From: Eubacteriales bacterium
GTDB taxonomy: Bacteria > Bacillota > Clostridia > Lachnospirales > Lachnospiraceae
Length of the DNA stretch: 64,000 nt
Direction of reading: 5' to 3'
Assembly: GCA_030536755.1 (NCBI GenBank)
Contig: JAUNPJ010000006.1
Location: 1 to 64,000 of the forward strand
This document shows, piece after piece, positions 1-64,000 of this stretch (positions are counted from its first letter, which is position 1; each line of letters begins with the position of its first letter). The translations under genes and the position numbers were made by a program. Under the pieces are notes generated by a model that worked only from the letters and a program-made list of their open reading frames with translations, was not told the DNA's origin and made no database searches.

Positions 1-55
1 CTACGACTGGGCAGTTACAAGCCCATTACCTTTAGGTGATGGGTAGTTGACACGA
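1..55 (+). mobile_element. Possible right end of an IS200/IS605-type (TnpB) element
   Basis: A hairpin pairs 22-30 (CCCATTACC) with 35-43 (GGTGATGGG, one G-T pair) over a TTTA loop, followed by GTAGTTGACAC and no T-run. A subterminal hairpin followed by a short unpaired tail is what right ends of IS200/IS605 elements look like, and the GGGTAGTTGAC tail resembles such ends as I remember them. No transposase is visible because the window starts here. It could equally be an ordinary hairpin. Confidence 0.35.
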
Positions 56-88
56 AGAAACAGAAGATGAGAAAGGTGAGAAGAACAT

Positions 89-1255
89 ATGACGGAACGA
101 TTGTATTACGCGGATGTGTATTGCAGGGAATTTTTTGCGGAAGTCACGGACTGCAGAGAGGGAAAACACGGTTATGAGATTACGCTGGACCGAACTGCTT
201 TTTATCCGGAAGGCGGCGGTCAGCCGGGAGATCGCGGCGTGCTGATCACAATGGAGCAGGGATTAGTGGTGATTTCGGATACGCATGAGAAACATGGCGA
301 GGTGGTACATTATGCGGATTGCCCTCTGGAGCCGGGGACAGCGGTGGCAGGAAGAATCGACTGGGCGTACCGCTTCAGTCTGATGCAGAATCATTCCGGG
401 GAGCATATCGTGAGTGGGCTGGTGCATGAAAAATTTGGTTTTGAGAATATTGGATTTCACATGAGTGCCGACCGCATGACCGTTGATTTCTCCGGAGAAT
501 TTTCTTTGGAGGATATGAAGCTTCTGGAGCTTCGCGCCAATGAGGTTGTGTGGAAAAATATACCGGTCAATATTCGCCTGTATTCGGAGGAAGAGGTAAA
601 AGCGCTGCAGTACCGGAGCAAAAAGGAATTGCATGGACAGGTGCGCATCGTGACATTTCCTGGAGCGGATGTGTGTGCCTGCTGCGGAACACACGTCAGC
701 CATTCCGGCGAGATTGGTCTGATCAAAATGATTTCCCTGCATAAATTCCGCGGTGGTGTGCGCATGGAAATGGTCTGCGGAGAGAAAGCACTGGAATATG
801 TAAATGAAATCTGTACGCAGAATCAGCAGATTTCCGTCATGTTGTCAGCAAAACCGGGAGAGACAGCAGATGCTGTTTCACATCTGAAGGAAACAGAGGA
901 GAAAACACGTTTTCGTATGAATCAGATGGAGCAGGAAGTGTTTGCCCAGAAGGCAGAAGCATTGAAACATGCGGGAGATGTGCTGTTGTTTGAAGATGGG
1001 TTATCACCGGACAGTGTTCGTAAACTTGCAGTAGCTGTGATGGAGATCTGCAAAGGGCGCTGTGCCGTTTTTTCCGGTGATGACGAACAGGGATACAAGT
1101 ACGGAATTGGAGAGCAGGATGGCGATTTGCGGGTATTAATCAAGGAAATGAATCAGACTCTGCATGGACGGGGCGGCGGAAAGCCGTTCTTTGCACAGGG
1201 AAGTGTCATGGCAAAGAGAGCAGAAATCGAAGCGTTTTTCAAAAACGTATATTGA
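89..1255 (+). CDS. AlaX-type alanyl-tRNA editing protein (long form)
   Basis: A free-standing editing enzyme that hydrolyses mischarged alanyl-tRNA (Ser- or Gly-tRNA-Ala) in the cytoplasm. The N-terminal part resembles the editing region of alanyl-tRNA synthetase, with FYPEGGGQPGDRG at residues 38-50. The zinc-binding pair HSGEH (H102, H106) and the CxxxH motif (C198, H202) of the tRNA-SAD domain are present. The C-terminal third ends in a DHHA1-like glycine-rich segment (GRGGGKPFFAQG). At 388 residues it is the long AlaX class. The ATG at 89 follows a GAAAGGTGAGAA ribosome site. Its stop codon overlaps the -35 box of the urease promoter, so the two units abut. Family assignment is secure; the exact tRNA substrate is inferred. 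Confidence 0.9.
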   Translation: MTERLYYADVYCREFFAEVTDCREGKHGYEITLDRTAFYPEGGGQPGDRGVLITMEQGLVVISDTHEKHGEVVHYADCPLEPGTAVAGRIDWAYRFSLMQNHSGEHIVSGLVHEKFGFENIGFHMSADRMTVDFSGEFSLEDMKLLELRANEVVWKNIPVNIRLYSEEEVKALQYRSKKELHGQVRIVTFPGADVCACCGTHVSHSGEIGLIKMISLHKFRGGVRMEMVCGEKALEYVNEICTQNQQISVMLSAKPGETADAVSHLKETEEKTRFRMNQMEQEVFAQKAEALKHAGDVLLFEDGLSPDSVRKLAVAVMEICKGRCAVFSGDDEQGYKYGIGEQDGDLRVLIKEMNQTLHGRGGGKPFFAQGSVMAKRAEIEAFFKNVY

Positions 1256-1280
1256 CATAAAATAAATTAATTGCTATAAT
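1252..1280 (+). promoter_or_regulatory. Perfect consensus promoter of the urease operon
   Basis: TTGACA at 1252-1257 and TATAAT at 1275-1280 are separated by exactly 17 bp, and TG at 1272-1273 gives an extended -10. The -35 overlaps the alaX stop codon. A promoter this strong normally needs downstream or repressor control, and a terminator follows directly. Confidence 0.85.
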
Positions 1281-1290
1281 ACACATCATT

Positions 1291-1336
1291 AAACGAGGAC
1301 AACGTTGTCAGTCGATGGCGTTGTTCTCGTTTTTTT
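1291..1336 (+). terminator. Leader terminator/attenuator in the urease 5' UTR
   Basis: A 14-bp stem pairs 1291-1304 with 1319-1332 (one G-T pair), has a 14-nt loop, and is followed by a T-run through 1336. It begins only about 5 nt after the expected transcription start, so it lies inside the urease leader and not behind alaX alone. Its left arm also contains the perfect 12-bp palindrome GACAACGTTGTC (1298-1309), which could be an operator or part of an alternative fold. Control by conditional readthrough is inferred. Confidence 0.75.
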
Positions 1337-1367
1337 GTATTTATACGGAATAAAGGAGGAAAATCGT

Positions 1368-1670
1368 ATGAGGTTAAATCCCAAGGAACAGGAGAAGTTA
1401 ATGCTCCATATGGCAGGAATGCTTGCGAAGGAAAGAAAAGACAGAGGATTAAAGCTGAATTATGTGGAGTCCGTTGCCTATATCAGTTCCGAACTTCTGG
1501 AACTGGCAAGAGACGGAAAGGATGTTGTGGAGCTGATGCAGCTTGGCAGAACCATTTTGAAGAAAGAAGATGTGATGGACGGGGTCGCAGATATGGTTCA
1601 TGAAGTACAGGTGGAAGCTACGTTTCCGGACGGAACGAAACTGGTAACTGTTCACGATCCCATTCAGTAG
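1368..1670 (+). CDS. ureA: Urease gamma subunit
   Basis: Smallest structural subunit of nickel urease, which hydrolyses urea to ammonia and carbamate in the cytoplasm. The protein has 100 residues, the usual UreA length, and begins [17 protein letters not shown] as the family does, ending in the conserved [15 protein letters not shown]. The ATG at 1368 is chosen because AAAGGAGGAAAATCGT lies just upstream. An upstream in-frame ATG at 1305 sits inside the leader hairpin and is rejected. It is the first gene of a uniformly oriented ure operon; ureB starts 12 bp after its stop. Confidence 0.97.
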
Positions 1671-1682
1671 GAGGAGACGAGT

Positions 1683-2045
1683 ATGAAGATTGGAGAAATC
1701 ATTCCTTTAGACAGAGAGATTACATTAAACGAAGGGAAAAACACAATAGAGATCATAGTAGCCAATGCAGGAGACAGACCGGTACAGGTCGGGTCTCATT
1801 TTCATTTTTTTGAGGTAAATCGCTGTCTGAAATTCGACAGAGAAAAGGCATATGGATATCATCTGGATATCCCGTCCGGCACTTCTGTTCGATTTGAGCC
1901 GGGTGAGGAAAAGAAGGTGCAGCTGACAGAGATCGGAGGAACAAAGCGGGTATTTGGGCTCAATGATCTGACCTGTGCGCAGGTATCGGAGGCAACGAAA
2001 AAGGCATCTTTGGAGACAGCAGGCAGAAAAGGATTTTTGGAATAG
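1683..2045 (+). CDS. ureB: Urease beta subunit
   Basis: Structural beta subunit of urease, 120 residues, separate from UreA as in most non-Helicobacter bacteria. The start [19 protein letters not shown] and the motif [11 protein letters not shown], then [16 protein letters not shown], are UreB signatures. It has an AGGAGGAGACGAGT ribosome site and sits 12 bp after ureA and 12 bp before ureC, so translation of the three structural genes is closely linked. It packs with UreC in the (alpha beta gamma) trimer and has no catalytic residues. Confidence 0.97.
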
Positions 2046-2057
2046 GAGGCGAAAAGT

Positions 2058-3779
2058 ATGAGCGTAAAGATTTCGGGAGAAAAATATGCAGCAATGTACG
2101 GCCCTACTGTTGGGGATAAAGTGAGACTGGCAGATACAAGTCTTGTGATCGAGGTGGAAAAAGATTACACCCATTACGGGGATGAGATCAAATTTGGCGG
2201 CGGCAAGACGATCCGTGATGGAATGGGACAGTCCGTAAAGACGAAGAGCAGTGACGGTGATCTTGACCTTGTCATCACCAATGCGCTGATTCTGGACTAT
2301 ACAGGAATTGTAAAGGCAGATATCGGAATCAAAGATGGAAAGATCAAGGGTATCGGAAAAGCCGGAAATCCGGCAATCATGGATGGCGTGACACCGGGAA
2401 TGACAGTTGGCGCATCGACAGAGGCACTTGCCGGTGAAGGCATGATCGTCACAGCGGGAGGTATCGATACGCATATTCATTTTATCTGTCCGCAGCAGAT
2501 TGACTGTGCGCTGTATTCCGGTGTGACAACGATGATCGGAGGAGGAACCGGACCGGCAGACGGAACGAATGCGACAACCTGTACTCCCGGACCGTGGAAT
2601 CTTGAGAAAATGCTGCAGGCAGCAGAGGAGTATCCGATGAATCTCGGCTTTCTCGGAAAAGGAAACTGTTCCGATGAGGGACCGCTCGCAGAGCAGGTGA
2701 AAGCGGGAGCGATGGGACTGAAGATTCATGAAGACTGGGGAGCAACTCCGGCAGTGATTGATCATTGTCTGAATGTGGCAGATGAGTATGATGTACAGGT
2801 TGCCATCCACACAGACACACTGAATGAGGGCGGATGCGTGGAAGACACGTTAGATGCGATTGCAGGAAGAACGATACATACCTATCATACAGAAGGTGCC
2901 GGCGGCGGACATGCACCTGATATTATCAAAGCTGCGGCGTCTGCAAACGTACTGCCGTCTTCCACAAATCCGACCATGCCGTTTACCGTCAACACACTGG
3001 ATGAACATCTGGATATGCTGATGGTATGCCATCATCTGGACAAAAAGATTCCGGAGGATGTGGCGTTTGCAGATTCTCGTATCCGTCCTGAGACGATTGC
3101 CGCAGAGGATGTTCTGCACGACATGGGCGTATTCAGTATGATGAGTTCTGACTCCCAGGCGATGGGACGTATCGGAGAGGTCATCACAAGAACGTGGCAG
3201 ACAGCAAGCAAAATGAAGGATGAGAGAGGTGCTCTTCCGGAGGATGAAGGACATGACAATGACAATTTCCGTGTAAAACGTTATATCGCGAAATACACCA
3301 TCAATCCGGCGATTACACATGGTATTTCCAAATATGTCGGTTCTGTGGAAGAAGGAAAATTTGCAGATCTCGTACTCTGGAATCCGGCATTCTTTGGTGT
3401 GAAACCAGACATGGTCATCAAGGGCGGTATGATCACGGCCTCCAAGATGGGAGATGCCAATGCGTCCATTCCTACTACACAGCCGGTTCTGTATCAGCAT
3501 ATGTTCGGGGCTGACGGAAAGGCAAAATGCGGTACCTGCCTGACATTTGTATCAAAAGCTGCGATGGAAGAAAACGTAAAAGAAAAGTATGGACTGGAAA
3601 AAACGGTAGTTCCTGTGGGAAACTGCAGAAATATCGGCAAAAAAGATATGAAATACAACTGCGGAACACCAGAGATCACGGTAGATCCGGAAACTTATGA
3701 AGTAAAAGCAGACGGAGAGGCGATCACTTCCAAACCGGCGAAGAAACTGCCGCTGACACAGCTTTACAATTTATTCTAA
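2058..3779 (+). CDS. ureC: Urease alpha subunit (catalytic)
   Basis: Catalytic subunit, 573 residues, normal length. All expected metal and active-site residues are visible: nickel ligands HIH at 139/141, the lysine that is carbamylated at K222 (GLKIHEDWG), H251 ([10 protein letters not shown]), H277 ([10 protein letters not shown]) and D365 ([10 protein letters not shown]). The mobile-flap Cys-His pair is C324/H325 (VCHHLDK). An intact active site means an active enzyme is expected once nickel is inserted by UreDEFG. An ATAGGAGGCGAAAAGT ribosome site precedes the ATG. Confidence 0.98.
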
Positions 3780-3803
3780 ACGACAGCAGGGGAGGAAAAG
3801 GGT

Positions 3804-4310
3804 ATGTTAGGTGTTTGTTTATTGTTTGTGGGAATTGTACTGATCAACAACGGCGTCTGTGCACTTGGAAAAATTGATGGAAAGTCGGCAGCAGTCATGA
3901 ATATTTTTACCGGTGTGCTGTCTCTGTTTATCAATTTTACCAGTCTTGTGCAGGGCAATTATTACGCAGCCGGAACCGGTCTGCTGTTTGGTTTTACCTA
4001 CCTGTTTGTAGCTGCGAATAACCTGTTTCATTTGAATACAAAGCCTTTCGCATGGTTTTCTACATTTGTCGCAGTCAATGCGGTAATTTTCGGAACGATG
4101 GAAGGGTTTGTAGGAATTCCGTCCTGGAATATTGCACCGGACTGGAGATGGGCAGCAATCTGGTATCTGTGGGCAATCCTTTGGGGAACTGCATTTGTGG
4201 AAGACATCATGGGTAAAAAACTTGGAAAATTCGTACCATGCCTGCAGGTATTTGAAGGTATCGTGACTGCGTGGATTCCTGGCGTCATGCTGCTGCTCAA
4301 TGTATGGTAG
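3804..4310 (+). CDS. UreI/AmiS-family urea (amide) channel
   Basis: A 168-residue membrane protein of the AmiS/UreI family, made of about six hydrophobic helices, beginning MLGVCLLFVGIVLINNGVCALGKIDGKSAAVMNIFTG in pieces typical of the family. UreI in Helicobacter is an acid-gated urea channel and AmiS transports amides. Its position between ureC and ureE makes urea the likely substrate here. The start follows GGGGAGGAAAAGGGT, 24 bp after ureC. Acid gating cannot be judged from the sequence, since few periplasmic histidines are visible. Confidence 0.88.
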   Translation: MLGVCLLFVGIVLINNGVCALGKIDGKSAAVMNIFTGVLSLFINFTSLVQGNYYAAGTGLLFGFTYLFVAANNLFHLNTKPFAWFSTFVAVNAVIFGTMEGFVGIPSWNIAPDWRWAAIWYLWAILWGTAFVEDIMGKKLGKFVPCLQVFEGIVTAWIPGVMLLLNVW

Positions 4311-4320
4311 GAGAATGATT

Positions 4321-4803
4321 ATGTTATGTGAAAAAATTTTGTGTAATCTGAAAGAACTGGCTGATCTTGAAGAGAAAAAGATTGATTATGTGGATTTTGA
4401 GTGGGATGAGGCATTTAAGAAAATCCACAAAAAAACAAGCCGCGGCGGTGTGGAAGTAGGGCTTCGGCTTGAGGATTCGGTGCTGACACAGGGAATCCGC
4501 ACCGGTGATGTTTTTTATATGGATGAGGAAAAAATCCTGGCTGCTTCTATTTTGCCGTGCAGAGTCATTGAAGTGCATGTGCGAAAGGATCATCCGCACA
4601 TGGTTGCAAAAGTATGTTACGAGATTGGAAACCGCCATGCTACGCTGCTGTGGGGAGAGGGAGACAATACGTTTATCACTCCCTACACACAGCCGTTGAT
4701 GGAACTTTTACAGAAGCTTCATGGTGTAGAAGCAGTTGAAAAAAATATCGTGTTGGATTTTGACAAACGAATTTCTGCTTCCGTCAATTCTCATACACAC
4801 TGA
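4321..4803 (+). CDS. ureE: Urease accessory protein UreE (nickel chaperone)
   Basis: A nickel metallochaperone that delivers Ni to the UreDFG-apourease complex. It has 160 residues from the ATG at 4321, chosen because AGGAGA (4309-4314) is 6 nt upstream; the ATG at 4315 would sit against the ribosome site. The central segment RVIEVHVRKDHPHMVAKVCYEIGNRH contains the family's conserved IGNRH metal-site region. The C-terminus lacks the long His-rich tail of Klebsiella UreE and ends only in SHTH, so its storage capacity is probably small. The start lies 10 bp after the channel gene's stop. Confidence 0.93.
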   Translation: MLCEKILCNLKELADLEEKKIDYVDFEWDEAFKKIHKKTSRGGVEVGLRLEDSVLTQGIRTGDVFYMDEEKILAASILPCRVIEVHVRKDHPHMVAKVCYEIGNRHATLLWGEGDNTFITPYTQPLMELLQKLHGVEAVEKNIVLDFDKRISASVNSHTH

Positions 4804-4822
4804 CAAAGGAGAAGTATCACGT

Positions 4823-5515
4823 ATGGAGAAAACAAAAAAATTTCTTTTGCTGCAGATCAACGATGCATTGTTTCCGATCGGAGGATACTCACATTCGTAT
4901 GGGCTGGAGACGTATATTCAGAAGGAACTTCTCACAGATGAAACACAGGCAGAAAGGTATGTAAAGAAAAAAATCACGCAAAATCTGCTGTATAATGATC
5001 TCTTTTATTGCCGTCTCGCATGGGAGGCGGCAAAAGAGGGGGATATGCATGCATTGGAGGAGCTGGAAGAGATTCTGGAGGCGGGAAAGGTTCCGGCGGA
5101 GATTCGGGATGCATCCAGAAAGCTTGGCTCCCGTTTTGTCAAAACACTGCAGATGTCGGAAATTCCCTATGAAACTTCTGTATTTCGATTATATACCGAT
5201 ATGCGAAAAGGAAAAACAATCAATCATGTCATTGCCTACGGTGTGTTCTGCGCCTCCATTGGCATTGACCTCGAAGAATGCCTGGAGCATTTTCTGTATG
5301 CCCAGACGTCTGCGATGGTGACGAATTGCGTCAAAACGATACCTTTGAGCCAGACGAAAGGACAACAGATTCTGGTTTCCTGCTATCCCTGTATGGAACA
5401 GGCAGTGGAGCAGGTACAAAGGCTTCCGATGGAACTTCTGGGAGCCGGTGCACCGGGATTTGACATTCGCTGTATGCAGCATGAGGGATTGTATTCCAGA
5501 ATTTATATGTCGTAG
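4823..5515 (+). CDS. ureF: Urease accessory protein UreF
   Basis: UreF, 230 residues, is all-helical and acts with UreD and UreG in nickel insertion, gating the UreG GTPase. The N-terminal motif [22 protein letters not shown] is the UreF signature, given here in part as [13 protein letters not shown]. The C-terminus has the family's [10 protein letters not shown]-like end. The start at 4823 follows AAAGGAGAAGTATCACGT, and an earlier in-frame ATG inside ureE is rejected. It lies 19 bp after ureE and 10 bp before ureG. Confidence 0.94.
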
Positions 5516-5525
5516 GAGGAACAAC

Positions 5526-6137
5526 ATGTCTTATGTAAAAATCGGAGTTGCCGGTCCTGTTGGTTCTGGAAAGACAGCTCTTATTGAAATTCTTACAAGA
5601 AAAATGGCACAGCAGTACAGCATTGGTGTCATCACGAATGATATTTATACGCAGGAGGATGCAGAGTTTCTGTGCAAAAACAGCGTGCTCCCGAGAGAGC
5701 GGATCATTGGTGTGGAGACTGGCGGATGCCCGCACACAGCCATCCGTGAGGATGCATCTATGAATTTGGAGGCGGTCGATGAAATGATGCTGCGTTTTCC
5801 GGATATTGAGCTTCTGTTTATTGAAAGCGGCGGTGACAACCTTTCCGCTACGTTCAGCCCGGAACTGGTGGATGCAACCATTTTTGTCATTGATGTGGCT
5901 GAGGGAGATAAGATACCGAGAAAAGGCGGTCCCGGAATTGTCAGGTCGGATCTTCTGGTCATCAATAAGATTGATCTGGCTCCATATGTGGGCGCCGATC
6001 TGCAGGTCATGGAGCGTGATTCCAAAAGGATGAGAAAAGACCGGCCGTTTTTGTTTACGGATATCCGTGACGACCAGGGCGTGGATGCAGTCGTGGAATG
6101 GATTCAGAAAAATGTACTGCTGGAAGGGTGCGAATAG
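5526..6137 (+). CDS. ureG: Urease accessory GTPase UreG
   Basis: A SIMIBI-class GTPase that powers nickel delivery into apourease. It has 203 residues, the normal length, and begins [17 protein letters not shown] with the P-loop at residues 10-17. It also shows the nickel-binding ETGGCPH Cys-Pro-His motif, the SGGDNL switch segment and the [13 protein letters not shown] base-recognition motif. The ATG at 5526 follows GTAGGAGGAACAAC. ureD starts on the next base after its stop codon. Confidence 0.97.
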
Positions 6138-6941
6138 ATGGAGAATCAATTTGGAAGAACCTCACGTTGTGAACTGGTGGCCTCTTCGGATGGAGAAAAA
6201 ACGATTTTATCGGACGTTGCGTTTACGGCGCCTTTTAAAATTATGACACCGTTTTACGAAAAGCCGGATGTGATGCATGTGATGCTTTTGTCAGCTTCCG
6301 CAGGAATCATGGAGGGAGATACACAGGAATTTCAGATACGGACAGAGAGCGGCGCTCATATGCGTTTTTCCGCACAGGCTTACGAAAAGATCCATAAGAT
6401 GAAGGAAGGCTTTGCAAGGAGAACGGCGCATATTTTGGTAAAGAAAAATGCGAATCTGGAATACGATGCGCCGCCGGTTATTCCGTTTGCACAGTCTGCC
6501 TATACCAGCAGTATGGAAGCGGAACTGGAAGACGAATCGTCACTGTTTACGTATCAGGAAATCCTGTCCTGCGGAAGAACTGCTTACGGGGAGTGTTTTC
6601 AATATCGATACTATCATAATCTGGTAACGGTGAAGCGGAAGGGAAAACGAATCTATCGCGATAATTGCTATTTTGAACCGGAAAAGATGGACCTGGAAGG
6701 TCTTGGAATGTACGAGGGATTTCATCACTATGGAACGCTTCTGTTTTTTAACAGAGAGATGGAAAAGCAGGAGCTGGAAGAAATCCGACAGATTCTTGAT
6801 GACAATCCGCAGATTGAGGGTGGCGTCTCCAGAATCACAGACAGGGATCTGGCGATTCGTGTACTGGGAAACCGGGCACAGGAGCTGGAAGAGGTCTTTG
6901 ATACAATTAAAAACAGAATCGAAAAAACAGGTGTTGTCTGA
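6138..6941 (+). CDS. ureD: Urease accessory protein UreD (UreH)
   Basis: UreD, 267 residues, is the scaffold that docks UreF-UreG onto apourease and is thought to channel nickel. Family features seen are LLSASAGIMEGD near the N-terminus, SAQAYEKIHKM, and the DAPPVIPFAQSAY segment. It abuts ureG (ATG at 6138 directly after TAG) and is the last gene of the operon. A terminator hairpin starts inside its last codons. No nickel transporter is encoded in the operon, so nickel must come from an import system elsewhere. Confidence 0.93.
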   Translation: MENQFGRTSRCELVASSDGEKTILSDVAFTAPFKIMTPFYEKPDVMHVMLLSASAGIMEGDTQEFQIRTESGAHMRFSAQAYEKIHKMKEGFARRTAHILVKKNANLEYDAPPVIPFAQSAYTSSMEAELEDESSLFTYQEILSCGRTAYGECFQYRYYHNLVTVKRKGKRIYRDNCYFEPEKMDLEGLGMYEGFHHYGTLLFFNREMEKQELEEIRQILDDNPQIEGGVSRITDRDLAIRVLGNRAQELEEVFDTIKNRIEKTGVV

Positions 6942-6963
6942 AACGGGCGGCATCTGTTTTTTG
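6922..6963 (+). terminator. Intrinsic terminator of the urease operon, overlapping ureD
   Basis: A 12-bp stem (AAAAAACAGGTG at 6922-6933 with CATCTGTTTTTT at 6951-6962, one G-T pair) encloses the ureD stop codon at 6939-6941. The right arm itself supplies the T-run. Confidence 0.8.
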
Positions 6964-6990
6964 ATGTACCACGTATTTCGTGAGAAATAA

Positions 6991-8865
6991 TATGATGTTA
7001 AAAAATTAACCTGTTTTTTACGTGGATATAATGGAAATACAATAAATGCTTCACTGAATATGCAGTTGTTTGCCCGCTATAATTCTGGTGCTATGAATTC
7101 TGACGGCGGAAGTCTCGAAATTGTAGAATATAATAATCAAAACGGGTATGCTTATGCAGTCAGTGGTCTGAAAGGACAGATTATAGCAGTGCCGATAGCA
7201 GGAATGCAGGAATCTGATACAGTTACAGAACTTTCCGGCAATGGATATGATGTGAAATCACTGGTGGAAACAGTGGCAGAAGAGGTTGGATTTACATATG
7301 GAGATATTACCAGTGTTGCCATTTCACCAGACGGAACCAAACTGGCAGCAGCAGTCCAGCATGCAGATTATGACAAAACTGGAAAAATAGCAGTATTTAC
7401 TTGTGAAGCAGACGGTTCTTTGACAAATCCAAAGCTATACGATGCAGGTGTTCAGCCGGATATGGTTACTTTTGCAGATGGAAACACTGTGTTAATTGCA
7501 GATGAAGGTGAACCAAGAAATGGATATGGGGAAGGAACTACAGATCCGGCAGGAAGCGTAACTGTGTTGAACTTAACAGATAAAACTTCTGAGCAGGTAG
7601 GATTTGAAGATTACAGTAAAGTAGCAGTAGATTTGGTGGAAGACGGTAAGTATGAAGCGAAAACTTACGAAGGACTTGTCGGTGCCCGTATGCTGGATGG
7701 TATTGCCGTTTATGAAAATGCAGGAAAAACATATGTACTTACAGCCAATGAAGGCGATTCCAGAGAATGGGCAGATTACCTGAATGAAGAGAAAACAGAT
7801 GAATTCACAGGTAAGAAAATTCGAGTTATTGATGGTACAAAATGTGCGGGATTACCGGAAAATAAAAAGGTTATGTTTGGCGGACGTAGCTTCAGCATTT
7901 TTGAAGTAACAGAAAATGGTCTGACAGAAGTATACGACAGTGGTAATGATTTTGAATCTATTACAGCAAATGCATTTCCTAATTATTTCAATTGCTCAAA
8001 TGATGACAATGAAGCAGACAGCAGAAGTCCGAAGAAGGGACCGGAACCGGAAAATGTTACAGTTGGCAAGATCAACGGAAAAGCATACGCATTTGTTGCG
8101 ATTGAAAGAGTCGGCGGAATCATGGCTTATGATATCACGGATCCACAAAACAGCACATATGTAAACTATATCAACAGCCGTGACTTTTCAGAAGCAATCC
8201 AAGGAGATGTATCATCGGAGGGACTTTGTGTAGCACAGGCAGATGGAAAGGATATTCTGTTGGCAGCATGCGAAGTCAGCGGTACTCTTGCAGCTTATGA
8301 ACTGTCACAGCAGCCGGAGACACCACAAGTATCGAAGAAGATTACAGCAACACTAAAAGGAAATGACGGAAAAACAGTAGTTGTAATAAAAGATGCCAAA
8401 GCAGGAACGAAATTACCGGCATGGAATAAAGCAAAATTTAAAGAGGCAGGTAAAAAGGGATATGCATTTGCCGGATGGACATACAATGGAAAAACAGTTA
8501 CAAAAGTACCATCATCAGATGAAAATATCGTTTTAACAGCTAAATTTGTAAAAATGTCAGTTGGTCAGGCAAAAGCATTAACGGTAAAAGGAAAATCTGG
8601 AAATGGAGTAGGCTTTGTCGCAACGTCTGCAAAATATACAAGGAAAGATGGTTCCAGAAGAGGATTTTGTTTCCGTTATGCAACAGATTCCAAGATGAAG
8701 AATGCAAAATATGAGATAACAGGATTAACGAAGAATACATATACAAAACTTGGACTGAAAAAGGGAACAAACTACTATGTTCAGGTGCGTTATTACTATT
8801 ATGATTCAACAAATCAAAGAGTATATGGAGCATACTCAACAGCAAGATCAGTAAAAGCATTTTAA
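6991..8865 (+). pseudogene. Choice-of-anchor I surface protein lacking its signal peptide (probable 5' truncation)
   Basis: From the first ATG at 7060 there are 601 residues. Residues 1-420 match the choice-of-anchor I beta-propeller-like family: it starts at LFARYNSGAMNSDGGSLEIV and contains SISPDGTKLA-type and NEGDSREWADYLNEEKTDEF-type blocks. Then comes an InlB/Listeria-Bacteroides-type repeat (KGYAFAGWTYNGKTVTKV, about 465-500) and a fibronectin-like C-terminal module (about 510-601). These are extracellular proteins, yet no signal peptide or ribosome site precedes the first ATG. The frame stays open only back to 6991 and has no upstream start. The body of the gene is intact, so I read it as a gene that lost its 5' end. 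Its base composition is more AT-rich than the ure genes. Confidence 0.6.
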
Positions 8866-8887
8866 CAAAACAAAAATAGGATATTAT

Positions 8888-8927
8888 AAAGAACAGAATT
8901 TCTATTGGAAATATCTGTTCTTTTTTT
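8888..8927 (+). terminator. Intrinsic terminator
   Basis: AAAGAACAGA (8888-8897) pairs perfectly with TCTGTTCTTT (8914-8923), followed by a run of T to 8927. It ends the truncated surface-protein gene. Confidence 0.85.
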
Positions 8928-9000
8928 GGGAAAAAACAGTATTTATGGAAATGATATGGTACAATAAACAGCAGTATGGAACGAGAGGGTGACAGAAACA

Positions 9001-9657
9001 ATGATTCAAGTATATGCGGCAGACATTACAAATCTGCCAGATCCCATGCAGAATCCATCTTTGATGGAAGGACTTTCAAAGCATCGAAAAGAAAAGATCA
9101 TGCGCCATAAAATGGAAAAGGACAGAAAACAGAGTCTCGGTGCAGGATTGCTACTGCGGGAAGTTTTGCTTCGCTATGGCGTGGCGAATCGTGAAATGAC
9201 TTATGGAAAAAACGGGAAGCCGCAGATGGAAGGTTTTTGTTTTAACCTGTCCCATTCAGACGGCATGGTTCTGTGCGCAGCAGGAGACAATGAGGTAGGT
9301 TGCGATGTGGAGAAAATCAAGCGTGAGCCTCGCGGACTTGTCCGGCATTTTTTCTGCGACAGCGAGATTGCTTATCTGGAGCAGTTTTGCGGTGCTGACA
9401 GAGAGCGGGAGTTTTTCAGGCTGTGGACAATGAAAGAGAGTTATATGAAAATGACGGGCGAGGGCATGCGTCTGTCTTTAAAACAGTTTGAACTGATTCT
9501 GGGCGATACGGTGTCTGTGCGGCGGGCCGGTCAGCATATTTCCTGTTTTTTTCACGAGTATGAAATTCCCGAATATCGGGCGTGTGTGTGTGCCGAAGAG
9601 GAGAAGTTTTCAGACAAAATCGAGTACATTCGCCTGCCGGTACTGAAATCTGTATAA
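9001..9657 (+). CDS. Sfp-type 4'-phosphopantetheinyl transferase
   Basis: Transfers phosphopantetheine from CoA to a carrier-protein serine. It has 218 residues from the ATG at 9001; a GTG at 8989 is possible, but GAGGGTGA at 8985-8992 looks like the ribosome site. Family motifs are KNGKPQMEGFCFNLSHSDG, VGCDVEKI (Mg-binding acidic residues) and FRLWTMKESYMKMTGEGM (W-x-x-KE-[AS]-x-x-K). At this size it is the Sfp/EntD class and not the small AcpS. No NRPS or PKS genes are near, so the carrier-protein partner lies elsewhere. It is a single gene between terminator and promoter. Confidence 0.93.
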   Translation: MIQVYAADITNLPDPMQNPSLMEGLSKHRKEKIMRHKMEKDRKQSLGAGLLLREVLLRYGVANREMTYGKNGKPQMEGFCFNLSHSDGMVLCAAGDNEVGCDVEKIKREPRGLVRHFFCDSEIAYLEQFCGADREREFFRLWTMKESYMKMTGEGMRLSLKQFELILGDTVSVRRAGQHISCFFHEYEIPEYRACVCAEEEKFSDKIEYIRLPVLKSV

Positions 9658-9683
9658 AATCAGGCGAAAAAACAAGAAAAACA

Positions 9684-9712
9684 TTGTATATTATGTCTGA
9701 ATCGTCTAAAAT
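9684..9712 (+). promoter_or_regulatory. Candidate promoter for the NhaC gene
   Basis: TTGTAT (9684-9689) and TAAAAT (9707-9712) have 17-bp spacing, about 100 bp upstream of the NhaC start. The match is moderate. Confidence 0.45.
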
Positions 9713-9808
9713 AGAAAACATATTAATGAAAATACTGCATTGCGCGGAGCATATTTATGCACTGTCGTCTGTGCAGAGCAGTACAAAAGAAGGATGGGAG
9801 TGAGAGTT

Positions 9809-11329
9809 ATGGATGGTTCAATGTTCATTGGAACCTGGTGGTCACTGGTACCGCCGCTGCTGGCTATTGTATTGGCCCTTGTGACAAAAGAGGTGTACAG
9901 TTCGCTGTTCATCGGTGTGGCTGTCGGCGCATTCCTGTATACGGGATTTCACCCGTGGGATGCATTTGTGGCATTTTTTGAGATCATGAAAGGAAGCATG
10001 AATCTGAATATTCTGATCTTCGATGTTCTCCTTGGTATGATCATCGTATTGATGGCAAGGTCCGGAGGTTCGGCTGCCTACGGAAACTGGGCAGGAAAGA
10101 AAATTAAATCCAAAAAAAGCGCGCTGCTGGCAACGACAGGTCTTGGCGTGCTGATCTTTGTGGATGACTATTTTAACTGTCTGACGGTTGGTTCTGTTAT
10201 GCGTCCGGTAACGGACCGTTTTAAAGTATCCAGAGCGAAGCTGGCTTATATCATTGATGCAACCGCAGCGCCGATCTGTATCATTGCACCGATTTCCAGC
10301 TGGGCGGCAGCGGTCAATTCCTATGTGCCGGAGGATGCGGGAATCACAGGATTCCAGCTGTTTTTGCGTACAATTCCATATAACCTGTACGCACTGCTGA
10401 CATTGGGAATGGTGCTTTATATTATTTTGACCGGTTTTGATTTTGGTCTGATGAAGATTCATGAGAAAAATGCAGAAAAAGGCGATCTGTTTACTTCGGG
10501 TGGTGAAGAGTTTGCGCAGCCGGAGGAGGCAAAAGATGAGAAGGCAGGTCATGTGATTGACCTGGTACTGCCGGTTGCAATCCTGATTGTCAGCGCAGTA
10601 GGTGCGATGATCTACACCGGTTATCAGGGTGGCGCTACCGGTATTATCACAGCGTTTGCCGGATGTGACGCAGAGACAAGTCTGATTTTTGCGACAACGA
10701 TCACGATTTTGTGTATGTTTGTTTTCTATCTGCCGAGAAAAGTCATTACTTTCAAAGGTTTTATGGAATGTTTTGTAGAAGGATTCAAGCTGATGGTACC
10801 TGCAGTTATGATCTTGATTTTTGCATGGTCTCTGAAAGGAATGGGCGATGCACTTGGAATCGCAGACTTTGTATCTAAAGTTGTTGGTGACAATGCTTCC
10901 GCAAGTGTTCTGATTCCTGCACTTATGTTTATGATTGCAATCTTCCTTGGATTTTCCACAGGAACAAGCTGGGGAACGTTTGCGATTCTGGTGCCGATCG
11001 TTGTGGCAATGTTCCCGAATCCAAATCAGCTTGAGATGATGATCATTGCGGTTTCGGCAGTTCTGGCCGGTGCTGTATGCGGAGACCATGTATCGCCGAT
11101 TTCGGATACTACGGTTATGTCTTCTGCGGGTGCACAGAGTAATCATATCAACCATGTATCGACACAGATGCAGTATGCAGCGGTCGTTGCGATTGTATGT
11201 ATCGTTGGATATATATTTGCAGGTATTGTAAAAGTATGGTGGATTACACTGATCTTTAGTTTTGCTCTGCTGTTTGCTGTACTGACTGTCATGAAGAAAA
11301 TGTTTGACGGGAAAGAGGCAAAGAACTAA
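9809..11329 (+). CDS. Na+/H+ antiporter, NhaC family
   Basis: A polytopic membrane antiporter of 506 residues with about 11-13 hydrophobic helices. NhaC-family hallmarks are GVLIFVDDYFNCLTVG (the intramembrane Asp pair), a GFSTGTSWGTFAILVPI helix and the GDHVSPISDTTVMSSAG motif. The start at 9809 follows GGGAGTGAGAGTT; an earlier in-frame ATG at 9740 lacks such a site. Related NhaC-type carriers exchange malate/lactate or amino acids, so the true substrate could be an organic anion with Na+. The next gene starts on the base after its stop codon, suggesting co-transcription. Confidence 0.9.
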   Translation: MDGSMFIGTWWSLVPPLLAIVLALVTKEVYSSLFIGVAVGAFLYTGFHPWDAFVAFFEIMKGSMNLNILIFDVLLGMIIVLMARSGGSAAYGNWAGKKIKSKKSALLATTGLGVLIFVDDYFNCLTVGSVMRPVTDRFKVSRAKLAYIIDATAAPICIIAPISSWAAAVNSYVPEDAGITGFQLFLRTIPYNLYALLTLGMVLYIILTGFDFGLMKIHEKNAEKGDLFTSGGEEFAQPEEAKDEKAGHVIDLVLPVAILIVSAVGAMIYTGYQGGATGIITAFAGCDAETSLIFATTITILCMFVFYLPRKVITFKGFMECFVEGFKLMVPAVMILIFAWSLKGMGDALGIADFVSKVVGDNASASVLIPALMFMIAIFLGFSTGTSWGTFAILVPIVVAMFPNPNQLEMMIIAVSAVLAGAVCGDHVSPISDTTVMSSAGAQSNHINHVSTQMQYAAVVAIVCIVGYIFAGIVKVWWITLIFSFALLFAVLTVMKKMFDGKEAKN

Positions 11330-11944
11330 ATGAGCAGGATTGATGTGCCGTATATCGACCAGAGTGGACGTTATCCGACGGGATGTGAGAGCGTTTCCGC
11401 GGTCATGCTTCTGCAGTTTCTGGGCTGTTCGGTTACGGTCGATGAATTGATTGAAAACGACTTGAAGCAAAAAGCGTTTGAAGAGCGTGACGGATTGCTG
11501 TTTGGGCCGGATCCGTGGAACTGTTTCTGCGGCAGTCCGTATGACGATGAGTCCTTTGGGTGCTATGCACCGGTGATCTGTGAGGCGCTGAACCACTATT
11601 TTTCCAGAACGGGAAATACACAGTATGAGGCAGTAGACGAGACAGGAACTTCGATGAAAGAGCTTCGCAGAAAGTATATCGATGCGGGGATGCCGGTGGT
11701 ATTCTGGGCAGCAATCAATATGAGGGAGCCGATCATCGGACCGTCGTGGAGACTTCTTGAGACGGGAGAGGAATTTACCTGGATTTCCAACGAACACTGC
11801 ATGCTTTTAGTCGGTTACGATGAAGAGGGGTACTGGTTCAACGATCCTTATGAAAATAATGGCGTGATCCATTATCCGAAAGACGTCACAGAAGACCGCC
11901 ATCGAGTGCAGTACAGTATGGCAGTCGGTGTGCGGAACGTGTAA
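11330..11944 (+). CDS. C39-like (papain-fold) peptidase, YvpB type
   Basis: A 204-residue C39_2-family protein. The catalytic region is DQSGRYPTGCESVSAVMLLQ (C near residue 20), followed by HCMLLVGYDEEGYWFNDPY, where the His and Asp complete the papain-like triad. There is no signal peptide or membrane helix, so it may act in the cytoplasm or be exported by another route. It starts directly after the NhaC stop codon without a strong ribosome site of its own, which implies translational coupling. Homologues are annotated as C39 family peptidases; the substrate is unknown. Confidence 0.8.
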   Translation: MSRIDVPYIDQSGRYPTGCESVSAVMLLQFLGCSVTVDELIENDLKQKAFEERDGLLFGPDPWNCFCGSPYDDESFGCYAPVICEALNHYFSRTGNTQYEAVDETGTSMKELRRKYIDAGMPVVFWAAINMREPIIGPSWRLLETGEEFTWISNEHCMLLVGYDEEGYWFNDPYENNGVIHYPKDVTEDRHRVQYSMAVGVRNV

Positions 11945-11964
11945 TAATTGAAGAAATAGAAATG

Positions 11965-12012
11965 TCCCATAGGAGTGTATAATGAAAAGCATTACATCCT
12001 ATGGGATATTTT
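11965..12012 (+). terminator. Intrinsic terminator
   Basis: TCCCATAGGA (11965-11974) pairs with TCCTATGGGA (11997-12006), with an inner TGTA/TACA extension, then TATTTTATT. It closes the nhaC-C39 unit and lies between convergent units. Confidence 0.7.
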
Positions 12013-12068
12013 ATTCTGGGTAAAGAGTTTTAAATTGGCATCAAACGGCAGTGGCATTCAGATGTTCT

Positions 12069-12434
12069 TTATAAGGCATTGTTTATGAGTTGTTTTTGAA
12101 ATTCCTCAACTTTTGCAAGTGCCTCAATATATGTTTCTTCATATTTTCCTTTAAAATCAGTTAACTCGTCTTTTAATGAAGCGATATTTACAACTGTCTG
12201 TTTGTGAGTCCGGAGAAATGAGTCATTATGTAAAAACGTGTATACTGTTTTATCAAGCGGAATGTCATAATTTGTATCAACCTTACTTCGATCGGATACT
12301 TTTGATATTGGTAAGATGACGTAATCTCCGGAGTCAGCTTTTCCGATAATCAAACAAGGTCTGCTTTTAAATTTGCGTTGTTTGGCAATGCTGTCATAGT
12401 AAGGGACCATTGACTTATATGCTTTTCCTATCAT
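12069..12434 (-). CDS. PemK/MazF-like toxin paired with a Panacea antitoxin
   Basis: A 121-residue protein whose N-terminal half resembles the PemK/MazF ribonuclease fold: KFKSRPCLIIGKADSGDYVILPISKVSD has the RPxLI and ILPIS strands of that family. The C-terminal ~50 residues are charged and helical. Its ATG overlaps the antitoxin stop (ATGA at 12431-12434), the tight coupling usual for toxin-antitoxin pairs. The gene order is antitoxin first. By analogy it would cut mRNA when released, but the match is to a divergent branch and activity is inferred. Confidence 0.7.
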   Translation of the reverse strand: MIGKAYKSMVPYYDSIAKQRKFKSRPCLIIGKADSGDYVILPISKVSDRSKVDTNYDIPLDKTVYTFLHNDSFLRTHKQTVVNIASLKDELTDFKGKYEETYIEALAKVEEFQKQLINNAL

Positions 12435-12925
12435 GCTTTTTCCTCGTAGTCTTCAAATTCATCAATATACATATCCCACATTGAATCATATGGTCTTACT
12501 TTTTCTGCATCTTTTCTGATATCGTCTAATTTCAATGGTACATTTCCATTTTCATGAGGTGCAAGTCCTTTTCTGGAATTAGACCATGAGATTTCGGCAT
12601 GTGAAATCTGACTTAATTTCCAAGATGCAAGTTCTCCGTACTGAAGAATGATATTCTTTACAATATAAGCACTTGGTTCTGTTATAGATTGTGGAATATC
12701 ATTTAATATTTCACCTTGACAGAAATTATTTCTTACAGCAACACAAACCGGACCGAAACGCCATCCTTCAAATACATCTTCAAAGAGAGGCTCGCCTGTT
12801 AATGCAATACTTTCTCTTTGAGAAAAGTACAGCAATTTATGAAGTTTCATTTCATCAATGGGTTCGCCGGATATTTTGCGATACTCATCACAAATATAGC
12901 GTGCAACACTAATTGCCCTTTCCAT
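12431..12925 (-). CDS. Panacea-domain (SocA/DUF4065-like) antitoxin
   Basis: 164 residues from the ATG at 12925, preceded by GGAGGAATAATT. The sequence MERAISVARYICDEYRKIS, then MKLHKLLYFSQRESIALTGEPLFED and GWRFGPVC, is the Panacea/SocA signature (KLHKLLYFSQ plus the W-x-x-GPV block). Panacea proteins are antitoxin domains that pair with many unrelated toxins. In-frame sequence continues upstream but has no other convincing start. It overlaps the toxin gene by 4 nt, making a two-gene module on the minus strand. Confidence in family is high; neutralisation of the neighbour is inferred from context. Confidence 0.78.
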   Translation of the reverse strand: MERAISVARYICDEYRKISGEPIDEMKLHKLLYFSQRESIALTGEPLFEDVFEGWRFGPVCVAVRNNFCQGEILNDIPQSITEPSAYIVKNIILQYGELASWKLSQISHAEISWSNSRKGLAPHENGNVPLKLDDIRKDAEKVRPYDSMWDMYIDEFEDYEEKA

Positions 12926-13094
12926 AATTATTCCTCCATTCTTTTCTTGTAATAATAAAGCCATGAAAGCATGGCACCAATAATGAAAAAATCTACAAGA
13001 AAAGATCATTCTCCAAATATAGAATATCATAATAAAGCATATTTGTGTGTTAAATTTCCATGAACTTTTACGATAAAGAAAATCATATGCGAAG

Positions 13095-14309
13095 CTATTT
13101 TGATTGAGCTTTTTGAAATAGTTGACAAGCAAATGTTCCTATTGTAGCCATAATCCCAGAAATTAGAAAAATATAAAAGAAGCCATTGATGGGGGCTATG
13201 TCCAATGTTTTTCCGGAAAGATAATAATAGAAGGAATCCGGAGAATATGCCAGGAAGGAAATCACGCTGTATGCAAGTCCGGACAGGTAAGGAGGAAGTC
13301 CTGTTTCTGTCACAATAACAAGAGACATACTTTTTCCCAGTGATACGAAGAAACACAGAAGAAGGATGCACACCAATGTTCCGACTGCATTTTCTCTGAA
13401 AAGAAAAATCATAGGTATCATAGCAAAGATATAAAGTATAAATGCACCTTTCATCAGTCGGACAGCCGATTGAATCTTATCTGTGATGTGCCCCGCGATT
13501 GGGGCTGCAACCAGAATTACTACATACATTCTTAAAATGGTTACTGCATTGACTACGCTGCTGGGAAGGTGAAATTCACTGGTCAGGTAAGGCAGCGTAT
13601 AGGTCAGGTTGGAAAAATTAATGTAATTTGCAAAAATAATCAATCCTGCAAGCCAAAAGCGTTTGTTGCGCAAAATAATCTTGAGTGAACGCAGATCAAA
13701 AAGTCCTCCGGATTTTTCAGCTTTAGGAATGGAAGGAAACCATAGGACAGTACACACTGCGCTCAAAAAATTCAGGATAGAAAACAATATCAGAAGATAT
13801 TTCAATCCTGTCTGAGGGCTTTCAGAGGCTGAGGTAACGCCAAAACCTGCCAGCGAAATAACACTTCCAAAAATACTCGAAAAAATATAAAACTTTGCGT
13901 AAGCTTCTCCCTGATGAAAGGGACCTCCTATGTTCTGCATCGCAGAAAGATAGGCAGGATAGAAAGTGGCATTGACCAGAAAACCGACAAGTCCGAATAC
14001 GATCAGTAATACCGGGTAGGGAGGAAGAAAAGATAAAAACAGTGAAAATCCTCCCAGTAAGGTCAGTGATCCGGTCATCAGACATTTCGATGAAAATCTG
14101 GTCTGAAAAAAGGTGCCGCAAAGATAAGCAAACATGGCACATATACCACAGATACTGAAAATTTCTCCTACCTGTGTGTTTGTGATGGAAAAACCATACT
14201 GAACAGAAGAATAGTAAAGAGATTTCATAATCTGAAGATTGTAAATGGCATCGTAGGAAAAAGACACGATCACCAGAGCGGTCAGAAAATTGGGCTTTAT
14301 TTTTTGCAT
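13095..14309 (-). CDS. MFS transporter 1 of the GlpP-leader island
   Basis: About 404 residues with 12 hydrophobic segments, a major facilitator. The start MQKIKPNFLTALVIVSFSYDAIYN is chosen at 14309 because GAGG lies 8 nt upstream; an ATG at 14315 is only 2 nt from it. The region between helices 2 and 3 and the mid-loop basic segment fit MFS, but no substrate motif is recognised. It has its own promoter and an attenuator leader of the AGAGA type, so its expression should follow that of the rest of the island. It probably imports the island's substrate or a relative of it. Confidence 0.85.
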   Translation of the reverse strand: MQKIKPNFLTALVIVSFSYDAIYNLQIMKSLYYSSVQYGFSITNTQVGEIFSICGICAMFAYLCGTFFQTRFSSKCLMTGSLTLLGGFSLFLSFLPPYPVLLIVFGLVGFLVNATFYPAYLSAMQNIGGPFHQGEAYAKFYIFSSIFGSVISLAGFGVTSASESPQTGLKYLLILFSILNFLSAVCTVLWFPSIPKAEKSGGLFDLRSLKIILRNKRFWLAGLIIFANYINFSNLTYTLPYLTSEFHLPSSVVNAVTILRMYVVILVAAPIAGHITDKIQSAVRLMKGAFILYIFAMIPMIFLFRENAVGTLVCILLLCFFVSLGKSMSLVIVTETGLPPYLSGLAYSVISFLAYSPDSFYYYLSGKTLDIAPINGFFYIFLISGIMATIGTFACQLFQKAQSK

Positions 14310-14321
14310 ATTCATAACCTC

Positions 14322-14366
14322 AAAAAAAGCAGGACTTCACCTCTTTTCAAATGCGAAGTTACCTGC
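14322..14366 (-). terminator. Leader terminator A (upstream of MFS 1)
   Basis: On the minus strand GCAGG-TA-ACTTC pairs with GAAGT-CCTGC and is followed by seven T (plus-strand A at 14322-14328). The 5' arm uses the GTAACTTC that is also the 3' arm of the antiterminator hairpin, so the two folds exclude each other. Confidence 0.8.
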
Positions 14367-14422
14367 TCTCTAATTCTCTAAAGTAACTAACTTCATTATA
14401 AAAAAAGTATACAAAATGTCAA
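14357..14422 (-). promoter_or_regulatory. Promoter and AGAGA-type antiterminator hairpin A
   Basis: Minus-strand TTGACA (14422-14417), 16-bp spacer, TATAAT (14400-14395). The transcript then holds AGTTAC (14388-14383), TTT, AGAGA, ATT, AGAGA, GCAG, GTAACT (14362-14357). This is one of four leaders with the pattern AGUURC-N3/4-AGAGA-N3/4-AGAGA-N2/4-GUAACU. I infer that a bound protein, the island's GlpP homologue, stabilises it and blocks terminator A. Confidence 0.75.
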
Positions 14423-14504
14423 GAGAATTTAAAGAAAAATATATGAGAAAAGAGCAGCTCTTTTTTAGAAAGAACTGCCCTTAGGGGATGATGACAAAAG
14501 GCGA

Positions 14505-15755
14505 TTAAGCGGCCTTTTTGAGATTATCTTTTTTGATGATTCTGCTCAGAACTAATGCAAATACGATACAGAGTACTGCTGCAACCAGAGCATAAGCCCA
14601 TGTCATTTTGAAACCTGCAGCGCCGTAGTTATCCATCCAGGAACCAACCAGTGTGTACATAAATAAGTCAGGTGTATAGCCAAGGCAGGATGCAATACCG
14701 GAAACACGACCACTCATTTCTACAGGAATTCCGGCATCGTCATGTACGGCGAAGTACTGGCTTCTGACTGCATAGATAAAGAGAAGACCAAACATAAAAT
14801 TTACAATGATGGCTCCAACAAGGCTTGCCTGTACAGGAAGAACGAGGAATAATCCGAAGGAAACTGCCAGCAGACCGCATCCTCCTACGATAACCTTAAT
14901 TCTGGAGTGAAGTTTATCAGCAAGGAAACCGCCGAGAATTCCGCCAAGTCCCTGAACAAGATAGCGGATACCACCCAGAGTAGAGCCGGTAGCCTCGGAT
15001 AATCCATAGTAATTTACAGCATAAGTATTTACATAGCCAATCAGTCCATATACGCTGTAGGCTGTAAAGATGATGGCAACCAGAATCCATACACGTGGAA
15101 TAGTAAGTGCTTTGAACATACCCTTTGTTACTTCCATCAGGCTCTCTGTATGTTCTTCTTTCTTTGTATCCTCAATAAAGATGAAATTGAGAATACCGAT
15201 GATGATGACAACAATAGAGCATACTTTGATCGCTGCTGATGTTCCCAGAATTTCATTGCCGGATGCAGCAAAATGGCTGTATGCAGCTGTCATGCCGAAT
15301 ACCAGAAGTGCATTTAAAATACCGCGCAGACCTTCCTGTAAGCCGAAGAGACGACCCTGTTCTTCCGGAGTACCCAGCATACGTGTGGCTTTGATACATG
15401 CGGACCAGTAGGTAATAATAGTAGAAATACCCATTAATACAAAAATCATTCTTGCAATATTGTAGCTTGGGAAGGTTGAAAACCAAAGTCCCAGAAGTCC
15501 TGTTACAATAAAGGAGAAGGTCAGCAGTTTTCTTGCTGAGAATTTGTCGGCAACAATACCGCCTATGAAATAGGACAGAGTTGCCATGGTGGCATACCCG
15601 GATGAGAGCAGACCCATCTGAGCATTCGTCAGATTCATTGCACTCTGAATCTGAGGGTAGAAAGTTTCTCTGATGTATGGAAGCTGGAAGATGATTCCGG
15701 CACCGGCAGCCAGAAGAAGCAGTGTTCCATACTTTTTGATAAAAGCTTTGTTCAT
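14505..15755 (-). CDS. MFS transporter 2 of the GlpP-leader island
   Basis: A 416-residue major facilitator with 12 helices. It begins MNKAFIKKYGTLLLLAAGAGI and contains the MFS-type loop GGIVADKFSARKLL after helix 2. The start at 15755 follows GGAGGGAAATCAC; an ATG 5 codons earlier is closer to the ribosome site. It is not a recent duplicate of MFS 1, since the two differ throughout. The divergent promoter region (15756-16182) carries one AGAGA leader for this gene and one for the oxidase operon. The substrate is unknown. Confidence 0.87.
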   Translation of the reverse strand: MNKAFIKKYGTLLLLAAGAGIIFQLPYIRETFYPQIQSAMNLTNAQMGLLSSGYATMATLSYFIGGIVADKFSARKLLTFSFIVTGLLGLWFSTFPSYNIARMIFVLMGISTIITYWSACIKATRMLGTPEEQGRLFGLQEGLRGILNALLVFGMTAAYSHFAASGNEILGTSAAIKVCSIVVIIIGILNFIFIEDTKKEEHTESLMEVTKGMFKALTIPRVWILVAIIFTAYSVYGLIGYVNTYAVNYYGLSEATGSTLGGIRYLVQGLGGILGGFLADKLHSRIKVIVGGCGLLAVSFGLFLVLPVQASLVGAIIVNFMFGLLFIYAVRSQYFAVHDDAGIPVEMSGRVSGIASCLGYTPDLFMYTLVGSWMDNYGAAGFKMTWAYALVAAVLCIVFALVLSRIIKKDNLKKAA

Positions 15756-15816
15756 GTGATTTCCCTCCATATTTTTTTACTTTTGTGATTCTCCGACTTA
15801 CCTGTTTGAGCAAAAG

Positions 15817-15869
15817 AAAAAGAGGCAACTTCTACGGGAAAATAAATATTCCCAATAGAAGTTACCTCT
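15817..15869 (-). terminator. Leader terminator B (upstream of MFS 2)
   Basis: On the minus strand AGAGGTAACTTCTA pairs with TAGAAGTTGCCTCT (one G-T pair), extended by TTGGGAA with TTCCCG, then T5. It is very stable and includes the GTAACTT that is the 3' arm of hairpin B. Confidence 0.85.
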
Positions 15870-15928
15870 CTCTGCGCTCTCTGTAAGTAACTTGGCTTTA
15901 TCATAAAGCAAAGTATCAGAGTTGTCAA
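15860..15928 (-). promoter_or_regulatory. Promoter and AGAGA-type antiterminator hairpin B
   Basis: Minus-strand TTGACA (15928-15923), 17-bp spacer, TATGAT (15905-15900). The transcript has AGTTAC (15892-15887), TTAC, AGAGA, GCGC, AGAGA, GAG, GTAACT (15865-15860). It has the same layout as A, C and D and competes with terminator B. Confidence 0.78.
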
Positions 15929-15978
15929 TCTGACAAAAGATACAAAAGAAAGGAGAAAATAGTGTACAAAATGCACAA

Positions 15979-16046
15979 TTGACAAATGGGCGCAAAACGT
16001 ATTATAGTGATAACAGTTACAGAAGAGATGGAAGAGAAACGTAACT
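15979..16046 (+). promoter_or_regulatory. Promoter and AGAGA-type antiterminator hairpin D
   Basis: TTGACA at 15979-15984 and TATAGT at 16003-16008 (18-bp spacer). The leader has AGTTAC (16015-16020), AGA, AGAGA (16024-16028), TGGA, AGAGA (16033-16037), AAC, GTAACT (16041-16046). It drives the eight-gene operon that includes the GlpP gene itself, so the regulator is probably autoregulated. Confidence 0.75.
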
Positions 16047-16100
16047 CACACGTACCGGGGTCTATCCGGATACTGGCGAGGGTCTTTCTCTTCTTTTTTT
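16031..16100 (+). terminator. Leader terminator D (upstream of the oxidase-ETF operon)
   Basis: GAAGAGAAA (16031-16039) pairs with TTTCTCTTC (16085-16093), followed by T7. An inner CCGG/CCGG hairpin lies between. The left arm consumes the second AGAGA box and the stem encloses the GTAACT arm of hairpin D, so the two structures exclude each other. Confidence 0.72.
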
Positions 16101-16182
16101 ATTGCCATAACCGGAGAGAGGCTCAGCCGAAAGAGTATCGTGAAAAACAACAATGTAATGTAAAAAAGAAAGGAGAAACATT

Positions 16183-17652
16183 ATGGCAGCATTAACAAGA
16201 GAACAGATTGTAGCAGGCTTAACAGAGAGATTAGGAGCGGATCAGGTAATTACAGACGAGACAGTATTAAAAGAAAGCAGTATTGACCGCTACAGAAAAT
16301 TTGAACAGTGTCACGAAGTATACACACAGCCAATTCCGGCAGCAGTTGTATATGTAAAAAGTACAGAGGATGTACAGAAGGTTCTGAAATTTGCCAATGA
16401 GAACAAAATCAATGTGGTTCCGAGAACGGGACATTCCGCAATTGAGGGCGGACTGGAAACTGCTCTGGAAAACTCCATCGTTGTAGATGGCTCTACTATG
16501 AATAAAGTACTGAAAGTAGACAAATACAATATGCAGGTAACCTGTCAGTGTGGAGTTCCTCTGCAGGATCTGGATGATATGTTAAGAGAGCAGGGATATA
16601 CAACAGGACATTCTCCACAGTCCAAACCACTGGCTCAGATGGGAGGCCTGGTTGCTACAAGAAGTATCGGACAGTTTTCTACTTTATATGGTGGAATCGA
16701 GGATATGGTAGTTGGTCTTGAGGTGGTATTCCCGAATGGTGAAATCTGCAGAATCAAAAATGTACCAAGAAGAGCGGCAGGTCCCGATATCAGACATATT
16801 GTAATTGGTAACGAAGGTGCATTGTGCTATATTACAGAAGTTACTGTAAAGATGTTTAAATATCAGCCGGAGAATAATATTTACATGGGATACACCATTC
16901 CATCTATGAAAGATGGTTTTGATGCACTGCGTGCAGTCATGGCAGAGGGATACAAACCATCCATTGCACGTCTGTATGACGCAGCAGATGCAAGCTTACA
17001 TTTTGACTGGTCCGGTGATCAGAATGTACTGATTTTCATGGCAGAAGGTCCAGCAGGAGTGACAAAAGCCACAGCAGAGGGAATTGAGAAAATCGTGTCC
17101 GGTTTCGATGGAGTAAAAGTCGTAGATCCGAAGATTATTGAAAAATGGTTTATGGGACTGAACTGGGGTGCAGAGCAGATTGCTGAGGAAAGAGAAGAAA
17201 TCCTTGCGACAAACAATATTGGTATCACAACAGAGGTTTCCGGATGCTGGGACTGCATTTATGAAATCTATGACAATGCCTGCAAACGTATTATGAATGA
17301 AGTGCCGGATATGACTTTGATGGGCGGACATTCTTCTCATAGTTACATAAACGGAACTAATATGTACTTTGTATATTATTATAATGTAGTTGATTGTGCA
17401 CCAGAAGAAGAAATTACAAAATATCACAACCAGATCAACCGCATCATCTGCGAAGAAGTAATCAAACACGGCGGTTCTATTGTTCACCATCACGGACTTG
17501 GAAAAGCCAGAGCTCACTGTGTATGGGATGAGTATGGCACTTCCTTCTATATGCTTGATACATTGAAAAAAGCTTTTGATCCAAACGGTATTATGAATAT
17601 GGGAACTTTGATTCCGATTAAGCATGATGCTGAGAATCCTTGGAACTTTTAG
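16183..17652 (+). CDS. FAD-linked oxidase 1 (GlcD / AGPS-like)
   Basis: A 489-residue flavoprotein of the FAD_binding_4/FAD-oxidase_C type (glycolate oxidase subunit D, D-lactate dehydrogenase and alkyl-DHAP synthase group). The FAD-binding PCMH segment is NVVPRTGHSAIEGGLE, about residues 85-100, and AGPDIRHIVIGNEGALCYIT, about 205-225. The C-terminus ends with DPNGIMNMGTLIP as in GlcD. It should oxidise a 2-hydroxy acid or related alcohol and pass electrons to the ETF encoded next. The start follows AAAGGAGAAACATT. Its 3' end overlaps the next gene by 29 nt. Substrate not identified. Confidence 0.85.
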   Translation: MAALTREQIVAGLTERLGADQVITDETVLKESSIDRYRKFEQCHEVYTQPIPAAVVYVKSTEDVQKVLKFANENKINVVPRTGHSAIEGGLETALENSIVVDGSTMNKVLKVDKYNMQVTCQCGVPLQDLDDMLREQGYTTGHSPQSKPLAQMGGLVATRSIGQFSTLYGGIEDMVVGLEVVFPNGEICRIKNVPRRAAGPDIRHIVIGNEGALCYITEVTVKMFKYQPENNIYMGYTIPSMKDGFDALRAVMAEGYKPSIARLYDAADASLHFDWSGDQNVLIFMAEGPAGVTKATAEGIEKIVSGFDGVKVVDPKIIEKWFMGLNWGAEQIAEEREEILATNNIGITTEVSGCWDCIYEIYDNACKRIMNEVPDMTLMGGHSSHSYINGTNMYFVYYYNVVDCAPEEEITKYHNQINRIICEEVIKHGGSIVHHHGLGKARAHCVWDEYGTSFYMLDTLKKAFDPNGIMNMGTLIPIKHDAENPWNF

Positions 17653-18451
17653 GGTAGTCCCGGATTTGGATCTGCTGTCCGAGGAGGACTGGGCAGTTCA
17701 TGAGAAAAATCTGGTAGATACAAGCTTCGTTAAAACGATATGGAACTGTTTTGATGAAAGTGCCCTTGAATTTATGCTGAGGCTTTCCGAAAACTCGGAA
17801 AGCCTTGGCATTCCTGTACAGCTTGATGCAATGACAGTGGGAAACAGTATTTGCGAAAATTATTTGCGCACCCTGTATGCATTGGGCTTTGAAAAAGCCG
17901 TTAGGATTCAAGCAGAGGAAGAACTTCAGTTCCAGCCGGAACTGATTGCCGCACTGATTACGGAATATTGGGAATGTTTTGGTGGTCAGGATGTCATTGT
18001 GATGGGACAAAGAAGTGCCGACGGAACGAACGGAAAGGTTCCGCTTCTTGTGGCAGAAAAACTGAGATGGCCTTGTGTGACGCAAGTGATGGGAATTTCC
18101 ATGGAGGATGAGGCGCACCTTCGGGTGAGCAGTAAAATGGATGACTGTGTGTGTACACAGACCGTAAAAATACCATGCGTTCTTGTGGTGGGAGATGCAC
18201 CAGCCGCATTTTTGCGTGTGCCCACATTAAAAGATCGTATGACAAAAGGAAAACGGGCGATTGAAACTCATTCGTTGGATGAGTTTGAAGTCTGGAAGCA
18301 ATGGAACACATCTGACAGCAGTGTCTGTCTGGTGCACATGGAGGCTGTTGCAGAAAAACGGGATGGAATCCTGATTCAGGGGGATTCTGTTCAGGAAAAA
18401 GTGAAGCTTTTGTATAAAGCCTACCTGAGAGAAAGGTTGGAGCAGCTATGA
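17624..18451 (+). CDS. Electron transfer flavoprotein beta-like subunit 1
   Basis: A 275-residue EtfB homologue, more divergent than the second one. It keeps the N-terminal fold (RILGTFRVVPDLDLL), FDESALEFMLRLSE for the usual D-x-x-ALE-A-x-x segment, and GQRSADGTNGKVPLLVAEKL in place of the canonical TDGDTAQV nucleotide loop. With EtfA it would accept electrons from FAD oxidase 1. The altered loop (ADGTNGKV) makes NAD binding and bifurcation uncertain for this copy. It starts inside the 3' end of the oxidase gene and shares an ATGA overlap with the next gene. Confidence 0.8.
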   Translation: MMLRILGTFRVVPDLDLLSEEDWAVHEKNLVDTSFVKTIWNCFDESALEFMLRLSENSESLGIPVQLDAMTVGNSICENYLRTLYALGFEKAVRIQAEEELQFQPELIAALITEYWECFGGQDVIVMGQRSADGTNGKVPLLVAEKLRWPCVTQVMGISMEDEAHLRVSSKMDDCVCTQTVKIPCVLVVGDAPAAFLRVPTLKDRMTKGKRAIETHSLDEFEVWKQWNTSDSSVCLVHMEAVAEKRDGILIQGDSVQEKVKLLYKAYLRERLEQL

Positions 18452-19404
18452 AAATATACATCATCATCAATGGATGTTCCAATGATTGTGAAAAACAGAT
18501 GCGAATGCAGCAGGCATTTGCTCGAAAAGCGCATCTTGATCTGAAAAAAGCACATACAATTATCATCTGTGACAGAGAGATGGATGGGGATGGTAAATTG
18601 AAACTGGCGGAAATGGCCCCAACCAAATCCGTTCTTTTTGTTGTTCTTAAGTTTTATAATCCTGAAATTATTCTGGATGATTTGAGCAGAAGAGTGGAAA
18701 GAAACAGTCTTTGTATATTTGGAAGTGGCTTCTCCGGACAGGAATTATCCGTCCGGCTGGGGGCAAGAATGGGAGGATGTTCACTTATTGATGTTTTAAG
18801 TCTGTCAAAACAGGACGATAAGTATGTGGCAGAAAAAATGGTGTATTCCAATCATATGAAGGCTACATATAAGTTGACCAAGAGTCCCTTTTGTATTTCC
18901 ATATGCAAAAGTCAGGAAGAAAGTTGGGAAGCATATGAGCAGGAGCACGAGGTGGAAGAGTGCTATGTCTGGAACGATTCTTTTGAAGTGAAAGAGCCTG
19001 TGAAGGAATATGTTGAGGAAAAAAGCAGTCTGGAAGATTGTCAATTTGTGGTTGTTGCAGGCCGTGGTGCTGGAAACAAAGAAAAAATAAGACAGCTCCA
19101 GCAATTATCGGAAGAAATGGGTGCTGAATTTGGGATCAGTCGTCCTGCGGCAATGAATGCGTGGGCTCCTATGGATAGACTGGTTGGTGTTTCAGGAGTT
19201 ATGTTAAAATCCCAAATTTGTATTGCGGCAGGGATTTCGGGATCACCGGCCTTTTATGCGGGAATAGACAAAAGCCGTTTTATTGTTGCTGTTAATACAG
19301 ATGAACGTGCGCCGCTTATGAAAAAGGCGGATATTGCTGTCGTAGGAGATTGCTGTGAGGTTTTAAGTGAATTGGCAGGATATATCAGTAAAAAAACGGA
19401 ATAG
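18448..19404 (+). CDS. Electron transfer flavoprotein alpha subunit 1
   Basis: A 318-residue EtfA. The C-terminal FAD domain is clear: VVVAGRGAGNKEKIRQLQQL, SRPAAMNAWAPMDRLVGVSG, and QICIAAGISGSPAFYAGID followed by IVAVNTDERAPLMKKADIAVVGD. The N-terminal domain is less conserved. It overlaps etfB 1 by 4 nt (ATGA), so the two subunits are made together. It pairs with the upstream oxidase as in lactate dehydrogenase-EtfAB complexes of acetogens, by analogy only. Confidence 0.88.
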   Translation: MKIYIIINGCSNDCEKQMRMQQAFARKAHLDLKKAHTIIICDREMDGDGKLKLAEMAPTKSVLFVVLKFYNPEIILDDLSRRVERNSLCIFGSGFSGQELSVRLGARMGGCSLIDVLSLSKQDDKYVAEKMVYSNHMKATYKLTKSPFCISICKSQEESWEAYEQEHEVEECYVWNDSFEVKEPVKEYVEEKSSLEDCQFVVVAGRGAGNKEKIRQLQQLSEEMGAEFGISRPAAMNAWAPMDRLVGVSGVMLKSQICIAAGISGSPAFYAGIDKSRFIVAVNTDERAPLMKKADIAVVGDCCEVLSELAGYISKKTE

Positions 19405-19420
19405 AAGCAGGAGGAATCAA

Positions 19421-20842
19421 ATGAAAAAACAATTGATTTTCCCTATGGAAGAAAAATATCAGGAATATTTGGTGGATGAGTCCAAATTTACTGGCGAGGC
19501 GCAGAGTATCTCTTTTCCGGAAAATGAGCAAGAAGTTCTTGCTATTACAAAAGAGATGGCAGAGGCAGGCGTGCCTGTAACGATACAGAGTGGAAAAACT
19601 GGAATTGTGGGAGGTGCAGTCCCATTAGGAGGCCATATCATGAACTTGTCCAGAATGAAGGCATGTGTTTCCTCCGGTGTGCGGGAAGATGGTGTTTGCT
19701 GGATTGCAGTAGAGCCGGGCATAAATCTGACAGAGTTAAACGGTGAAATTCAAAAGCAGTTTCGAAAAACACCGGTTTTCTGGCCGCCTCAGCCTACGGA
19801 AACCTCCGCTGCCGTGGGGGGAATCCTTGCTTCGAATGCAAAAGGAATCAATGCATGCCACTATGGAGACAGCAGGCAGTATGTAGAGAAAATCCATATG
19901 GTACAAATAGACGGAACAGTCCGGGAAATCAGACGTGGAGAGAAAATCCAAAAGATTGGTGAAGAGGTGTGTGATGAACTGGATTTGATTCTTGGAGGAG
20001 AAGGAATCTACGGCATCATCACACAGGCAACTCTTCTTCTTGTGGAGAAGCCAGCTTCTATATGGGGAATCAGTTTTTTCTTTGAAGAAAAAGAAGGCGC
20101 TTTTGCTTTTGCAGAAGGCGCAAAAAAAATAGAAGACCGAAAAGATGCATGGGTGAATGCGGCTGAATATCTGGATCGGACTTCTATTAACCTGATTGAA
20201 CAACATAAGCCTGTCATGACAAAAATTAAAGAGCTTCCAGATATTGATTCGCAGTATATTGCTATGTGTTATCTGGAGCTGGCTGGTGCAGAGGATGGGA
20301 TTGAGGAACTGGCAGGAGATTTTATGGAATTGGCAGTTGCCTGTGGAAGTGATCCTGACAAAGCCTGGGCCGTCTCCGGAGATTCAGAAATTGAGAAAAT
20401 GCGAGCGTTTCGTCATGCAGCGGCAGAAACGGCCAATCTGTTTATTGAAGAGAAGCGCAGAAATGAGCCTCGTATTACAAAACTTGGTACAGATATCGCA
20501 CAGAATAGAACCTGTTTTGGGGAAATGGTGCATATGTATGAAGATTCGCTGAAAAAAGAAGGCTTAAAGGGCTGTATCTTTGGCCATTTGTTGGAAAATC
20601 ATTTACATGTTAATATTCTCTCAGAGAATATTACACAGTACGAGAAGGGCAAAAAGCTGACAGAAACCTGGGCGAAGGAAGCGTTTGCTTTGGGAGGATG
20701 TGCGGCAGTTGAGCATGGAATTGGAAAATTAAAAAAATCGTTTTGCGGAGACCTGTTTTCTCCGGAACGAAAAGAAGCCATGCTGCAGGAGAAGAAGCTG
20801 TGTGATCCGGCAGGGCTGTGCAATCAGGGAAATATTTTCTGA
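19421..20842 (+). CDS. FAD-linked oxidase 2 (glycolate oxidase / D-lactate dehydrogenase-like)
   Basis: A 473-residue FAD-binding oxidase, second of two in the operon. FAD-binding segments are VPVTIQSGKTGIVGGAVPLG (about 55-75) and ETSAAVGGILASNAKG (about 125-140). The C-terminus has GHLLENHLHVNIL and AVEHGIGKLKK, the metal/substrate His region of the GlcD/DLD family, then a Cys-containing end. The start at 19421 follows GCAGGAGGAATCAA. It is not closely similar to oxidase 1, so the two probably act on different substrates. It is paired with the following EtfB and EtfA. Confidence 0.87.
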   Translation: MKKQLIFPMEEKYQEYLVDESKFTGEAQSISFPENEQEVLAITKEMAEAGVPVTIQSGKTGIVGGAVPLGGHIMNLSRMKACVSSGVREDGVCWIAVEPGINLTELNGEIQKQFRKTPVFWPPQPTETSAAVGGILASNAKGINACHYGDSRQYVEKIHMVQIDGTVREIRRGEKIQKIGEEVCDELDLILGGEGIYGIITQATLLLVEKPASIWGISFFFEEKEGAFAFAEGAKKIEDRKDAWVNAAEYLDRTSINLIEQHKPVMTKIKELPDIDSQYIAMCYLELAGAEDGIEELAGDFMELAVACGSDPDKAWAVSGDSEIEKMRAFRHAAAETANLFIEEKRRNEPRITKLGTDIAQNRTCFGEMVHMYEDSLKKEGLKGCIFGHLLENHLHVNILSENITQYEKGKKLTETWAKEAFALGGCAAVEHGIGKLKKSFCGDLFSPERKEAMLQEKKLCDPAGLCNQGNIF

Positions 20843-20876
20843 AAATCATGAAAAGTTAGGAAAAGCAGGTGAAGAT

Positions 20877-21683
20877 ATGAAGATAGCAGTTTGTATGAAG
20901 CAGGTTCCGGCTTACAGCGAAGGCAATATGGACGAAAAAACAGGATTGATTGTAAGAAGCGGCCTGGAAGCTGTGGTAAACAGATGTGATTTATCTGCTT
21001 TGGAGACAGCATTGCAAATCAAAGAAGAACTTGGTGGCGTGATCGATGTGTTTACCATGGGACCTGAACGGGCGGAAGCTGTGATTAAAGAGGCTTATGC
21101 TATGGGAGCAGATCAGGGATATTGTATCAGTCACAAAGCATTTGGAGGGGCTGATGTGCTGGCAACTTCTTATACGTTGATGCAGGCTATCTCCAGTGTA
21201 GGAGAATATGATCTGATTTTATGCGGAAGACAGACTACGGACGGTGATACTTCTCAGGTAAGCGGAGCTTTGGCAAAATGGATGAATATGCCGCATTTTA
21301 CGTCGGTGACAGGATTGAAAAAAGTGACAGAGCAGGAAATTACCTTTGAACAGTCATTTGAAAATGAAATATGGGTGCAGACTATGACATATCCGTGTCT
21401 TTTGGCGGTGGATGGTTGTATTTTTAAGCCGCGGCTGCCATCGCTGCAATTGAAAATGGCTTCCAGGAAAAAAAAGGTAGTTCGAATCGGGCTGGAACAG
21501 CTAGAGGATAAGCACCCTCAGCATTATGGGCTGAAAGGGTCGGCGACCAGAGTATGCAGAATTTTTCCGCCCCAGAAAACTTCTCAAAGAGATATTGCTT
21601 TTGTGAATGGTGAAAATGCGGCTGATTATATCATGAAGGTTATGGAAAAGATTGTGAGCCTGGGGGAAGAAAAGGATGAGTAG
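20877..21683 (+). CDS. Electron transfer flavoprotein beta subunit 2
   Basis: A 268-residue canonical EtfB beginning MKIAVCMKQVPAYSEGNMD. It keeps NRCDLSALETALQIKEELG and the nucleotide-binding GRQTTDGDTSQVSGALAKWM, the form found in bifurcating ETFs of clostridia. In Acetobacterium and Clostridium such EtfAB pairs with FAD dehydrogenases couple NAD+ reduction to ferredoxin oxidation; that role here is inferred. The start at 20877 follows AAGCAGGTGAAGAT. It overlaps etfA 2 by 8 nt. Confidence 0.9.
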   Translation: MKIAVCMKQVPAYSEGNMDEKTGLIVRSGLEAVVNRCDLSALETALQIKEELGGVIDVFTMGPERAEAVIKEAYAMGADQGYCISHKAFGGADVLATSYTLMQAISSVGEYDLILCGRQTTDGDTSQVSGALAKWMNMPHFTSVTGLKKVTEQEITFEQSFENEIWVQTMTYPCLLAVDGCIFKPRLPSLQLKMASRKKKVVRIGLEQLEDKHPQHYGLKGSATRVCRIFPPQKTSQRDIAFVNGENAADYIMKVMEKIVSLGEEKDE

Positions 21684-22656
21684 AGAAGCATGGTCTGGAA
21701 TTTTGGTGTATTTGGAAATGAACCGGGGAAATATTGCAGATGTAAGTCTGGAATTGCTTGGAAAGGCATTGGAATTATCCAGAAAAAACGGTGAAAAAAT
21801 ATATGGCATCGCAGTTGTTCAACCAGGTGAAACGTGTGATTTTTTCAGAAAATTGCCTTTGGACGAACTCAACATGTATGAGATGAAATCGGAATTTCAG
21901 GCAGATGTTTATGAAGAGGCATTCGTTGACTGCATTGAGGAATATTACCCCTCTGTTGTGCTCATTGGAGGGACGGTGCAGGGGCGGTCTCTGGCTGCAC
22001 GTCTGGCCGTTGCCTTCCGTACCGGGGTGACGGCAGACTGCACAGCTTTGGATATTGATAAGGAAGGAAATCTCGTTCAGACAAGACCGGCATTTGGCGG
22101 AAATATTATGGCCAGTATTTTGACGGCCAAGACAAGACCGCAGATTGCTACGGTGCGTCCCGGTGTGTTCGAGCAAGTGTTCTTGCAAAGCGAAAGGTCT
22201 ATATCAGTGAAACGAAAGAATGGGACGAGCAAAAGCAAAAAGGCACGTATAGAAGAAAGAAGAGAAATTCAAAAGAAAGCCGGGATAGAGGAACAGGAAA
22301 TTCTTGTGGTTGCCGGCCGTGGCGTACAAAGAAGGGAAGATCTGGAGATGCTGCGGGAATTGGCAGAACTTCTTGGCGGGGGGCTGGCGAGCAGCCGTGC
22401 TCTGGTGGAAAAGGGATGGATCAGTCATGAAAATCAGATTGGTCTTTCCGGAAAATCCGTAAAACCAAAATGTATGCTTGCATTCGGAGTGTCAGGAACG
22501 GTGCAGTTTATGGCAGGAATGCGCAATACACCAAATATTATAGCGGTGAATTCGGATCCGAAGGCAAGAATTTTTGAGATTGCTCATTATCCCGTTTGTG
22601 CTGATTTGTATGAGGTAGTCCCAGGAATGCTGGAACTGTTGAAAAGGAAGAAATAG
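21676..22656 (+). CDS. Electron transfer flavoprotein alpha subunit 2
   Basis: A 326-residue EtfA. The N-terminal half includes PSVVLIGGTVQGRSLAARLA and RTGVTADCTALDID. After a basic linker (KRKNGTSKSKKARIEERREIQ in part) comes the FAD domain with VVAGRGVQRREDLEMLRELA, ASSRALVEKGWISHENQIGL and KCMLAFGVSGTVQFMAGM. It completes the second oxidase-EtfBA module. The order oxidase-etfB-etfA is the same in both modules, but the proteins are diverged. Confidence 0.9.
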   Translation: MSREAWSGILVYLEMNRGNIADVSLELLGKALELSRKNGEKIYGIAVVQPGETCDFFRKLPLDELNMYEMKSEFQADVYEEAFVDCIEEYYPSVVLIGGTVQGRSLAARLAVAFRTGVTADCTALDIDKEGNLVQTRPAFGGNIMASILTAKTRPQIATVRPGVFEQVFLQSERSISVKRKNGTSKSKKARIEERREIQKKAGIEEQEILVVAGRGVQRREDLEMLRELAELLGGGLASSRALVEKGWISHENQIGLSGKSVKPKCMLAFGVSGTVQFMAGMRNTPNIIAVNSDPKARIFEIAHYPVCADLYEVVPGMLELLKRKK

Positions 22657-22669
22657 AAAGAAGGATAGC

Positions 22670-23122
22670 ATGGAACTGAGGTATAAACTGGAACGACACG
22701 AAATAGAAGAATCCCTTTTGTGTCTGGACTGGAAGAAAGAAGGGTGGAGAAAATATATTCACATTGGCATTATGGGAGTGATTGCCATAGTCTGTCTTGT
22801 GGCTTATGGTACTGCTCCGGAGAAAATGTTCTTTTTCTGGCTTGGGCTTCTGGCAGTGTTGTTGATGTTTGCAATTTTATATCTTCCAGGCTATCGGCGA
22901 AACAGGAGAGCAGCAGAAATGGCAAAGGGTATTTATAAAATTACAGTGCCGGATGCAGGAATTCTGGAGGGGTATGAGTCAGAGCATGTCTTTACAATAC
23001 GGACAAAAAATGAAATTTATTGTATTCCCAAACGTGTTTTGAAGAAACCTCAGCGTGAACGGATTGAGAAATTGCTGAAAGAAAAAGCAGTAAAATATTA
23101 TAAAATTACGACGGGGAGGTAA
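22670..23122 (+). CDS. Small membrane protein, YcxB-like
   Basis: 150 residues. A cytoplasmic N-terminus is followed by two hydrophobic helices (about 33-50 and 54-73) and a soluble C-terminal domain with FTIRTKNEIYCIPKRVLKK, which resembles the YcxB-like family. The function of that family is not known. It lies between etfA 2 and the BCCT gene with short gaps (13 and 6 bp), so it belongs to the operon and may assist the transporter. Family assignment is tentative. Confidence 0.55.
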   Translation: MELRYKLERHEIEESLLCLDWKKEGWRKYIHIGIMGVIAIVCLVAYGTAPEKMFFFWLGLLAVLLMFAILYLPGYRRNRRAAEMAKGIYKITVPDAGILEGYESEHVFTIRTKNEIYCIPKRVLKKPQRERIEKLLKEKAVKYYKITTGR

Positions 23123-23128
23123 AAGCGT

Positions 23129-24724
23129 ATGAATGAAAATACAAAAGAAGTGAACCTGAAGGTCAAAAAGATGGTCTTTTTGCCTCCGTGGATTCTTCTG
23201 GTTGTCATGGTAGTCATCAGCCTTGTGAATGGCGATGCCTTTTTGAAAGGACTAAATGCCGTCACCAGCTGGATCCTTGACAATTTTGCTTGGGCGTTTA
23301 ACCTGACTACGTTGGCGTGTGTGTTTACGATTGTGATTGTATACTTTTCACCGCTGGCAAAGGTTCGTATTGGAGGCAGAAAAGCAAGGCCGATTATGAA
23401 TTTTATCAATTTGGTATGGATTACCCTGTGTACGACCATTGCGGCAGGAATTCTGTTTTGGGGATGTGCAGAGCCTATATACCAGATGTATGGACCGGCT
23501 GCGGCAGAAGGAGTAGAACCGGGAAGTGCGGGTGCGGCTTTGTTTGCCATGAAGACTATGTTTCTGGAATGGACCTGGTCTCCGTATGCCATCTACACGG
23601 TGGCTACCTTGATTTTTGCTTTTGTTTTTTACAATATGAGAAAACCACATTCCATTGCGTCTGCGTTTGTTCCGGTGTTTGGTGATAGAGTGAGTAAATA
23701 CAATTCACTGGTGGATGTTATTTGTCTGTTTGCGTTGGTAACAGGTATGGCAGCGTCTCTTGGTACAGGAACTATGACGATCGCCGGTGGAATTGAGAAT
23801 GTATTTGGTATTAAAAGTTCACCTTTGACCTGGGGAGTGATTATTATTTTGATAGTTACAACCTTTGTCATCTCATCGATTTCCGGTATTATGAAGGGAA
23901 TCCGCATTTTGTCCGATGTGAATGCCAAAGTATATATGGTATTGTTGGTATTTCTGCTGATTTTCGGACCAACCTCCTTTATGCTCAATTTTGCATCGGA
24001 ATCCCTGGGAGCATATTTGCGTGATTTCTTTCCTATGAGTCTGGCTACAGGTGAAATCTTTGGAGACGGCTGGGCGAAGGGATGGCCAATTTTTTATTGG
24101 TGTAACTGGCTGGCGTGGACGCCTATTACTGCCATCTTTTTGGGAAAAATCCTGAAAGGTTATACGATTCGTGATGCTATTCACTGTAATTTTGTGATTC
24201 CGTCTGTGTTTGCTACAATCTGGATGGGGCTTTTTTCTACAGCGTCTATTTATTATGAGATGAATGGGAAGGGATTTTATGACCTTTTGCAAAACAGTGG
24301 TCCTGAGGCAGTGGTATACGGAGTGTTCCGTCAGCTTCCTCTTTCCACATTGGTAATTGCATTCTATCTGTTTATTGTGTTTATTTCGTTTGTAACGGCA
24401 TCGGATTCTAATACTACTGCTATGGCCGGATTGTGCACCAGCGGTATTACCCAGGAAGAGCAAAATTCTCCTGCATGGCTGAAAATTGTATGGGGAGTTA
24501 CCATTGCGGCAGTTACCTGGATCTTGATCAGCTTTGCAGGAATTGATGGAATTAAGGCAGCTTCAAATCTGGGCGGTTTTCCCAATATGTTTTTCATGAT
24601 AATTATGATAATCAGTTTATTGAAAATCTGTAAAAATCCGAAGAAATATGATATATTTAAGGAAGACTACGATGACCAGGGAAGACCGATTCCATCGGAG
24701 CGGCTGTCTGTCGAAGAAACGTAA
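23129..24724 (+). CDS. BCCT-family transporter
   Basis: A 531-residue transporter of the betaine/carnitine/choline family with 12 helices. The family signature region is present: GILFWGCAEPIYQMYGPA early, GTGTMTIAGGIENVFG, FYWCNWLAWTPITAIFLGKI (the W-rich substrate helix) and FVTASDSNTTAMAGLC. BCCT proteins carry quaternary amines or other zwitterions by Na+/H+ symport or exchange. Together with two MFS proteins this gives the island three candidate importers. The start follows GGGGAGGTAAAAGCGT. Confidence 0.9.
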   Translation: MNENTKEVNLKVKKMVFLPPWILLVVMVVISLVNGDAFLKGLNAVTSWILDNFAWAFNLTTLACVFTIVIVYFSPLAKVRIGGRKARPIMNFINLVWITLCTTIAAGILFWGCAEPIYQMYGPAAAEGVEPGSAGAALFAMKTMFLEWTWSPYAIYTVATLIFAFVFYNMRKPHSIASAFVPVFGDRVSKYNSLVDVICLFALVTGMAASLGTGTMTIAGGIENVFGIKSSPLTWGVIIILIVTTFVISSISGIMKGIRILSDVNAKVYMVLLVFLLIFGPTSFMLNFASESLGAYLRDFFPMSLATGEIFGDGWAKGWPIFYWCNWLAWTPITAIFLGKILKGYTIRDAIHCNFVIPSVFATIWMGLFSTASIYYEMNGKGFYDLLQNSGPEAVVYGVFRQLPLSTLVIAFYLFIVFISFVTASDSNTTAMAGLCTSGITQEEQNSPAWLKIVWGVTIAAVTWILISFAGIDGIKAASNLGGFPNMFFMIIMIISLLKICKNPKKYDIFKEDYDDQGRPIPSERLSVEET

Positions 24725-24736
24725 AGGAGACCTTAA

Positions 24737-25330
24737 ATGAAAACGAATAACGCAATTGACTTTTTTATGGAGAGCACGGAACGCTCGCCGATTATTGCCG
24801 GAATCAAAAATGATGAGTGGCTGCAGGAATGCAAGAAATCAGACTGTGAAATTGTGTATATTTTGTATGGGGATATCTGCAACATTGCAGATATTGTGGA
24901 ACAGATTAAGGAAACAGGCAAAATGGCAGTGGTACATATTGATTTGATTAACGGATTTTCTGCCAAAGATATTTGTGTGGATTTTATCAAAAAATATACC
25001 AGAGCAGACGGAATCATCAGCACCAAACCTTATCTGATTAAGCGCGCCAATGAACTCGGGCTGTTTACCGTGCAGAGATTTTTTATGCTGGATGCGATTA
25101 CTTATGCAAATATTAAAAAGCATGTCAAAGAAAACAATCCGGATGTTGTAGAAATTATGCCGGCGGGATTAACGAAAATGATACGCTATGTTTTGGAGCA
25201 GGTAGATAAACCATTGGTTGCCAGTGGACTTGTATTGGATGAAGAGGATGTGATGGGAGCTTTGAAAGCAGGAGCTATCGCTATATCTACTACCAATCAG
25301 GAAGTATGGAAATTAAACTCGGCAGATTAA
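24737..25330 (+). CDS. GlpP-family RNA-binding antiterminator
   Basis: A 197-residue TIM-barrel protein of the GlpP family (glycerol-3-phosphate-responsive antiterminator of Bacillus glpD). Family blocks seen in order are VVHIDLINGFSAKD (66-79), DGIISTKPYLIKRANELGLF (91-110), VQRFFMLD (112-119), PDVVEIMPAG (135-144), ASGLVLDEEDVMGALKAGA (162-180) and ISTTNQEVWKL (183-193). No glycerol genes (glpF, glpD) are nearby, so its ligand may be another phosphorylated compound, for example the FGGY kinase product. It is the last gene of the operon behind leader D. I infer that it binds the four AGAGA hairpins of the island. The only visible regulator of the island, it is not a DNA-binding protein. Confidence 0.87.
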   Translation: MKTNNAIDFFMESTERSPIIAGIKNDEWLQECKKSDCEIVYILYGDICNIADIVEQIKETGKMAVVHIDLINGFSAKDICVDFIKKYTRADGIISTKPYLIKRANELGLFTVQRFFMLDAITYANIKKHVKENNPDVVEIMPAGLTKMIRYVLEQVDKPLVASGLVLDEEDVMGALKAGAIAISTTNQEVWKLNSAD

Positions 25331-25380
25331 TGAACAATATGCACAAAAAACAGATAGATTAATTAGATATTATCACAATA

Positions 25381-25446
25381 TTGACAATTGTATAAAAGCG
25401 TTTTATAATGACCATAGTTGCTGAAAGAGATGAAGAGAGAGTAACT
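25381..25446 (+). promoter_or_regulatory. Promoter and AGAGA-type antiterminator hairpin C
   Basis: Perfect TTGACA (25381-25386) and TATAAT (25404-25409), 17-bp spacer. The transcript starts near 25415 with AGTTGC (25416-25421), TGAA, AGAGA (25426-25430), TGA, AGAGA (25434-25438), GA, GTAACT (25441-25446). The hairpin is the very first thing transcribed. It controls the SDR-kinase-SurE unit. Confidence 0.8.
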
Positions 25447-25477
25447 TTTACCAGTAGGTAGAAGTTGCTCTTTTTTT
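25438..25477 (+). terminator. Leader terminator C (upstream of the SDR gene)
   Basis: A 15-bp stem pairs 25438-25452 with 25457-25471 around an AGTA loop, with T7 at 25471-25477. Its left arm contains GTAACT, the 3' arm of hairpin C. It is followed by 111 nt before the SDR start, so it acts within the leader. Confidence 0.88.
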
Positions 25478-25588
25478 GTATCCAGGTTTAGATGGAGATA
25501 CGAAAAAAACTTCTATTGTGCGCAGGTAGGAATTCTTTTCATCTCAGAAATATAATAATTTAAAAATATTATCTGGGAGGTAAAAACG

Positions 25589-26371
25589 ATGTTAAACATT
25601 AATGATTTTTCAATGGATTTCTTTTCTCTGAAAGGTAAAAACGCAATTGTAACAGGAGGAAACAGTGGACTTGGACAGGCTTTTGCACTGGCTTTGGCAA
25701 AGGCAGGAGCAAATATTTTTGCATTTGCTTTTGTGGATGACGATGGAACAACACAGAAGCTGATTGAGGATTGTGGTGTAAAATATTATTTCATGCAGGG
25801 AGATCTGACAGAGGATGGAATGTGCGACAAAATCGCTGAGAAATGCGTGGAAGTATATGGGAAAATTGATATTCTGGTAAACTGTGCGGGTATTTGTAAG
25901 ATTGCAGATGTTCTTGACTTCGGAAGAAAAGAGTGGGATCCTATGATTGCGATTAACCTGACAGGTGCATTTGATCTGAGCCATGCAGTTGCGAAATATA
26001 TGATTCCGCAGCGCAGTGGAAGAATCATCAACATTTGTTCACTGTTCTCCTTCCTTGGTGGTCTTGGCTCTCCAGCATATGCAGCTATGAAAGCTGGTCT
26101 GATGGGTCTGACAAAGGCTTATGCGGATGAACTTGGCAAATACGGAATTACTGTAAACGGTATTGCTCCAGGATACTTCCAGACAGCCATGACATCCGGA
26201 ACAGGAAGTGCAAATGACGAGAAATTTATCAAGATTAAGGAGCATATTCCTGCTGACCGCTGGGGCGAGAGACAGGATCTGATGGGAGCAACTGTTTTCC
26301 TGGCAAGCAAGGCTGCTGATTATGTAAATGGTACACTGCTGGTAGTAGACGGCGGATATCTGGTACGTTAG
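25589..26371 (+). CDS. SDR-family dehydrogenase (gluconate 5-dehydrogenase / KduD-like)
   Basis: A 260-residue classical short-chain dehydrogenase. The cofactor loop is TGGNSGLG (22-29), followed by NCAG at 98-101, the catalytic Ser at about 151 and YAAMK with Y164/K168. An acidic residue after the second strand (FVDDDG) suggests NAD preference. The closest groups by pattern oxidise or reduce sugar acids and polyols. It is the first gene of a three-gene unit with an FGGY kinase and SurE, suggesting that its keto product is phosphorylated next. Start after GGGAGGTAAAAACG. Confidence 0.9.
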   Translation: MLNINDFSMDFFSLKGKNAIVTGGNSGLGQAFALALAKAGANIFAFAFVDDDGTTQKLIEDCGVKYYFMQGDLTEDGMCDKIAEKCVEVYGKIDILVNCAGICKIADVLDFGRKEWDPMIAINLTGAFDLSHAVAKYMIPQRSGRIINICSLFSFLGGLGSPAYAAMKAGLMGLTKAYADELGKYGITVNGIAPGYFQTAMTSGTGSANDEKFIKIKEHIPADRWGERQDLMGATVFLASKAADYVNGTLLVVDGGYLVR

Positions 26372-26409
26372 TTTTCAGACAGAAAAGTTACAGGAAAAGA
26401 GGTTTCAGC

Positions 26410-27840
26410 ATGAGCGAAAAATATATTATTGGTATTGATGAAGGGTCACAGAGTGCCAAGATTTTGATTTTTGATACAAAGGGAAATATTGTGTGTGAGG
26501 CAAAACAGGCACTTCGTCCTTACAATCTTCCAGAACCGGGAATTGTAGAGCATCCGGATGATGACTGGTGGGATGCGATCTGTGCAGCTGGAAGAAAATG
26601 TATGGCAAAATTTGAGGGAAACAAAGAAGACATTGTGGGAATTGGGCTTTGTACCATCCGTTACTGCCGTGCGTATCTGAAAGAGGACGGAACATTGGCA
26701 CAGCCGGCATTGAGCTGGATGGATGTGCGTGTGTCACAGCCTTATGAGCACACAAATCCGGATGTCAAATATATTGTTGCTTCTTCCGGATATATTACGC
26801 ACCGTCTCACTGGTGAGCGCAAAGATACGGTAGCAAATTACGAAGGTGGATGGCCTATTGACGTGGATAAATGGGACTGGTCTGACGATCCGGAAGCCTA
26901 TAAGGCTACAGGCATGCCGAGAGAGATGCTGTTTGACCTAGTAATGCCGGGAGATGTACTTGGTTATGTGACAGAAGAGGCTTCAGAGGCAACAGGTTTT
27001 CCTCAGGGACTTCCTGTGGTTGCAACTTCCAACGATAAAGCAGTGGAAGGACTTGGAACCGGATGTATGGGAGATACCACAGCCTGTATTTCGCTTGGAA
27101 CCTACACAGCGGCCATGATGGAGGGAAAAGAGAATTTGAAAAATACGACAGCTGTATGGCCAAAGTTCTCCTGTGTACCTAATAAATATTTGTATGACAG
27201 TAATGGTATTCGCAGAGGTATGTGGACAATCAGCTGGTTCAGAGAAATTCTGGGTGACAGCTATATGAAAATGGCTGAAGAGAAAGGTATGTCTGCAGAA
27301 GAACTGTTAAGTGAAGAGGCTTCGCAGGTTCCGGCAGGAAGCGATGGCCTGATGACTGTTCTGGATTGGCTTGCACCGGTAGATGCCCGATATAAAAAAG
27401 GGATTATGATAGGATTTGATGGAAGGCATACAAGAGGTCATATTTACCGCTCCATTTTGGAAGCTGTTGCCATGACTATGAAAAAACATGTAGATGATAT
27501 GTGTCAAGAACTGAATGTGAAACTTGATAAAATTATCATCACAGGTGGCGGTTCCAACAGTGACCTGTTTATGCAGATTTTTGCGGATGTATTTCATATT
27601 CCGGCTGTTCGCAATGTTGTAAATGGTGCGGCGGGACTTGGCTCAGCTATTTGTGCTGCTGTGGCTGCAGGAGTTTATGCGAGCTTTGATGAAGCTGTAG
27701 AAAATATGGTGCGTATTAAGGATGAATTCCTGCCAGATGAAGAGCATACAAAACTGTATGACAGAATGGGCGAAGTGTACAGAGATATTACCAATCATAC
27801 AGATGAGATTCTGAAAAAATCTTACGAGATTTTTCAGTAA
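26410..27840 (+). CDS. FGGY-family carbohydrate kinase
   Basis: A 476-residue kinase of the xylulokinase/glycerol kinase family. The N-terminal phosphate loop is GIDEGSQSAKILIFD (8-22). The catalytic Asp probably lies in SWMDVR (about 103-108), as for the xylulokinase WNDxR motif. The C-terminal ATP site is KLDKIIITGGGSNSDLFMQIFADV, and NGAAGLGSAICAA follows the FGGY pattern. The sugar or polyol specificity is not evident. I infer that its phosphorylated product is the inducer sensed by the GlpP homologue, as glycerol kinase makes the inducer of GlpP. Confidence 0.9.
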   Translation: MSEKYIIGIDEGSQSAKILIFDTKGNIVCEAKQALRPYNLPEPGIVEHPDDDWWDAICAAGRKCMAKFEGNKEDIVGIGLCTIRYCRAYLKEDGTLAQPALSWMDVRVSQPYEHTNPDVKYIVASSGYITHRLTGERKDTVANYEGGWPIDVDKWDWSDDPEAYKATGMPREMLFDLVMPGDVLGYVTEEASEATGFPQGLPVVATSNDKAVEGLGTGCMGDTTACISLGTYTAAMMEGKENLKNTTAVWPKFSCVPNKYLYDSNGIRRGMWTISWFREILGDSYMKMAEEKGMSAEELLSEEASQVPAGSDGLMTVLDWLAPVDARYKKGIMIGFDGRHTRGHIYRSILEAVAMTMKKHVDDMCQELNVKLDKIIITGGGSNSDLFMQIFADVFHIPAVRNVVNGAAGLGSAICAAVAAGVYASFDEAVENMVRIKDEFLPDEEHTKLYDRMGEVYRDITNHTDEILKKSYEIFQ

Positions 27841-27858
27841 ATAATGGAGGTGGAAAGA

Positions 27859-28635
27859 ATGAGACCATTAATTTTGATTACGAATGATGATGGGATTTTG
27901 TCACCAGGGCTTCATGCTGCTGTGGAAGCGGTGCAGGAGATGGGGGATATTTTGATTGCTGCGCCTATACGTCAGCAGACTGGAATGGCACGTTCTTTCC
28001 CCTATCTGGATGATACAGGTATTATAGAAGAAATTCCGTTGGAAATTGGTGGAAAAACAATGATTGGATATGGTGTCCATGGTTCTCCTGCCTATTGTGT
28101 AGCAGAAGGTGTGATGGAATTGGCAGACAGAAAGCCGGATTTATGTATCAGCGGTATAAACTACGGCGAAAATCTTGGGAGAGTGCTGACTTTAAGTGGA
28201 ACAGTGGGTGCCATTTTAGAGGCAGACAGCCATGAAATTCCGGGACTTGCGATATCTGCTCTGGCTGATATGAGTACTTTTTTTACAATGGATTATCAGG
28301 AGTATTCCTGGAAAACTGCTCAGGCAGTTACACGTAGATGGGCAGAAAAGATATTGAAAGAAGGAATGCCGGAAGGTGCTCGGATGTTTAATATTAATGT
28401 TCCGGAAGGTGCTATGTGCGATACGCCGGAGAGGATTACGAGACAGGCATTACAGACGTATTTTATTTTCCAGAAACCTGAGAAAAGAGATTTTTCCAAA
28501 CCTCATAGAATCCATAGTAAAATCGTTATTGAAGAGGAAAAATTGGAAGCGGATAGTGATATCAGGGCTGCCTGCATAGACCGTGTAATTTCTGTAACAC
28601 CTCTGGATGGAGACTTATCTATTTCTATAAAATAA
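27859..28635 (+). CDS. surE: SurE-family 5'/3'-nucleotidase (phosphatase)
   Basis: 258 residues from the ATG at 27859, which follows AATGGAGGTGGAAAGA. It begins MRPLILITNDDGILSPGL, the SurE signature with the metal-binding DD, followed by AAPIRQQTG, GVHGSPAYCVAEG and CISGINYGENLG with the catalytic Asn. SurE enzymes are metal-dependent phosphatases on nucleotides and other phosphomonoesters. Its place after the kinase is unusual: here it could remove phosphate from a pathway intermediate or from the inducer. It lies 18 bp after the kinase gene. Confidence 0.88.
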   Translation: MRPLILITNDDGILSPGLHAAVEAVQEMGDILIAAPIRQQTGMARSFPYLDDTGIIEEIPLEIGGKTMIGYGVHGSPAYCVAEGVMELADRKPDLCISGINYGENLGRVLTLSGTVGAILEADSHEIPGLAISALADMSTFFTMDYQEYSWKTAQAVTRRWAEKILKEGMPEGARMFNINVPEGAMCDTPERITRQALQTYFIFQKPEKRDFSKPHRIHSKIVIEEEKLEADSDIRAACIDRVISVTPLDGDLSISIK

Positions 28636-28949
28636 TTGTTGGAAAAACCACGGATATATAATTAAAAAAATAACGAACTTTTTCTGTTTACTTTTTCAGA
28701 CTATTAAAATAATATACTGAAAAATGGACTGAAATAATAGAAATTGAATCAAAAGCACAAAAAATGTATGGTATTAGCCCAATACCATACATTTTTTTAC
28801 TATATTTCGAGATTTGTTTTTGTGCAAATCGCCTAAAAATACAGAATATTCAAGAAAAAATACTTTTAACTTGCCTAAAAAACGAGATTGTTATATAATA
28901 GATTCAGAAAGATTTTTCGCGATGCGTGAACGATACTGATAATAATATA
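28636..28949. other. Intergenic region with terminator and possible small transcript
   Basis: This 314-bp AT-rich gap holds no supported gene. It contains a sequence resembling half of a ModE site (ATAACG at 28670-28675), a possible promoter (TTTACT 28687-28692, TAATAT 28710-28715, 17-bp spacer) and a strong terminator at 28764-28799. These could define an RNA of about 75 nt, but they could also be the plain end of the surE unit. Confidence 0.4.
28764..28799 (+). terminator. Intrinsic terminator, probably bidirectional
   Basis: ATGTATGGTATT (28764-28775) pairs with AATACCATACAT (28781-28792), followed by T7. A-rich sequence on the left means it can also stop minus-strand transcription from the hypothetical gene ending at 28950. 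Confidence 0.88.
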
Positions 28950-29360
28950 TCAATCATCGTGGTTGCAGCGAGGATTTTCCCATCCGATTCCAGTCAGAGC
29001 CATGATCTTATCGGCGGCGGTGTTGGAGAGGAAGGCAATGGAGGCAGGTTTTCCATGAATGTCTTCACCTTTCAGTTCGATGCCATTGTTGTTTTCTTCA
29101 TACTCCATGGGAAGCGAACGGCGGTAAATCCGGTGCTGTGTCTCATCCTTAAACTCAATGGTTAAGGTTTGTGCAGAGAGGTGGTCGACCGGCTGACCTG
29201 CAGCCTTCTGGTAGCGCAGCTCCATCTGAGCTGTCAGCGCTTTGAGGATTGCTTCGTGAAGGTTACCCAGTGACTCCAGAGTTTCCTCTTCGTACAGAGC
29301 ACTGAGATAATCAATCATAGATGCACATTGATATTCGATTTCGGTATAAGGATCTTTCAT
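28950..29360 (-). CDS. Hypothetical protein next to the molybdenum hydroxylase
   Basis: A 136-residue protein from the ATG at 29360, preceded by AAAGGGGAAACCGTT. I do not recognise it. It is acidic, with a helical N-terminus (IEYQCASMIDYLSALYEEE) and a mixed C-terminal part that reads as a small alpha/beta domain (TLTIEFKDETQHRIYRRSLP). No signal peptide, membrane helix or metal motif is visible. It diverges from the molybdenum hydroxylase gene, sharing the 171-bp region 29361-29531. Confidence 0.6.
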   Translation of the reverse strand: MKDPYTEIEYQCASMIDYLSALYEEETLESLGNLHEAILKALTAQMELRYQKAAGQPVDHLSAQTLTIEFKDETQHRIYRRSLPMEYEENNNGIELKGEDIHGKPASIAFLSNTAADKIMALTGIGWENPRCNHDD

Positions 29361-29463
29361 AACGGTTTCCCCTTTCTGATTGTTGATACCATCAGTATAA
29401 CCAATCTTTTGGGGAATATCAAGTGATAAGATGCAATTGCGAAGAATTAAAGTACTTTCTAAA

Positions 29464-29501
29464 TATAATGTATTGTGTAGTATGAGTCCCGTCAGAGAGG
29501 G
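29464..29501 (+). promoter_or_regulatory. -10 box and GTCCCGTCAGAGAGGG element before the Mo hydroxylase
   Basis: TATAAT at 29464-29469 lacks a good -35 at normal spacing. Downstream lies the 16-mer GTCCCGTCAGAGAGGG (29486-29501), able to form a CCC/GGG hairpin and, with flanks, GAGTCCC/GGG-C-ACTC. The same 16-mer recurs at 41776-41791, at the far end of the cassette. Its role is unknown. Confidence 0.4.
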
Positions 29502-29531
29502 TGAGGGCACTCATAACAGTAAGGAGGTCAC

Positions 29532-32267
29532 ATGGTTAAAAAACAACTCATTATTAACGGGCAGCCGAGAACTTTAATTATCAATCCAGAAGATACACTT
29601 GCGAAAGTGCTTCGTGAGCAGTTATATCTTACCGGATGTAAGGTAGGTTGTGGACAGGGTCAGTGCGGTACCTGTACTGTTATCATGGATGGCAAAGCTG
29701 TTCGTTCCTGTATCGTAAAAATGAAAAAAGTAAAAGACGACGCAGTGATTGAGACAATCGAAGGTATCGGAACTGTGGACAATCTGCATCCACTGCAGGT
29801 AGCATGGATGGGACACGGATGCGCACAGTGTGGTTTCTGTTCTCCTGGATTTATTATGTCTGCAAAAGTTCTTCTGGAAGAGAATCCATCTCCAACAAGA
29901 GAAGAAGTTCGCCATTGGTTCCAGAAACATAGAAACGTATGCCGTTGTACAGGATACAAACCTCTGATTGATGCCGTTATGGATGCAGCAGCAGTTATGC
30001 GCGGCGAGAAGAAGAAAGAAGATCTGATCTTCAAACCAGTTGGAAATGATATTCTTGGAACAAGCTACATTCGTCCGTCTGCTCTGAATAAAGTAACAGG
30101 TAAATGGGACTTTGGTGCAGATATGGCTCTGCAGATGCCTGCAAATACAGCAAGACTTGCACTTGTACAGGCTGAGATTCCTCATGCGATCTTAAAGGGA
30201 ATTGATTACTCTGAAGCTGAGAAGATGCCTGGTGTTATTAAAGTCATTACCGCAAAAGACGTAAAAGGTAAAAACCGCATCAGCGGACTGATTACCTTCG
30301 CTAACAATAAAGGTGATGGATGGGATCGTCCAATCCTCTGTGATGAGAAAATCTTCCAGATCGGTGATGCAGTAGCGATGGTAGCTGCTGATACAGAAGA
30401 GCATGCAAAAGCTGCAGCAGCAAAAGTGAAATTAGACCTTGAGCCACTGCCGGCATACATGAGCGCTATGGAAGCAATTGCAGAAGACGCAATCGAGATT
30501 CATCCTGGAACACCAAATATTTACTATGAGACCAACTGTATCAAAGGTGAGGACACAGCTCCTATTATGGAAAGTGCACCTTATGTAGCAGAAGTTGAGA
30601 CATACAGCAGCCGTCAGCCACATCTGAACCTTGAGCCTGACTGTGGTTTCGCATACATCGACGAAGAGGGCAGACTGACTGTTCATTCCAAGAGTATCGG
30701 TATTCACCTTCATGCAGCGATGATTACCGCTGGTATCGGAATCGAGCCGGATAAATTCCGTCTGATTCAGAACCCGACTGGTGGAACATTCGGATATAAG
30801 TTCAGCCCGACTATGGAAGCTCTCGTTGGTGTAGCTTGTCTGGCACTGGATGGACGTCCATGTTCACTTGTTTACGATATGTACCAGAACATTACTTACA
30901 CAGGAAAACGTTCACCTGCATTTATGCATGTGAAGATGGCAGCAGATAAAGACGGCAAACTCCTTGCTCTGGAAGGCGACAACTATGTTGACCATGGTCC
31001 ATACTCCGAGTTCGGTGACCTTCTGACTCTGAGACTTTCTCAGTTTACAGGTGCCGGATATGATATCCGCAACATCAGAAATAAGAGCCAGACAGTATGT
31101 ACGAACCACGCATGGGGTTCTGCATTCCGTGGATATGGTTCTCCACAGTCCTTCATGGGATCTGAGGTATGTATGGATGTTCTGGCAGAGAAGATGGGAA
31201 TTGATCCATTCGAACTGCGCTATAAGAATATTTATAGAGAAGGTACCGGATGTACCACACCGACCGGACAGGTACCGGAAGTATTCTGTCTGGAAGAAAT
31301 GTTTGAGAAAGCTCGTCCTGTATATTATGAAGCAAAAGAGCGTCTTGCTAAGATGAACACAGATAAACTGAAATACGGCGTTGGATTCGCAGTTGGTGTA
31401 TATGGCTGTGGTCTTGACGGAAAAGACTCCTCCGGTGCAAATATTCAGCTGAATCCAGATGGAACAGTAACCGTATTTAACGCTTGGGAAGATCATGGAC
31501 AGGGTGCTGATATCGGTACAGTTACAATGGCTCATGAGACATTAAAACAGGCTGGATTTACACCAGATATGATCAAACTGTACATGAATGATACTGCAAA
31601 AACTCCAAACTCTGGTCCTGCAGGCGGAAGCCGTTCAAACGTAGTAACAGGTAATGCAACAAGAGTTGCTGCAGAAATGCTTCTGAACGCTATGAGAAAA
31701 CCAGATGGAACGTATCGTACATACGATGAGATGGTAGCAGAAAACATTCCTACATTCTATGAGGGAACATGGGTAGCTTCTGCATGTACAGACTGTGATC
31801 TTGAGACAGCTCAGGGTGCACCATTCAGCAACTACATGTATGAACTGTTCATTCCGGAAGTAGAAGTTAATGTAGAGACTGGTAAAGTAAGAGTGATTCG
31901 CTTTACAACCGTAGCTGACTTCGGAACAATCATCAACAAGATTGTTGTAGATGGACAGGTATACGGAGGCTGTGCACAGGGTATGGGTCTTGCATTAAGT
32001 GAAGACTTCGAAGATTACAAGAAACATACAACCATCGCTGGATGTGGTATTCCTTATCCAGAGGATATTCCGGATGACTTCAATATTATCTACACTGAGA
32101 CACCTAGACCAGACGGCCCTTATGGAGCATCTGGCTGTGGCGAAGGTCCTTTGACAGCTGGACATCCGGCTATCTTAAGCGCGATCTTCAATGCAACAGG
32201 AGCAAGAGTTTGGGCAATTCCGGCAACACCGGACAAAGTTAAGGCAGCTCTGGACGCACTGAAATAA
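29532..32267 (+). CDS. Mop-type molybdenum hydroxylase (aldehyde oxidoreductase / xanthine dehydrogenase family)
   Basis: A 911-residue enzyme with the domain order of Desulfovibrio aldehyde oxidoreductase (Mop). The N-terminal 2Fe-2S domain has C40, C45, C48 and C60. The second 2Fe-2S domain has GCAQCGFC and NVCRCTGYKP (about 96-145). The large molybdopterin-binding region follows, with GGTFGYKFSPTMEA and AFRGYGSPQ. The catalytic Glu is in SGCGEGPLTAGHPAI near the C-terminus. There is no FAD domain, so electrons leave to a separate partner, plausibly the next gene. The substrate could be an aldehyde or N-heterocycle; this cannot be told from the sequence. No selD or labile-selenium genes are in the window. 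Confidence 0.9.
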   Translation: MVKKQLIINGQPRTLIINPEDTLAKVLREQLYLTGCKVGCGQGQCGTCTVIMDGKAVRSCIVKMKKVKDDAVIETIEGIGTVDNLHPLQVAWMGHGCAQCGFCSPGFIMSAKVLLEENPSPTREEVRHWFQKHRNVCRCTGYKPLIDAVMDAAAVMRGEKKKEDLIFKPVGNDILGTSYIRPSALNKVTGKWDFGADMALQMPANTARLALVQAEIPHAILKGIDYSEAEKMPGVIKVITAKDVKGKNRISGLITFANNKGDGWDRPILCDEKIFQIGDAVAMVAADTEEHAKAAAAKVKLDLEPLPAYMSAMEAIAEDAIEIHPGTPNIYYETNCIKGEDTAPIMESAPYVAEVETYSSRQPHLNLEPDCGFAYIDEEGRLTVHSKSIGIHLHAAMITAGIGIEPDKFRLIQNPTGGTFGYKFSPTMEALVGVACLALDGRPCSLVYDMYQNITYTGKRSPAFMHVKMAADKDGKLLALEGDNYVDHGPYSEFGDLLTLRLSQFTGAGYDIRNIRNKSQTVCTNHAWGSAFRGYGSPQSFMGSEVCMDVLAEKMGIDPFELRYKNIYREGTGCTTPTGQVPEVFCLEEMFEKARPVYYEAKERLAKMNTDKLKYGVGFAVGVYGCGLDGKDSSGANIQLNPDGTVTVFNAWEDHGQGADIGTVTMAHETLKQAGFTPDMIKLYMNDTAKTPNSGPAGGSRSNVVTGNATRVAAEMLLNAMRKPDGTYRTYDEMVAENIPTFYEGTWVASACTDCDLETAQGAPFSNYMYELFIPEVEVNVETGKVRVIRFTTVADFGTIINKIVVDGQVYGGCAQGMGLALSEDFEDYKKHTTIAGCGIPYPEDIPDDFNIIYTETPRPDGPYGASGCGEGPLTAGHPAILSAIFNATGARVWAIPATPDKVKAALDALK

Positions 32268-32280
32268 GATTTTTGTGAAT

Positions 32281-32310
32281 GGACCGGCAGTTTCTGCCGG
32301 TCCGTTTTTC
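32281..32310 (+). terminator. Intrinsic terminator inside the molybdenum cassette
   Basis: GGACCGGCAG (32281-32290) pairs perfectly with CTGCCGGTCC (32294-32303), followed by GTTTTTC. It separates the hydroxylase gene from the accessory genes, all on the same strand, so enzyme and accessory messages are probably made in different amounts. Confidence 0.85.
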
Positions 32311-32337
32311 TGTTATAAGAAGAGAGGAAGTGAGAAA

Positions 32338-34593
32338 ATGCGAAATCCCAATCAGGAACAGCTTCACAAACTGGAAGCCATGTGTGTACAGGAACAGCCG
32401 CCGGCATGTATGAGCGGATGCCCCCTTCATGTGGACGGAAGAAGCTTGTGTGCGGCAGAAGCATCGGATGACTTTGACAGTGCACTGGATTTATACAGAA
32501 AGACAGTACCTTTTCCGGAGATTTTGAGCCGTACCTGTTCTCAGGTTTGCCGCCAGTCCTGCCGCAGAGCGGAAGCAGGAGATGCGGTTATGATGCGTGG
32601 ACTGGAAGAAGCGGCATGTACGTTTGGAAAGCCGAAACAAAAGAGAGCATTTCTTCCAAAGAGAAATCACAGTGCAGCCGTGGTGGGTGCAAGTCTCAGC
32701 GGTCTGACAGCGGCACTCGAACTGGGTAAAAAAGGATGCCGTGTGACGGTATTTGAAAAAGAAGAAGAGATTGGCGGACAGCTGCGAGGCATGAATCTTG
32801 CGGCAGAGGTTCTGGAAAAAGACTTTCGAATGCTGAAGGATTATCCGATCACGATTCGCTGCGGCGAGAAAGTAGACAATCTCAGCGAAATTGCGGAGCA
32901 GTTCGATGTGGTTTATGTGGCTTGGGGCATGCAGGAGGCAGACGCACTGGAAAGTCAGCCGGACAGCTATCAAAGTGCAGATGAAAAGATTTTTGCAGGC
33001 GGATATGGCATCCGCAGACAACAGTACGATACTGTCTGGGAGATTGCAGATGGAAAGAGAGCGGCTATTTCCATGGATCGCTTTTTGAAACGGGTATCAT
33101 TGATGGCCGGACGTGAAAAAGAAGGTGTGTATGAGACAACTCTTCATGTAAATATGGAAGGTGTTGAGAATGTCTGCGCACAGAAAGAACCGCCGTACAC
33201 CAGAGAGGAAGCGATGCAGGAGGCGAAGCGCTGTCTGGACTGCAAATGTCTGGATTGTGTAAAAGCTTGCGCATTTTTGCAGGAGTACAAGACATTTCCG
33301 CGTAAGTATGTGCGTGAAGTGTACAACAACCTTTCGATTGCGATGGGAAACCATCATGCGAACCGCGTGATCAATTCCTGTGCACTTTGTGGGCAGTGTG
33401 CAGCGATTTGTCCGCATGGGCTGGATGTTGGTGAATACACAAAAGAAGCAAGGCAGATCATGGTGGAGCATGAGAAGATGCCGGTTTCTTCGTTTGAATT
33501 CGGTCTGCGTGATCTGGAACATGCCAATTCACAGGAGTTGTCTGTACTTCGTCACCAGCCGGGTATGAAAGAGAGTCAGTATCTGTTTTTCCCCGGATGT
33601 CAGATTGGAGCATCAGCACCGGAAATCGTGTATCGCACCTATGAAGATCTGTGCAGTCGGCTTTCCGGAGGCGTTGGCTTGTATCTGGGGTGCTGCGGCA
33701 TTGCGGCAGACTGGGCCGGAGAGGAAGTACTGTTTGAGAAAAGTATCCAGAATATGCGGGAGAACTGGGAAAGTATGGGGCGTCCGGTTGTGATTACCGC
33801 CTGCCCGACTTGTTACCGTGTGTGGAAAGAGCAGATTGGGCAGGCAAAGGTAGAAGGAATCTGGAGCCTTCTCGATACCTGGCCGGAGTTTGATTCTGCG
33901 GTAAAAGCGCATGCGTGTGGTGAGAAGAAGACAGTGACTGTGATGGATGCCTGCGGTGCAAGACAGTATGGGGAGATTCATGATCAGATTCGTCATCTTT
34001 TGGAACAGATGGGATATAATCTGGAACCCCATGCTTATGAAGGCGAAAAAAGCGGCTGTTGTGGTTTTGGCGGACTGATGCCGGTATCGAACCGAGAACT
34101 GGCGAAGAAAATGGCAGCTTCCCGCGTGGAGGAAAAAGACAGATATTATCTGACGTATTGTATGAACTGCAGAGATCGCTATACAGATGCCGGTGCAGTT
34201 TCCATTCATCTTCTGGAGCTTTTCTATGGAGAAGGAAAGGAACAGGATCATCTGCCTCCGACATGGTCAGACCGTCAGAGAAGAAGACGATGGCTGAAGA
34301 GAAAGCTCATGCAGAATTTATGGCAGGAAGAGATGGAAGGCAGAAAAGAAATGAAATTATACTACAGCGATGAGATCAAAGAGAAACTGGAAGAGCGCAT
34401 GATTCTGGAAGAAGATATGCAGGATGTCATTGAACAGGCGGAGACAAGTCAGGAAAAAATTCAGGATACGGTGGAAGATTGTTTTATTGCCGTCAGACGA
34501 ATCGGAAATGTCTGCTTCTGGGTATATTACAGGCCGAAGGAAGATGGATATGAGATTGTGAAGGCATACAGCCACCGCATGAATTTCAAATAA
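32338..34593 (+). CDS. FAD/NAD(P)-type Fe-S oxidoreductase with CCG (heterodisulfide reductase-like) domains
   Basis: A 752-residue multi-domain redox protein. The N-terminal part is like the GltD/DPYD Fe-S domain (ACMSGCPLHVDG and CSQVCRQSC, residues 24-85). A Rossmann FAD loop follows (VVGASLSGLTAALELGKKG, about 117-135). Two ferredoxin-like 4Fe-4S motifs come next (CLDCKCLDCVKAC and CALCGQCAAICPHG, about 300-360). Then come HdrB/GlpC-type CCG domains (FFPGCQ..GCCG and CCGFGGLM) and a charged ~90-residue tail. It probably takes electrons from the Mo hydroxylase. The start at 32338 follows AGAGAGGAAGTGAGAAA. Homologues are annotated as dicluster-binding pyridine nucleotide-disulfide oxidoreductases. 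Confidence 0.82.
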   Translation: MRNPNQEQLHKLEAMCVQEQPPACMSGCPLHVDGRSLCAAEASDDFDSALDLYRKTVPFPEILSRTCSQVCRQSCRRAEAGDAVMMRGLEEAACTFGKPKQKRAFLPKRNHSAAVVGASLSGLTAALELGKKGCRVTVFEKEEEIGGQLRGMNLAAEVLEKDFRMLKDYPITIRCGEKVDNLSEIAEQFDVVYVAWGMQEADALESQPDSYQSADEKIFAGGYGIRRQQYDTVWEIADGKRAAISMDRFLKRVSLMAGREKEGVYETTLHVNMEGVENVCAQKEPPYTREEAMQEAKRCLDCKCLDCVKACAFLQEYKTFPRKYVREVYNNLSIAMGNHHANRVINSCALCGQCAAICPHGLDVGEYTKEARQIMVEHEKMPVSSFEFGLRDLEHANSQELSVLRHQPGMKESQYLFFPGCQIGASAPEIVYRTYEDLCSRLSGGVGLYLGCCGIAADWAGEEVLFEKSIQNMRENWESMGRPVVITACPTCYRVWKEQIGQAKVEGIWSLLDTWPEFDSAVKAHACGEKKTVTVMDACGARQYGEIHDQIRHLLEQMGYNLEPHAYEGEKSGCCGFGGLMPVSNRELAKKMAASRVEEKDRYYLTYCMNCRDRYTDAGAVSIHLLELFYGEGKEQDHLPPTWSDRQRRRRWLKRKLMQNLWQEEMEGRKEMKLYYSDEIKEKLEERMILEEDMQDVIEQAETSQEKIQDTVEDCFIAVRRIGNVCFWVYYRPKEDGYEIVKAYSHRMNFK

Positions 34594-34607
34594 GAGAGGC
34601 GAAGACA

Positions 34608-34835
34608 ATGACAGAAAAAGAAAAGTATTACGAGCGTTATGAGACACAAAAAGGAACTTATATCTGTGCAAAATGCAACATTCCTCTGGAACCTGGAAAA
34701 GTGATTCTTCAGTATATGGGCAATGATTTCCCGGTAGAACTTCCGAAATGTCCAAAATGTGGACAGGCGTTGATTCCGGAAGAACTGGCATTGGGTAAGA
34801 TTCTCCAGGTTGAGCGTGCCTTGGAGGATAAGTAG
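34608..34835 (+). CDS. Small CxxC redox/zinc-ribbon protein (DVU_1557-like)
   Basis: A 75-residue protein with two CxxC pairs, CAKC (about 20-23) and CPKC (about 48-51), which form a rubredoxin- or zinc-ribbon-like metal site. It matches the family I know as the DVU_1557 redox protein, named from the Desulfovibrio vulgaris locus beside an aldehyde oxidoreductase. It has an AGAGGCGAAGACA ribosome site and starts 14 bp after the preceding gene. It could be an electron carrier or a sulfur or metal donor in the cassette; the role is unproven. Confidence 0.75.
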   Translation: MTEKEKYYERYETQKGTYICAKCNIPLEPGKVILQYMGNDFPVELPKCPKCGQALIPEELALGKILQVERALEDK

Positions 34836-34842
34836 AGTACAG

Positions 34843-35442
34843 ATGCAGAATGAATATGAATCGGAAGAATGGAGCAGAATGGGCTATCTGCATCCGGGGC
34901 AGGAGCAGGGAGCCCGGCGTCTGGCTGAGTTGGAACTGCAGTACAGGATCGTGAAAGAAGGATATTTCCTGAATGTGTGCTGCGGAGACGGCCAGGGCAT
35001 GGAATGGTTTCATTCTTATGCAAATCGAAGATATGGGGTAGATAAATCGTTTGATTTGCTGGCGAAAGCGAGAAAAAGGCAGCCCGGGCTGCAGTGGATA
35101 CAGGCAGATGTTACAGGCCATCTGCCTTTTGAAAATGAGTGGGCAGCTGCGGTGCTGTGTGAATGCTGTCTCTCTATGTTTGGAGAGAAGAAACAGTTTG
35201 TATTGGGGGAACTAAAAAGAATATTGAAAAAGGATGGTCTTTTGCTGGTAGCAGATCTGGAATGGGAGGAAGGCATACAATTGGAGTCTTTTTCCTTATT
35301 ACATGAGGAGCAGCATCCGGAGTGGGTAAAGGAATTTGCTGCTCGATGGCTTTGGGAGAATGGAACGCTGCCTTCCTGCTGTTCGGGAACTGGTAAAAGC
35401 AAAAGACTGCCCGGATATTTTCTGGCAGTTTACAGGAGGTGA
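34843..35442 (+). CDS. SAM-dependent methyltransferase of the Mo cassette (DVU_1556-like)
   Basis: A 199-residue class I methyltransferase from the ATG at 34843; an ATG at 34810 inside the previous gene is possible. Motif I is unusual, NVCCGDGQG in place of LDLGCGxG, followed by YGVDKSFDLLAKARKR (SAM ribose Asp) and IQADVTGHLPFENEWAAAVLCECCLSMF. Two Cys clusters (CC in motif I and CECC in motif IV) suggest a thiol or metal-related function and not simple small-molecule methylation. It fits the DVU_1556 family. The next gene starts 4 bp after its stop with AGGAGGTGAGGCT overlapping the end. Confidence 0.78.
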   Translation: MQNEYESEEWSRMGYLHPGQEQGARRLAELELQYRIVKEGYFLNVCCGDGQGMEWFHSYANRRYGVDKSFDLLAKARKRQPGLQWIQADVTGHLPFENEWAAAVLCECCLSMFGEKKQFVLGELKRILKKDGLLLVADLEWEEGIQLESFSLLHEEQHPEWVKEFAARWLWENGTLPSCCSGTGKSKRLPGYFLAVYRR

Positions 35443-35446
35443 GGCT

Positions 35447-35881
35447 ATGCAGGATATGGAAACACGCTTTATGGAGCTTGCATCCATGGGGTTTGAATGC
35501 AGTCAGATTCTGATGATGCTGTTTCTGGAGATGGAAGGAAGAGAAAATCCGGATCTGATCCGTGCAATGGGCGGTCTGACCGGTGGAATGGGAAGAACCG
35601 GAGGATGCTGCGGTGCTTTGACAGGCGGTGCAGCCGTGCTTGGCTATTTTACCGCGCGCGGTGAGTACGAGGAAATGGAGCATGAAAAAAGCAGAGAAAT
35701 TATTGCTTCCTATGTACAGTGGTTTGAGGAAACATGGGGAGCGGAATATGGCGGCTGTAATTGCCGGGATATCATCGGCGGTGATTACTCCAAATGTCTT
35801 CTTGTCTGCGCACCGATCGTACAGGAATGCTTTGAAAAAATCATGGAACTTTTGACGGAATATGAGATACTAGTGTATTAA
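35447..35881 (+). CDS. C_GCAxxG_C_C family redox protein (DVU_1555-like)
   Basis: A 144-residue helical protein. The family motif is near the middle, GGMGRTGGCCGALTGGAAVLGY, given here as GGCCGALTGG; upstream is FECSQ and downstream are CNCRDIIGG and CLLVCAPIV, the remaining conserved cysteines. Such proteins bind a metal or a redox cofactor through the cysteines. In this cassette it fits the DVU_1555 subfamily. Start at 35447 after AGGAGGTGAGGCT; an earlier in-frame ATG lies inside the methyltransferase gene and is rejected. Confidence 0.82.
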   Translation: MQDMETRFMELASMGFECSQILMMLFLEMEGRENPDLIRAMGGLTGGMGRTGGCCGALTGGAAVLGYFTARGEYEEMEHEKSREIIASYVQWFEETWGAEYGGCNCRDIIGGDYSKCLLVCAPIVQECFEKIMELLTEYEILVY

Positions 35882-35894
35882 AAGAGGCTGAATA

Positions 35895-37070
35895 TTGGAA
35901 ACTACAGAGAAAAAAATATGGGCACTTCTTCTGTGCGCCGGACGATCTCGGAGAATGCAGGAATTCAAGCCGCTTCTGCCTCTTGGAGACAGAACGATTC
36001 TGGAGCATACAATCTCCAGATTCCAGGAGGCCGGGATTGACCGGATCATGGCAGTGACCGGGCACAGAAGAGAGGCGCTTGTACCTGTTCTGGAGAAAAA
36101 ACAGGTACAGGAAGTGTACAACGAAGAATATGCGGCCCGTGATATGTTTTACTCTGTCTGCACCGGAATCAGAGCAATATTAAAGCAGGAAAAGCCGGAG
36201 GGAATTCTGGTCTGTCCTGCAGATATTCCTCTGATTCATCCTTTTACGATCAGACAGGTCACAGAGACACGGAGACGGCAAAACGAGTCTGTGATCCAGC
36301 CTGTGTTTGGGGGAAAAGAAGGGCATCCGCTTTTTATAGGAGAAGAATTGCTGGATGTGCTTTTGAATTACACAGGGGATTGCGGACTTCAGGGATTTTT
36401 AAACTCCAGAGAGCACATTTGCCGCATAGAGGTACCGGATCGCTGTATTCTTTTTGATGCAGATGTGAGAGAAGATTATGAAAAACTGAAAAAGATGTAT
36501 GAAACCTGGGACGTTCCCGATGAACAGACCTGTGTGGCTGTCTGGGATTATGCTGCGACACCTGAAAATGTGCGAAGGCACTGCCGTTGTGTGGCAGATA
36601 CAGCGATGAAAATTGCAGACAGATGTCTTTCGAAGGTGACGGAAGAAAAAAGGGAGCTGTTTTTGCGTGAGGTGCTGGCCGGAGCACTGCTTCATGATGT
36701 ACTTCGAGTTGTGCCAAAACATGGAAAAGCAGGGGCTGAGCTTCTTCGGCAGATGGGATACAGCAAACCTGCGGATGTCACACAGGCGCATCAGAATCTG
36801 ATGAAAGGCAGACTTTTGGAAGAATTGAAGGGATTGGATTCCTCACAGAGTGATCGATTCTGGGAGCTGCTTCCCACGTTTGTGGTGTATGGAGCAGACC
36901 GTCTTGTGGAAAATGATAAGCCTTGTGATTATGAAGAAAAATCAAGGAAAAAGCGGCTGCGTTTCCAGAATGATCCGGAGGCGCTGCAGGCGCTGGAAAG
37001 TGACAGGGAACGTTTTTTGACTTGCAGAGAAGTATTGAAGGAGTGGATGGGATATGATTTATTTGAATAA
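35895..37070 (+). CDS. MocA-like NTP transferase fused to an HD domain (DVU_1551-like)
   Basis: 391 residues from a TTG start at 35895, supported by AGAGGC upstream and a complete N-terminus. Residues 5-190 are a MobA/MocA-type nucleotidyltransferase: LLLCAGRSRRMQEFKPLLPLGD, CPADIPLIHPF (metal site) and GKEGHPLF. Residues 210-391 are an HD phosphohydrolase-like domain with RRHCRCVADTAMKIA, LLHDVLRVVPKHGKAG and an AHQ segment. MocA adds CMP to molybdopterin to make MCD, the form used by this hydroxylase family, so this is a good candidate for making or recycling that cofactor. The HD half may hydrolyse a nucleotide intermediate. Confidence 0.82.
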   Translation: METTEKKIWALLLCAGRSRRMQEFKPLLPLGDRTILEHTISRFQEAGIDRIMAVTGHRREALVPVLEKKQVQEVYNEEYAARDMFYSVCTGIRAILKQEKPEGILVCPADIPLIHPFTIRQVTETRRRQNESVIQPVFGGKEGHPLFIGEELLDVLLNYTGDCGLQGFLNSREHICRIEVPDRCILFDADVREDYEKLKKMYETWDVPDEQTCVAVWDYAATPENVRRHCRCVADTAMKIADRCLSKVTEEKRELFLREVLAGALLHDVLRVVPKHGKAGAELLRQMGYSKPADVTQAHQNLMKGRLLEELKGLDSSQSDRFWELLPTFVVYGADRLVENDKPCDYEEKSRKKRLRFQNDPEALQALESDRERFLTCREVLKEWMGYDLFE

Positions 37071-38178
37071 CGCAGCCACATCCTGGCCGAAAGCGGAAGG
37101 GCTTGCCGCCTATATGGGCCGTGTGATCGATGGGATTCCTGTGCACGGAAGCAGAGCGACCGGAAACGGAGAGACTGTCGAAAGCATGAATGCCAGGCAG
37201 GAGCTGGCAAAACTTATGGGAATTTCGGATAGTACACGGATTTCCTACATGGAAAACGGAACACATGGATTAAATACGGCACTTCTTGGATATGCATGGA
37301 AGGAAGGGGATGTGATCCTGACCTCTGCGGCAGAACACAATTCCGTGCTTCGCCCTCTGTGGTGGCTGAAGAAGAACCGCGGTGTGGAGTATGTGATTTT
37401 GCCGGTGCAGGAGGATGGACGTATCAAAATGAAATGCTTTCAGGATGCACTGCAGCAGTATCATCCGAAAGTGGTGGTGATCACGCATGCGTCAAATGTG
37501 ACGGGAGCGGTTAATCCACTGGAGGAGATTACAGCGCTTGCCCACGAAGCGGGGTCAGTGGTGCTGGCAGACGCATGTCAGAGTCTTGGAATCGTTCCAG
37601 TGCTGCCGCAGCAGTGGGGCGTAGATATGCTGGCATTTACCGGACATAAATATCTGCTTGGTCCGCAGGGGACAGGCGGTCTCTATGTACGTGAGGGAAT
37701 TACGTTAGATCCTGTGGTGACAGGCGGAACCGGTATTTTTTCGGATGAGGAAGAAATGCCATCGCAAATGCCGCTTCGTCTGGAAGCTGGTACACAGAAC
37801 GAACAGGGCTTTCAGGGGCTTGGCTGGTCGGTGAACTGGCTGAACAATCATCCGCTGAATACGGCAAAGCTGCAGGCGTGGTTTGAGGAACTCGAAGAGT
37901 CACTGCAGGGGCTTGGTGTGCGCATCATACCGGTGAGGGGAACGCGCACGCCTGTGCTGTCGTTTACGGTTCCCGGATATACGCCGGAAGAAATCGGAGA
38001 TATTCTTTATGGAAGCTATGACATTATCTGCCGGACGGGGCTGCACTGTGCACCGCTGATTTTGCCATATCTTGGACTGGGGAAGCAGGGAAGTGTGCGA
38101 ATCAGTATGTCCAGGTTTACCACAAGGGCGGAACTGGAGGCATTTTTGCAGGCGATAAAGGAGATTGTAAGTGAGTGA
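37054..38178 (+). CDS. Class V aminotransferase-fold PLP enzyme (cysteine desulfurase-like)
   Basis: A 374-residue NifS/SufS-like enzyme. It begins MIYLNNAATSWPK, has the PLP Asp in VLADACQSLG (about 171-180) and the PLP lysine K199 in TGHKYLLGPQG. A conserved Cys lies in CRTGLHCAPL near the C-terminus, where SufS/CsdA carry the catalytic persulfide Cys. It could deliver the terminal sulfido ligand to molybdenum, as XdhC-linked desulfurases do; this is inference. It overlaps the preceding gene by 17 nt and the next by 8. Confidence 0.85.
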   Translation: MIYLNNAATSWPKAEGLAAYMGRVIDGIPVHGSRATGNGETVESMNARQELAKLMGISDSTRISYMENGTHGLNTALLGYAWKEGDVILTSAAEHNSVLRPLWWLKKNRGVEYVILPVQEDGRIKMKCFQDALQQYHPKVVVITHASNVTGAVNPLEEITALAHEAGSVVLADACQSLGIVPVLPQQWGVDMLAFTGHKYLLGPQGTGGLYVREGITLDPVVTGGTGIFSDEEEMPSQMPLRLEAGTQNEQGFQGLGWSVNWLNNHPLNTAKLQAWFEELEESLQGLGVRIIPVRGTRTPVLSFTVPGYTPEEIGDILYGSYDIICRTGLHCAPLILPYLGLGKQGSVRISMSRFTTRAELEAFLQAIKEIVSE

Positions 38179-38467
38179 CCGTTTGAGATGTGAGAAAGTA
38201 GATAACTGTTTTGCAAATGCCAGAACGTATCGCTATTGGATGCCGTTTGCTCTGGATGAGGAGAAGGTATCTTTTCTGGGGCAGATGGGTGAGTTATTTG
38301 TAAAGAAAAATTTGAGACGTCCTTTTTTCCGGATTGAGACGGACAGAGGTGTACAGATGAAAGGGATTTTCGGGGACAAGTCCATGAAGGTCAGTTTCCC
38401 GGAAGAACGCTGGGAGGAGGAACAGAAATTATGGGAGCAGAAGATGGAAGAAATGATGGAAGAATGA
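38171..38467 (+). CDS. Small hypothetical protein of the Mo cassette
   Basis: A 98-residue protein with a GTG start at 38171 overlapping the PLP gene end. It begins MSDRLRCEKVDNCFANARTY. It has two Cys near the N-terminus, a beta-rich middle (FFRIETDRGVQMKGIFGDKSMKV in pieces) and a very acidic, Glu/Met-rich helical tail. I do not recognise it. Overlaps with both neighbours (8 nt, then an ATGA overlap) show it is a real member of the operon. Confidence 0.65.
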   Translation: MSDRLRCEKVDNCFANARTYRYWMPFALDEEKVSFLGQMGELFVKKNLRRPFFRIETDRGVQMKGIFGDKSMKVSFPEERWEEEQKLWEQKMEEMMEE

Positions 38468-39894
38468 TCAGGCAGACCGAGAGTGTCTGCCCTGTTTGTC
38501 TGCAAAAAATAAAAGCAGACATTGTTGCTTATGAAGATGAAGTGTATATGGAAAAGACCTGTGAGGAACATGGATTTTTTCAGACTCTGATCTGGAAAGG
38601 TGCACCGGACTATGAGAACTGGGAAAATCAGAAGCTTCCTTCGGTGCAGAAAAATCCGGCTATGCAAGTGGAGAAAGGCTGTCCGTATGACTGCGGGCTT
38701 TGTCCGGAACACAGGCAGCATACCTGCTGTGTTCTTCTGGAGGTAACCAATCGGTGCAACCTCAATTGTCCAGTCTGCTTTGCGAGAGCAGGAGAAGGGG
38801 ATGAGGTGAAAGAACCGTCGCTTGCGGAAATCGGGGAATGGTATGATTCGATGATGGCCTGCGGCGGTCCGTTTAACATTCAGCTTTCCGGAGGGGAACC
38901 TTCGGTTCGCGATGACCTGGAGGATATCATCCGTCTTGGAAAAGAAAAGGGATTTACGTTTTTCCAGATGAATACGAATGGAATCCGCCTTGCAAAGGAA
39001 CCGGAATATGCGGTACGCCTGAAAGCGGCAGGGCTCAGCTGTGTCTTTTTGCAGTTTGATGGTGTACGTGAAAATGCCTATGAGATTTTTCGCGGAAGAA
39101 AACTGCTGGATGTAAAGAAAGAGGCGATTAAGAATTGCAAAAAAGCAAATCTTGGTGTAGTATTGGTTCCAGTGATCGCGAAAGGTGTCAATGAAGACCA
39201 GGTGGGTGAAATTCTGGAGTTTGCGCTGGAACAGATGCCGGCAGTGCGCGGTGTACATTTCCAGCCGCTAAGCTTTTTTGGCCGCTATGAGCCGGGAAAA
39301 GAGAAAGATCGTTTTACGCTTCCGCAGCTTCTGCAGGCGATTGAAGCGCAGACAGATGGAAAAATGAAAATCAGTAATTTCACACCGGCAGGCGCTGAAA
39401 ATGCTTACTGTTCTTTCAGCGGAAATTTTATGAAAACAGAGGATGGGCAGCTCCGGCCGTGGAATCAATCGGCTGGCTGTGGATGCGGTGCACCTGTGGA
39501 GGAAACCCCGGATGCGGGAGAAGCTGCAAAAAAAGCACAGCAGTTTGTCGCACGCAGATGGGCGGCAAGTGAAGAAGAAAGCTGCTGCTGTGGAGAACCG
39601 GAGCCCGCTGAAGAGAGTTGCTGCTGCTGTGGAGAACCGAAGCCAGCCGAGGAAAACTGCTGCTGTGGAGAGGAAGCGTATGATACAAGTTCTCTGGATG
39701 CTTTTTTGAAGAGAGTCGACCAGTATACGCTGGCAGTCTCTTCGATGGCGTTTATGGATGCCTGGAACCTGGATCTGGAACGCCTGCGCGATTGTTATAT
39801 TCATGTAGTGGCTAGAAAAAATAACATACGTTTGATTCCGTTTTGTGCTTATAATCTGACAGCAGCAGACGGAACAGCATTATACAGGGAGTAG
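38464..39894 (+). CDS. Radical SAM protein with Cys-rich repeat insertion (TrsS-like)
   Basis: 476 residues from the ATG at 38464, which overlaps the previous stop (ATGA). The radical SAM motif CNLNCPVC has C98, C102 and C105, with LSGGEPSVRDDL and NTNGI downstream. Extra Cys sites lie upstream: C9/C12 and CPYDCGLC (73-80), suggesting auxiliary clusters or zinc. At about 369-405 there is a Cys-rich insertion made of three imperfect repeats of ESCCC(C)GEP-x-PAE. The family I recall as radical SAM (seleno)protein TrsS includes Sec-containing members; here the equivalent residues are Cys and no in-frame UGA is present. The reaction is unknown. Confidence 0.8.
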   Translation: MIRQTESVCPVCLQKIKADIVAYEDEVYMEKTCEEHGFFQTLIWKGAPDYENWENQKLPSVQKNPAMQVEKGCPYDCGLCPEHRQHTCCVLLEVTNRCNLNCPVCFARAGEGDEVKEPSLAEIGEWYDSMMACGGPFNIQLSGGEPSVRDDLEDIIRLGKEKGFTFFQMNTNGIRLAKEPEYAVRLKAAGLSCVFLQFDGVRENAYEIFRGRKLLDVKKEAIKNCKKANLGVVLVPVIAKGVNEDQVGEILEFALEQMPAVRGVHFQPLSFFGRYEPGKEKDRFTLPQLLQAIEAQTDGKMKISNFTPAGAENAYCSFSGNFMKTEDGQLRPWNQSAGCGCGAPVEETPDAGEAAKKAQQFVARRWAASEEESCCCGEPEPAEESCCCCGEPKPAEENCCCGEEAYDTSSLDAFLKRVDQYTLAVSSMAFMDAWNLDLERLRDCYIHVVARKNNIRLIPFCAYNLTAADGTALYRE

Positions 39895-39899
39895 AGACT

Positions 39900-41150
39900 A
39901 TGGAACAGATTCCGGTAAGTGTACTGGACCGTTGGATTGGAAGAAAACATTTTTCTTCTGAAGAATTGTCCAAAGAACAGCTTGCAGAGTACCAGATAAA
40001 AAAAATTTCAGAAACCATAAAAATGGCAAAGGAGAACAGCCCTTTTTACAGAGAAACGTATCAGGACCTTCCGCTGCCGGAAACGATGGAGGATTTCAAA
40101 AAATATCCATTGATGGATGGAGATGATCTGATTCGTGACGGGGGAAAAATGTTGTGTGTATCCCAGCGGGATATTCAAAGAGTTGTGACGCTCAGTACGT
40201 CTGGAACAACGAAAAGTCCAAAAAGAATTTATTTTACACAGCAGGATCAGGAGCTGACAATCGACTTTTTTGCTTATGGAATGGAAGAGGTGACCGCAAA
40301 AGGTGAGCGGGTCGCGATATGCCTGCCGTGGAAAAGCGAAGGCTGTGTGGGCGATCTGCTGATGCGCGGACTGCAAAGAAGGGAAATTCAGGGCGTGGGT
40401 GTCGGCCTGATTGAAAATCTGCACAAGGCTGCGGATTGTATGATCCGAAATCATACCCAGGCAGCGGTAGCAATACCCACGCAGCTCCTTGCTTTGATGG
40501 AGTATGTAAAGAGACAGAAGATGGAATTGCCTTTAAAGCGTGTGCTGACCAGCACCGATCTTCTTTCTGATTCTGTGCGTCAGAGACTGGAAGCGTTTGG
40601 GCTTGAGGTGTTTGACCATCTCGGTATGACAGAATGCGGACTTGGAGTGGCGTTGGAGTGTAAGGCGCATCAGGGCATGCATATTCGGGAAAATGATCTG
40701 TATCTGGAAGTGGTGGATCTGGAAGGAAAGCCTGTGCCGGACGGCAGATTCGGGGAACTTGTCATGACAACACTGACAAGAAACGGAATGCCTCTGATTC
40801 GCTACCGGATGGGGGATCGGGCAAGGATCCTGTCCGGCAATTGCTCCTGCGGCAGTGTTCTTCGTCGTGTGGAAGTGACGGGACGGCTGGGAGAAAGAAC
40901 CTTCCGAGGCTGGGGCATTCGCCAGTGGGATGAATTTCTGTTCTCCTTTCCGGAAGTTTTGGATTATCAGTTGGTGCAGAAGCCAAACAGAAGCTGGAGT
41001 CTGATCCTGGAAGGCTTTGATGCATTGTCGCCAAAGACGGCAATGACCATTCGTGAGAAAACGATGGGGGTACAGATTGAGTGCAGACAATGGGAAGGTC
41101 AGCTTCCGGTCTATACTGGAAAACGCTGCATTCATTACAGGGAGGTATAG
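39900..41150 (+). CDS. AMP-dependent CoA ligase-like enzyme (DVU_1553 / PaaK-like)
   Basis: A 416-residue adenylate-forming enzyme related to phenylacetate-CoA ligase. The ATP loop is STSGTTKSPKRIYFTQQD (about 98-115), with DHLGMTECGLGVALEC (about 238-253) and RYRMGDRARIL (about 300-310) as the next adenylation motifs. It may adenylate a carboxylate or a cofactor part for the cassette. The start at 39900 follows GGGAGTAGAGACT, 5 bp after the radical SAM gene. The substrate is not predictable from sequence. Confidence 0.82.
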   Translation: MEQIPVSVLDRWIGRKHFSSEELSKEQLAEYQIKKISETIKMAKENSPFYRETYQDLPLPETMEDFKKYPLMDGDDLIRDGGKMLCVSQRDIQRVVTLSTSGTTKSPKRIYFTQQDQELTIDFFAYGMEEVTAKGERVAICLPWKSEGCVGDLLMRGLQRREIQGVGVGLIENLHKAADCMIRNHTQAAVAIPTQLLALMEYVKRQKMELPLKRVLTSTDLLSDSVRQRLEAFGLEVFDHLGMTECGLGVALECKAHQGMHIRENDLYLEVVDLEGKPVPDGRFGELVMTTLTRNGMPLIRYRMGDRARILSGNCSCGSVLRRVEVTGRLGERTFRGWGIRQWDEFLFSFPEVLDYQLVQKPNRSWSLILEGFDALSPKTAMTIREKTMGVQIECRQWEGQLPVYTGKRCIHYREV

Positions 41151-41152
41151 AA

Positions 41153-41716
41153 TTGAAGCTGGTACTGTATCGACATGGAGAAACGACTTTGTCATGTGGA
41201 GAAAAAAGATTTCTTGGAACGACGGACTGCTCTCTCACCCAACGGGGAAGAGAGCAGGTGCGTGAGGCTGCCATGCAGTATGAGGGCAAACCAAGGCGAA
41301 TCTACTGCAGTCCCAGCATGCGCTGCAGGGAAAGTGCGCAGATTTTTGCGGATGTGCTGTCCAAACGCCAGCAACTGCCGGAAATCATCTACAGGGAACG
41401 CCTTCGGGAAATTCATATGGGAGAATGGGACGGAAAAACATTCTCAGAGGTAAAAGCAGTGTATCCGGATGCTTATGAAGAACGGGGAGGTAATCTGGTA
41501 CATTTTCGTGTACCCGGAGGCGAGACGTTTCTGGAAGTGCAGAAGAGAGCAGTCGCAGAGATCAAGCAGATCAGGAAAGAGGAAGAGGGAGAGATTCTGG
41601 TCATGACGCACCATGGTGTGATTCGGACACTTCGCTGTCATTATCAGGACATTCCGCTCTCAAAACTGATGGAATGGAAATTGGGGTATGGCCAATGCTG
41701 TATCCTAAACATATAA
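41153..41716 (+). CDS. Histidine phosphatase family protein (CobC/phosphoglycerate mutase-like)
   Basis: 187 residues from a TTG start at 41153 directly after GGAGGTATAGAA; ATG choices upstream lie within the ligase gene. It begins with the catalytic LVLYRHGET (His and Arg of the RHG motif), followed by YCSPSMRCRESAQIF, LREIHMGEWDG and VMTHHGVIRTL with the second catalytic His. The pattern resembles CobC (alpha-ribazole phosphatase). As last gene of the cassette it could remove phosphate from a nucleotide-like cofactor intermediate. It lies 2 bp after the ligase gene. Confidence 0.85.
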   Translation: MKLVLYRHGETTLSCGEKRFLGTTDCSLTQRGREQVREAAMQYEGKPRRIYCSPSMRCRESAQIFADVLSKRQQLPEIIYRERLREIHMGEWDGKTFSEVKAVYPDAYEERGGNLVHFRVPGGETFLEVQKRAVAEIKQIRKEEEGEILVMTHHGVIRTLRCHYQDIPLSKLMEWKLGYGQCCILNI

Positions 41717-41775
41717 AAAACGAAACCTCCTGGATAATAAGATGGAAGGTGATTTCATCTATATATCAAGTGGAG

Positions 41776-41791
41776 GTCCCGTCAGAGAGGG
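41776..41791 (+). repeat. Second copy of the 16-mer GTCCCGTCAGAGAGGG
   Basis: Identical to 29486-29501 and in the same orientation, in the short region between the histidine phosphatase gene and the convergent regulator. It is followed by CGTTTTATTTT, so it may act here as a weak terminator hairpin (CCC/GGG). A single 16-mer pair can arise by chance in 64 kb; the position at both ends of the cassette is what makes it notable. Confidence 0.4.
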
Positions 41792-41795
41792 CGTT

Positions 41796-42728
41796 TTATT
41801 TTGTTGTCTCATCTGAAAACAATTCATGAAACAATTGTTCAGCTGTTTCATTCAGCTGTTCCTCAATTCTAAGAAATTTATCCAAAAATATTTTTCCATT
41901 TGTTGTTAAGCTGGAGGAACCGCCACTTGTTCCTCCGCTTTGGGTAGATATTAGTGGAAAGCCCAGAAAGCTTTCTGCTGTCTTTATGATCTTCCAGCCT
42001 TTGCTGTAAGATATATGCAGTTGTTTACAGGCAGTCTGCATAGAACCTGAGTGGGCAATCAGTTGCAGAAAGCGGGCTGTCTCACTCTGAAAAAAAGATT
42101 CTTCCCGATGAAATGATAGATTCACAGTGCAGTAGGTTGGAAGAGTTGCTCGCTGTTTTGCAAGCGAAAATCCTTCTTCAGTATCCAAAGCATGAATAAT
42201 ACCAGTATCTTCCACTGGGATCTCCTCCGTATACGGAGCTATCTGGGGAAGTTCCATGGCGGCACGAAGTCCTCCGTCTCCGGAATAAGCATCCAGAATC
42301 GGAAAAAGTGCCTTATCAATCAAAACAGGATGGCCTCGGCGTCCTTCAAAAGTAGGGCAGGCTGCTTTTGCTGTTGAGTTCAGCAGCTTTGAGATTGTCT
42401 TGGGCAGCAGGAGCGAGAACTTGGCCGGAAGAATGATGATTCGGTCACATAAACGCTCGATATACCGCAGACCCATCTGGATGCTCTCAAACATCTGCAT
42501 TTTCTCATAATCAGAATTGCGCAGACAAATCACATCCATACGTCCGATTTCTTTTTCCAGTGCATCGCCCTGTTCGCCGGTAACGACAACAATAGGTGAG
42601 ACACAGGAATGCTTCAGGGTTACGATCAATCTTCGGATTGTGGTAACTCCGTCTATTTTTTGGAGAGGCTGAAATAATTCAGCATCCTTTTGCCGTCCGG
42701 CGGCAAGAATAATGGCCCCTGTCTTCAT
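41796..42728 (-). CDS. MocA-like NTP transferase fused to a ModE-type DNA-binding domain
   Basis: 310 residues from the ATG at 42728 (AGGGAT 8 nt upstream; an ATG at 42734 is too close). Residues 1-190 are a MobA/MocA-like fold: MKTGAIILAAGRQKD, the central VVTGEQGDALEK, ILPAKFSLLLPKTI and CPTFEGRRGHPVLI. The usual acidic metal site (PxD) reads PAK here, so catalysis may be lost. Residues 210-270 are a ModE/LysR-type winged helix: LIAHSGSMQTACKQLHISYS, GWKIIKTAESFLGFPL, and STQSGGTSGGSSSLT. It is probably a molybdenum- or cofactor-responsive regulator of the neighbouring cassette, with the transferase domain acting as ligand sensor. Confidence 0.85.
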   Translation of the reverse strand: MKTGAIILAAGRQKDAELFQPLQKIDGVTTIRRLIVTLKHSCVSPIVVVTGEQGDALEKEIGRMDVICLRNSDYEKMQMFESIQMGLRYIERLCDRIIILPAKFSLLLPKTISKLLNSTAKAACPTFEGRRGHPVLIDKALFPILDAYSGDGGLRAAMELPQIAPYTEEIPVEDTGIIHALDTEEGFSLAKQRATLPTYCTVNLSFHREESFFQSETARFLQLIAHSGSMQTACKQLHISYSKGWKIIKTAESFLGFPLISTQSGGTSGGSSSLTTNGKIFLDKFLRIEEQLNETAEQLFHELFSDETTK

Positions 42729-42768
42729 AAGCATATCCCTAAAGTAATTTCATCAATTGTCTAGTAAT

Positions 42769-42797
42769 ATTATACAACAAAATAATCGTTATGTAAA
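42769..42797 (-). promoter_or_regulatory. Promoter of the NTP transferase-ModE fusion gene
   Basis: On the minus strand, TTTACA at 42797-42792 and TATAAT at 42774-42769 have 17-bp spacing, about 41 bp upstream of the start codon. The -35 lies inside the ModE-type palindrome, so self-repression is expected. Confidence 0.7.
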
Positions 42798-42810
42798 TAA
42801 AAAAATAACG
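42787..42810. promoter_or_regulatory. ModE-type operator palindrome
   Basis: CGTTAT (42787-42792), 12 bp, ATAACG (42805-42810), total 24 bp. This half-site sequence and spacing match the ModE operator as I remember it from Escherichia coli. The site covers the -35 box of the fusion gene. Confidence 0.65.
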
Positions 42811-42871
42811 AATAGATAGAAAAATTATCGAATTTTACCTGTATTTTGTTTAAAACAAAAAGTAGATACGG

Positions 42872-42877
42872 TATAAT
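42872..42877 (+). promoter_or_regulatory. -10 box of the DUF2971 gene
   Basis: TATAAT at 42872-42877 with a weak TTTAAA at 42849-42854 (17-bp spacer), about 55 bp before the start codon. The ModE-type site lies some 40 bp upstream of this -35 and may or may not affect it. Confidence 0.5.
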
Positions 42878-42931
42878 AAAATGACACAAGCATAGAGTGA
42901 CAGTAATATGTGAGAATCTATGGAGGATGAT

Positions 42932-43882
42932 ATGCAGAAAATATTAGAAGACCTTTTGTCAGAAAATATGAATCAGTGGCTTGCGATTCCAAGATGTCGT
43001 GAGGGTGAGAAAATCTATCATTATACAAATCTGAGTTCCCTGAAGGGAATCGTGACAGAGCATTCATTTTGGGTGACAAAAAGTGATTTTTTGAATGATA
43101 AAAATGAATTCCGCTATGCGTATAAAGTTACAAAAAAGGTATGTGAAAAACTGGTTCCCAATGAAAGTAACCGGACTCTTCTGCAGAAGATGCTGAAGGC
43201 GAAGGTGGCGGAGCTGAATACTCTCGTGGAAGACCAGGTGATGTCGGGATGTTATGTGCTGTCTTTTTCCAAAGGTTATGACAGTCTGCTTCTTTGGACA
43301 GAATTTGCCAAATCCCAGGGGTATTGCATGGAATTTGATTATAGCCAGCTTCGAAGCGGGATACACAAGAAAATGAAGATGGACGGCTATGTAATTTATA
43401 ATAGGAAGGAACAGTGTACACTGGTCGAAAATACGTTTCTTCGGGTACTCAAGAGAAAAGACGATAGTCGGCGTGTACTCAGAAAAAAATTATTTTCCGA
43501 AACAGAAATTGTGACAGAGGAAGAATTGGAACAGTTTGTGAGCGAATTTGCTTTGTGCAGCTTTCTGTATTCCATGTTTTTTAAGAAAGAGTGCTTCCAG
43601 GAAGAACAGGAATATCGTTTTGTATTCTGGGCATTTCATGAAGAAAATGGAATGGAGATCGTTCCGGAATTGACGCCGATTCATTTCAGGGAAAGAGCGC
43701 AGACGCTCATTCCGTATATTGAAGTCGGCTATGCCCACAACAAAGGACAAAATCCGATTCGTGCCATAACAGTAGGTCCGAAGAACAACAGCGATCTGGC
43801 TGTCAAAGGCATTCGGTATTTTCTCCGTAACGAGAAAATTAATATTCCTGTATGTGAGTCAAAAATACCGCTTCGCTATTGA
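42932..43882 (+). CDS. DUF2971 domain protein
   Basis: 316 residues from the ATG at 42932 (GGAGGATGAT upstream; ATG at 42920 overlaps the ribosome site). The DUF2971 hallmark is seen in KIYHYTNLSSLKGIVTEHSFWVTKSDFLNDKNEF and CYVLSFSKGYDSLLLWTEFA, given in parts: HYTNLSSLKGI and SDFLNDKNEF. The late EEQEYRFVFW segment also fits. DUF2971 proteins resemble a divergent ADP-ribosyltransferase-like or defence-associated fold, but no activity is established. It is a single gene between the ModE region and the lipoprotein gene. Confidence 0.78.
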   Translation: MQKILEDLLSENMNQWLAIPRCREGEKIYHYTNLSSLKGIVTEHSFWVTKSDFLNDKNEFRYAYKVTKKVCEKLVPNESNRTLLQKMLKAKVAELNTLVEDQVMSGCYVLSFSKGYDSLLLWTEFAKSQGYCMEFDYSQLRSGIHKKMKMDGYVIYNRKEQCTLVENTFLRVLKRKDDSRRVLRKKLFSETEIVTEEELEQFVSEFALCSFLYSMFFKKECFQEEQEYRFVFWAFHEENGMEIVPELTPIHFRERAQTLIPYIEVGYAHNKGQNPIRAITVGPKNNSDLAVKGIRYFLRNEKINIPVCESKIPLRY

Positions 43883-44021
43883 AAAGGTTACTGTGAACAG
43901 TAACTTGAGAAACAGGATGTCAATGTTTTCCACAGCAATGGGTATGGACGCAAAGTCTTCATAATGGTATAATGGTGGCGTGAACAGCAGGGGGGAACAA
44001 ATAGAACAGGAGGTATGTAGT

Positions 44022-44918
44022 ATGAGACTTATGTATGGAAAAATGCTGGCAGTCAGCACAGTACTTTCTATTTGTCTGCTGACCGCATGCACAACATCTC
44101 AAAATAACGGGCAGGCTGTGGCGAATGAGGAGAATGTGGAAAATATCACCAGCACGACCACACCGACTGTGACCAGTGCACCAATTGCCATGCAGTTGAG
44201 TGACAGTGAGACGCCAAGTGGTGTGAAAGTAGAGGCAAAATATCAGAAATATAAAGTAGTTATGGGTGTCAATGTTCGTGCAGACTGCAGCGGAGACAGT
44301 GAATGGGTCGGTTCTCTGTTTGAAAATGATGTCGTGCAGGGAACCGGAGTATGTGAAAATGGATGGATCCAGATTCTGTTTGAGGGCAAAAAGAGTTATG
44401 CGACGGGAAGCTGTCTGGAGGAAGTCGATGATATGCCGGTCACAGTACCGATGGGAACGGCAGGAACAGGAAGTGTTACGCCAACGCCGACACTGACGCC
44501 GACTCCGTCATTTACAGAGACACCGGAAGCATCAGAAACTCCACAGGCAGAAGTGACGCCTTCTGTTGATGTGACAGACTGGGCAAAATACAAATCCACC
44601 AAGTGGGAAGCGTCATCAAGTACATCCTGCTATGTTCAGATTCATTCGGTAGCCGGCAATACGGTTATTTTCCGATTCCGGGTTGTGGACGGACCGCTTG
44701 ACGGCAGCGGTGTGTCGGCAGAAGTCGAAAACTGCACCGGAAAGATTCAGGACGGCGTAATGAACTTCAGCTTTACGGATGATCAGGAAAATACAGGTGT
44801 TGGCCGTATGGAAATCGTGGACGATACACATTTGATGATCACGACTGTGATTACGCAGCCAAATCCTGAGGCGGCTTATAAAGCCGAGATTATGACAGAG
44901 TTGACGGAGATTGAATAA
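44022..44918 (+). CDS. Lipoprotein with SH3 domain and Thr-Pro linker
   Basis: 298 residues from the ATG at 44022 after AGGAGGTATGTAGT. The signal peptide ends in the lipobox LTAC (about residues 22-25), so it is anchored in the outer leaflet of the membrane. An SH3b-type domain follows at about 85-140 (KVVMGVNVRADCSGDSEWVG and VCENGWIQILFEGKKSYATG). A Thr/Pro-rich linker of TPTP units covers about 150-182. The C-terminal ~110 residues form a beta-rich domain of unknown role. It may bind cell-wall peptides. A perfect terminator follows. Confidence 0.8.
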   Translation: MRLMYGKMLAVSTVLSICLLTACTTSQNNGQAVANEENVENITSTTTPTVTSAPIAMQLSDSETPSGVKVEAKYQKYKVVMGVNVRADCSGDSEWVGSLFENDVVQGTGVCENGWIQILFEGKKSYATGSCLEEVDDMPVTVPMGTAGTGSVTPTPTLTPTPSFTETPEASETPQAEVTPSVDVTDWAKYKSTKWEASSSTSCYVQIHSVAGNTVIFRFRVVDGPLDGSGVSAEVENCTGKIQDGVMNFSFTDDQENTGVGRMEIVDDTHLMITTVITQPNPEAAYKAEIMTELTEIE

Positions 44919-44936
44919 TCTCTTGTCATTTTAGAT

Positions 44937-44964
44937 AAAAGGTGTCGATTTCGACACCTTTTTC
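44937..44964 (+). terminator. Intrinsic terminator
   Basis: AAAAGGTGTCG (44937-44947) pairs with CGACACCTTTT around an ATTT loop, ending in T5. Confidence 0.88.
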
Positions 44965-45050
44965 TGTGAAAAATGTAAAAAATGCAAGAGGGCGTTGCAT
45001 TCTTTCCTAAATATGTTACAATACTGTTACAAAAGGATGAAGGTGTAAGG

Positions 45051-45812
45051 ATGACAATTTATAACGCTATTTTTACAAGAAAATCAGTTCGAAATTATAA
45101 AATGGAGCCGGTGAGTGACAGCCTGCTGCAGTCGATTTATGCCAATTATGAAGAGATTCAGAAGCTTTTTCTGGGAATTGAAACAGAATTGCAGATTGTG
45201 GAATCTCTGAGCAGGCATGAAAAGGTTGCGATGTTTGGCGTGCGTGCACCGTACTATCTGTTATTATATACAGAAGAAAAAGACAAATGCTATATGAATG
45301 CAGGGTTTATCATGGAGCAGATGAGTCTCTTTCTTTCCTGTAAAGGAATCGGAAGCTGTTTTGTCGGTTCTCCTGTGATCAGCAGAAAGTATGCCCGTTT
45401 CGGGAACAAAAAGCTGGCCTGTATTCTGGCTTTTGGAAGGGCAAAGGGAAGTGCGGTAAGAAAGCCTTCCGAATTCAAACGGCTGGATATGAACAAATTA
45501 TGTGTATATAAGGAAAAACCGCGTCAGTGGATGTGTCAGCTGCTGGAAGTGGCAAGGCTGGCTCCGTCCAGTATGAATTCGCAGCCCTGGCGATTTCTTG
45601 TCTACGATAACAAGATCCATATTTTCTGCAAAAAGTCCGGGGTTGGAAATTCCAAGCGGTTATTGGAAATCAATTTTGGCATTCTGTATGCGCATATGAT
45701 GGTAGCAGCGGAGGAAATGTGGCTGGATCTGGATTTGATTCGTCTTGAGAATATCAGTCAGAAAAACTTTTCGAACAGCGAATATATGCTCAGTGCAGTA
45801 TTAAACAGCTAA
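45051..45812 (+). CDS. Nitroreductase-family protein
   Basis: A 253-residue FMN-dependent nitroreductase-fold protein of the clostridial TM1586 type. It begins MTIYNAIFTRKSVRNYKMEPV with the FMN-binding RKSVRNY, and has LEVARLAPSSMNSQPWRF in the middle (FMN/NAD contact). The domain is split as in the TM1586 subgroup, with the second APSSMNSQPW half late in the chain. A promoter TTGCAT (44995-45000) and extended TGT-TACAAT (45017-45022) precede it. The physiological substrate is unknown. Confidence 0.85.
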   Translation: MTIYNAIFTRKSVRNYKMEPVSDSLLQSIYANYEEIQKLFLGIETELQIVESLSRHEKVAMFGVRAPYYLLLYTEEKDKCYMNAGFIMEQMSLFLSCKGIGSCFVGSPVISRKYARFGNKKLACILAFGRAKGSAVRKPSEFKRLDMNKLCVYKEKPRQWMCQLLEVARLAPSSMNSQPWRFLVYDNKIHIFCKKSGVGNSKRLLEINFGILYAHMMVAAEEMWLDLDLIRLENISQKNFSNSEYMLSAVLNS

Positions 45813-45857
45813 GTTGTGCATACTTTTAAAAAAAATAAAAAAATTTAAAAAAAATGT

Positions 45858-45886
45858 TTGACATCCCACCGGATATGTAGTATAGT
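45858..45886 (+). promoter_or_regulatory. Promoter of tRNA-Gly
   Basis: TTGACA (45858-45863) and TATAGT (45881-45886) with a 17-bp spacer, 20 bp upstream of the tRNA. Confidence 0.8.
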
Positions 45887-45906
45887 ATTACTTGTCCGAG
45901 GGACAT

Positions 45907-45979
45907 GCGTGAGTGGCTCAGTTGGTAGAGTACGACCTTGCCAAGGTCGGGGTCGCGGGTTCGAGCCCCGTCTCACGCT
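45907..45979 (+). tRNA. tRNA-Gly (GCC)
   Basis: A 73-nt cloverleaf. Acceptor stem GCGTGAG pairs with CTCACGC, discriminator base T. The D arm has GGCTCAGTTGGTAGAG, the anticodon stem-loop is CCTTGCCAAGG with anticodon GCC, and the T arm has GGGTTCGAGCCCC. CCA is not encoded. A terminator follows within 10 nt. Confidence 0.97.
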
Positions 45980-45985
45980 CTCAAA

Positions 45986-46016
45986 AAGAGTTTGGTTTGA
46001 ACCAAACTCTTTTTTG
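45986..46016 (+). terminator. Terminator behind tRNA-Gly
   Basis: AAGAGTTTGGTT (45986-45997) pairs with AACCAAACTCTT (46000-46011), then a T-run to 46015. It lies between the tRNA and the EamA gene, so the latter relies on readthrough or on a promoter I could not identify. Confidence 0.88.
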
Positions 46017-46040
46017 TATGGATGTAAAAGAAAGGAAAGA

Positions 46041-46919
46041 ATGGTAGAAGTCATGAACATGAAAACAAAGTATAAGGGAATTATTTTTATTGTCATGTCT
46101 GCATTTTTCTTTGCTCTCATGAATATGTTTGTAAGACTGTCCGGGGATTTGCCGTCGATACAAAAAAGTTTTTTCAGAAATGCAATCGCTTTTGTGATTG
46201 CGGTGGTGGCAATGAAGCGCAATCACATCTTGTTCTCAGGTAACAAAAGAAATGGAAAGTATCTGATTTTCCGCTCACTGTTTGGTACGTTGGGGATTCT
46301 GTGTAATTTTTATGCGGTGGATCATCTGGTGCTGGCAGATGCTTCGATGCTCAACAAGATGTCGCCTTTTTTTGCGATTTTCTTTAGTGTGCTCATTCTG
46401 AAAGAGAAAGTAAAACCAGCGCAGGTGCTGATCGTAGTAACAGCATTTATCGGAAGTCTTTTTATCATTAAGCCTACCATGACGAATATGGAACTTGTGC
46501 CTGCGTTGATTGGATTTGCCGGAGGTGTGTGTGCCGGTCTGGCTTATACGTACGTTCGCAAGTTAAGCTCCTGCGGGGAAAAGGGACCGTTTATTGTTGC
46601 CTTTTTCTCAGGATTTTCTTGTCTGGTGACGCTGCCGTTTCTGATTTGGGATTACCATCCGATGTCTGCGCAGCAGTTGGTGATGCTGCTTTTGGCAGGA
46701 ACAGCGGCAGCAGGAGGACAGTTTACAATCACAGCTGCTTATTCCTGCGCACCGGCAAGAGAAATTTCGGTTTATGATTATTCACAGATCATTTTCTCGG
46801 CGTGTCTCGGATTTTTTGTGTTTGGACAGATTCCAGATGTATTCAGTTGGATTGGTTATGTGATTATCATATCCATGGCGATTGCCATGTTTTTGTATAA
46901 CAACAGAGAAAATGCCTGA
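46041..46919 (+). CDS. EamA/DMT-family transporter
   Basis: A 292-residue membrane protein with ten predicted helices in two EamA repeats. It starts MVEVMNMKTKYKGIIFIVMS at 46041 after AAAGGAAAGA. Repeat 1 has MNMFVRLSGDLPSIQKSFFR and the family's LADASMLNKMSPFFAIFFS, and repeat 2 has YDYSQIIFSACLGFFVFGQIPD. DMT proteins export or import small metabolites; the substrate is not evident. It is followed 14 bp later by a hydrolase gene and is probably co-transcribed with it. Confidence 0.88.
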   Translation: MVEVMNMKTKYKGIIFIVMSAFFFALMNMFVRLSGDLPSIQKSFFRNAIAFVIAVVAMKRNHILFSGNKRNGKYLIFRSLFGTLGILCNFYAVDHLVLADASMLNKMSPFFAIFFSVLILKEKVKPAQVLIVVTAFIGSLFIIKPTMTNMELVPALIGFAGGVCAGLAYTYVRKLSSCGEKGPFIVAFFSGFSCLVTLPFLIWDYHPMSAQQLVMLLLAGTAAAGGQFTITAAYSCAPAREISVYDYSQIIFSACLGFFVFGQIPDVFSWIGYVIIISMAIAMFLYNNRENA

Positions 46920-46933
46920 TATCAGGAGGTGGT

Positions 46934-47866
46934 ATGATGAAGCAGTTTACGTTTACTTTGCGTTCCAGAGTGGACAATCTGGAGCTTTCCGTGCTTCGGA
47001 CAGAGCCGGATGGAGGAATACGCGGTGTGATTCAGATCGTGCATGGCATGAGTGAATACAAGGAGCGTTACCTGCTCTTTATGGAATATATGACGGATCG
47101 AGGGTTTGTTTGCGTGATTCATGATCATCGCGGTCATGGAAAAAGTGTCAGAGACAAAGAAGATCTTGGCTACATGTATGGCGGAGGTGCGCATGCGATG
47201 GTGGAGGATATCCGAAGAGTCAATGATTTTATTCACAGACGCTATGCGCATAAGAAGGTGATTCTTCTGGGACATAGTATGGGCTCCCTGGCGGTCCGTA
47301 CATATCTGAAAAAATACGACAGCAGCGTGAATCTGGTGATCCTGAGTGGTTCGCCAAGCAAAAATCCGGCGCTGCCTGTGGGAATGGCAATGGCTGCTGC
47401 TCAGAAAAAGATTTTTGGTGCGCGGCATCCGGGACGTTTGATTGAGGCGATGAGTTTCGGTCCGTATGCGCTTCGGTTTAAGGGAGAGAAGAGTCGTTTT
47501 GCATGGACCTGTTCTGATCCGAAAGTGGTGACGGAGTATGACAATTCCCCGTTATGCGGATTTACCTTTTCGGCAGATGCGTATCAGGCACTGTTTCAGC
47601 TGATGAAAGAGACTTACAGCAGTAAGGGATGGAACTGCCGCAGGCCGAATCTTCCGGTCTTGTTTGTCAGCGGAGCAGACGATCCCTGCATGGATAACAT
47701 TCGAAAATTCAAGCAGGCGGTCGACCATATGCGTCATGTGGGATATCGCCGTGTGCGAGGAAAAGTATATCCGGGGATGCGCCATGAGATTTTGAATGAG
47801 TGCCGGAAAGAACGGGTTTATCGTGATCTTTATCTGTATATCAGAAAACAGTTATTTACAGAATAA
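46934..47866 (+). CDS. Alpha/beta hydrolase, lysophospholipase/monoglyceride lipase-like
   Basis: A 310-residue serine hydrolase of the Hydrolase_4 family. It has IQIVHGMSEYKERYL, HDHRGHGKSV, the nucleophile elbow LLGHSMGSLAVR, the catalytic Asp in FVSGADDPC and the His in YPGMRHEILNE. There is no signal peptide, so it is cytoplasmic. The likely substrate is a monoacylglycerol or lysophospholipid by family; not proven. ATG at 46934 (or 46937) after GGAGGTGGT. A terminator at 47878-47923 follows. Confidence 0.88.
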   Translation: MMKQFTFTLRSRVDNLELSVLRTEPDGGIRGVIQIVHGMSEYKERYLLFMEYMTDRGFVCVIHDHRGHGKSVRDKEDLGYMYGGGAHAMVEDIRRVNDFIHRRYAHKKVILLGHSMGSLAVRTYLKKYDSSVNLVILSGSPSKNPALPVGMAMAAAQKKIFGARHPGRLIEAMSFGPYALRFKGEKSRFAWTCSDPKVVTEYDNSPLCGFTFSADAYQALFQLMKETYSSKGWNCRRPNLPVLFVSGADDPCMDNIRKFKQAVDHMRHVGYRRVRGKVYPGMRHEILNECRKERVYRDLYLYIRKQLFTE

Positions 47867-47877
47867 AAAAAGAAAAG

Positions 47878-47923
47878 AGAATGTAGGATTTCGGGATGAT
47901 CGGGATTTTACATTCTTTTTTTA
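47878..47923 (+). terminator. Intrinsic terminator
   Basis: AGAATGTA (47878-47885) pairs with TACATTCT (47909-47916), with T-run to 47922. The inner arms are GA/GG-rich and less perfect. Confidence 0.75.
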
Positions 47924-47934
47924 TTGTAAATTTT

Positions 47935-47975
47935 TTTAACTTAAACTTTACAGAGGCAGACTTTTGGATTTTACA
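47935..47975 (+). promoter_or_regulatory. Candidate Pho-box cluster before pstS
   Basis: TTTAACT (47935-47941), TTTACA (47947-47952) and TTTACA (47970-47975) lie at spacings near multiples of 11-12 bp, on the same face of the helix. This resembles PhoB/PhoP direct-repeat sites (TT-T/A-ACA-like). No clear -35 is present, as is usual for activated Pho promoters. Confidence 0.4.
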
Positions 47976-48051
47976 TTCCTTCGATAAGATACAGACTGTA
48001 AAACAACAACACATATATTTGAATCTGAAAAAATTGAAGGAGAATGTAAAA

Positions 48052-48987
48052 ATGAAGATGAGAAAATTTCTTGTAATGTTAACAGCAGCGACAATGGCAA
48101 TGGGAACTCTTGCAGGATGCGGAGGTTCTGATACAGGAAGCGACAGTGCAGCACAGGCAGAAGAAACACAGGAGGCAGCTGCTGAGAATACAGATGAGAC
48201 CACAGCAGAAGGCCCGATCACAGTGGTATCCAGAGAGGATGGCTCCGGTACACGAGGCGCTTTTATCGAACTGTTCGGTGTGCAGGAGGAACAAAACGGT
48301 GAGAAAGTAGATATGACAACGACAGAGGCAAGTATCACCAACAGCACATCTGTTATGCTGACCTCCGTAGCCGGTGATCCGTATGCAATCGGTTATGTAT
48401 CACTCGGTTCCCTTGATGATACGGTAAAAGCAGTGAAGATTGACGGCGTTGAGGCAACTGGTGAAAATGTATCCAACGGTTCCTACAAAATTGCAAGACC
48501 ATTCAATATTGTTACAAAAGACGACCTCAGTGATGTGGCACAGGATTTTATTGATTATATTATGAGTGCGGACGGACAGGCAATCATTGAGGAAAACAAC
48601 TACATCAAGGCATCTGACGAAGGCGCTTACGAAGGAACAAAACCGGAAGGAAAGGTTGTAGTGGCAGGTTCTTCTTCCGTAACACCGGTCATGGAAAAAT
48701 TGAAAGAGGCTTACATCGGAGTGAATCCAAATGCAGAAATCGAGATTCAGCAGAGTGATTCCACCACAGGTGTTACCTCTACGATTGACGGAATCTGTGA
48801 CATCGGTATGGCATCCCGTGAACTGAAAGACAGTGAGACATCAGAAGGAGTAGCTTCTCAGGTCATCGCTATGGATGGTATTGCTGTGATCGTAAACCAG
48901 GAAAATCCGCTGGATGAGCTGTCCAGTGAACAGGTAAAAGACATTTATACAGGTGCAATCTTAGACTGGGAAGAACTCGCACAGTAA
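48052..48987 (+). CDS. pstS: Phosphate-binding lipoprotein PstS (copy 1)
   Basis: The 311-residue solute-binding protein of the high-affinity phosphate ABC transporter. Signal peptide and lipobox (TLAGC, about residues 19-23) are followed by an Asp/Glu/Thr-rich linker. Phosphate-site segments are VVSREDGSGTRGAF (about 63-76) and GSSSVTPVMEKLKE (about 205-218), and GIGMASREL-type sequence reads DIGMASRELKD. The start at 48052 follows GAAGGAGAATGTAAAA. It is the first gene of pstSCAB-phoU and is probably activated under phosphate limitation. Confidence 0.95.
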   Translation: MKMRKFLVMLTAATMAMGTLAGCGGSDTGSDSAAQAEETQEAAAENTDETTAEGPITVVSREDGSGTRGAFIELFGVQEEQNGEKVDMTTTEASITNSTSVMLTSVAGDPYAIGYVSLGSLDDTVKAVKIDGVEATGENVSNGSYKIARPFNIVTKDDLSDVAQDFIDYIMSADGQAIIEENNYIKASDEGAYEGTKPEGKVVVAGSSSVTPVMEKLKEAYIGVNPNAEIEIQQSDSTTGVTSTIDGICDIGMASRELKDSETSEGVASQVIAMDGIAVIVNQENPLDELSSEQVKDIYTGAILDWEELAQ

Positions 48988-49012
48988 GAAAAAATAAAGA
49001 GGGATGATCCAT

Positions 49013-49906
49013 ATGAATCATATGAAAGAAAAAGGAATGCGGCTGGTGTTTCTGATCGCAGCCTGTGTATCGATACTGGCCGTTGCATTGATTTGTGTAT
49101 TCTTATTTGCAAATGGAATTCCCGCAATTGGAAAAATCGGGCCGCTTAAGTTTCTCAGGGGAGAGACCTGGCGGCCTTCCAACGAAATTTTCGGGATTTT
49201 TCCGATGATTATGGGAAGTATTTACGTGACAGCGGGAGCCATCTTGATTGGTGTTCCCATTGCCATTCTCACATCGGTGTTTCTGGCAAAGTACTGTCCG
49301 AAAAAAATTTATCGTCCGCTGAAATCAGCGACAGAACTGATGGCAGGTGTACCGTCGATTGTATATGGCTTCTTTGGTCTCGTTCTGATCGTTCCGATGG
49401 TGCGCGATTTTAGTCATTTTCTCGTGGAAGTGACAGGCAACAAGCATCTCAACAGCAACGGAAGCAGCATGCTGACGGCCTCGATTTTGCTTGGAATCAT
49501 GATTCTTCCAACCATTATTGGTGTGACAGAATCTGCAATCCGCAGTATCCCGGACAGCTATTACGAGGGTTCCCTGGCACTGGGGGCAACGCATGAGAGA
49601 ACCATTTTCCACGTGATTCTTCCGGCTGCAAAATCAGGAATCCTGGCAGGTGTTGTCCTTGGAATCGGAAGAGCCATCGGAGAGACGATGGCAGTTATTA
49701 TGGTAGCCGGAAACCAGGCACGTATGCCGGATGGATTGCTCAAAGGAGTCCGTACCATGACGGCGAACATTGTCATTGAGATGGGCTATGCGACAGATCT
49801 CCACAGAGAGGCACTGATTGCGACCGGTGTGGTATTGTTTGTGTTTATTTTGATTATCAATCTGTGCCTGTCGGTACTGAACAGGAGGTCTGACAATGGA
49901 AATTAG
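49013..49906 (+). CDS. pstC: Phosphate ABC transporter permease PstC
   Basis: A 297-residue inner-membrane permease with six helices. The start at 49013 (MNHMKEKGMRL) is chosen because AGAGGG lies 9 nt upstream; ATG at 49004 abuts it. Conserved features are ELMAGVPSIVYGFFGLV and the EAA-like loop EGSLALGATHERTIFHVILPAAKSGI, which contacts PstB, given here in parts. It overlaps pstA by 11 nt. Confidence 0.95.
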   Translation: MNHMKEKGMRLVFLIAACVSILAVALICVFLFANGIPAIGKIGPLKFLRGETWRPSNEIFGIFPMIMGSIYVTAGAILIGVPIAILTSVFLAKYCPKKIYRPLKSATELMAGVPSIVYGFFGLVLIVPMVRDFSHFLVEVTGNKHLNSNGSSMLTASILLGIMILPTIIGVTESAIRSIPDSYYEGSLALGATHERTIFHVILPAAKSGILAGVVLGIGRAIGETMAVIMVAGNQARMPDGLLKGVRTMTANIVIEMGYATDLHREALIATGVVLFVFILIINLCLSVLNRRSDNGN

Positions 49907-50762
49907 AAACAAAGTTACCTTTTCTGACAAAATGAAAAGTTATCTGCGTCATCCGGGATCCGGACTGACTGCACTGCTGGTGCTGTTGGCAACACTGGCG
50001 ACCTTTTTTGTGCTGATTTTTTTGATCGCCTATATTCTGATCAAGGGAATCCCGTTTATTCAGCCGGATCTCTTTTCGATGCATTATACATCAGAAAATG
50101 CATCTCTGATGCCTTCTTTGATCAATACACTTGTGATGACACTGCTCTCCCTTGCGATTGCAGCCCCGATTGGAATTTTTTCTGCAATTTATCTGGTGGA
50201 ATATGCGAAAAAAGGAAGTCGGTTTGTCGGTCTGGTTCGTATCACGGCAGAGACGTTGACGGGTATTCCGTCCATCGTATATGGCTTGTTTGGTATGCTG
50301 TTTTTTGTAAGCACGCTGAAATGGGGCTATTCGCTTCTGGCAGGTGCGTTTACACTGGTGATCATGATTCTTCCGGTCATCATGCGAACCGCTGAGGAAG
50401 CACTCAAATCAGTTCCTGATTCTTACAGGGAGGCAAGCTTCGGACTGGGAGCAGGCAAGCTTCGGACTATTTTCAAGATTGTACTTCCCTCCGCAGTACC
50501 CGGAATCCTGGCAGGAGTTATCCTGGCAATCGGACGAGTGGTAGGAGAAACGGCTGCACTGATCTATACAGCAGGTACGGTAGCGCAGATTCCGAGCAAC
50601 CTGATGGGATCCGGAAGAACACTGGCCGTTCATATGTATGCATTGTCGAGTGAGGGTCTGCATATGGATCAGGCATATGCGACAGCAGTCATCCTTCTGA
50701 TTATGGTACTGCTGATTAACTGGATATCAGGAATGATAGCAAAACGCATTACGAAAGGATAA
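49896..50762 (+). CDS. pstA: Phosphate ABC transporter permease PstA
   Basis: The 288-residue second permease with six helices. It has ETLTGIPSIVYGLFGMLFF and the EAA-type loop REASFGLGAGKLRTIFKIVL before PSAVPGILAGVILAIGR. It starts inside the 3' end of pstC after AACAGGAGGTCTGACA and ends 3 bp before pstB. Confidence 0.95.
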   Translation: MEIRNKVTFSDKMKSYLRHPGSGLTALLVLLATLATFFVLIFLIAYILIKGIPFIQPDLFSMHYTSENASLMPSLINTLVMTLLSLAIAAPIGIFSAIYLVEYAKKGSRFVGLVRITAETLTGIPSIVYGLFGMLFFVSTLKWGYSLLAGAFTLVIMILPVIMRTAEEALKSVPDSYREASFGLGAGKLRTIFKIVLPSAVPGILAGVILAIGRVVGETAALIYTAGTVAQIPSNLMGSGRTLAVHMYALSSEGLHMDQAYATAVILLIMVLLINWISGMIAKRITKG

Positions 50763-50765
50763 GAG

Positions 50766-51518
50766 ATGAACAGTAAAATATCAATTCAGAATCTGGACTT
50801 ATATTACGGTGAGTTTAAAGCCTTAAAACAGATTAATATGGAGTTGCCGGAAAAAGAAATCACGGCATTTATCGGACCCAGCGGCTGTGGAAAATCGACC
50901 CTGCTGAAATCATTGAATCGTATGAATGATCTGGTCGAGGGATGTAAGATCACGGGAAATGTGCTGCTGGACGGAGAAGACATTTATGGAGATATGGATG
51001 TCAATCTTTTGAGAAAACGTGTGGGAATGGTATTCCAGAAACCAAATCCGTTCCCTATGAGTATTTATGACAACATTGCCTACGGACCGAGAACACACGG
51101 AATCCGAAGCAAAGCCAAACTGGACGATATCGTGGAGAAATCGCTGCGTGACGCGGCAATCTGGGATGAGGTCAAGGATCGACTGAAAAAAAGTGCCCTC
51201 GGAATGTCCGGCGGACAGCAGCAGCGACTTTGTATCGCCCGTGCGCTTGCTGTACAGCCGGAGGTGCTGTTGATGGACGAGCCGACTTCTGCACTTGATC
51301 CAATTTCCACTTCCAAAATTGAAGATCTTGCGGTAGAATTAAAAAAGGATTATACTATCATCATGGTTACCCACAATATGCAGCAGGCAGTGCGTATTTC
51401 TGACAAAACCGCATTCTTCCTTCTTGGGGAGGTCATTGAGTTTGGCGATACGGAACAATTATTCTCCATGCCAAAGAACAAGAAAACAGAGGACTATATT
51501 ACAGGAAGGTTTGGTTGA
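50766..51518 (+). CDS. pstB: Phosphate ABC transporter ATPase PstB
   Basis: 250 residues, normal PstB length. Walker A is [14 protein letters not shown] (about 38-51), followed by the Q-loop [16 protein letters not shown], the ABC signature [17 protein letters not shown], Walker [13 protein letters not shown] and the switch His in MVTHNMQQA. It powers phosphate import with PstA and PstC. phoU begins 4 bp after its stop codon. Confidence 0.97.
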
Positions 51519-51522
51519 TGAT

Positions 51523-52167
51523 ATGAGAAATAGATTTGATGCACAGCTTGCACAGTTGAATTTGGAACTGATTGAGATGGGAACCTTATGTGAGGATGCC
51601 ATTAAGGAAACCTATAAAGTACTTCTGAACGAAGACAAGGAGGCGGCAAAGGAGATTATTGCACATGATTCTGTGATTGACCGCGCAGAGCGTGATATTG
51701 AGAATCTGTGCCTGAAACTTCTTCTGCAGCAGCAGCCTGTAGCAAAAGATCTGCGTCAGGTATCGGCTGCTTTGAAGATGATCACAGATATGGAGCGTAT
51801 CGGAGATCAGGCAGCGGATATTGCGGAAATCGTAGCAACTGCACATATTCCGGTGGCGGACGAAATGGTGACTTTGAAGGAGATGGCAGAGGCCACAATG
51901 AACATGGTAACGTCTGCGGTGGATGCCTATGTCAAACGGGATCTGGATATTGCCCAGAAAGTGATTGCCGCGGATGATACGGTAGATGAACTTTTTATAA
52001 AAATGAAGAAAAAGTTATTGGATATTATTCAGAAAAATCCGGCGGATGGAGAATGTGCCCTGGATGTGCTGATGATCGCAAAATATTATGAGCGTATTGG
52101 CGACCATGCAACGAACGTTGCAGAGTGGGTAGAATTTTCCCTGACCGGTGTGCATAAAGGAGCTTAA
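51523..52167 (+). CDS. phoU: Phosphate signalling protein PhoU
   Basis: A 214-residue three-helix-bundle protein in two repeats, each with the metal-binding pattern: RDAERDIENL-like DRAERDIENLCLKLL and ERIGDQAADIAEI in repeat 1, and YYERIGDHATNVAEW in repeat 2. PhoU keeps the PhoR kinase off while the Pst transporter is supplied with phosphate. The start at 51523 follows ACAGGAAGGTTTGGTTGAT. It sits between pstB and the two-component genes. Confidence 0.95.
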   Translation: MRNRFDAQLAQLNLELIEMGTLCEDAIKETYKVLLNEDKEAAKEIIAHDSVIDRAERDIENLCLKLLLQQQPVAKDLRQVSAALKMITDMERIGDQAADIAEIVATAHIPVADEMVTLKEMAEATMNMVTSAVDAYVKRDLDIAQKVIAADDTVDELFIKMKKKLLDIIQKNPADGECALDVLMIAKYYERIGDHATNVAEWVEFSLTGVHKGA

Positions 52168-52170
52168 CAT

Positions 52171-52845
52171 ATGATTTATTGCGTCGAAGATGAGAGAAAC
52201 ATCAGAGAATTGATTGTATATACGCTGGAGACAAGTGGTTTTGAGGCCAAAGGTTTTGCCAGCGGAGCAGAATTTTTTCAGGATCTGGCACTGGAAAAAC
52301 CGGAGCTGATTCTTCTGGATATCATGCTTCCGGGAGAAGATGGCCTTGAGATTCTGAAAAAATTGAAAAATTCCACAAATACCAAAGATATTCCTGTTAT
52401 CATGGTTACTGCCAGAGGTGCGGAGTACGACAAGGTTCTTGGACTGGACAGCGGAGCGGATGACTATATTGCAAAGCCTTTCGGAATGATGGAATTTGTT
52501 GCGCGTGTAAAAGCTCTGCTTCGCCGCAGTAAAAAAATACCTTCCAATCGAAGGCTTGGAATCGGCAAACTGGAATTGGATGTCAACAAGCATGTCGTGA
52601 CCGTTGATGGGGAAGAGACCGTTCTGACCCTCAAGGAATTTCAGCTTTTGCAGTATCTGTTGGAGAACGTTGGAATTGTCCTTTCCAGAGATCAGCTGCT
52701 GGCACACATCTGGGGGTATGATTTTGATGGTGAGACGAGAACCGTGGATGTGCACATCCGTACACTTCGCCAGAAGCTTGGAAGCTGCGGTGAGCTGATC
52801 GAGACGGTGCGCGGAGTCGGATATCGTATTGGAGAACCAAGATGA
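52171..52845 (+). CDS. OmpR-type response regulator of the Pho system (PhoB/PhoP)
   Basis: 224 residues: a receiver domain (acidic E6/D7, phospho-acceptor D50 in LILLDIMLPGEDGLE, K in IAKPFGMMEF) and an OmpR-type winged helix (about 125-222) with SRDQLLAHIWGYDFDGETRTVDVHI and GVGYRI. Its place directly between phoU and a PhoR-type kinase marks it as the phosphate-starvation regulator. It starts 3 bp after phoU and overlaps the kinase gene by 4 nt. Confidence 0.92.
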   Translation: MIYCVEDERNIRELIVYTLETSGFEAKGFASGAEFFQDLALEKPELILLDIMLPGEDGLEILKKLKNSTNTKDIPVIMVTARGAEYDKVLGLDSGADDYIAKPFGMMEFVARVKALLRRSKKIPSNRRLGIGKLELDVNKHVVTVDGEETVLTLKEFQLLQYLLENVGIVLSRDQLLAHIWGYDFDGETRTVDVHIRTLRQKLGSCGELIETVRGVGYRIGEPR

Positions 52846-54506
52846 AGAAAAAAATTCTGAAAAATATGACAATTCTGATTGCCATTTCCATGCTGGTCAT
52901 GTTTGGGCTGATGATTATTCTGATCGATCAGCAGAGCCGACACCAGATGCAGGAAATGGTAGAGGCAGAGACCGGATATGTGAAGCTGGCTGTGGAGGAG
53001 TCCGGGATTTCGTATTTGTCGGAACAGACTGCAAATGTAAGCCCCAGCCGTCTGACGCTGATTCAGGCAGATGGGGCTGTTTTGTATGATTCGGCAGAGC
53101 CGGCAGAAAAAATGGAAAATCACAAAGAACGTCCGGAGGTAAAAGAGGCTCTTGAGAAAGGGAGCGGAAAAAGTACAAGACTTTCTTCTACGATGGGAGA
53201 AGTGACGTATTATTATGCATTAAGACTGTCAGACGGCAATGTGCTGCGTGTGGCAAGAACGACAGACAGCGTATTGATTACGATACGCAACAGTCTCATC
53301 CCGCTTCTTCTGATTTTTGCCTGTGTGCTTGCGATTGCAGTACTTCTTACAAAACGACAGACGGAGCATCTCGTAAGACCGCTGAACTGTCTGGATCTGG
53401 AACATCCTCTGGAGAACGATGTATATGAAGAGATATCTCCTCTTCTTACGAGAATCAACCAGCAGAACCACCAGATTGCGCAGCAGGTGGAGATACTAAA
53501 AGAAAAGCAGGATGAGTATGATACCATCACGGAAAACATGCAGGATGGCCTGATCGTGACGGACAAAACGGAGATATTATCCATCAACAAAAAGGCACTT
53601 GGACTTTTTCATATTAAAAAGAAGGAGTGCATCCATAAAAATATTCTTACTCTGAGCCGCAATCAGGATTTGAAGGCCTGTCTGGATCTTGCTTTGCAGG
53701 GACAGTCCAACAATCGGGTTGTGGAGATGGAGGGCGGCAATTATCAGTTCCTTGGAAATCCTGTCCGTGTAGACCAGGAAATCCGCGGCGCAGTCATCTT
53801 CATTCTCGATGTTACGCAAAAAGCGCAAAATGAAAAAATACGGCGGGAATTTACAGCCAATGTATCTCATGAGTTGAAGACACCGCTGATGTCCATCTCC
53901 GGTTATGCGGAGCTGATCATGAATCATATGGTCAGTGCGGAGAATACACCGGAATTTGCGGGGCGTATCTATCAGGAGGCAAATCGCCTGTCGACGCTGG
54001 TAGCGGATATTATCAAGCTGTCCAAGCTGGATGAGCAGGAAGACGGCCTTCCGATGGAGGATGAAGTGGATTTGTGGATGATGGCAAACGATGTGAACTG
54101 GCAATTGCAGCAGAAGGCAGAGGAACGAAACATCACGGTGAAACTAAAAGGAGAGTCCGTAAAGATTCACGGCAACCGGCAATTGCTCAGTGAGATTGTC
54201 TATAATCTGGTGGATAATGCCATCAAATACAATGTCGAAAACGGAAAAGTGCACATTCATGTCCATCGCAAAGGAGATCATGCCGAGTTCGTGGTGAAGG
54301 ATACCGGTGTCGGTATTGCCGCTGCCGATAGGGAGCGTGTGTTCGAACGATTTTACCGCGTGGATAAGAGCCGCTCCCGTGAAATCGAGGGAACCGGGCT
54401 GGGCCTTTCCATTGTCAAGCATGGTGTGGCGATGCACAAAGGAGAGATCAAAGTGGACAGTGCACTGGGCAAGGGAACGAAGATTACGGTAGTGTTTCCA
54501 CTGTGA
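52842..54506 (+). CDS. PhoR-type sensor histidine kinase
   Basis: 554 residues. TM1 lies at about 8-26, an extracytoplasmic segment runs to about 145, and TM2 at about 147-166. A HAMP-like linker and a PAS domain (about 220-320, ENMQDGLIVTDKTEILSIN) follow. HisKA has FTANVSHELKTPLMSISGYAELI with H343. HATPase has LVDNAIKYN, DTGVGIA and GTGLGLSIV. This is the PhoR layout of Firmicutes. It phosphorylates the adjacent regulator when phosphate is scarce. A terminator follows the gene. Confidence 0.92.
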   Translation: MKKKILKNMTILIAISMLVMFGLMIILIDQQSRHQMQEMVEAETGYVKLAVEESGISYLSEQTANVSPSRLTLIQADGAVLYDSAEPAEKMENHKERPEVKEALEKGSGKSTRLSSTMGEVTYYYALRLSDGNVLRVARTTDSVLITIRNSLIPLLLIFACVLAIAVLLTKRQTEHLVRPLNCLDLEHPLENDVYEEISPLLTRINQQNHQIAQQVEILKEKQDEYDTITENMQDGLIVTDKTEILSINKKALGLFHIKKKECIHKNILTLSRNQDLKACLDLALQGQSNNRVVEMEGGNYQFLGNPVRVDQEIRGAVIFILDVTQKAQNEKIRREFTANVSHELKTPLMSISGYAELIMNHMVSAENTPEFAGRIYQEANRLSTLVADIIKLSKLDEQEDGLPMEDEVDLWMMANDVNWQLQQKAEERNITVKLKGESVKIHGNRQLLSEIVYNLVDNAIKYNVENGKVHIHVHRKGDHAEFVVKDTGVGIAAADRERVFERFYRVDKSRSREIEGTGLGLSIVKHGVAMHKGEIKVDSALGKGTKITVVFPL

Positions 54507-54538
54507 TCAGGATAAATTTATAAAGGATTATAAATAGG

Positions 54539-54578
54539 AATATCGCACAGGATTTGAAAGAGTTCTGTGCGATATTTT
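54539..54578 (+). terminator. Intrinsic terminator after the Pho two-component genes
   Basis: AATATCGCACAG (54539-54550) pairs perfectly with CTGTGCGATATT (54565-54576), then a short T-run. The 14-nt loop is larger than usual. Confidence 0.7.
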
Positions 54579-54592
54579 ACGTTGATTTTACG
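54575..54592 (+). promoter_or_regulatory. Pho-box-like direct repeat before ppk1
   Basis: TTTTACG occurs at 54575-54581 and 54586-54592, 11-bp period with a 4-bp gap, the geometry of PhoB-type boxes. A weak -10 (TAGATT, 54605-54610) follows. It suggests that ppk1 and the genes behind it are under the same phosphate regulator. Confidence 0.45.
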
Positions 54593-54682
54593 AAAACAGG
54601 ACATTAGATTATACAGAAAGGAAATATGATAAGAGAGAAAGATGTTGAGAAAAAACGAAAAATGAAAAATGGAGAGAAAAGT

Positions 54683-56764
54683 ATGAGCAAACAGAAAATT
54701 TACATGAATCGCGAACTGTCATGGGTGAAGTTCAATGAACGTGTGCTGGAGGAGGCAGAAGACAAAAAAACACCGCTGTGTGAGAGACTGTCCTTTGCGT
54801 CTATTTACCAGAGCAATCTGGATGAGTTCTTTATGGTAAGAATTGGTTCTTTGATTGATCAGATGATCGTTTCCAAAGAAATTCGTGACAACAAGACAAA
54901 TATGACTCCGCTGGAGCAAATCAAAGCGATTCTGGAAGAAGTTTCACGTTTGAATTACAGAAAAGATGCTGTCTATGAAGAGATGATGAATGAACTGGAA
55001 AAATACGGCATCAAAATCGTAGATTTCCGAAAGGTAAGCAAAAAGGAAAGTCAGTCTTTGAGACAGTATTTTGAAAGTGAGATTGCACCGCTGATTTCTC
55101 CTACCATTGTCGGAAAAAGACAGCCGTTCCCATTCTTAAGAAACAAAGAAATCTATGCGGTAGGCGTATTAGAACGAAAAAATGGAAAAGAGAAACTGGG
55201 TATTATTCCATGTAGTTCCGGTGTTTTCCCGCGATTGATTCCTGTTCCTGGTACTTCAGGAACCTATATGCTTTCTGAAGAACTGATCTTGCATTATATT
55301 CCAGATGCTTTTCCTGGATATACAGTAAAATCGAAATCTCTGATTCGTGTGACGCGAAATGCAGATATTGATGCAGATGCGCTCTATGATGAGGATCTGG
55401 ATTACCGTGATTTCATGGTAGATCTGATTAAGAAAAGAAAAAGACTGGCACCGGTACGTCTGGAGATGTCTAGGGAACTGGACGGAGACATTGTAGATAC
55501 GCTCTGTGATTATCTGGATGTGAAAGAAGATTATGTTTTCTGTAATCATACACCGCTGGATTTATCTTTTTTATTCCAGCTGGAAGATAAACTGAGAAAC
55601 ATTACGGAGCTGTTCTATGAAAAACGAATTCCTCAGAATTCTTCTCAGTTCAAAAAGGGCGAATCTATTCTGGCACAGATTCAGCAGAAGGATAAGCTTC
55701 TGTCTTATCCGTTTGACAGCATCAAACCGTTTCTGGAAATGCTGCACGAAGCGGCAAATGATCCGCAGGTGGTATCGGTGAAGATGACACTGTATCGTGT
55801 TGCTCGTCAGAGTAAGGTGGTAGAGGCGCTGATTGAAGCGGCAGAGAACGGAAAAGAAGTGTTGGTTCTGGTAGAACTGAAAGCACGTTTTGATGAAGAA
55901 AATAATATTGAGTGGTCCAGAAGACTGGAGGAGGCAGGCTGTCAGGTGATTTACGGACTGGATGGCTATAAAGTGCACTCTAAGCTCTGCCTGATTACCA
56001 AAAAGACAGAAAATGGTCTGGAATACATTACACAGGTTGGAACCGGAAATTATAATGAAAAAACAGCAAGATTGTATACAGATTTATCGATGATGACAGC
56101 AAATATGGAAATCGGACAGGAGGCTTCCGCCGTATTTGGAGCTCTTGCAATGGGAGAGACAGTAAAAGCGACGAAACATCTTCTGGTGGCTCCGAATTGT
56201 CTTCAGAATAAAGTCCTGGATATGATCGAGGAAGAAATCGAGCATGCAAAAAATGGAGAGGAAGCTTACATTGGAGTAAAGATCAACTCTCTGACCGATA
56301 AGAAAATCATTGACCGTCTGATTCAGGCATCAAAGGCCGGGGTAAAAATTGATCTGGTGGTTCGCGGCATCTGCTGTCTGATACCTGGGGTAGCGGGTGA
56401 GACAGAAAATATCCGCGTGATCAGCATTGTAGGCCGTTATCTGGAGCATTCCCGCATTTATATTTTCGGCTGCGAAGAACGCCAGAAGTTGTACATAGCA
56501 TCGGCAGATTTTATGACCAGAAATACATTGCGCCGCGTAGAGGTGGCTGTTCCGATTTATGATCCGGATCTTCGTGCTCAACTGAATGAAATGTTTATTA
56601 CCATGCTCAGTGACAACCAACAGGCGCGAGAACTGAAAAGCGATGGTATTTATACGAGAGTTCACTCTGATGATACACAACTGAATTCCCAGGAATTCTT
56701 TTTTTCCCAGGCATACGCACAGGTGCAGGGGCTGGCAGAGGCAGCAGCGTCGAAAGAGGCGTAG
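54683..56764 (+). CDS. ppk1: Polyphosphate kinase 1
   Basis: 693 residues from the ATG at 54683 (GGAGAGAAAAGT upstream; an ATG at 54626 is not needed). PPK1 blocks are MNRELSWVKFNERVLEEA, NLDEFFMVRIG, the catalytic-His region DGYKVHSKLCLITKK and TQVGTGNYNEKTA, and LEHSRIYIFG with the second His. The enzyme makes polyphosphate from ATP reversibly. Its location inside the phosphate regulon links phosphate uptake with storage. Confidence 0.96.
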   Translation: MSKQKIYMNRELSWVKFNERVLEEAEDKKTPLCERLSFASIYQSNLDEFFMVRIGSLIDQMIVSKEIRDNKTNMTPLEQIKAILEEVSRLNYRKDAVYEEMMNELEKYGIKIVDFRKVSKKESQSLRQYFESEIAPLISPTIVGKRQPFPFLRNKEIYAVGVLERKNGKEKLGIIPCSSGVFPRLIPVPGTSGTYMLSEELILHYIPDAFPGYTVKSKSLIRVTRNADIDADALYDEDLDYRDFMVDLIKKRKRLAPVRLEMSRELDGDIVDTLCDYLDVKEDYVFCNHTPLDLSFLFQLEDKLRNITELFYEKRIPQNSSQFKKGESILAQIQQKDKLLSYPFDSIKPFLEMLHEAANDPQVVSVKMTLYRVARQSKVVEALIEAAENGKEVLVLVELKARFDEENNIEWSRRLEEAGCQVIYGLDGYKVHSKLCLITKKTENGLEYITQVGTGNYNEKTARLYTDLSMMTANMEIGQEASAVFGALAMGETVKATKHLLVAPNCLQNKVLDMIEEEIEHAKNGEEAYIGVKINSLTDKKIIDRLIQASKAGVKIDLVVRGICCLIPGVAGETENIRVISIVGRYLEHSRIYIFGCEERQKLYIASADFMTRNTLRRVEVAVPIYDPDLRAQLNEMFITMLSDNQQARELKSDGIYTRVHSDDTQLNSQEFFFSQAYAQVQGLAEAAASKEA

Positions 56765-56776
56765 GAGGATTAAAAA

Positions 56777-57661
56777 ATGAAAAGAACAAAAATGCCGGTT
56801 CTGTTATCTGCATTGCTTATGGCAGCACTGCTGTCAGGATGTAGTCAAAGCGGTCAGGACAGTTCTCAGAGCATGAAAACAGAGGGATTGGATCAATTAA
56901 AGGATATTCAGGTTGTTTCAAGAGAAGAGGGATCCGGAACCAGAAGTGCATTTGCCGAGCTTGTAGGATTTGTGGGAAATGAGGAAGGAAAACCGGATTT
57001 GACAACAGACAAAGCGCAAATTGCAGAAAATGCGGAGGAAGTGTGCAAACTGGTGGGCGAAAATACATCGGCTGTCGGCTATATTTCTCTTGGAACTGTG
57101 CCGGAGGACGGCGGGATAAAGGTTTTGAAGGTCAACGGAACGCAGGCCAGTCTGGAAGAAAAAAGCTACCCGTTAAGCCGTACCTTTTATCTGGCATACT
57201 CTGGTCAGCTTAGTGAACTGGAACAGGATTTCCTTTCTTATGTACACGGTGCGGGGCAGGATATAGTGGCCGAAGCTTATATTCCCGTGGCAAAGAGCAG
57301 TTCGTTTTTGTCAAATAAAGCAAAAGGAACATTAAAAATCGGTGGTTCTACATCCGTAGCACCATTGATAGCAAATCTGGCAAATGCCTACATGAAAATC
57401 AATTCCAACGCAAAGATTATTGTGCAGTCTTCAGATTCCTCTGATGGACTTACCAAAGCTATGTCGGGTGAATTTGATTTCGGAATGTCATCCAGAGATC
57501 TCAAGGATTACGAGATGGAACTGCTGGATTATGAGGCGATTGCTGAGGATGATATTGCAGTAATCGTGAATGCAGAAAATCCTCTGGAGGATATTACTTT
57601 GGAAGAATTGAAAAATGTATTTACAGGAACGTTTATAAAGTGGGAAGAGTTGAATCAGTAA
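56777..57661 (+). CDS. Phosphate-binding lipoprotein PstS-like (copy 2)
   Basis: 294 residues. It has a signal peptide with lipobox LLSGC (about 19-23), then DIQVVSREEGSGTRSAFAEL (about 45-62) and GGSTSVAPLIANLANAYM (about 190-207) for the phosphate site, and FGMSSRDLKDYE. It is clearly related to copy 1, but shorter and diverged. No second pstCAB is present, so it may feed the same permease or serve as a phosphate sensor. It starts 12 bp after ppk1 with AGGAGGATTAAAAA. Confidence 0.9.
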   Translation: MKRTKMPVLLSALLMAALLSGCSQSGQDSSQSMKTEGLDQLKDIQVVSREEGSGTRSAFAELVGFVGNEEGKPDLTTDKAQIAENAEEVCKLVGENTSAVGYISLGTVPEDGGIKVLKVNGTQASLEEKSYPLSRTFYLAYSGQLSELEQDFLSYVHGAGQDIVAEAYIPVAKSSSFLSNKAKGTLKIGGSTSVAPLIANLANAYMKINSNAKIIVQSSDSSDGLTKAMSGEFDFGMSSRDLKDYEMELLDYEAIAEDDIAVIVNAENPLEDITLEELKNVFTGTFIKWEELNQ

Positions 57662-57678
57662 ACGAATAGGAGAAAATC

Positions 57679-59430
57679 ATGAAGGATACATTACAGATTA
57701 TATTTGGATTGTTTGGCGGTCTTGCCATATTCATTTATGGTATGAATATGATGAGTGAGAGTCTGCAGAAGGCTGCCGGGGAGAAGATGAAAAAAGTGTT
57801 ATCGCTGCTCACAAAGAATCGTCTGCTTGGCGTGATTGCGGGAGCTCTGACAACGGCTGTACTGCAAAGCAGCAGCGCCACTACCGTTATGGCAATCGGA
57901 TTTGTCAGTGCGGGACTGATGAGTCTGCCACAGGCAATCTCGATTATTTTTGGTGCGAATATCGGAACGACGATGACGGCACAGATTATTGCGTTTAAGA
58001 TCAGTGACTATATTTATCTGTTCGTATTTCTGGGATTTCTTGTTTCTTTTGTTGTGAAATCTGAAAAGTGGAAAAATATCGGTCAGACAATTTTTGCATT
58101 CGGTCTTCTGTTTTTGGGAATTGAGACAATGGGAAGCGTCATGAAGCCTCTTGCATCCAGCCCGATTTTTGTGGACTTGATCGGAAAAGTAGCAGATGTT
58201 CCGATTCTTGGTCTTCTTGTTGGTACGGTCATGACACTTGTGGTACAGAGCAGCAGCGCGACAATTGCAGTTTTGCAAAACTTTGCGGCGCAGGCCGGCC
58301 CTGACGGTGTGAGCAGTATTCTGGGACTTGCTGGTGCACTCCCGGTACTTCTCGGAGATAACATCGGAACGACGATCACGGCACTTCTGGCAAGTATCGG
58401 TCAGTCTAAAGATGCAAAGAGAACCGCATTGGCACATTGCATTTTTAATGTTTCCGGTTCTCTGGTATTTATCTGGTTTACAAAACCGTACGCAGCTTTG
58501 ATTCAGCAGCTTTCTCCAAAGGGAGCTGAAATAGAAGTGATCTCCAGACAGATTGCCAATGCCCATACCGGTTTCAACCTCTGTATGACAGTTGTGTGGA
58601 CGATTCTTCTCGGTGTGATGGTGAAAATTGTAATGAAACTGATTCCGGATGGAAAAAGAAAAGACGAGCAAAACCCGGCAGAAGCGTGGTATCTGGATTC
58701 CAATATCATCAATCAGCCCGCTGCAGCATTACAGCTGGTGGCAAAGGAAGTACTGCGCTGCTGCAATATGGTAAAAGAAATGCTGCAGAAAACAGCAGAG
58801 GCAGCCAGGACAGAGGACGAGATGATCCTTGCCGAGGTTGAATCAAGAGAATATATCGTAGGAAATCTGAATGTCAAGATTACGGATTATCTGGCAGAGA
58901 TGTTTTCCGCAGGTGTTCTGACAGAAGAACAGGCGACTCAGACAGCCAGAATGATGTACATACTCAGCGATGTGGAACGTATCAGCAGCTTGTGCAAAGA
59001 TATTGCGGACTCCATTCAGGATAAGATTGACGGAACGTATGAATTTACCAGAGAGGCAATGCTGGAATTGGAGCAAAGCCTTCGAAAAGTGGAAAATATG
59101 TACACCGATACCTTTTTGCTGATCGAAAGTGGAGAGAAAGAAAAAGCACGGGAGATTCTCAGACAAAAGGATCAGATCATGGATCTGGATCTGAATATGA
59201 GAAAAGCTCATATGAACCGCGTAGCAAGCGGAAAATGTTCGGCAAGCCTGACCGCACCGTTTTCGAAGGTGCTGCATGCCATTGACAGAATCGGAAATTC
59301 CTGCGTGAATATCGCAGAAGCTATTTCCGGACAGATGGATTTTCACTATTTTATGATCGAGGATGACAAGAAAGTAGTTGAAAAACGGATAGAATATGAC
59401 GCAATAAAAAAAGAAAATGTTGCAGTATAG
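57679..59430 (+). CDS. Na/Pi cotransporter (NptA/YjbB type) with PhoU-like C-terminus
   Basis: 583 residues. The membrane half (about 1-320) has two inverted repeats with the QSSSATTVM signature (TTAVLQSSSATTVMAIG) and its counterpart LVVQSSSATIAVLQ, plus GANIGTTMTAQI and GDNIGTTITALL. The C-terminal ~200 residues are helical and PhoU-like (RMMYILSDVERISSLCKDIAD; AIDRIGNSCVNIAEAI). It moves phosphate with sodium as a low-affinity partner of Pst. It ends the phosphate regulon; the stop codon lies within a 17-bp duplication. Confidence 0.92.
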   Translation: MKDTLQIIFGLFGGLAIFIYGMNMMSESLQKAAGEKMKKVLSLLTKNRLLGVIAGALTTAVLQSSSATTVMAIGFVSAGLMSLPQAISIIFGANIGTTMTAQIIAFKISDYIYLFVFLGFLVSFVVKSEKWKNIGQTIFAFGLLFLGIETMGSVMKPLASSPIFVDLIGKVADVPILGLLVGTVMTLVVQSSSATIAVLQNFAAQAGPDGVSSILGLAGALPVLLGDNIGTTITALLASIGQSKDAKRTALAHCIFNVSGSLVFIWFTKPYAALIQQLSPKGAEIEVISRQIANAHTGFNLCMTVVWTILLGVMVKIVMKLIPDGKRKDEQNPAEAWYLDSNIINQPAAALQLVAKEVLRCCNMVKEMLQKTAEAARTEDEMILAEVESREYIVGNLNVKITDYLAEMFSAGVLTEEQATQTARMMYILSDVERISSLCKDIADSIQDKIDGTYEFTREAMLELEQSLRKVENMYTDTFLLIESGEKEKAREILRQKDQIMDLDLNMRKAHMNRVASGKCSASLTAPFSKVLHAIDRIGNSCVNIAEAISGQMDFHYFMIEDDKKVVEKRIEYDAIKKENVAV

Positions 59431-59450
59431 GACAGTTTGCAGTATAGGAC
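59420..59450 (+). repeat. 17-bp-period tandem duplication
   Basis: TTGCAGTATAGGAC occurs at 59420-59433 and 59437-59450. The first copy spans the transporter's stop codon and the second provides a -35 box for the next gene. Confidence 0.85.
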
Positions 59451-59465
59451 GAATGATGCTATAAT
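59437..59465 (+). promoter_or_regulatory. Promoter of the LytTR regulator gene
   Basis: TTGCAG (59437-59442) and TATAAT (59460-59465) with a 17-bp spacer. The -35 lies in the second copy of the tandem duplication. Confidence 0.7.
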
Positions 59466-59516
59466 GGTGCTGTTATAAACATAAAAGAAAGACAACCGTA
59501 TGAGGTAACAGTACAT

Positions 59517-60233
59517 ATGAAAGGCAACATGTTTTGCATAGCTGTCTGTGATGACGAGCCGTCAGACAGAGAAGAAATTGTAAAAATGACAAAAGAAATC
59601 TGTCATTTGGAACATATAGAATCGGAAATTTCCTGTTTTTCTGATCCGGAAGAACTTCTGCGTGCTATAGAAAAAGGAAAATGCTATGATCTGCTGCTGA
59701 TGGATGTGATAATGCCTCGGCAGACAGGGGTAGAGATAGTCCGTGATCTGAGGGCAAAGAAACAGGAAGTTTCTATTGTATTTATATCCAGTAACCGGGA
59801 GATGGCCCTGATGGGATATGAGGTGTCGGCAGCCCGCTATCTCGCGAAACCATTGGAGAGAGAAAAGCTGAGAGAGGCGATTACTTTTTGTTATGGACAA
59901 AGCTGTAATCAGGAGGAATTGTTGATCCCGATCAATGGAGGTGTAAAAAAAGTATCCTCCAGAGAAATCTGTTATATAGAGATCAAAGGGAGAAAAAGCA
60001 GAATTGTACAAGAAAAGGAAAAATGTGATACTTCGCTTTCGATTGACAAGTTGGAAAAGATGCTTGCAGGAAAAGGGTTTATTCGATGTCATCAGAGCTT
60101 TCTTGTGAACTGCAGTTATATCCGGACACTTCGCACTTCTCTGATTGAGCTTACTGATGGAACAGAGATTCCTGTCAGCAAGCATCGTGTTAAGGAAGTG
60201 CGAAGGCTGTTTTTTGATTATATGGAGCAGTAG
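59517..60233 (+). CDS. LytTR-family response regulator
   Basis: 238 residues. The receiver domain starts MFCIAVCDDEPSDREEI with acidic D12/D13, phospho-acceptor D63 (LLMDVIMPRQTG) and K in YLAKPLER. The LytTR DNA-binding domain is at about 140-238: ISREICYIEIKGRKSR-like SSREICYIEIKGRKSR, GFIRCHQSFLVNCSYI and EIPVSKHRVKEVRRLFFDYM. ATG at 59517 after GAGGTAACAGTACAT; an ATG at 59529 is also possible. It faces a GHKL kinase gene tail to tail, 8 bp apart, and is its likely partner. Confidence 0.9.
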   Translation: MKGNMFCIAVCDDEPSDREEIVKMTKEICHLEHIESEISCFSDPEELLRAIEKGKCYDLLLMDVIMPRQTGVEIVRDLRAKKQEVSIVFISSNREMALMGYEVSAARYLAKPLEREKLREAITFCYGQSCNQEELLIPINGGVKKVSSREICYIEIKGRKSRIVQEKEKCDTSLSIDKLEKMLAGKGFIRCHQSFLVNCSYIRTLRTSLIELTDGTEIPVSKHRVKEVRRLFFDYMEQ

Positions 60234-60241
60234 CGGAGATA

Positions 60242-62158
60242 TTACGCAAGTGGGATGATTACGGAGATTTTATAGCTGTTTTCATTCTCGCTGATTGAAA
60301 CCATATCTCCCAGCGGCTCCATAATTTTATGTATGATTTTCAATCCATACCCATGTTTCGGTATGGATGTTTTTTTATGCACAGAAAATTTCGGAGACCT
60401 GGAGTTTTCACAGGAAAAAATAAAATGCTGTCCCTTGCAGTGAAAATCCAGTTTCATATAAGGAGTATCTGCCATGGAATCGCAGGCTCCATGAATCGCG
60501 TTATCCAGAATATTCATGATCAGGCTGCAAAGTTCGGTATCCTTGAGAGGAAGTTCCTTCGGAGCCTGCGCGCGTACGATTTCTGTGGAAATTCCCTTTT
60601 CAGCGGCAGTATTTAATTTTCCGTTGATGATAATATCCAGCATTTGATTGCCGCTTGTCACAACAGGGCGAATGTTCTGTGTCTGTTCAAGCATCTCATC
60701 CAGATATCCGGAAATCTTGTCAGGTGTTTGTTCTGCCATTTTGTGAAGGATGGTAAAATGCCTGTTCATATCGTGGCGGAGCATCATGGTTTCTTCTGTT
60801 TGTTGTTTGAGGTTTTCGTAGCTTTCCAGCGCCAGTCTGTTTTTGGCTGCCAGGATGGTTGTTTCAGCTCTGCGGCTTGCATCTTTTTCTCTTAAATCTG
60901 CGACTGCTGCGAACAGGGTGGACAGCAGGCATACATACCACATCAGTTTCAGAGAAAAGTTAGGCAGCCGCATCGAGATTTCCATGGCGATTCTGGAGAA
61001 TACACTGGAGGCGTATTCGGGAATCACTGGGATACTGATGAGCAGGAAAATGATATATCCTGCACTGATGACCCACGCAGCCCGACACAGGTACGAGAAA
61101 AACAGATTTCCCCGGCGTGCCGGAATGATGCTGCAGATCAGTACGGTAACCAGAGCAATAAATCCGGTAATCGAAGGAAAATTTATAAAAAACAGATAAG
61201 TGTCACCGTAGGGGATCAGATTTTTCCACTGTATCAAACTATAAAAAAGTGTGCCCACCCAATGCAAAAGTGTGAGAACAAAAAACAGAAGACGAAGCGG
61301 TCTGGCGTATATGATGAGGAAGGCGAGCAGCGTTCCGATCGATAAATAAAAGGACAGTGATATCAGATCGATAGGAAAGGTCCCCAGATATTGATAAAAA
61401 AAGTCTGCATTTGCAAGGATGCTGCACATCTGGAAAAAAGCTGCCAGTGCCAGGAGTGGAAGCGCCGGGTATATGGTTCCGGAAAAAACATTCCAGATGA
61501 AAGAAAGCAGCAGAATCAGCTCCAGAGCAAACAGCAAAACGGCAGGAATCATCGTTGCGGAGGTCTGCGCAATCAATCCACTTTCGTAAGAGTAACCGCA
61601 GTACAATGTCACCTCGCATGGATATACCGTCTCATCGTAGAATTGTTTTTCGGAAAAGGTTGGGCTGGACTGTGCAATCGTCAGTGTGTGTCCACGATAA
61701 TCGCGGGGAAGGGAGAGTTTCACAGGATCTGCCCGGTCGTATTCCTGCATGGGGAGTTCCAGATAGCCGATGCGGTTGTCAAGCTCCGGGTAGTCTGTGT
61801 AGATCAGAGTATCGTCGAGAAAGACGCTGATCGAGCGATTGACAACACCAATCTGCAGCGTGGGACTTTCCAGATCTTCCGTCAGTTCGCGGGAAAAATA
61901 AAAAGTCTGTCCGGCATAGTCCAGGCCGGTGTACCCACCAATTCCGTCGGGGGGCAGGTTCTTTTGCACTCCCTGATTGTTTGTATAAACAGTCCAGCCT
62001 TTTTCTTCCACAGAATCCTTACCATCTTCGGTCATAAGAGAAAGGTTGTAGGATTTATCCTCCATCGGATGCGTATAATAAAATACTGTGAGAGTAGAAA
62101 TTGCGCAGAGAATCAGAGAAAAAAATACGGATACAAATATTTTGGACAATTGCTTCAT
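60242..62158 (-). CDS. GHKL-domain sensor histidine kinase
   Basis: 638 residues. One N-terminal helix (about 8-29) and an extracytoplasmic beta-rich domain (about 30-195, with IGVVNRSISVFLDDTLIYTD) resemble the 7TMR-DISM extracellular domain. About seven further helices lie at 205-415. A cytoplasmic coil leads to the phospho-acceptor H462 in MLRHDMNRHFTIL, and the GHKL ATPase has NILDNAIHGACD and HGYGLKII. This is the AgrC/LytS class that partners LytTR regulators. The external domain may bind carbohydrate or other small ligands. ATG at 62158. Confidence 0.88.
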   Translation of the reverse strand: MKQLSKIFVSVFFSLILCAISTLTVFYYTHPMEDKSYNLSLMTEDGKDSVEEKGWTVYTNNQGVQKNLPPDGIGGYTGLDYAGQTFYFSRELTEDLESPTLQIGVVNRSISVFLDDTLIYTDYPELDNRIGYLELPMQEYDRADPVKLSLPRDYRGHTLTIAQSSPTFSEKQFYDETVYPCEVTLYCGYSYESGLIAQTSATMIPAVLLFALELILLLSFIWNVFSGTIYPALPLLALAAFFQMCSILANADFFYQYLGTFPIDLISLSFYLSIGTLLAFLIIYARPLRLLFFVLTLLHWVGTLFYSLIQWKNLIPYGDTYLFFINFPSITGFIALVTVLICSIIPARRGNLFFSYLCRAAWVISAGYIIFLLISIPVIPEYASSVFSRIAMEISMRLPNFSLKLMWYVCLLSTLFAAVADLREKDASRRAETTILAAKNRLALESYENLKQQTEETMMLRHDMNRHFTILHKMAEQTPDKISGYLDEMLEQTQNIRPVVTSGNQMLDIIINGKLNTAAEKGISTEIVRAQAPKELPLKDTELCSLIMNILDNAIHGACDSMADTPYMKLDFHCKGQHFIFSCENSRSPKFSVHKKTSIPKHGYGLKIIHKIMEPLGDMVSISENENSYKISVIIPLA

Positions 62159-62243
62159 AGAATCCCTCGCTTTCGTTGTCAGATACTTTTAGTGTAGCAG
62201 TTCGACTGCCGTTCTGTCAATTCGTCAAAGGAAAGACGGAACC

Positions 62244-62273
62244 CCAGTTTTGTCGGTTTTTCGACCAGTTTTG
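62244..62273 (+). promoter_or_regulatory. Candidate LytTR operator (direct repeats, 21-bp period)
   Basis: CCAGTTTTG occurs at 62244-62252 and 62265-62273 with 12 bp between. LytTR/AgrA sites are 9-bp direct repeats around a central GTT separated by 12-13 bp. The second repeat overlaps a TTGCAG that could be the -35 of the protease gene. The site lies between the divergent kinase and protease genes. Confidence 0.6.
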
Positions 62274-62344
62274 CAGGTGGTGTAGATTCATGCTGTATTT
62301 TGCATTATGATTAGATAATAACTGAAACGAAAGGAGGAATTTGA

Positions 62345-64000
62345 ATGAAAAAGAAACAAGTATTATCGGCTTCTCGTATCAGACAGTGTACGCTTTTTGG
62401 TGTGACAGCTCTCTGTACGACTGTTCTGCTGGGAGGGAGTGTATATGCTGGAGCCCTTGATGCTGTGCAGGATAAGCTGTGGGAGAGTGAGCAGAAATCG
62501 CTGGAACGTCTGGAGGAGACAGGAACAGCGATGGATCCCAATGCGTATTCGGATGATGGATTTATAATTCCGATGTCCATGGATATGGTGCCTCAGAAAT
62601 TTGACCTGCGGGAAGAGGGATGCGTGACTCCTGTGAAATTCCAGAACCCATGGGGCACTTGCTGGGGATTTGCAGCCATTGCAGCTTCTGAGAGCAGTAT
62701 TATCTCGGAACTGGGAATCAGTCCGGAACAGTTGGATTTATCAGAACTGCAGCTCGCCTGGTTTGCATCGACTGCGATTCCGGAAAATTCCGATTATTCT
62801 TCTCAGGCAGGAGAGGGAGTGACTGTGTTTGAGGGGAATCCGCTGAATAAAGGTGGAATTATGTTTACCGCTACCTCTGTTTTTTCTTCGGGAATTGGAC
62901 CTGTGTCAGAAGAAATGGTTCCCTATCGTGGAAAGAATGGAGAAACAATCGGAGATTTCTGTTATAGTCCAGATGATGACTGGTCGGTACCGGAGGAATA
63001 TCGTTTTGTGCAGTCTATTGAACTGCAGGAAAGTAATATTCTTCCGTCACCGGCAGGAACAAATGAGGATGGAAGCTATTATTACAATGAGACAGGAACG
63101 AATGCCATCAAAAACGAATTAATGGATGGAAGAGCGGTATCTATAGGCTTCTGTGCAGATACGTATTTACCTTCTCAGGAAGAAGCAGAACCAAGATATA
63201 TCAATACAGATACCTGGGCGCATTATACATATGAGCAAGCGCCTGCAAACCATGCTGTGACTATTGTAGGATGGGATGATACGTATCAAAGAGAAAATTT
63301 CCTGGAGGGACATCAGCCGGAAGCAGATGGTGCGTGGATCGTAAAGAATAGCTGGGGAGCATCATCCAATGAGTTTCCACATAAAAATACATGGGGAGAT
63401 GATGGCTATTTCTATTTGTCCTATTATGACCAGAGTATTTTAGTTCCGGAGAGTTTTGACTTTTATGTTGAAAATTTGGATACACACGAGGATTACTACA
63501 TGATTGACCAGTATGATCTGATGCCTTCTTCAGAGGTGACAACTTTTGGGCTTGATGTCCCGATTGGTATGGCAAATGTGTTCACCGCATCTGAAGATCA
63601 GGTAGTGCGTTCTCTTTCCGCAGAGACTGCAAAACCGGGAACAACCGTCAACTATCAGGTCTATCTTCTGGACGATGATTTTGGAAATCCGATCAACGGA
63701 GAGAAGGTTGTGGATGTACAGGAAACTTATCAGTATGGCGGATATCACAGAATAGAATTGCAGGAAGGAATTCCAATGGCAGAAGGACAGAAATATTCAG
63801 TTGTTGTGACTCTTCGGCAGCCGGAAGGAAGTTATGGATTTTTTGTCGATGCAGGATTCAGCAGAGAAGTTGCTGAACAGTATGGTGCCTCCTATTATAC
63901 AACAGGCATTGTGAATCCGGGAGAGAGTTATCTGATTACACAGGATGATTATGTAGACTGGCATAACGTAGTTTCCGGCAGTACGACTTTATCCTATGAT
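62345..64000 (+). CDS. Secreted papain-like (C1A) cysteine protease, partial at window end
   Basis: The frame stays open from the ATG at 62345 (AAAGGAGGAATTTGA upstream) to the window end, at least 552 residues. A signal peptide is likely (basic start, hydrophobic 17-36, VYAGA cleavage region). Catalytic residues are C106 in NPWGTCWGFA, H303 in NHAVTIVGWD and N335 in VKNSWG. After about residue 380 comes the lectin-like beta domain often seen behind such clostridial proteases. It is a cell-surface or secreted enzyme, possibly under the neighbouring LytTR system. The C-terminal part, including any wall anchor, is outside the window. Confidence 0.88.
   Translation, partial: MKKKQVLSASRIRQCTLFGVTALCTTVLLGGSVYAGALDAVQDKLWESEQKSLERLEETGTAMDPNAYSDDGFIIPMSMDMVPQKFDLREEGCVTPVKFQNPWGTCWGFAAIAASESSIISELGISPEQLDLSELQLAWFASTAIPENSDYSSQAGEGVTVFEGNPLNKGGIMFTATSVFSSGIGPVSEEMVPYRGKNGETIGDFCYSPDDDWSVPEEYRFVQSIELQESNILPSPAGTNEDGSYYYNETGTNAIKNELMDGRAVSIGFCADTYLPSQEEAEPRYINTDTWAHYTYEQAPANHAVTIVGWDDTYQRENFLEGHQPEADGAWIVKNSWGASSNEFPHKNTWGDDGYFYLSYYDQSILVPESFDFYVENLDTHEDYYMIDQYDLMPSSEVTTFGLDVPIGMANVFTASEDQVVRSLSAETAKPGTTVNYQVYLLDDDFGNPINGEKVVDVQETYQYGGYHRIELQEGIPMAEGQKYSVVVTLRQPEGSYGFFVDAGFSREVAEQYGASYYTTGIVNPGESYLITQDDYVDWHNVVSGSTTLSYD

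Follow-up and report, generated by a model that had tools for sequence, protein, structure and literature searches.

A gene island of a lachnospiraceal bacterium as the predicted non-glycerol regulon of its own GlpP-family protein

Background

Which regulator acts on a hairpin with which four operons of a gut-type bacterium open? All four lie in the window, by which we mean the whole stretch of 64,000 nucleotides analysed, in an island of 14 genes (Table 1). An earlier note on this DNA had proposed that the GlpP-family protein encoded in the island binds the hairpin and switches on a pathway other than glycerol utilization. For B. subtilis, a published account (PMC9604022) describes a GlpP regulon (glpD, glpFK, glpTQ) in which an intrinsic terminator and a GlpP site accompany the promoter in the 5' UTR. 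GlpP antitermination is already known, and what would be new here is a dedicated non-glycerol GlpP regulon. From the sequence, the GlpP-family protein of the island itself very probably acts on the four leaders and would control a non-glycerol pathway by antitermination; direct binding of GlpP to the leaders, the direction of switching and the effector are what we infer on top of this.

Results

According to profile searches, the genes behind the leaders encode oxidase, ETF, BCCT, SDR and kinase proteins and are not genes of glycerol or glycerol-3-phosphate metabolism. In the island of genome L040 an OpuAC-type ABC transporter takes the place of the BCCT transporter. Nothing relevant on this gene set was found in the literature. 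The claimed absence of a DNA-binding regulator could be confirmed, since no such family was found among the 14 island proteins, of which the 150-aa protein matched no family at all.

Table 1 Genes and predicted leader elements of the island (window positions)
Feature	Positions	Strand	Basis or remark
MFS transporter 1	13095..14315	-	PF07690
Terminator, MFS 1 leader	14322..14370	-	Folding; overlaps box 2 and 3' arm
GlpP-box hairpin (antiterminator), MFS 1 leader	14357..14388	-	Pattern search, folding; begins at likely +1
Promoter, MFS 1 unit	14395..14422	-	TTGACA-16-TATAAT, 12/12 consensus
MFS transporter 2	14505..15770	-	PF07690; 71-87% identity across full islands compared
Terminator, MFS 2 leader	15815..15872	-	Folding
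GlpP-box hairpin, MFS 2 leader	15860..15892	-	Pattern search, folding
Promoter, MFS 2 unit	15900..15928	-	TTGACA-17-TATGAT, 11/12 consensus
Promoter, oxidase-ETF operon	15979..16008	+	TTGACA-18-TATAGT, 11/12 consensus
GlpP-box hairpin, oxidase-ETF leader	16015..16046	+	Pattern search, folding
Terminator, oxidase-ETF leader	16030..16100	+	Folding; box 2 pairs with UUUCUCUUC ahead of the U run
OXA, GlcD-like FAD-linked oxidase/dehydrogenase	16183..17652	+	PF01565 and PF02913
ETF beta-type subunit 1	17624..18451	+	PF01012
ETF alpha-type subunit 1	18448..19404	+	PF00766
OXB, second GlcD-like FAD-linked oxidase	19367..20842 (start codon tentative)	+	Profile search
ETF beta-type subunit 2	20880..21683	+	PF01012
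ETF alpha-type subunit 2	21676..22656	+	PF00766
150-aa protein	22670..23122	+	No family match; relatives present in other islands
BCCT transporter	23129..24724	+	PF02028
GlpP-family antiterminator	24737..25330	+	PF04309, tree; downstream of its own predicted target leader
Promoter, SDR-kinase-SurE operon	25381..25409	+	TTGACA-17-TATAAT, 12/12 consensus
GlpP-box hairpin, SDR leader	25416..25446	+	Pattern search, folding
Terminator, SDR leader	25435..25477	+	Folding
SDR oxidoreductase (KduD-like)	25589..26371	+	Profile search
FGGY-family kinase	26410..27840	+	PF00370 and PF02782
SurE-type phosphatase	27844..28635	+	TIGR00087 above cut-off

The motif AGTTRC-N2-5-AGAGA-N8-14-GTAACT has exactly four matches in the window, with the positions and spacings that had been claimed, and none in 100 dinucleotide shuffles. 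These four sites are also its only ones in the whole 3.84-Mb genome, where the pattern read backwards gave 0 matches. Each motif begins 6-7 nt past the -10 hexamer of a sigma-70 promoter that agrees with the consensus in 11-12 of 12 positions, so its first A is the likely +1. In agreement with the claim that all four leaders overlap a terminator, the minimum-energy fold contains the terminator in 4/4 cases, with a stem that includes 6-10 nt of the hairpin loop and 3-6 nt of the six-nucleotide 3' arm. The terminator absorbs the 3' arm, usually together with box 2, in 20/20 folded leaders (4 from the window, 16 from relatives), and hairpin and terminator are therefore mutually exclusive in silico. 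In 19 of these 20 leaders the terminator fold is more stable than the fold with the hairpin enforced; in the twentieth, the oxidase leader of L041, the long terminator forms once the leader is cut at the correct T run.

The island GlpP is the sole PF04309 match of the genome (212.8 bits, cut-off 27) and its gene closes the oxidase-ETF unit, just as the earlier note had it. The Pfam scan of this protein returned PF04309 only and no RNA-binding CAT domain or PRD. In the tree, the island GlpPs form a single clade (support 100/99), in which otherwise conserved positions are altered: F41, S120 and G143 in all 11 proteins, P146 in 9/11 and G163 in 8/11. Judging from these changes, the effector of the island GlpP is probably not glycerol-3-phosphate.

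Other Lachnospiraceae and Clostridia have syntenic islands with these leaders ahead of the MFS2, oxidase and SDR units; in such relatives the first box can also be AGAGC or AGAGT instead of AGAGA. Strong covariance-model matches were obtained in 6 of 299 family genomes. All six possess a GlpP (inside the island in 5/6), compared with a base rate of 82/299, so that the predicted co-occurrence of motif and glpP is borne out; the same six are the genomes with OXA at at least 77% identity. In G287 the motif is present, the island contig is cut, and the only GlpP found is a glycerol-type protein encoded on another contig. A wide occurrence of the motif without glpP, which would have spoken against the proposal, was not seen: strong matches among 398 phylum genomes came only from the window's own genome. 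One leader is kept without GlpP in G081, ahead of a kinase remnant corresponding to residues 309-476 of the island kinase only. This remnant is one of five inspected among 38 family genomes with weak matches only (E 0.0019-0.49); the other four matches lie inside genes, one of them at the gene's last codons. Five weak phylum matches lie inside genes (four) or at a gene junction without visible terminator (one). No such box was found in a scan of three related modules adjoining SIS-domain or IclR regulators. G036 and a second island of G296 encode GlpPs with 44-45% identity (truncated to 136 aa in G296) beside related genes, and no GAG-N-GAG hairpin was found in their leaders.

Variation within the stem is small in the island motif (3/6 pairs are invariant), so that it provides weak covariation support, and its covariation score was matched by 58 of 500 shuffles. 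Among 18 distinct rows, the arms show seven one-sided changes of the G-U kind and one change from A-U to G-C, all of which keep the RNA pairing; as the rows were chosen for pairing and the finder required it, the 108/108 paired cells are partly the result of construction. The alignment (A1) comprises 20 of 21 real-looking six-pair island motifs; L048 1184, with its AGTTGT arm, was left out, and so were a register duplicate from L046 and two L041 matches lying inside genes. The outer pair is broken in the MFS2 leader of L041 and in the oxidase and MFS2 leaders of L049 and L124/L184, which were read by eye only and stand outside the pair count.

If its proposal holds, according to the earlier note, the motif should also turn up in Bacillus glpD/glpFK leaders. 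In GlpP-bearing Bacillota, a hairpin loop RGAGA-N-RGAG ahead of a terminator was detected in 19 of 56 glycerol upstream regions versus 3 of 177 others, which supports this expectation in a sample where the B. subtilis leaders were not identified. Shuffled sets gave 0.1 matches per set in each class, and the Fisher p-value of 1e-10 is optimistic, because this sharpened rule was tuned on some of the same loci. The remaining 37/56 glp regions have no box by this rule. With a plain GAG rule the counts are 8/38 glp regions versus 2/163 others, and among ten control trinucleotides AGA gave 6 matches, GGA 2, AAG 1 and the other seven 0. A related rule (N1-4 plus terminator overlap) finds two of the four window leaders, nothing else in the 64 kb and nothing in 30 shuffles. 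In a set of 31 phylum loci, GAG (10), AGA (8) and GGA (7), which are overlapping words, lead all 64 trinucleotides, the rest reaching at most 2. From a collection of 41 glycerol boxes, 31 were kept after removal of 8 doubtful ones and 2 duplicates. The MAFFT alignments of glycerol boxes (A2 with 12 of 14, A4 with 25 of 31) misplace the 3' arms. The pair count of A2 is no better than that of shuffles (72.7% versus 72.0% paired) and provides no covariation evidence. The loop of the SDR leader hairpin includes AGAGATGAAGAGA, which is the entire 13-nt loop of a glpO leader hairpin in genome L138.

Discussion

The proposed circuit would work as follows. Transcription would begin with the hairpin's first A. 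By default, the GUAACU of the nascent 3' arm, in most cases along with the second AGAGA box, would join the downstream terminator, so that transcription ends within about 60-90 nt. Effector-loaded GlpP would bind the hairpin AGUURC-(RGAGA-N-RGAGA)-GUAACU and keep 3' arm and box 2 away from the terminator, whereupon RNA polymerase could enter the genes for the transporters, both oxidase/ETF sets and the SDR-kinase-SurE operon. Since glpP is the last gene of a controlled operon, the circuit should have positive feedback, starting from basal readthrough.

Instead of an RNA element, the inverted repeat AGTTAC...GTAACT (+1 to +32) might be a DNA operator for a repressor, the terminators being incidental. 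Its perfect or near-perfect arms at the start sites of four promoters would suit this explanation, as the transcription start site is a common place for operators, and so would the little varying outer letters of the repeat. However, conservation extends to the AGAGA boxes that separate the arms, the seven one-sided arm changes keep RNA pairing but break DNA symmetry (in rows chosen for pairing), and neither the terminator overlap in every folded leader nor the lack of a DNA-binding regulator in the window's island fits an operator, which we consider very improbable. Slightly less credible still is control of the leaders by a small-molecule riboswitch or another RNA-binding protein of the CsrA, TRAP or BglG/LicT type, with GlpP as a bystander. 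GA-rich hairpin loops broadly resemble targets of the CsrA/TRAP type, and CsrA occurs in 3/6 motif genomes, but CsrA (PF02599) has no match in the window's own genome and is absent from two of the other five. No CAT or PRD antiterminator domains (BglG/LicT type) were found among the island proteins scanned, and Rfam searches of the window's island and of six glycerol loci yielded no credible match; between 12500 and 29000 the sole matches, two in number, were to plant snoRNA and miRNA models, scored below the cut-offs and lay away from the leaders. Moreover, like loops precede glp genes, a class known to be GlpP-controlled.

A different objection leaves antitermination by the island GlpP in place and concerns its effector only: the protein might still sense glycerol-3-phosphate, and the island might belong, as a branch, to glycerol or glycerophospho-head-group metabolism. 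Seven residues (H67, D69, R114, D119, E139, P142, G164) are unaltered in 11/11 island GlpPs and the FGGY family includes GlpK, but the altered conserved positions named above speak against it. Furthermore, the island kinase scores far under the GlpK cut-off, and the true GlpK of the genome (742.8 bits) sits on another contig, with no box and terminator in the gap before its operon or in the rest of the 8.6 kb examined. We therefore regard this as unlikely, if far less so than the two explanations above. For an effector other than glycerol-3-phosphate, our guess, by analogy with the GlpK product glycerol-3-phosphate for canonical GlpP, is the phosphorylated product of the island FGGY kinase.

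The hairpin itself may exist in several variants. The RGAGA-N-RGAG form belongs to glycerol genes and the AGUURC-closed form to the oxidase island, an AGAG-N5-AGAGAG hairpin is located at L174 5275, ahead of an operon for FGGY kinase, aldolase and SDR, and also at L164 3879, and UGAG-N4-UGAG loops occur in G001 (L166). It is conceivable, and we put it forward tentatively, that GlpPs are a general class of RNA-binding antiterminators whose ligands go beyond glycerol-3-phosphate and are the phosphorylated products of neighbouring FGGY-family kinases, each subclade with its own hairpin variant.

The literature examined describes GlpP as a regulator of glycerol genes, and its leaders had no match among the Rfam models here. 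The present analysis offers a simple target rule, namely a stem whose loop has two RGAG boxes and whose 3' side also belongs to the terminator. It likewise offers a dedicated GlpP subclade, distinguished by altered conserved residues and by an RNA closing stem of its own, and so makes it possible to test directly how GlpP selects its RNA and its ligand. A pathway of anaerobic oxidation that has apparently gone undescribed also becomes accessible in this way.

With the B. subtilis GlpP system the island shares the PF04309 protein and leaders composed of promoter, GlpP site (here predicted) and intrinsic terminator. It differs in that its predicted targets are oxidase/ETF/BCCT/SDR/kinase instead of glycerol genes, the stem AGUURC:GUAACU is nearly fixed, its GlpP has altered conserved residues and falls into a clade apart, and glpP lies inside its own predicted regulon. 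Antiterminators of the BglG/LicT/SacY type likewise use a protein-stabilised hairpin, the RAT, that excludes an overlapping terminator, whereas the island GlpP is an unrelated protein without their CAT and PRD domains. Twin recognition elements and terminator overlap are also known from the two-hairpin antitermination of the ANTAR/NasR/EutV type; no ANTAR domain was found among the island proteins scanned, and in the island both GAG elements are located in one hairpin loop.

Leader architecture

The observation in an earlier note that four leaders with one RNA motif overlap strong terminators is confirmed, and the hairpin positions, boxes and spacings reported there are exact in all four cases. 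The motif consists of a stem, AGTTRC...GTAACT, that encloses two AGAGA boxes. A pattern of the stem and the first box matches four times in the 64-kb window and never in 100 shuffles, and over the 3.84-Mb assembly it recovers these four window leaders only. Upstream of each of the four motifs is a TTGACA promoter that matches the consensus at 11 or 12 of 12 bases, and the motif starts 6 or 7 nt past its -10 hexamer. Transcription is therefore expected to start at the A of AGTTRC. All 20 leaders measured, 4 from the window and 16 from relatives, have a promoter at this distance (6-7 nt), with 10-12/12 consensus matches.

Each of these 20 leaders was folded as far as the fourth terminator U, once freely to its minimum energy and once with the hairpin imposed. 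Terminator overlap is present in every one, and the terminator fold beats the hairpin-forced fold in 19/20; in those 19, the terminator absorbs 3-6 nt of the 6-nt hairpin 3' arm together with 2-11 loop nt. The MFS2 leaders of L040 and L046 contribute only 2 loop nt, so the contest there is over the 3' arm alone. In the twentieth, the oxidase leader of L041, folding to the true T run gives a -32.7 kcal/mol terminator in which both box 2 and the 3' arm are included. In several leaders the terminator 3' arm, AGUUGCUCU or similar, nearly repeats the 5' arm of the hairpin together with a complement to AGAG, and hairpin and terminator therefore compete for one strand. Judged by these predicted folds, the architecture is the anatomy of protein-dependent antitermination.

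Features and loci of the analysis
Feature	Locus	Position (strand)	Detail
MFS1 leader hairpin	window	14357-14388 (-)	
MFS2 leader hairpin	window	15860-15892 (-)	
Oxidase-ETF leader hairpin	window	16015-16046 (+)	
SDR leader hairpin	window	25416-25446 (+)	
Inverted repeat past SurE gene	window	28759-28797	39 nt, near-perfect, AT-rich; terminator-like on both strands
Molybdenum-hydroxylase-like gene and large flavin/iron-sulphur-type reductase	window	29532-34593	adjoin island, without motif (by eye)
Island block	L040, L051		Ohessyouella blattaphilus (Lachnospiraceae)
Island block	L044		Hespellia MAG
Island block	L049		Claveliimonas bilis
Island block	L125		G296
Island block	L124		G085
Island block	L041		G262
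Island block	L046		UBA2656
Partial block	L047, L045, L042		Caproiciproducens (L047); G287 (L042)
Rearranged or partial block	L048, L050		
Orphan leader	L126	about 4781 (-)	G081
Hairpin after divergent GlpP	L164, L174	3879 (-), 5275 (+)	G319, G363
UGAG-N4-UGAG-loop hairpins	L166	3055 (-), 5823 (+)	G001
Glycerol-locus hairpin	L133		GGAGGACT-cggagatgtggaga-AGTCCTCC
Glycerol-locus hairpin	L137		before glpO; TATGGC-ggagaaatggaga-GCCATG
Two hairpin copies	L150, L152, L153		before glpF

Distribution of the motif and the island

Relatives were gathered by searching genome contigs with GlpP (8 found) and adding whole-genome stretches. The block order is OXA / ETF / ETF / OXB / (ETF / ETF) / transporter / GlpP, followed by SDR / FGGY kinase / SurE, with MFS2 divergent; OXA and OXB are GlcD-like FAD-linked oxidases. 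Motif leaders precede the MFS2, oxidase and SDR units wherever the relatives' DNA covers those starts, save in L048, which has a degenerate leader ahead of the SDR gene, and in L050, where a search for a motif leader found none. The BCCT transporter is replaced in L040 by an ABC transporter with an OpuAC glycine-betaine-binding domain, which genes at the same place in L046 and L047 resemble by eye, and an ARMT1-like phosphatase lies downstream of GlpP in three islands (L041, L044, L124).

A covariance model built from 20 motifs, run over 299 family and 398 phylum genomes, gave matches of E 1.8e-4 or better in 6/299 family genomes (G000, G077, G085, G262, G287, G296) and weaker ones in 38 further family genomes. 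As the earlier note had expected, motif and GlpP co-occur: all six strong-motif genomes carry GlpP above the cut-off, as against 82/299 family genomes overall. The chance of 6/6 is 3.7e-4, and since the six islands are related to one another, synteny is the better argument. The GlpP gene lies inside the island in five of the six, the exception being G287, whose contig ends within the island. OXA at >= 77% identity occurs in exactly the same six genomes. Nor is the motif widespread without a glpP homologue, which would have spoken against the proposal, as the only strong matches among the 398 phylum genomes are in the window's own genome. Next comes G081 (E 0.0019), where a leader complete with promoter, hairpin and terminator stands before a mere remnant of the FGGY kinase (residues 309-476, 73% identity). 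Within 9 kb no further island gene was found, and the genome contains no GlpP. This orphan leader is a relic of a lost island.

More distant OXA copies adjoin a SIS-domain regulator in G085 (L195) and G296 (first module of L194, 2490-9313), and in G225 (L193) the neighbours are an IclR regulator and a methyltransferase of the MttB family. A scan of these three modules found no box at an intergenic position, and these related SDR/FGGY/oxidase modules look like a natural regulator swap. No box was found within 1.5 kb flanks of the sixth distant copy (G256, 46%). A GlpP of 44-45% identity is encoded in G036 (L192) and in the second L194 module, where it is cut to 136 aa (G296); the leaders upstream of 7035 in L192 and of 10480 in L194 have no GAG-N-GAG hairpin, and perhaps these proteins use another target form.

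Comparison with glycerol leaders

The key test was whether the known kind of GlpP target bears an island-type motif. For the family, 41 GlpP-region loci (L043, L052-L091) were scanned for a twin-GAG-loop hairpin that overlaps a terminator; it precedes 8/38 glp genes, 2/163 others and 1/24 glpP genes. Such hairpins are plainer still in the wider phylum, as in L133 and L137, and glpF has two copies before it in L150, L152 and L153. With a sharpened rule ([AGT]GAGA-N1-3-[AGT]GAG plus stem and T run), 19/56 glp upstream regions match, compared with 3/177 others, 2/45 glpP and, in each class, 0.1 per shuffled set. In L138 the glpO leader has a 13-nt loop, AGAGATGAAGAGA, and the 19-nt loop of the window SDR leader contains it in full and unaltered. 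When N1-4 is allowed and terminator overlap is required, the rule picks out the MFS2 and SDR leaders, two of the four in the window, without any other match there and with none in 30 shuffled windows. The expectation that glycerol leaders carry the motif is thus borne out in GlpP-bearing Bacillota: the same kind of hairpin lies in 19/56 glp upstream regions, and the rest have no box by the rule. As this hairpin type is shared with such glycerol leaders, a variant GlpP target is the best reading of the island motif.

The island GlpP and its relatives

In a tree of 87 GlpP proteins, the 11 island GlpPs form one clade (100/99), with a single origin in all 200 trees of a bootstrap that was not fully settled. 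They were compared with the 76 others, which are labelled by exclusion and do not all lie beside glp genes. All 11 keep H67, D69, G73, G92, R114, D119, E139, P142 and G164, while F41, S120 and G143 are changed in 11/11, P146 in 9 and G163 in 8; T14, G144, L145 and Y151 are clade-specific. G163-G164 lies in the presumed phosphate-binding end of the TIM barrel (solved structures of relatives: 3kts, 1vkf). The alteration of conserved residues suggests a ligand that is not glycerol-3-phosphate but is probably still phosphorylated. The true glycerol kinase of the window's genome is encoded on another contig. The gap upstream of its operon contains a promoter, but neither a box nor a leader terminator follows there.

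The islands encode two GlcD-like FAD oxidases with two ETF pairs, an SDR, an FGGY kinase, a SurE phosphatase and BCCT or OpuAC-type uptake, and a cousin module adds an MttB relative. Together these genes suggest that the pathway oxidizes a small compound, quaternary-ammonium or betaine-like in type, which bears a sugar-acid or polyol moiety.

In L167, L169, L172 and L174, GlpP paralogs of 24-27% identity are neighbours of genes for an FGGY-type kinase and an aldolase-like protein, and in most of these loci of an SDR as well; the aldolase was Pfam-checked in L174 only, and the kinase stretch of L164 is hidden by an antisense frame. The hairpins after divergent GlpPs (25-26%) in L164 and L174 have a 10-bp stem and the loop AGAG-UUUUA-AGAGAG and overlap a terminator. 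In L174 the hairpin is followed by FGGY kinase, SDR and class II aldolase genes. Both hairpins suggest further non-glycerol GlpP regulons. Each of the two L166 hairpins follows promoter-like sequence and precedes a T run; a divergent GlpP gene lies downstream of one, and genes for an amidohydrolase and a kinase resembling GlpK lie downstream of the other. A box-like hairpin was sought in L167, L169 and L172 and not found, save a weak one before another operon in L167. Together, these loci hint at a GlpP family wider than glycerol control.

As far as sequence goes, the reading of the four leaders as targets of the island GlpP, controlling non-glycerol genes, is supported. No title or abstract opening returned by searches of an open-licence library describes a GlpP regulon outside glycerol genes or a general target motif for GlpP. 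PMC3997798 cites work on GlpP binding to glpD leader mRNA and on a double function, in antitermination and in the stability of mRNA. Next to these glycerol systems, we regard the island as a new form of the already known GlpP antitermination.
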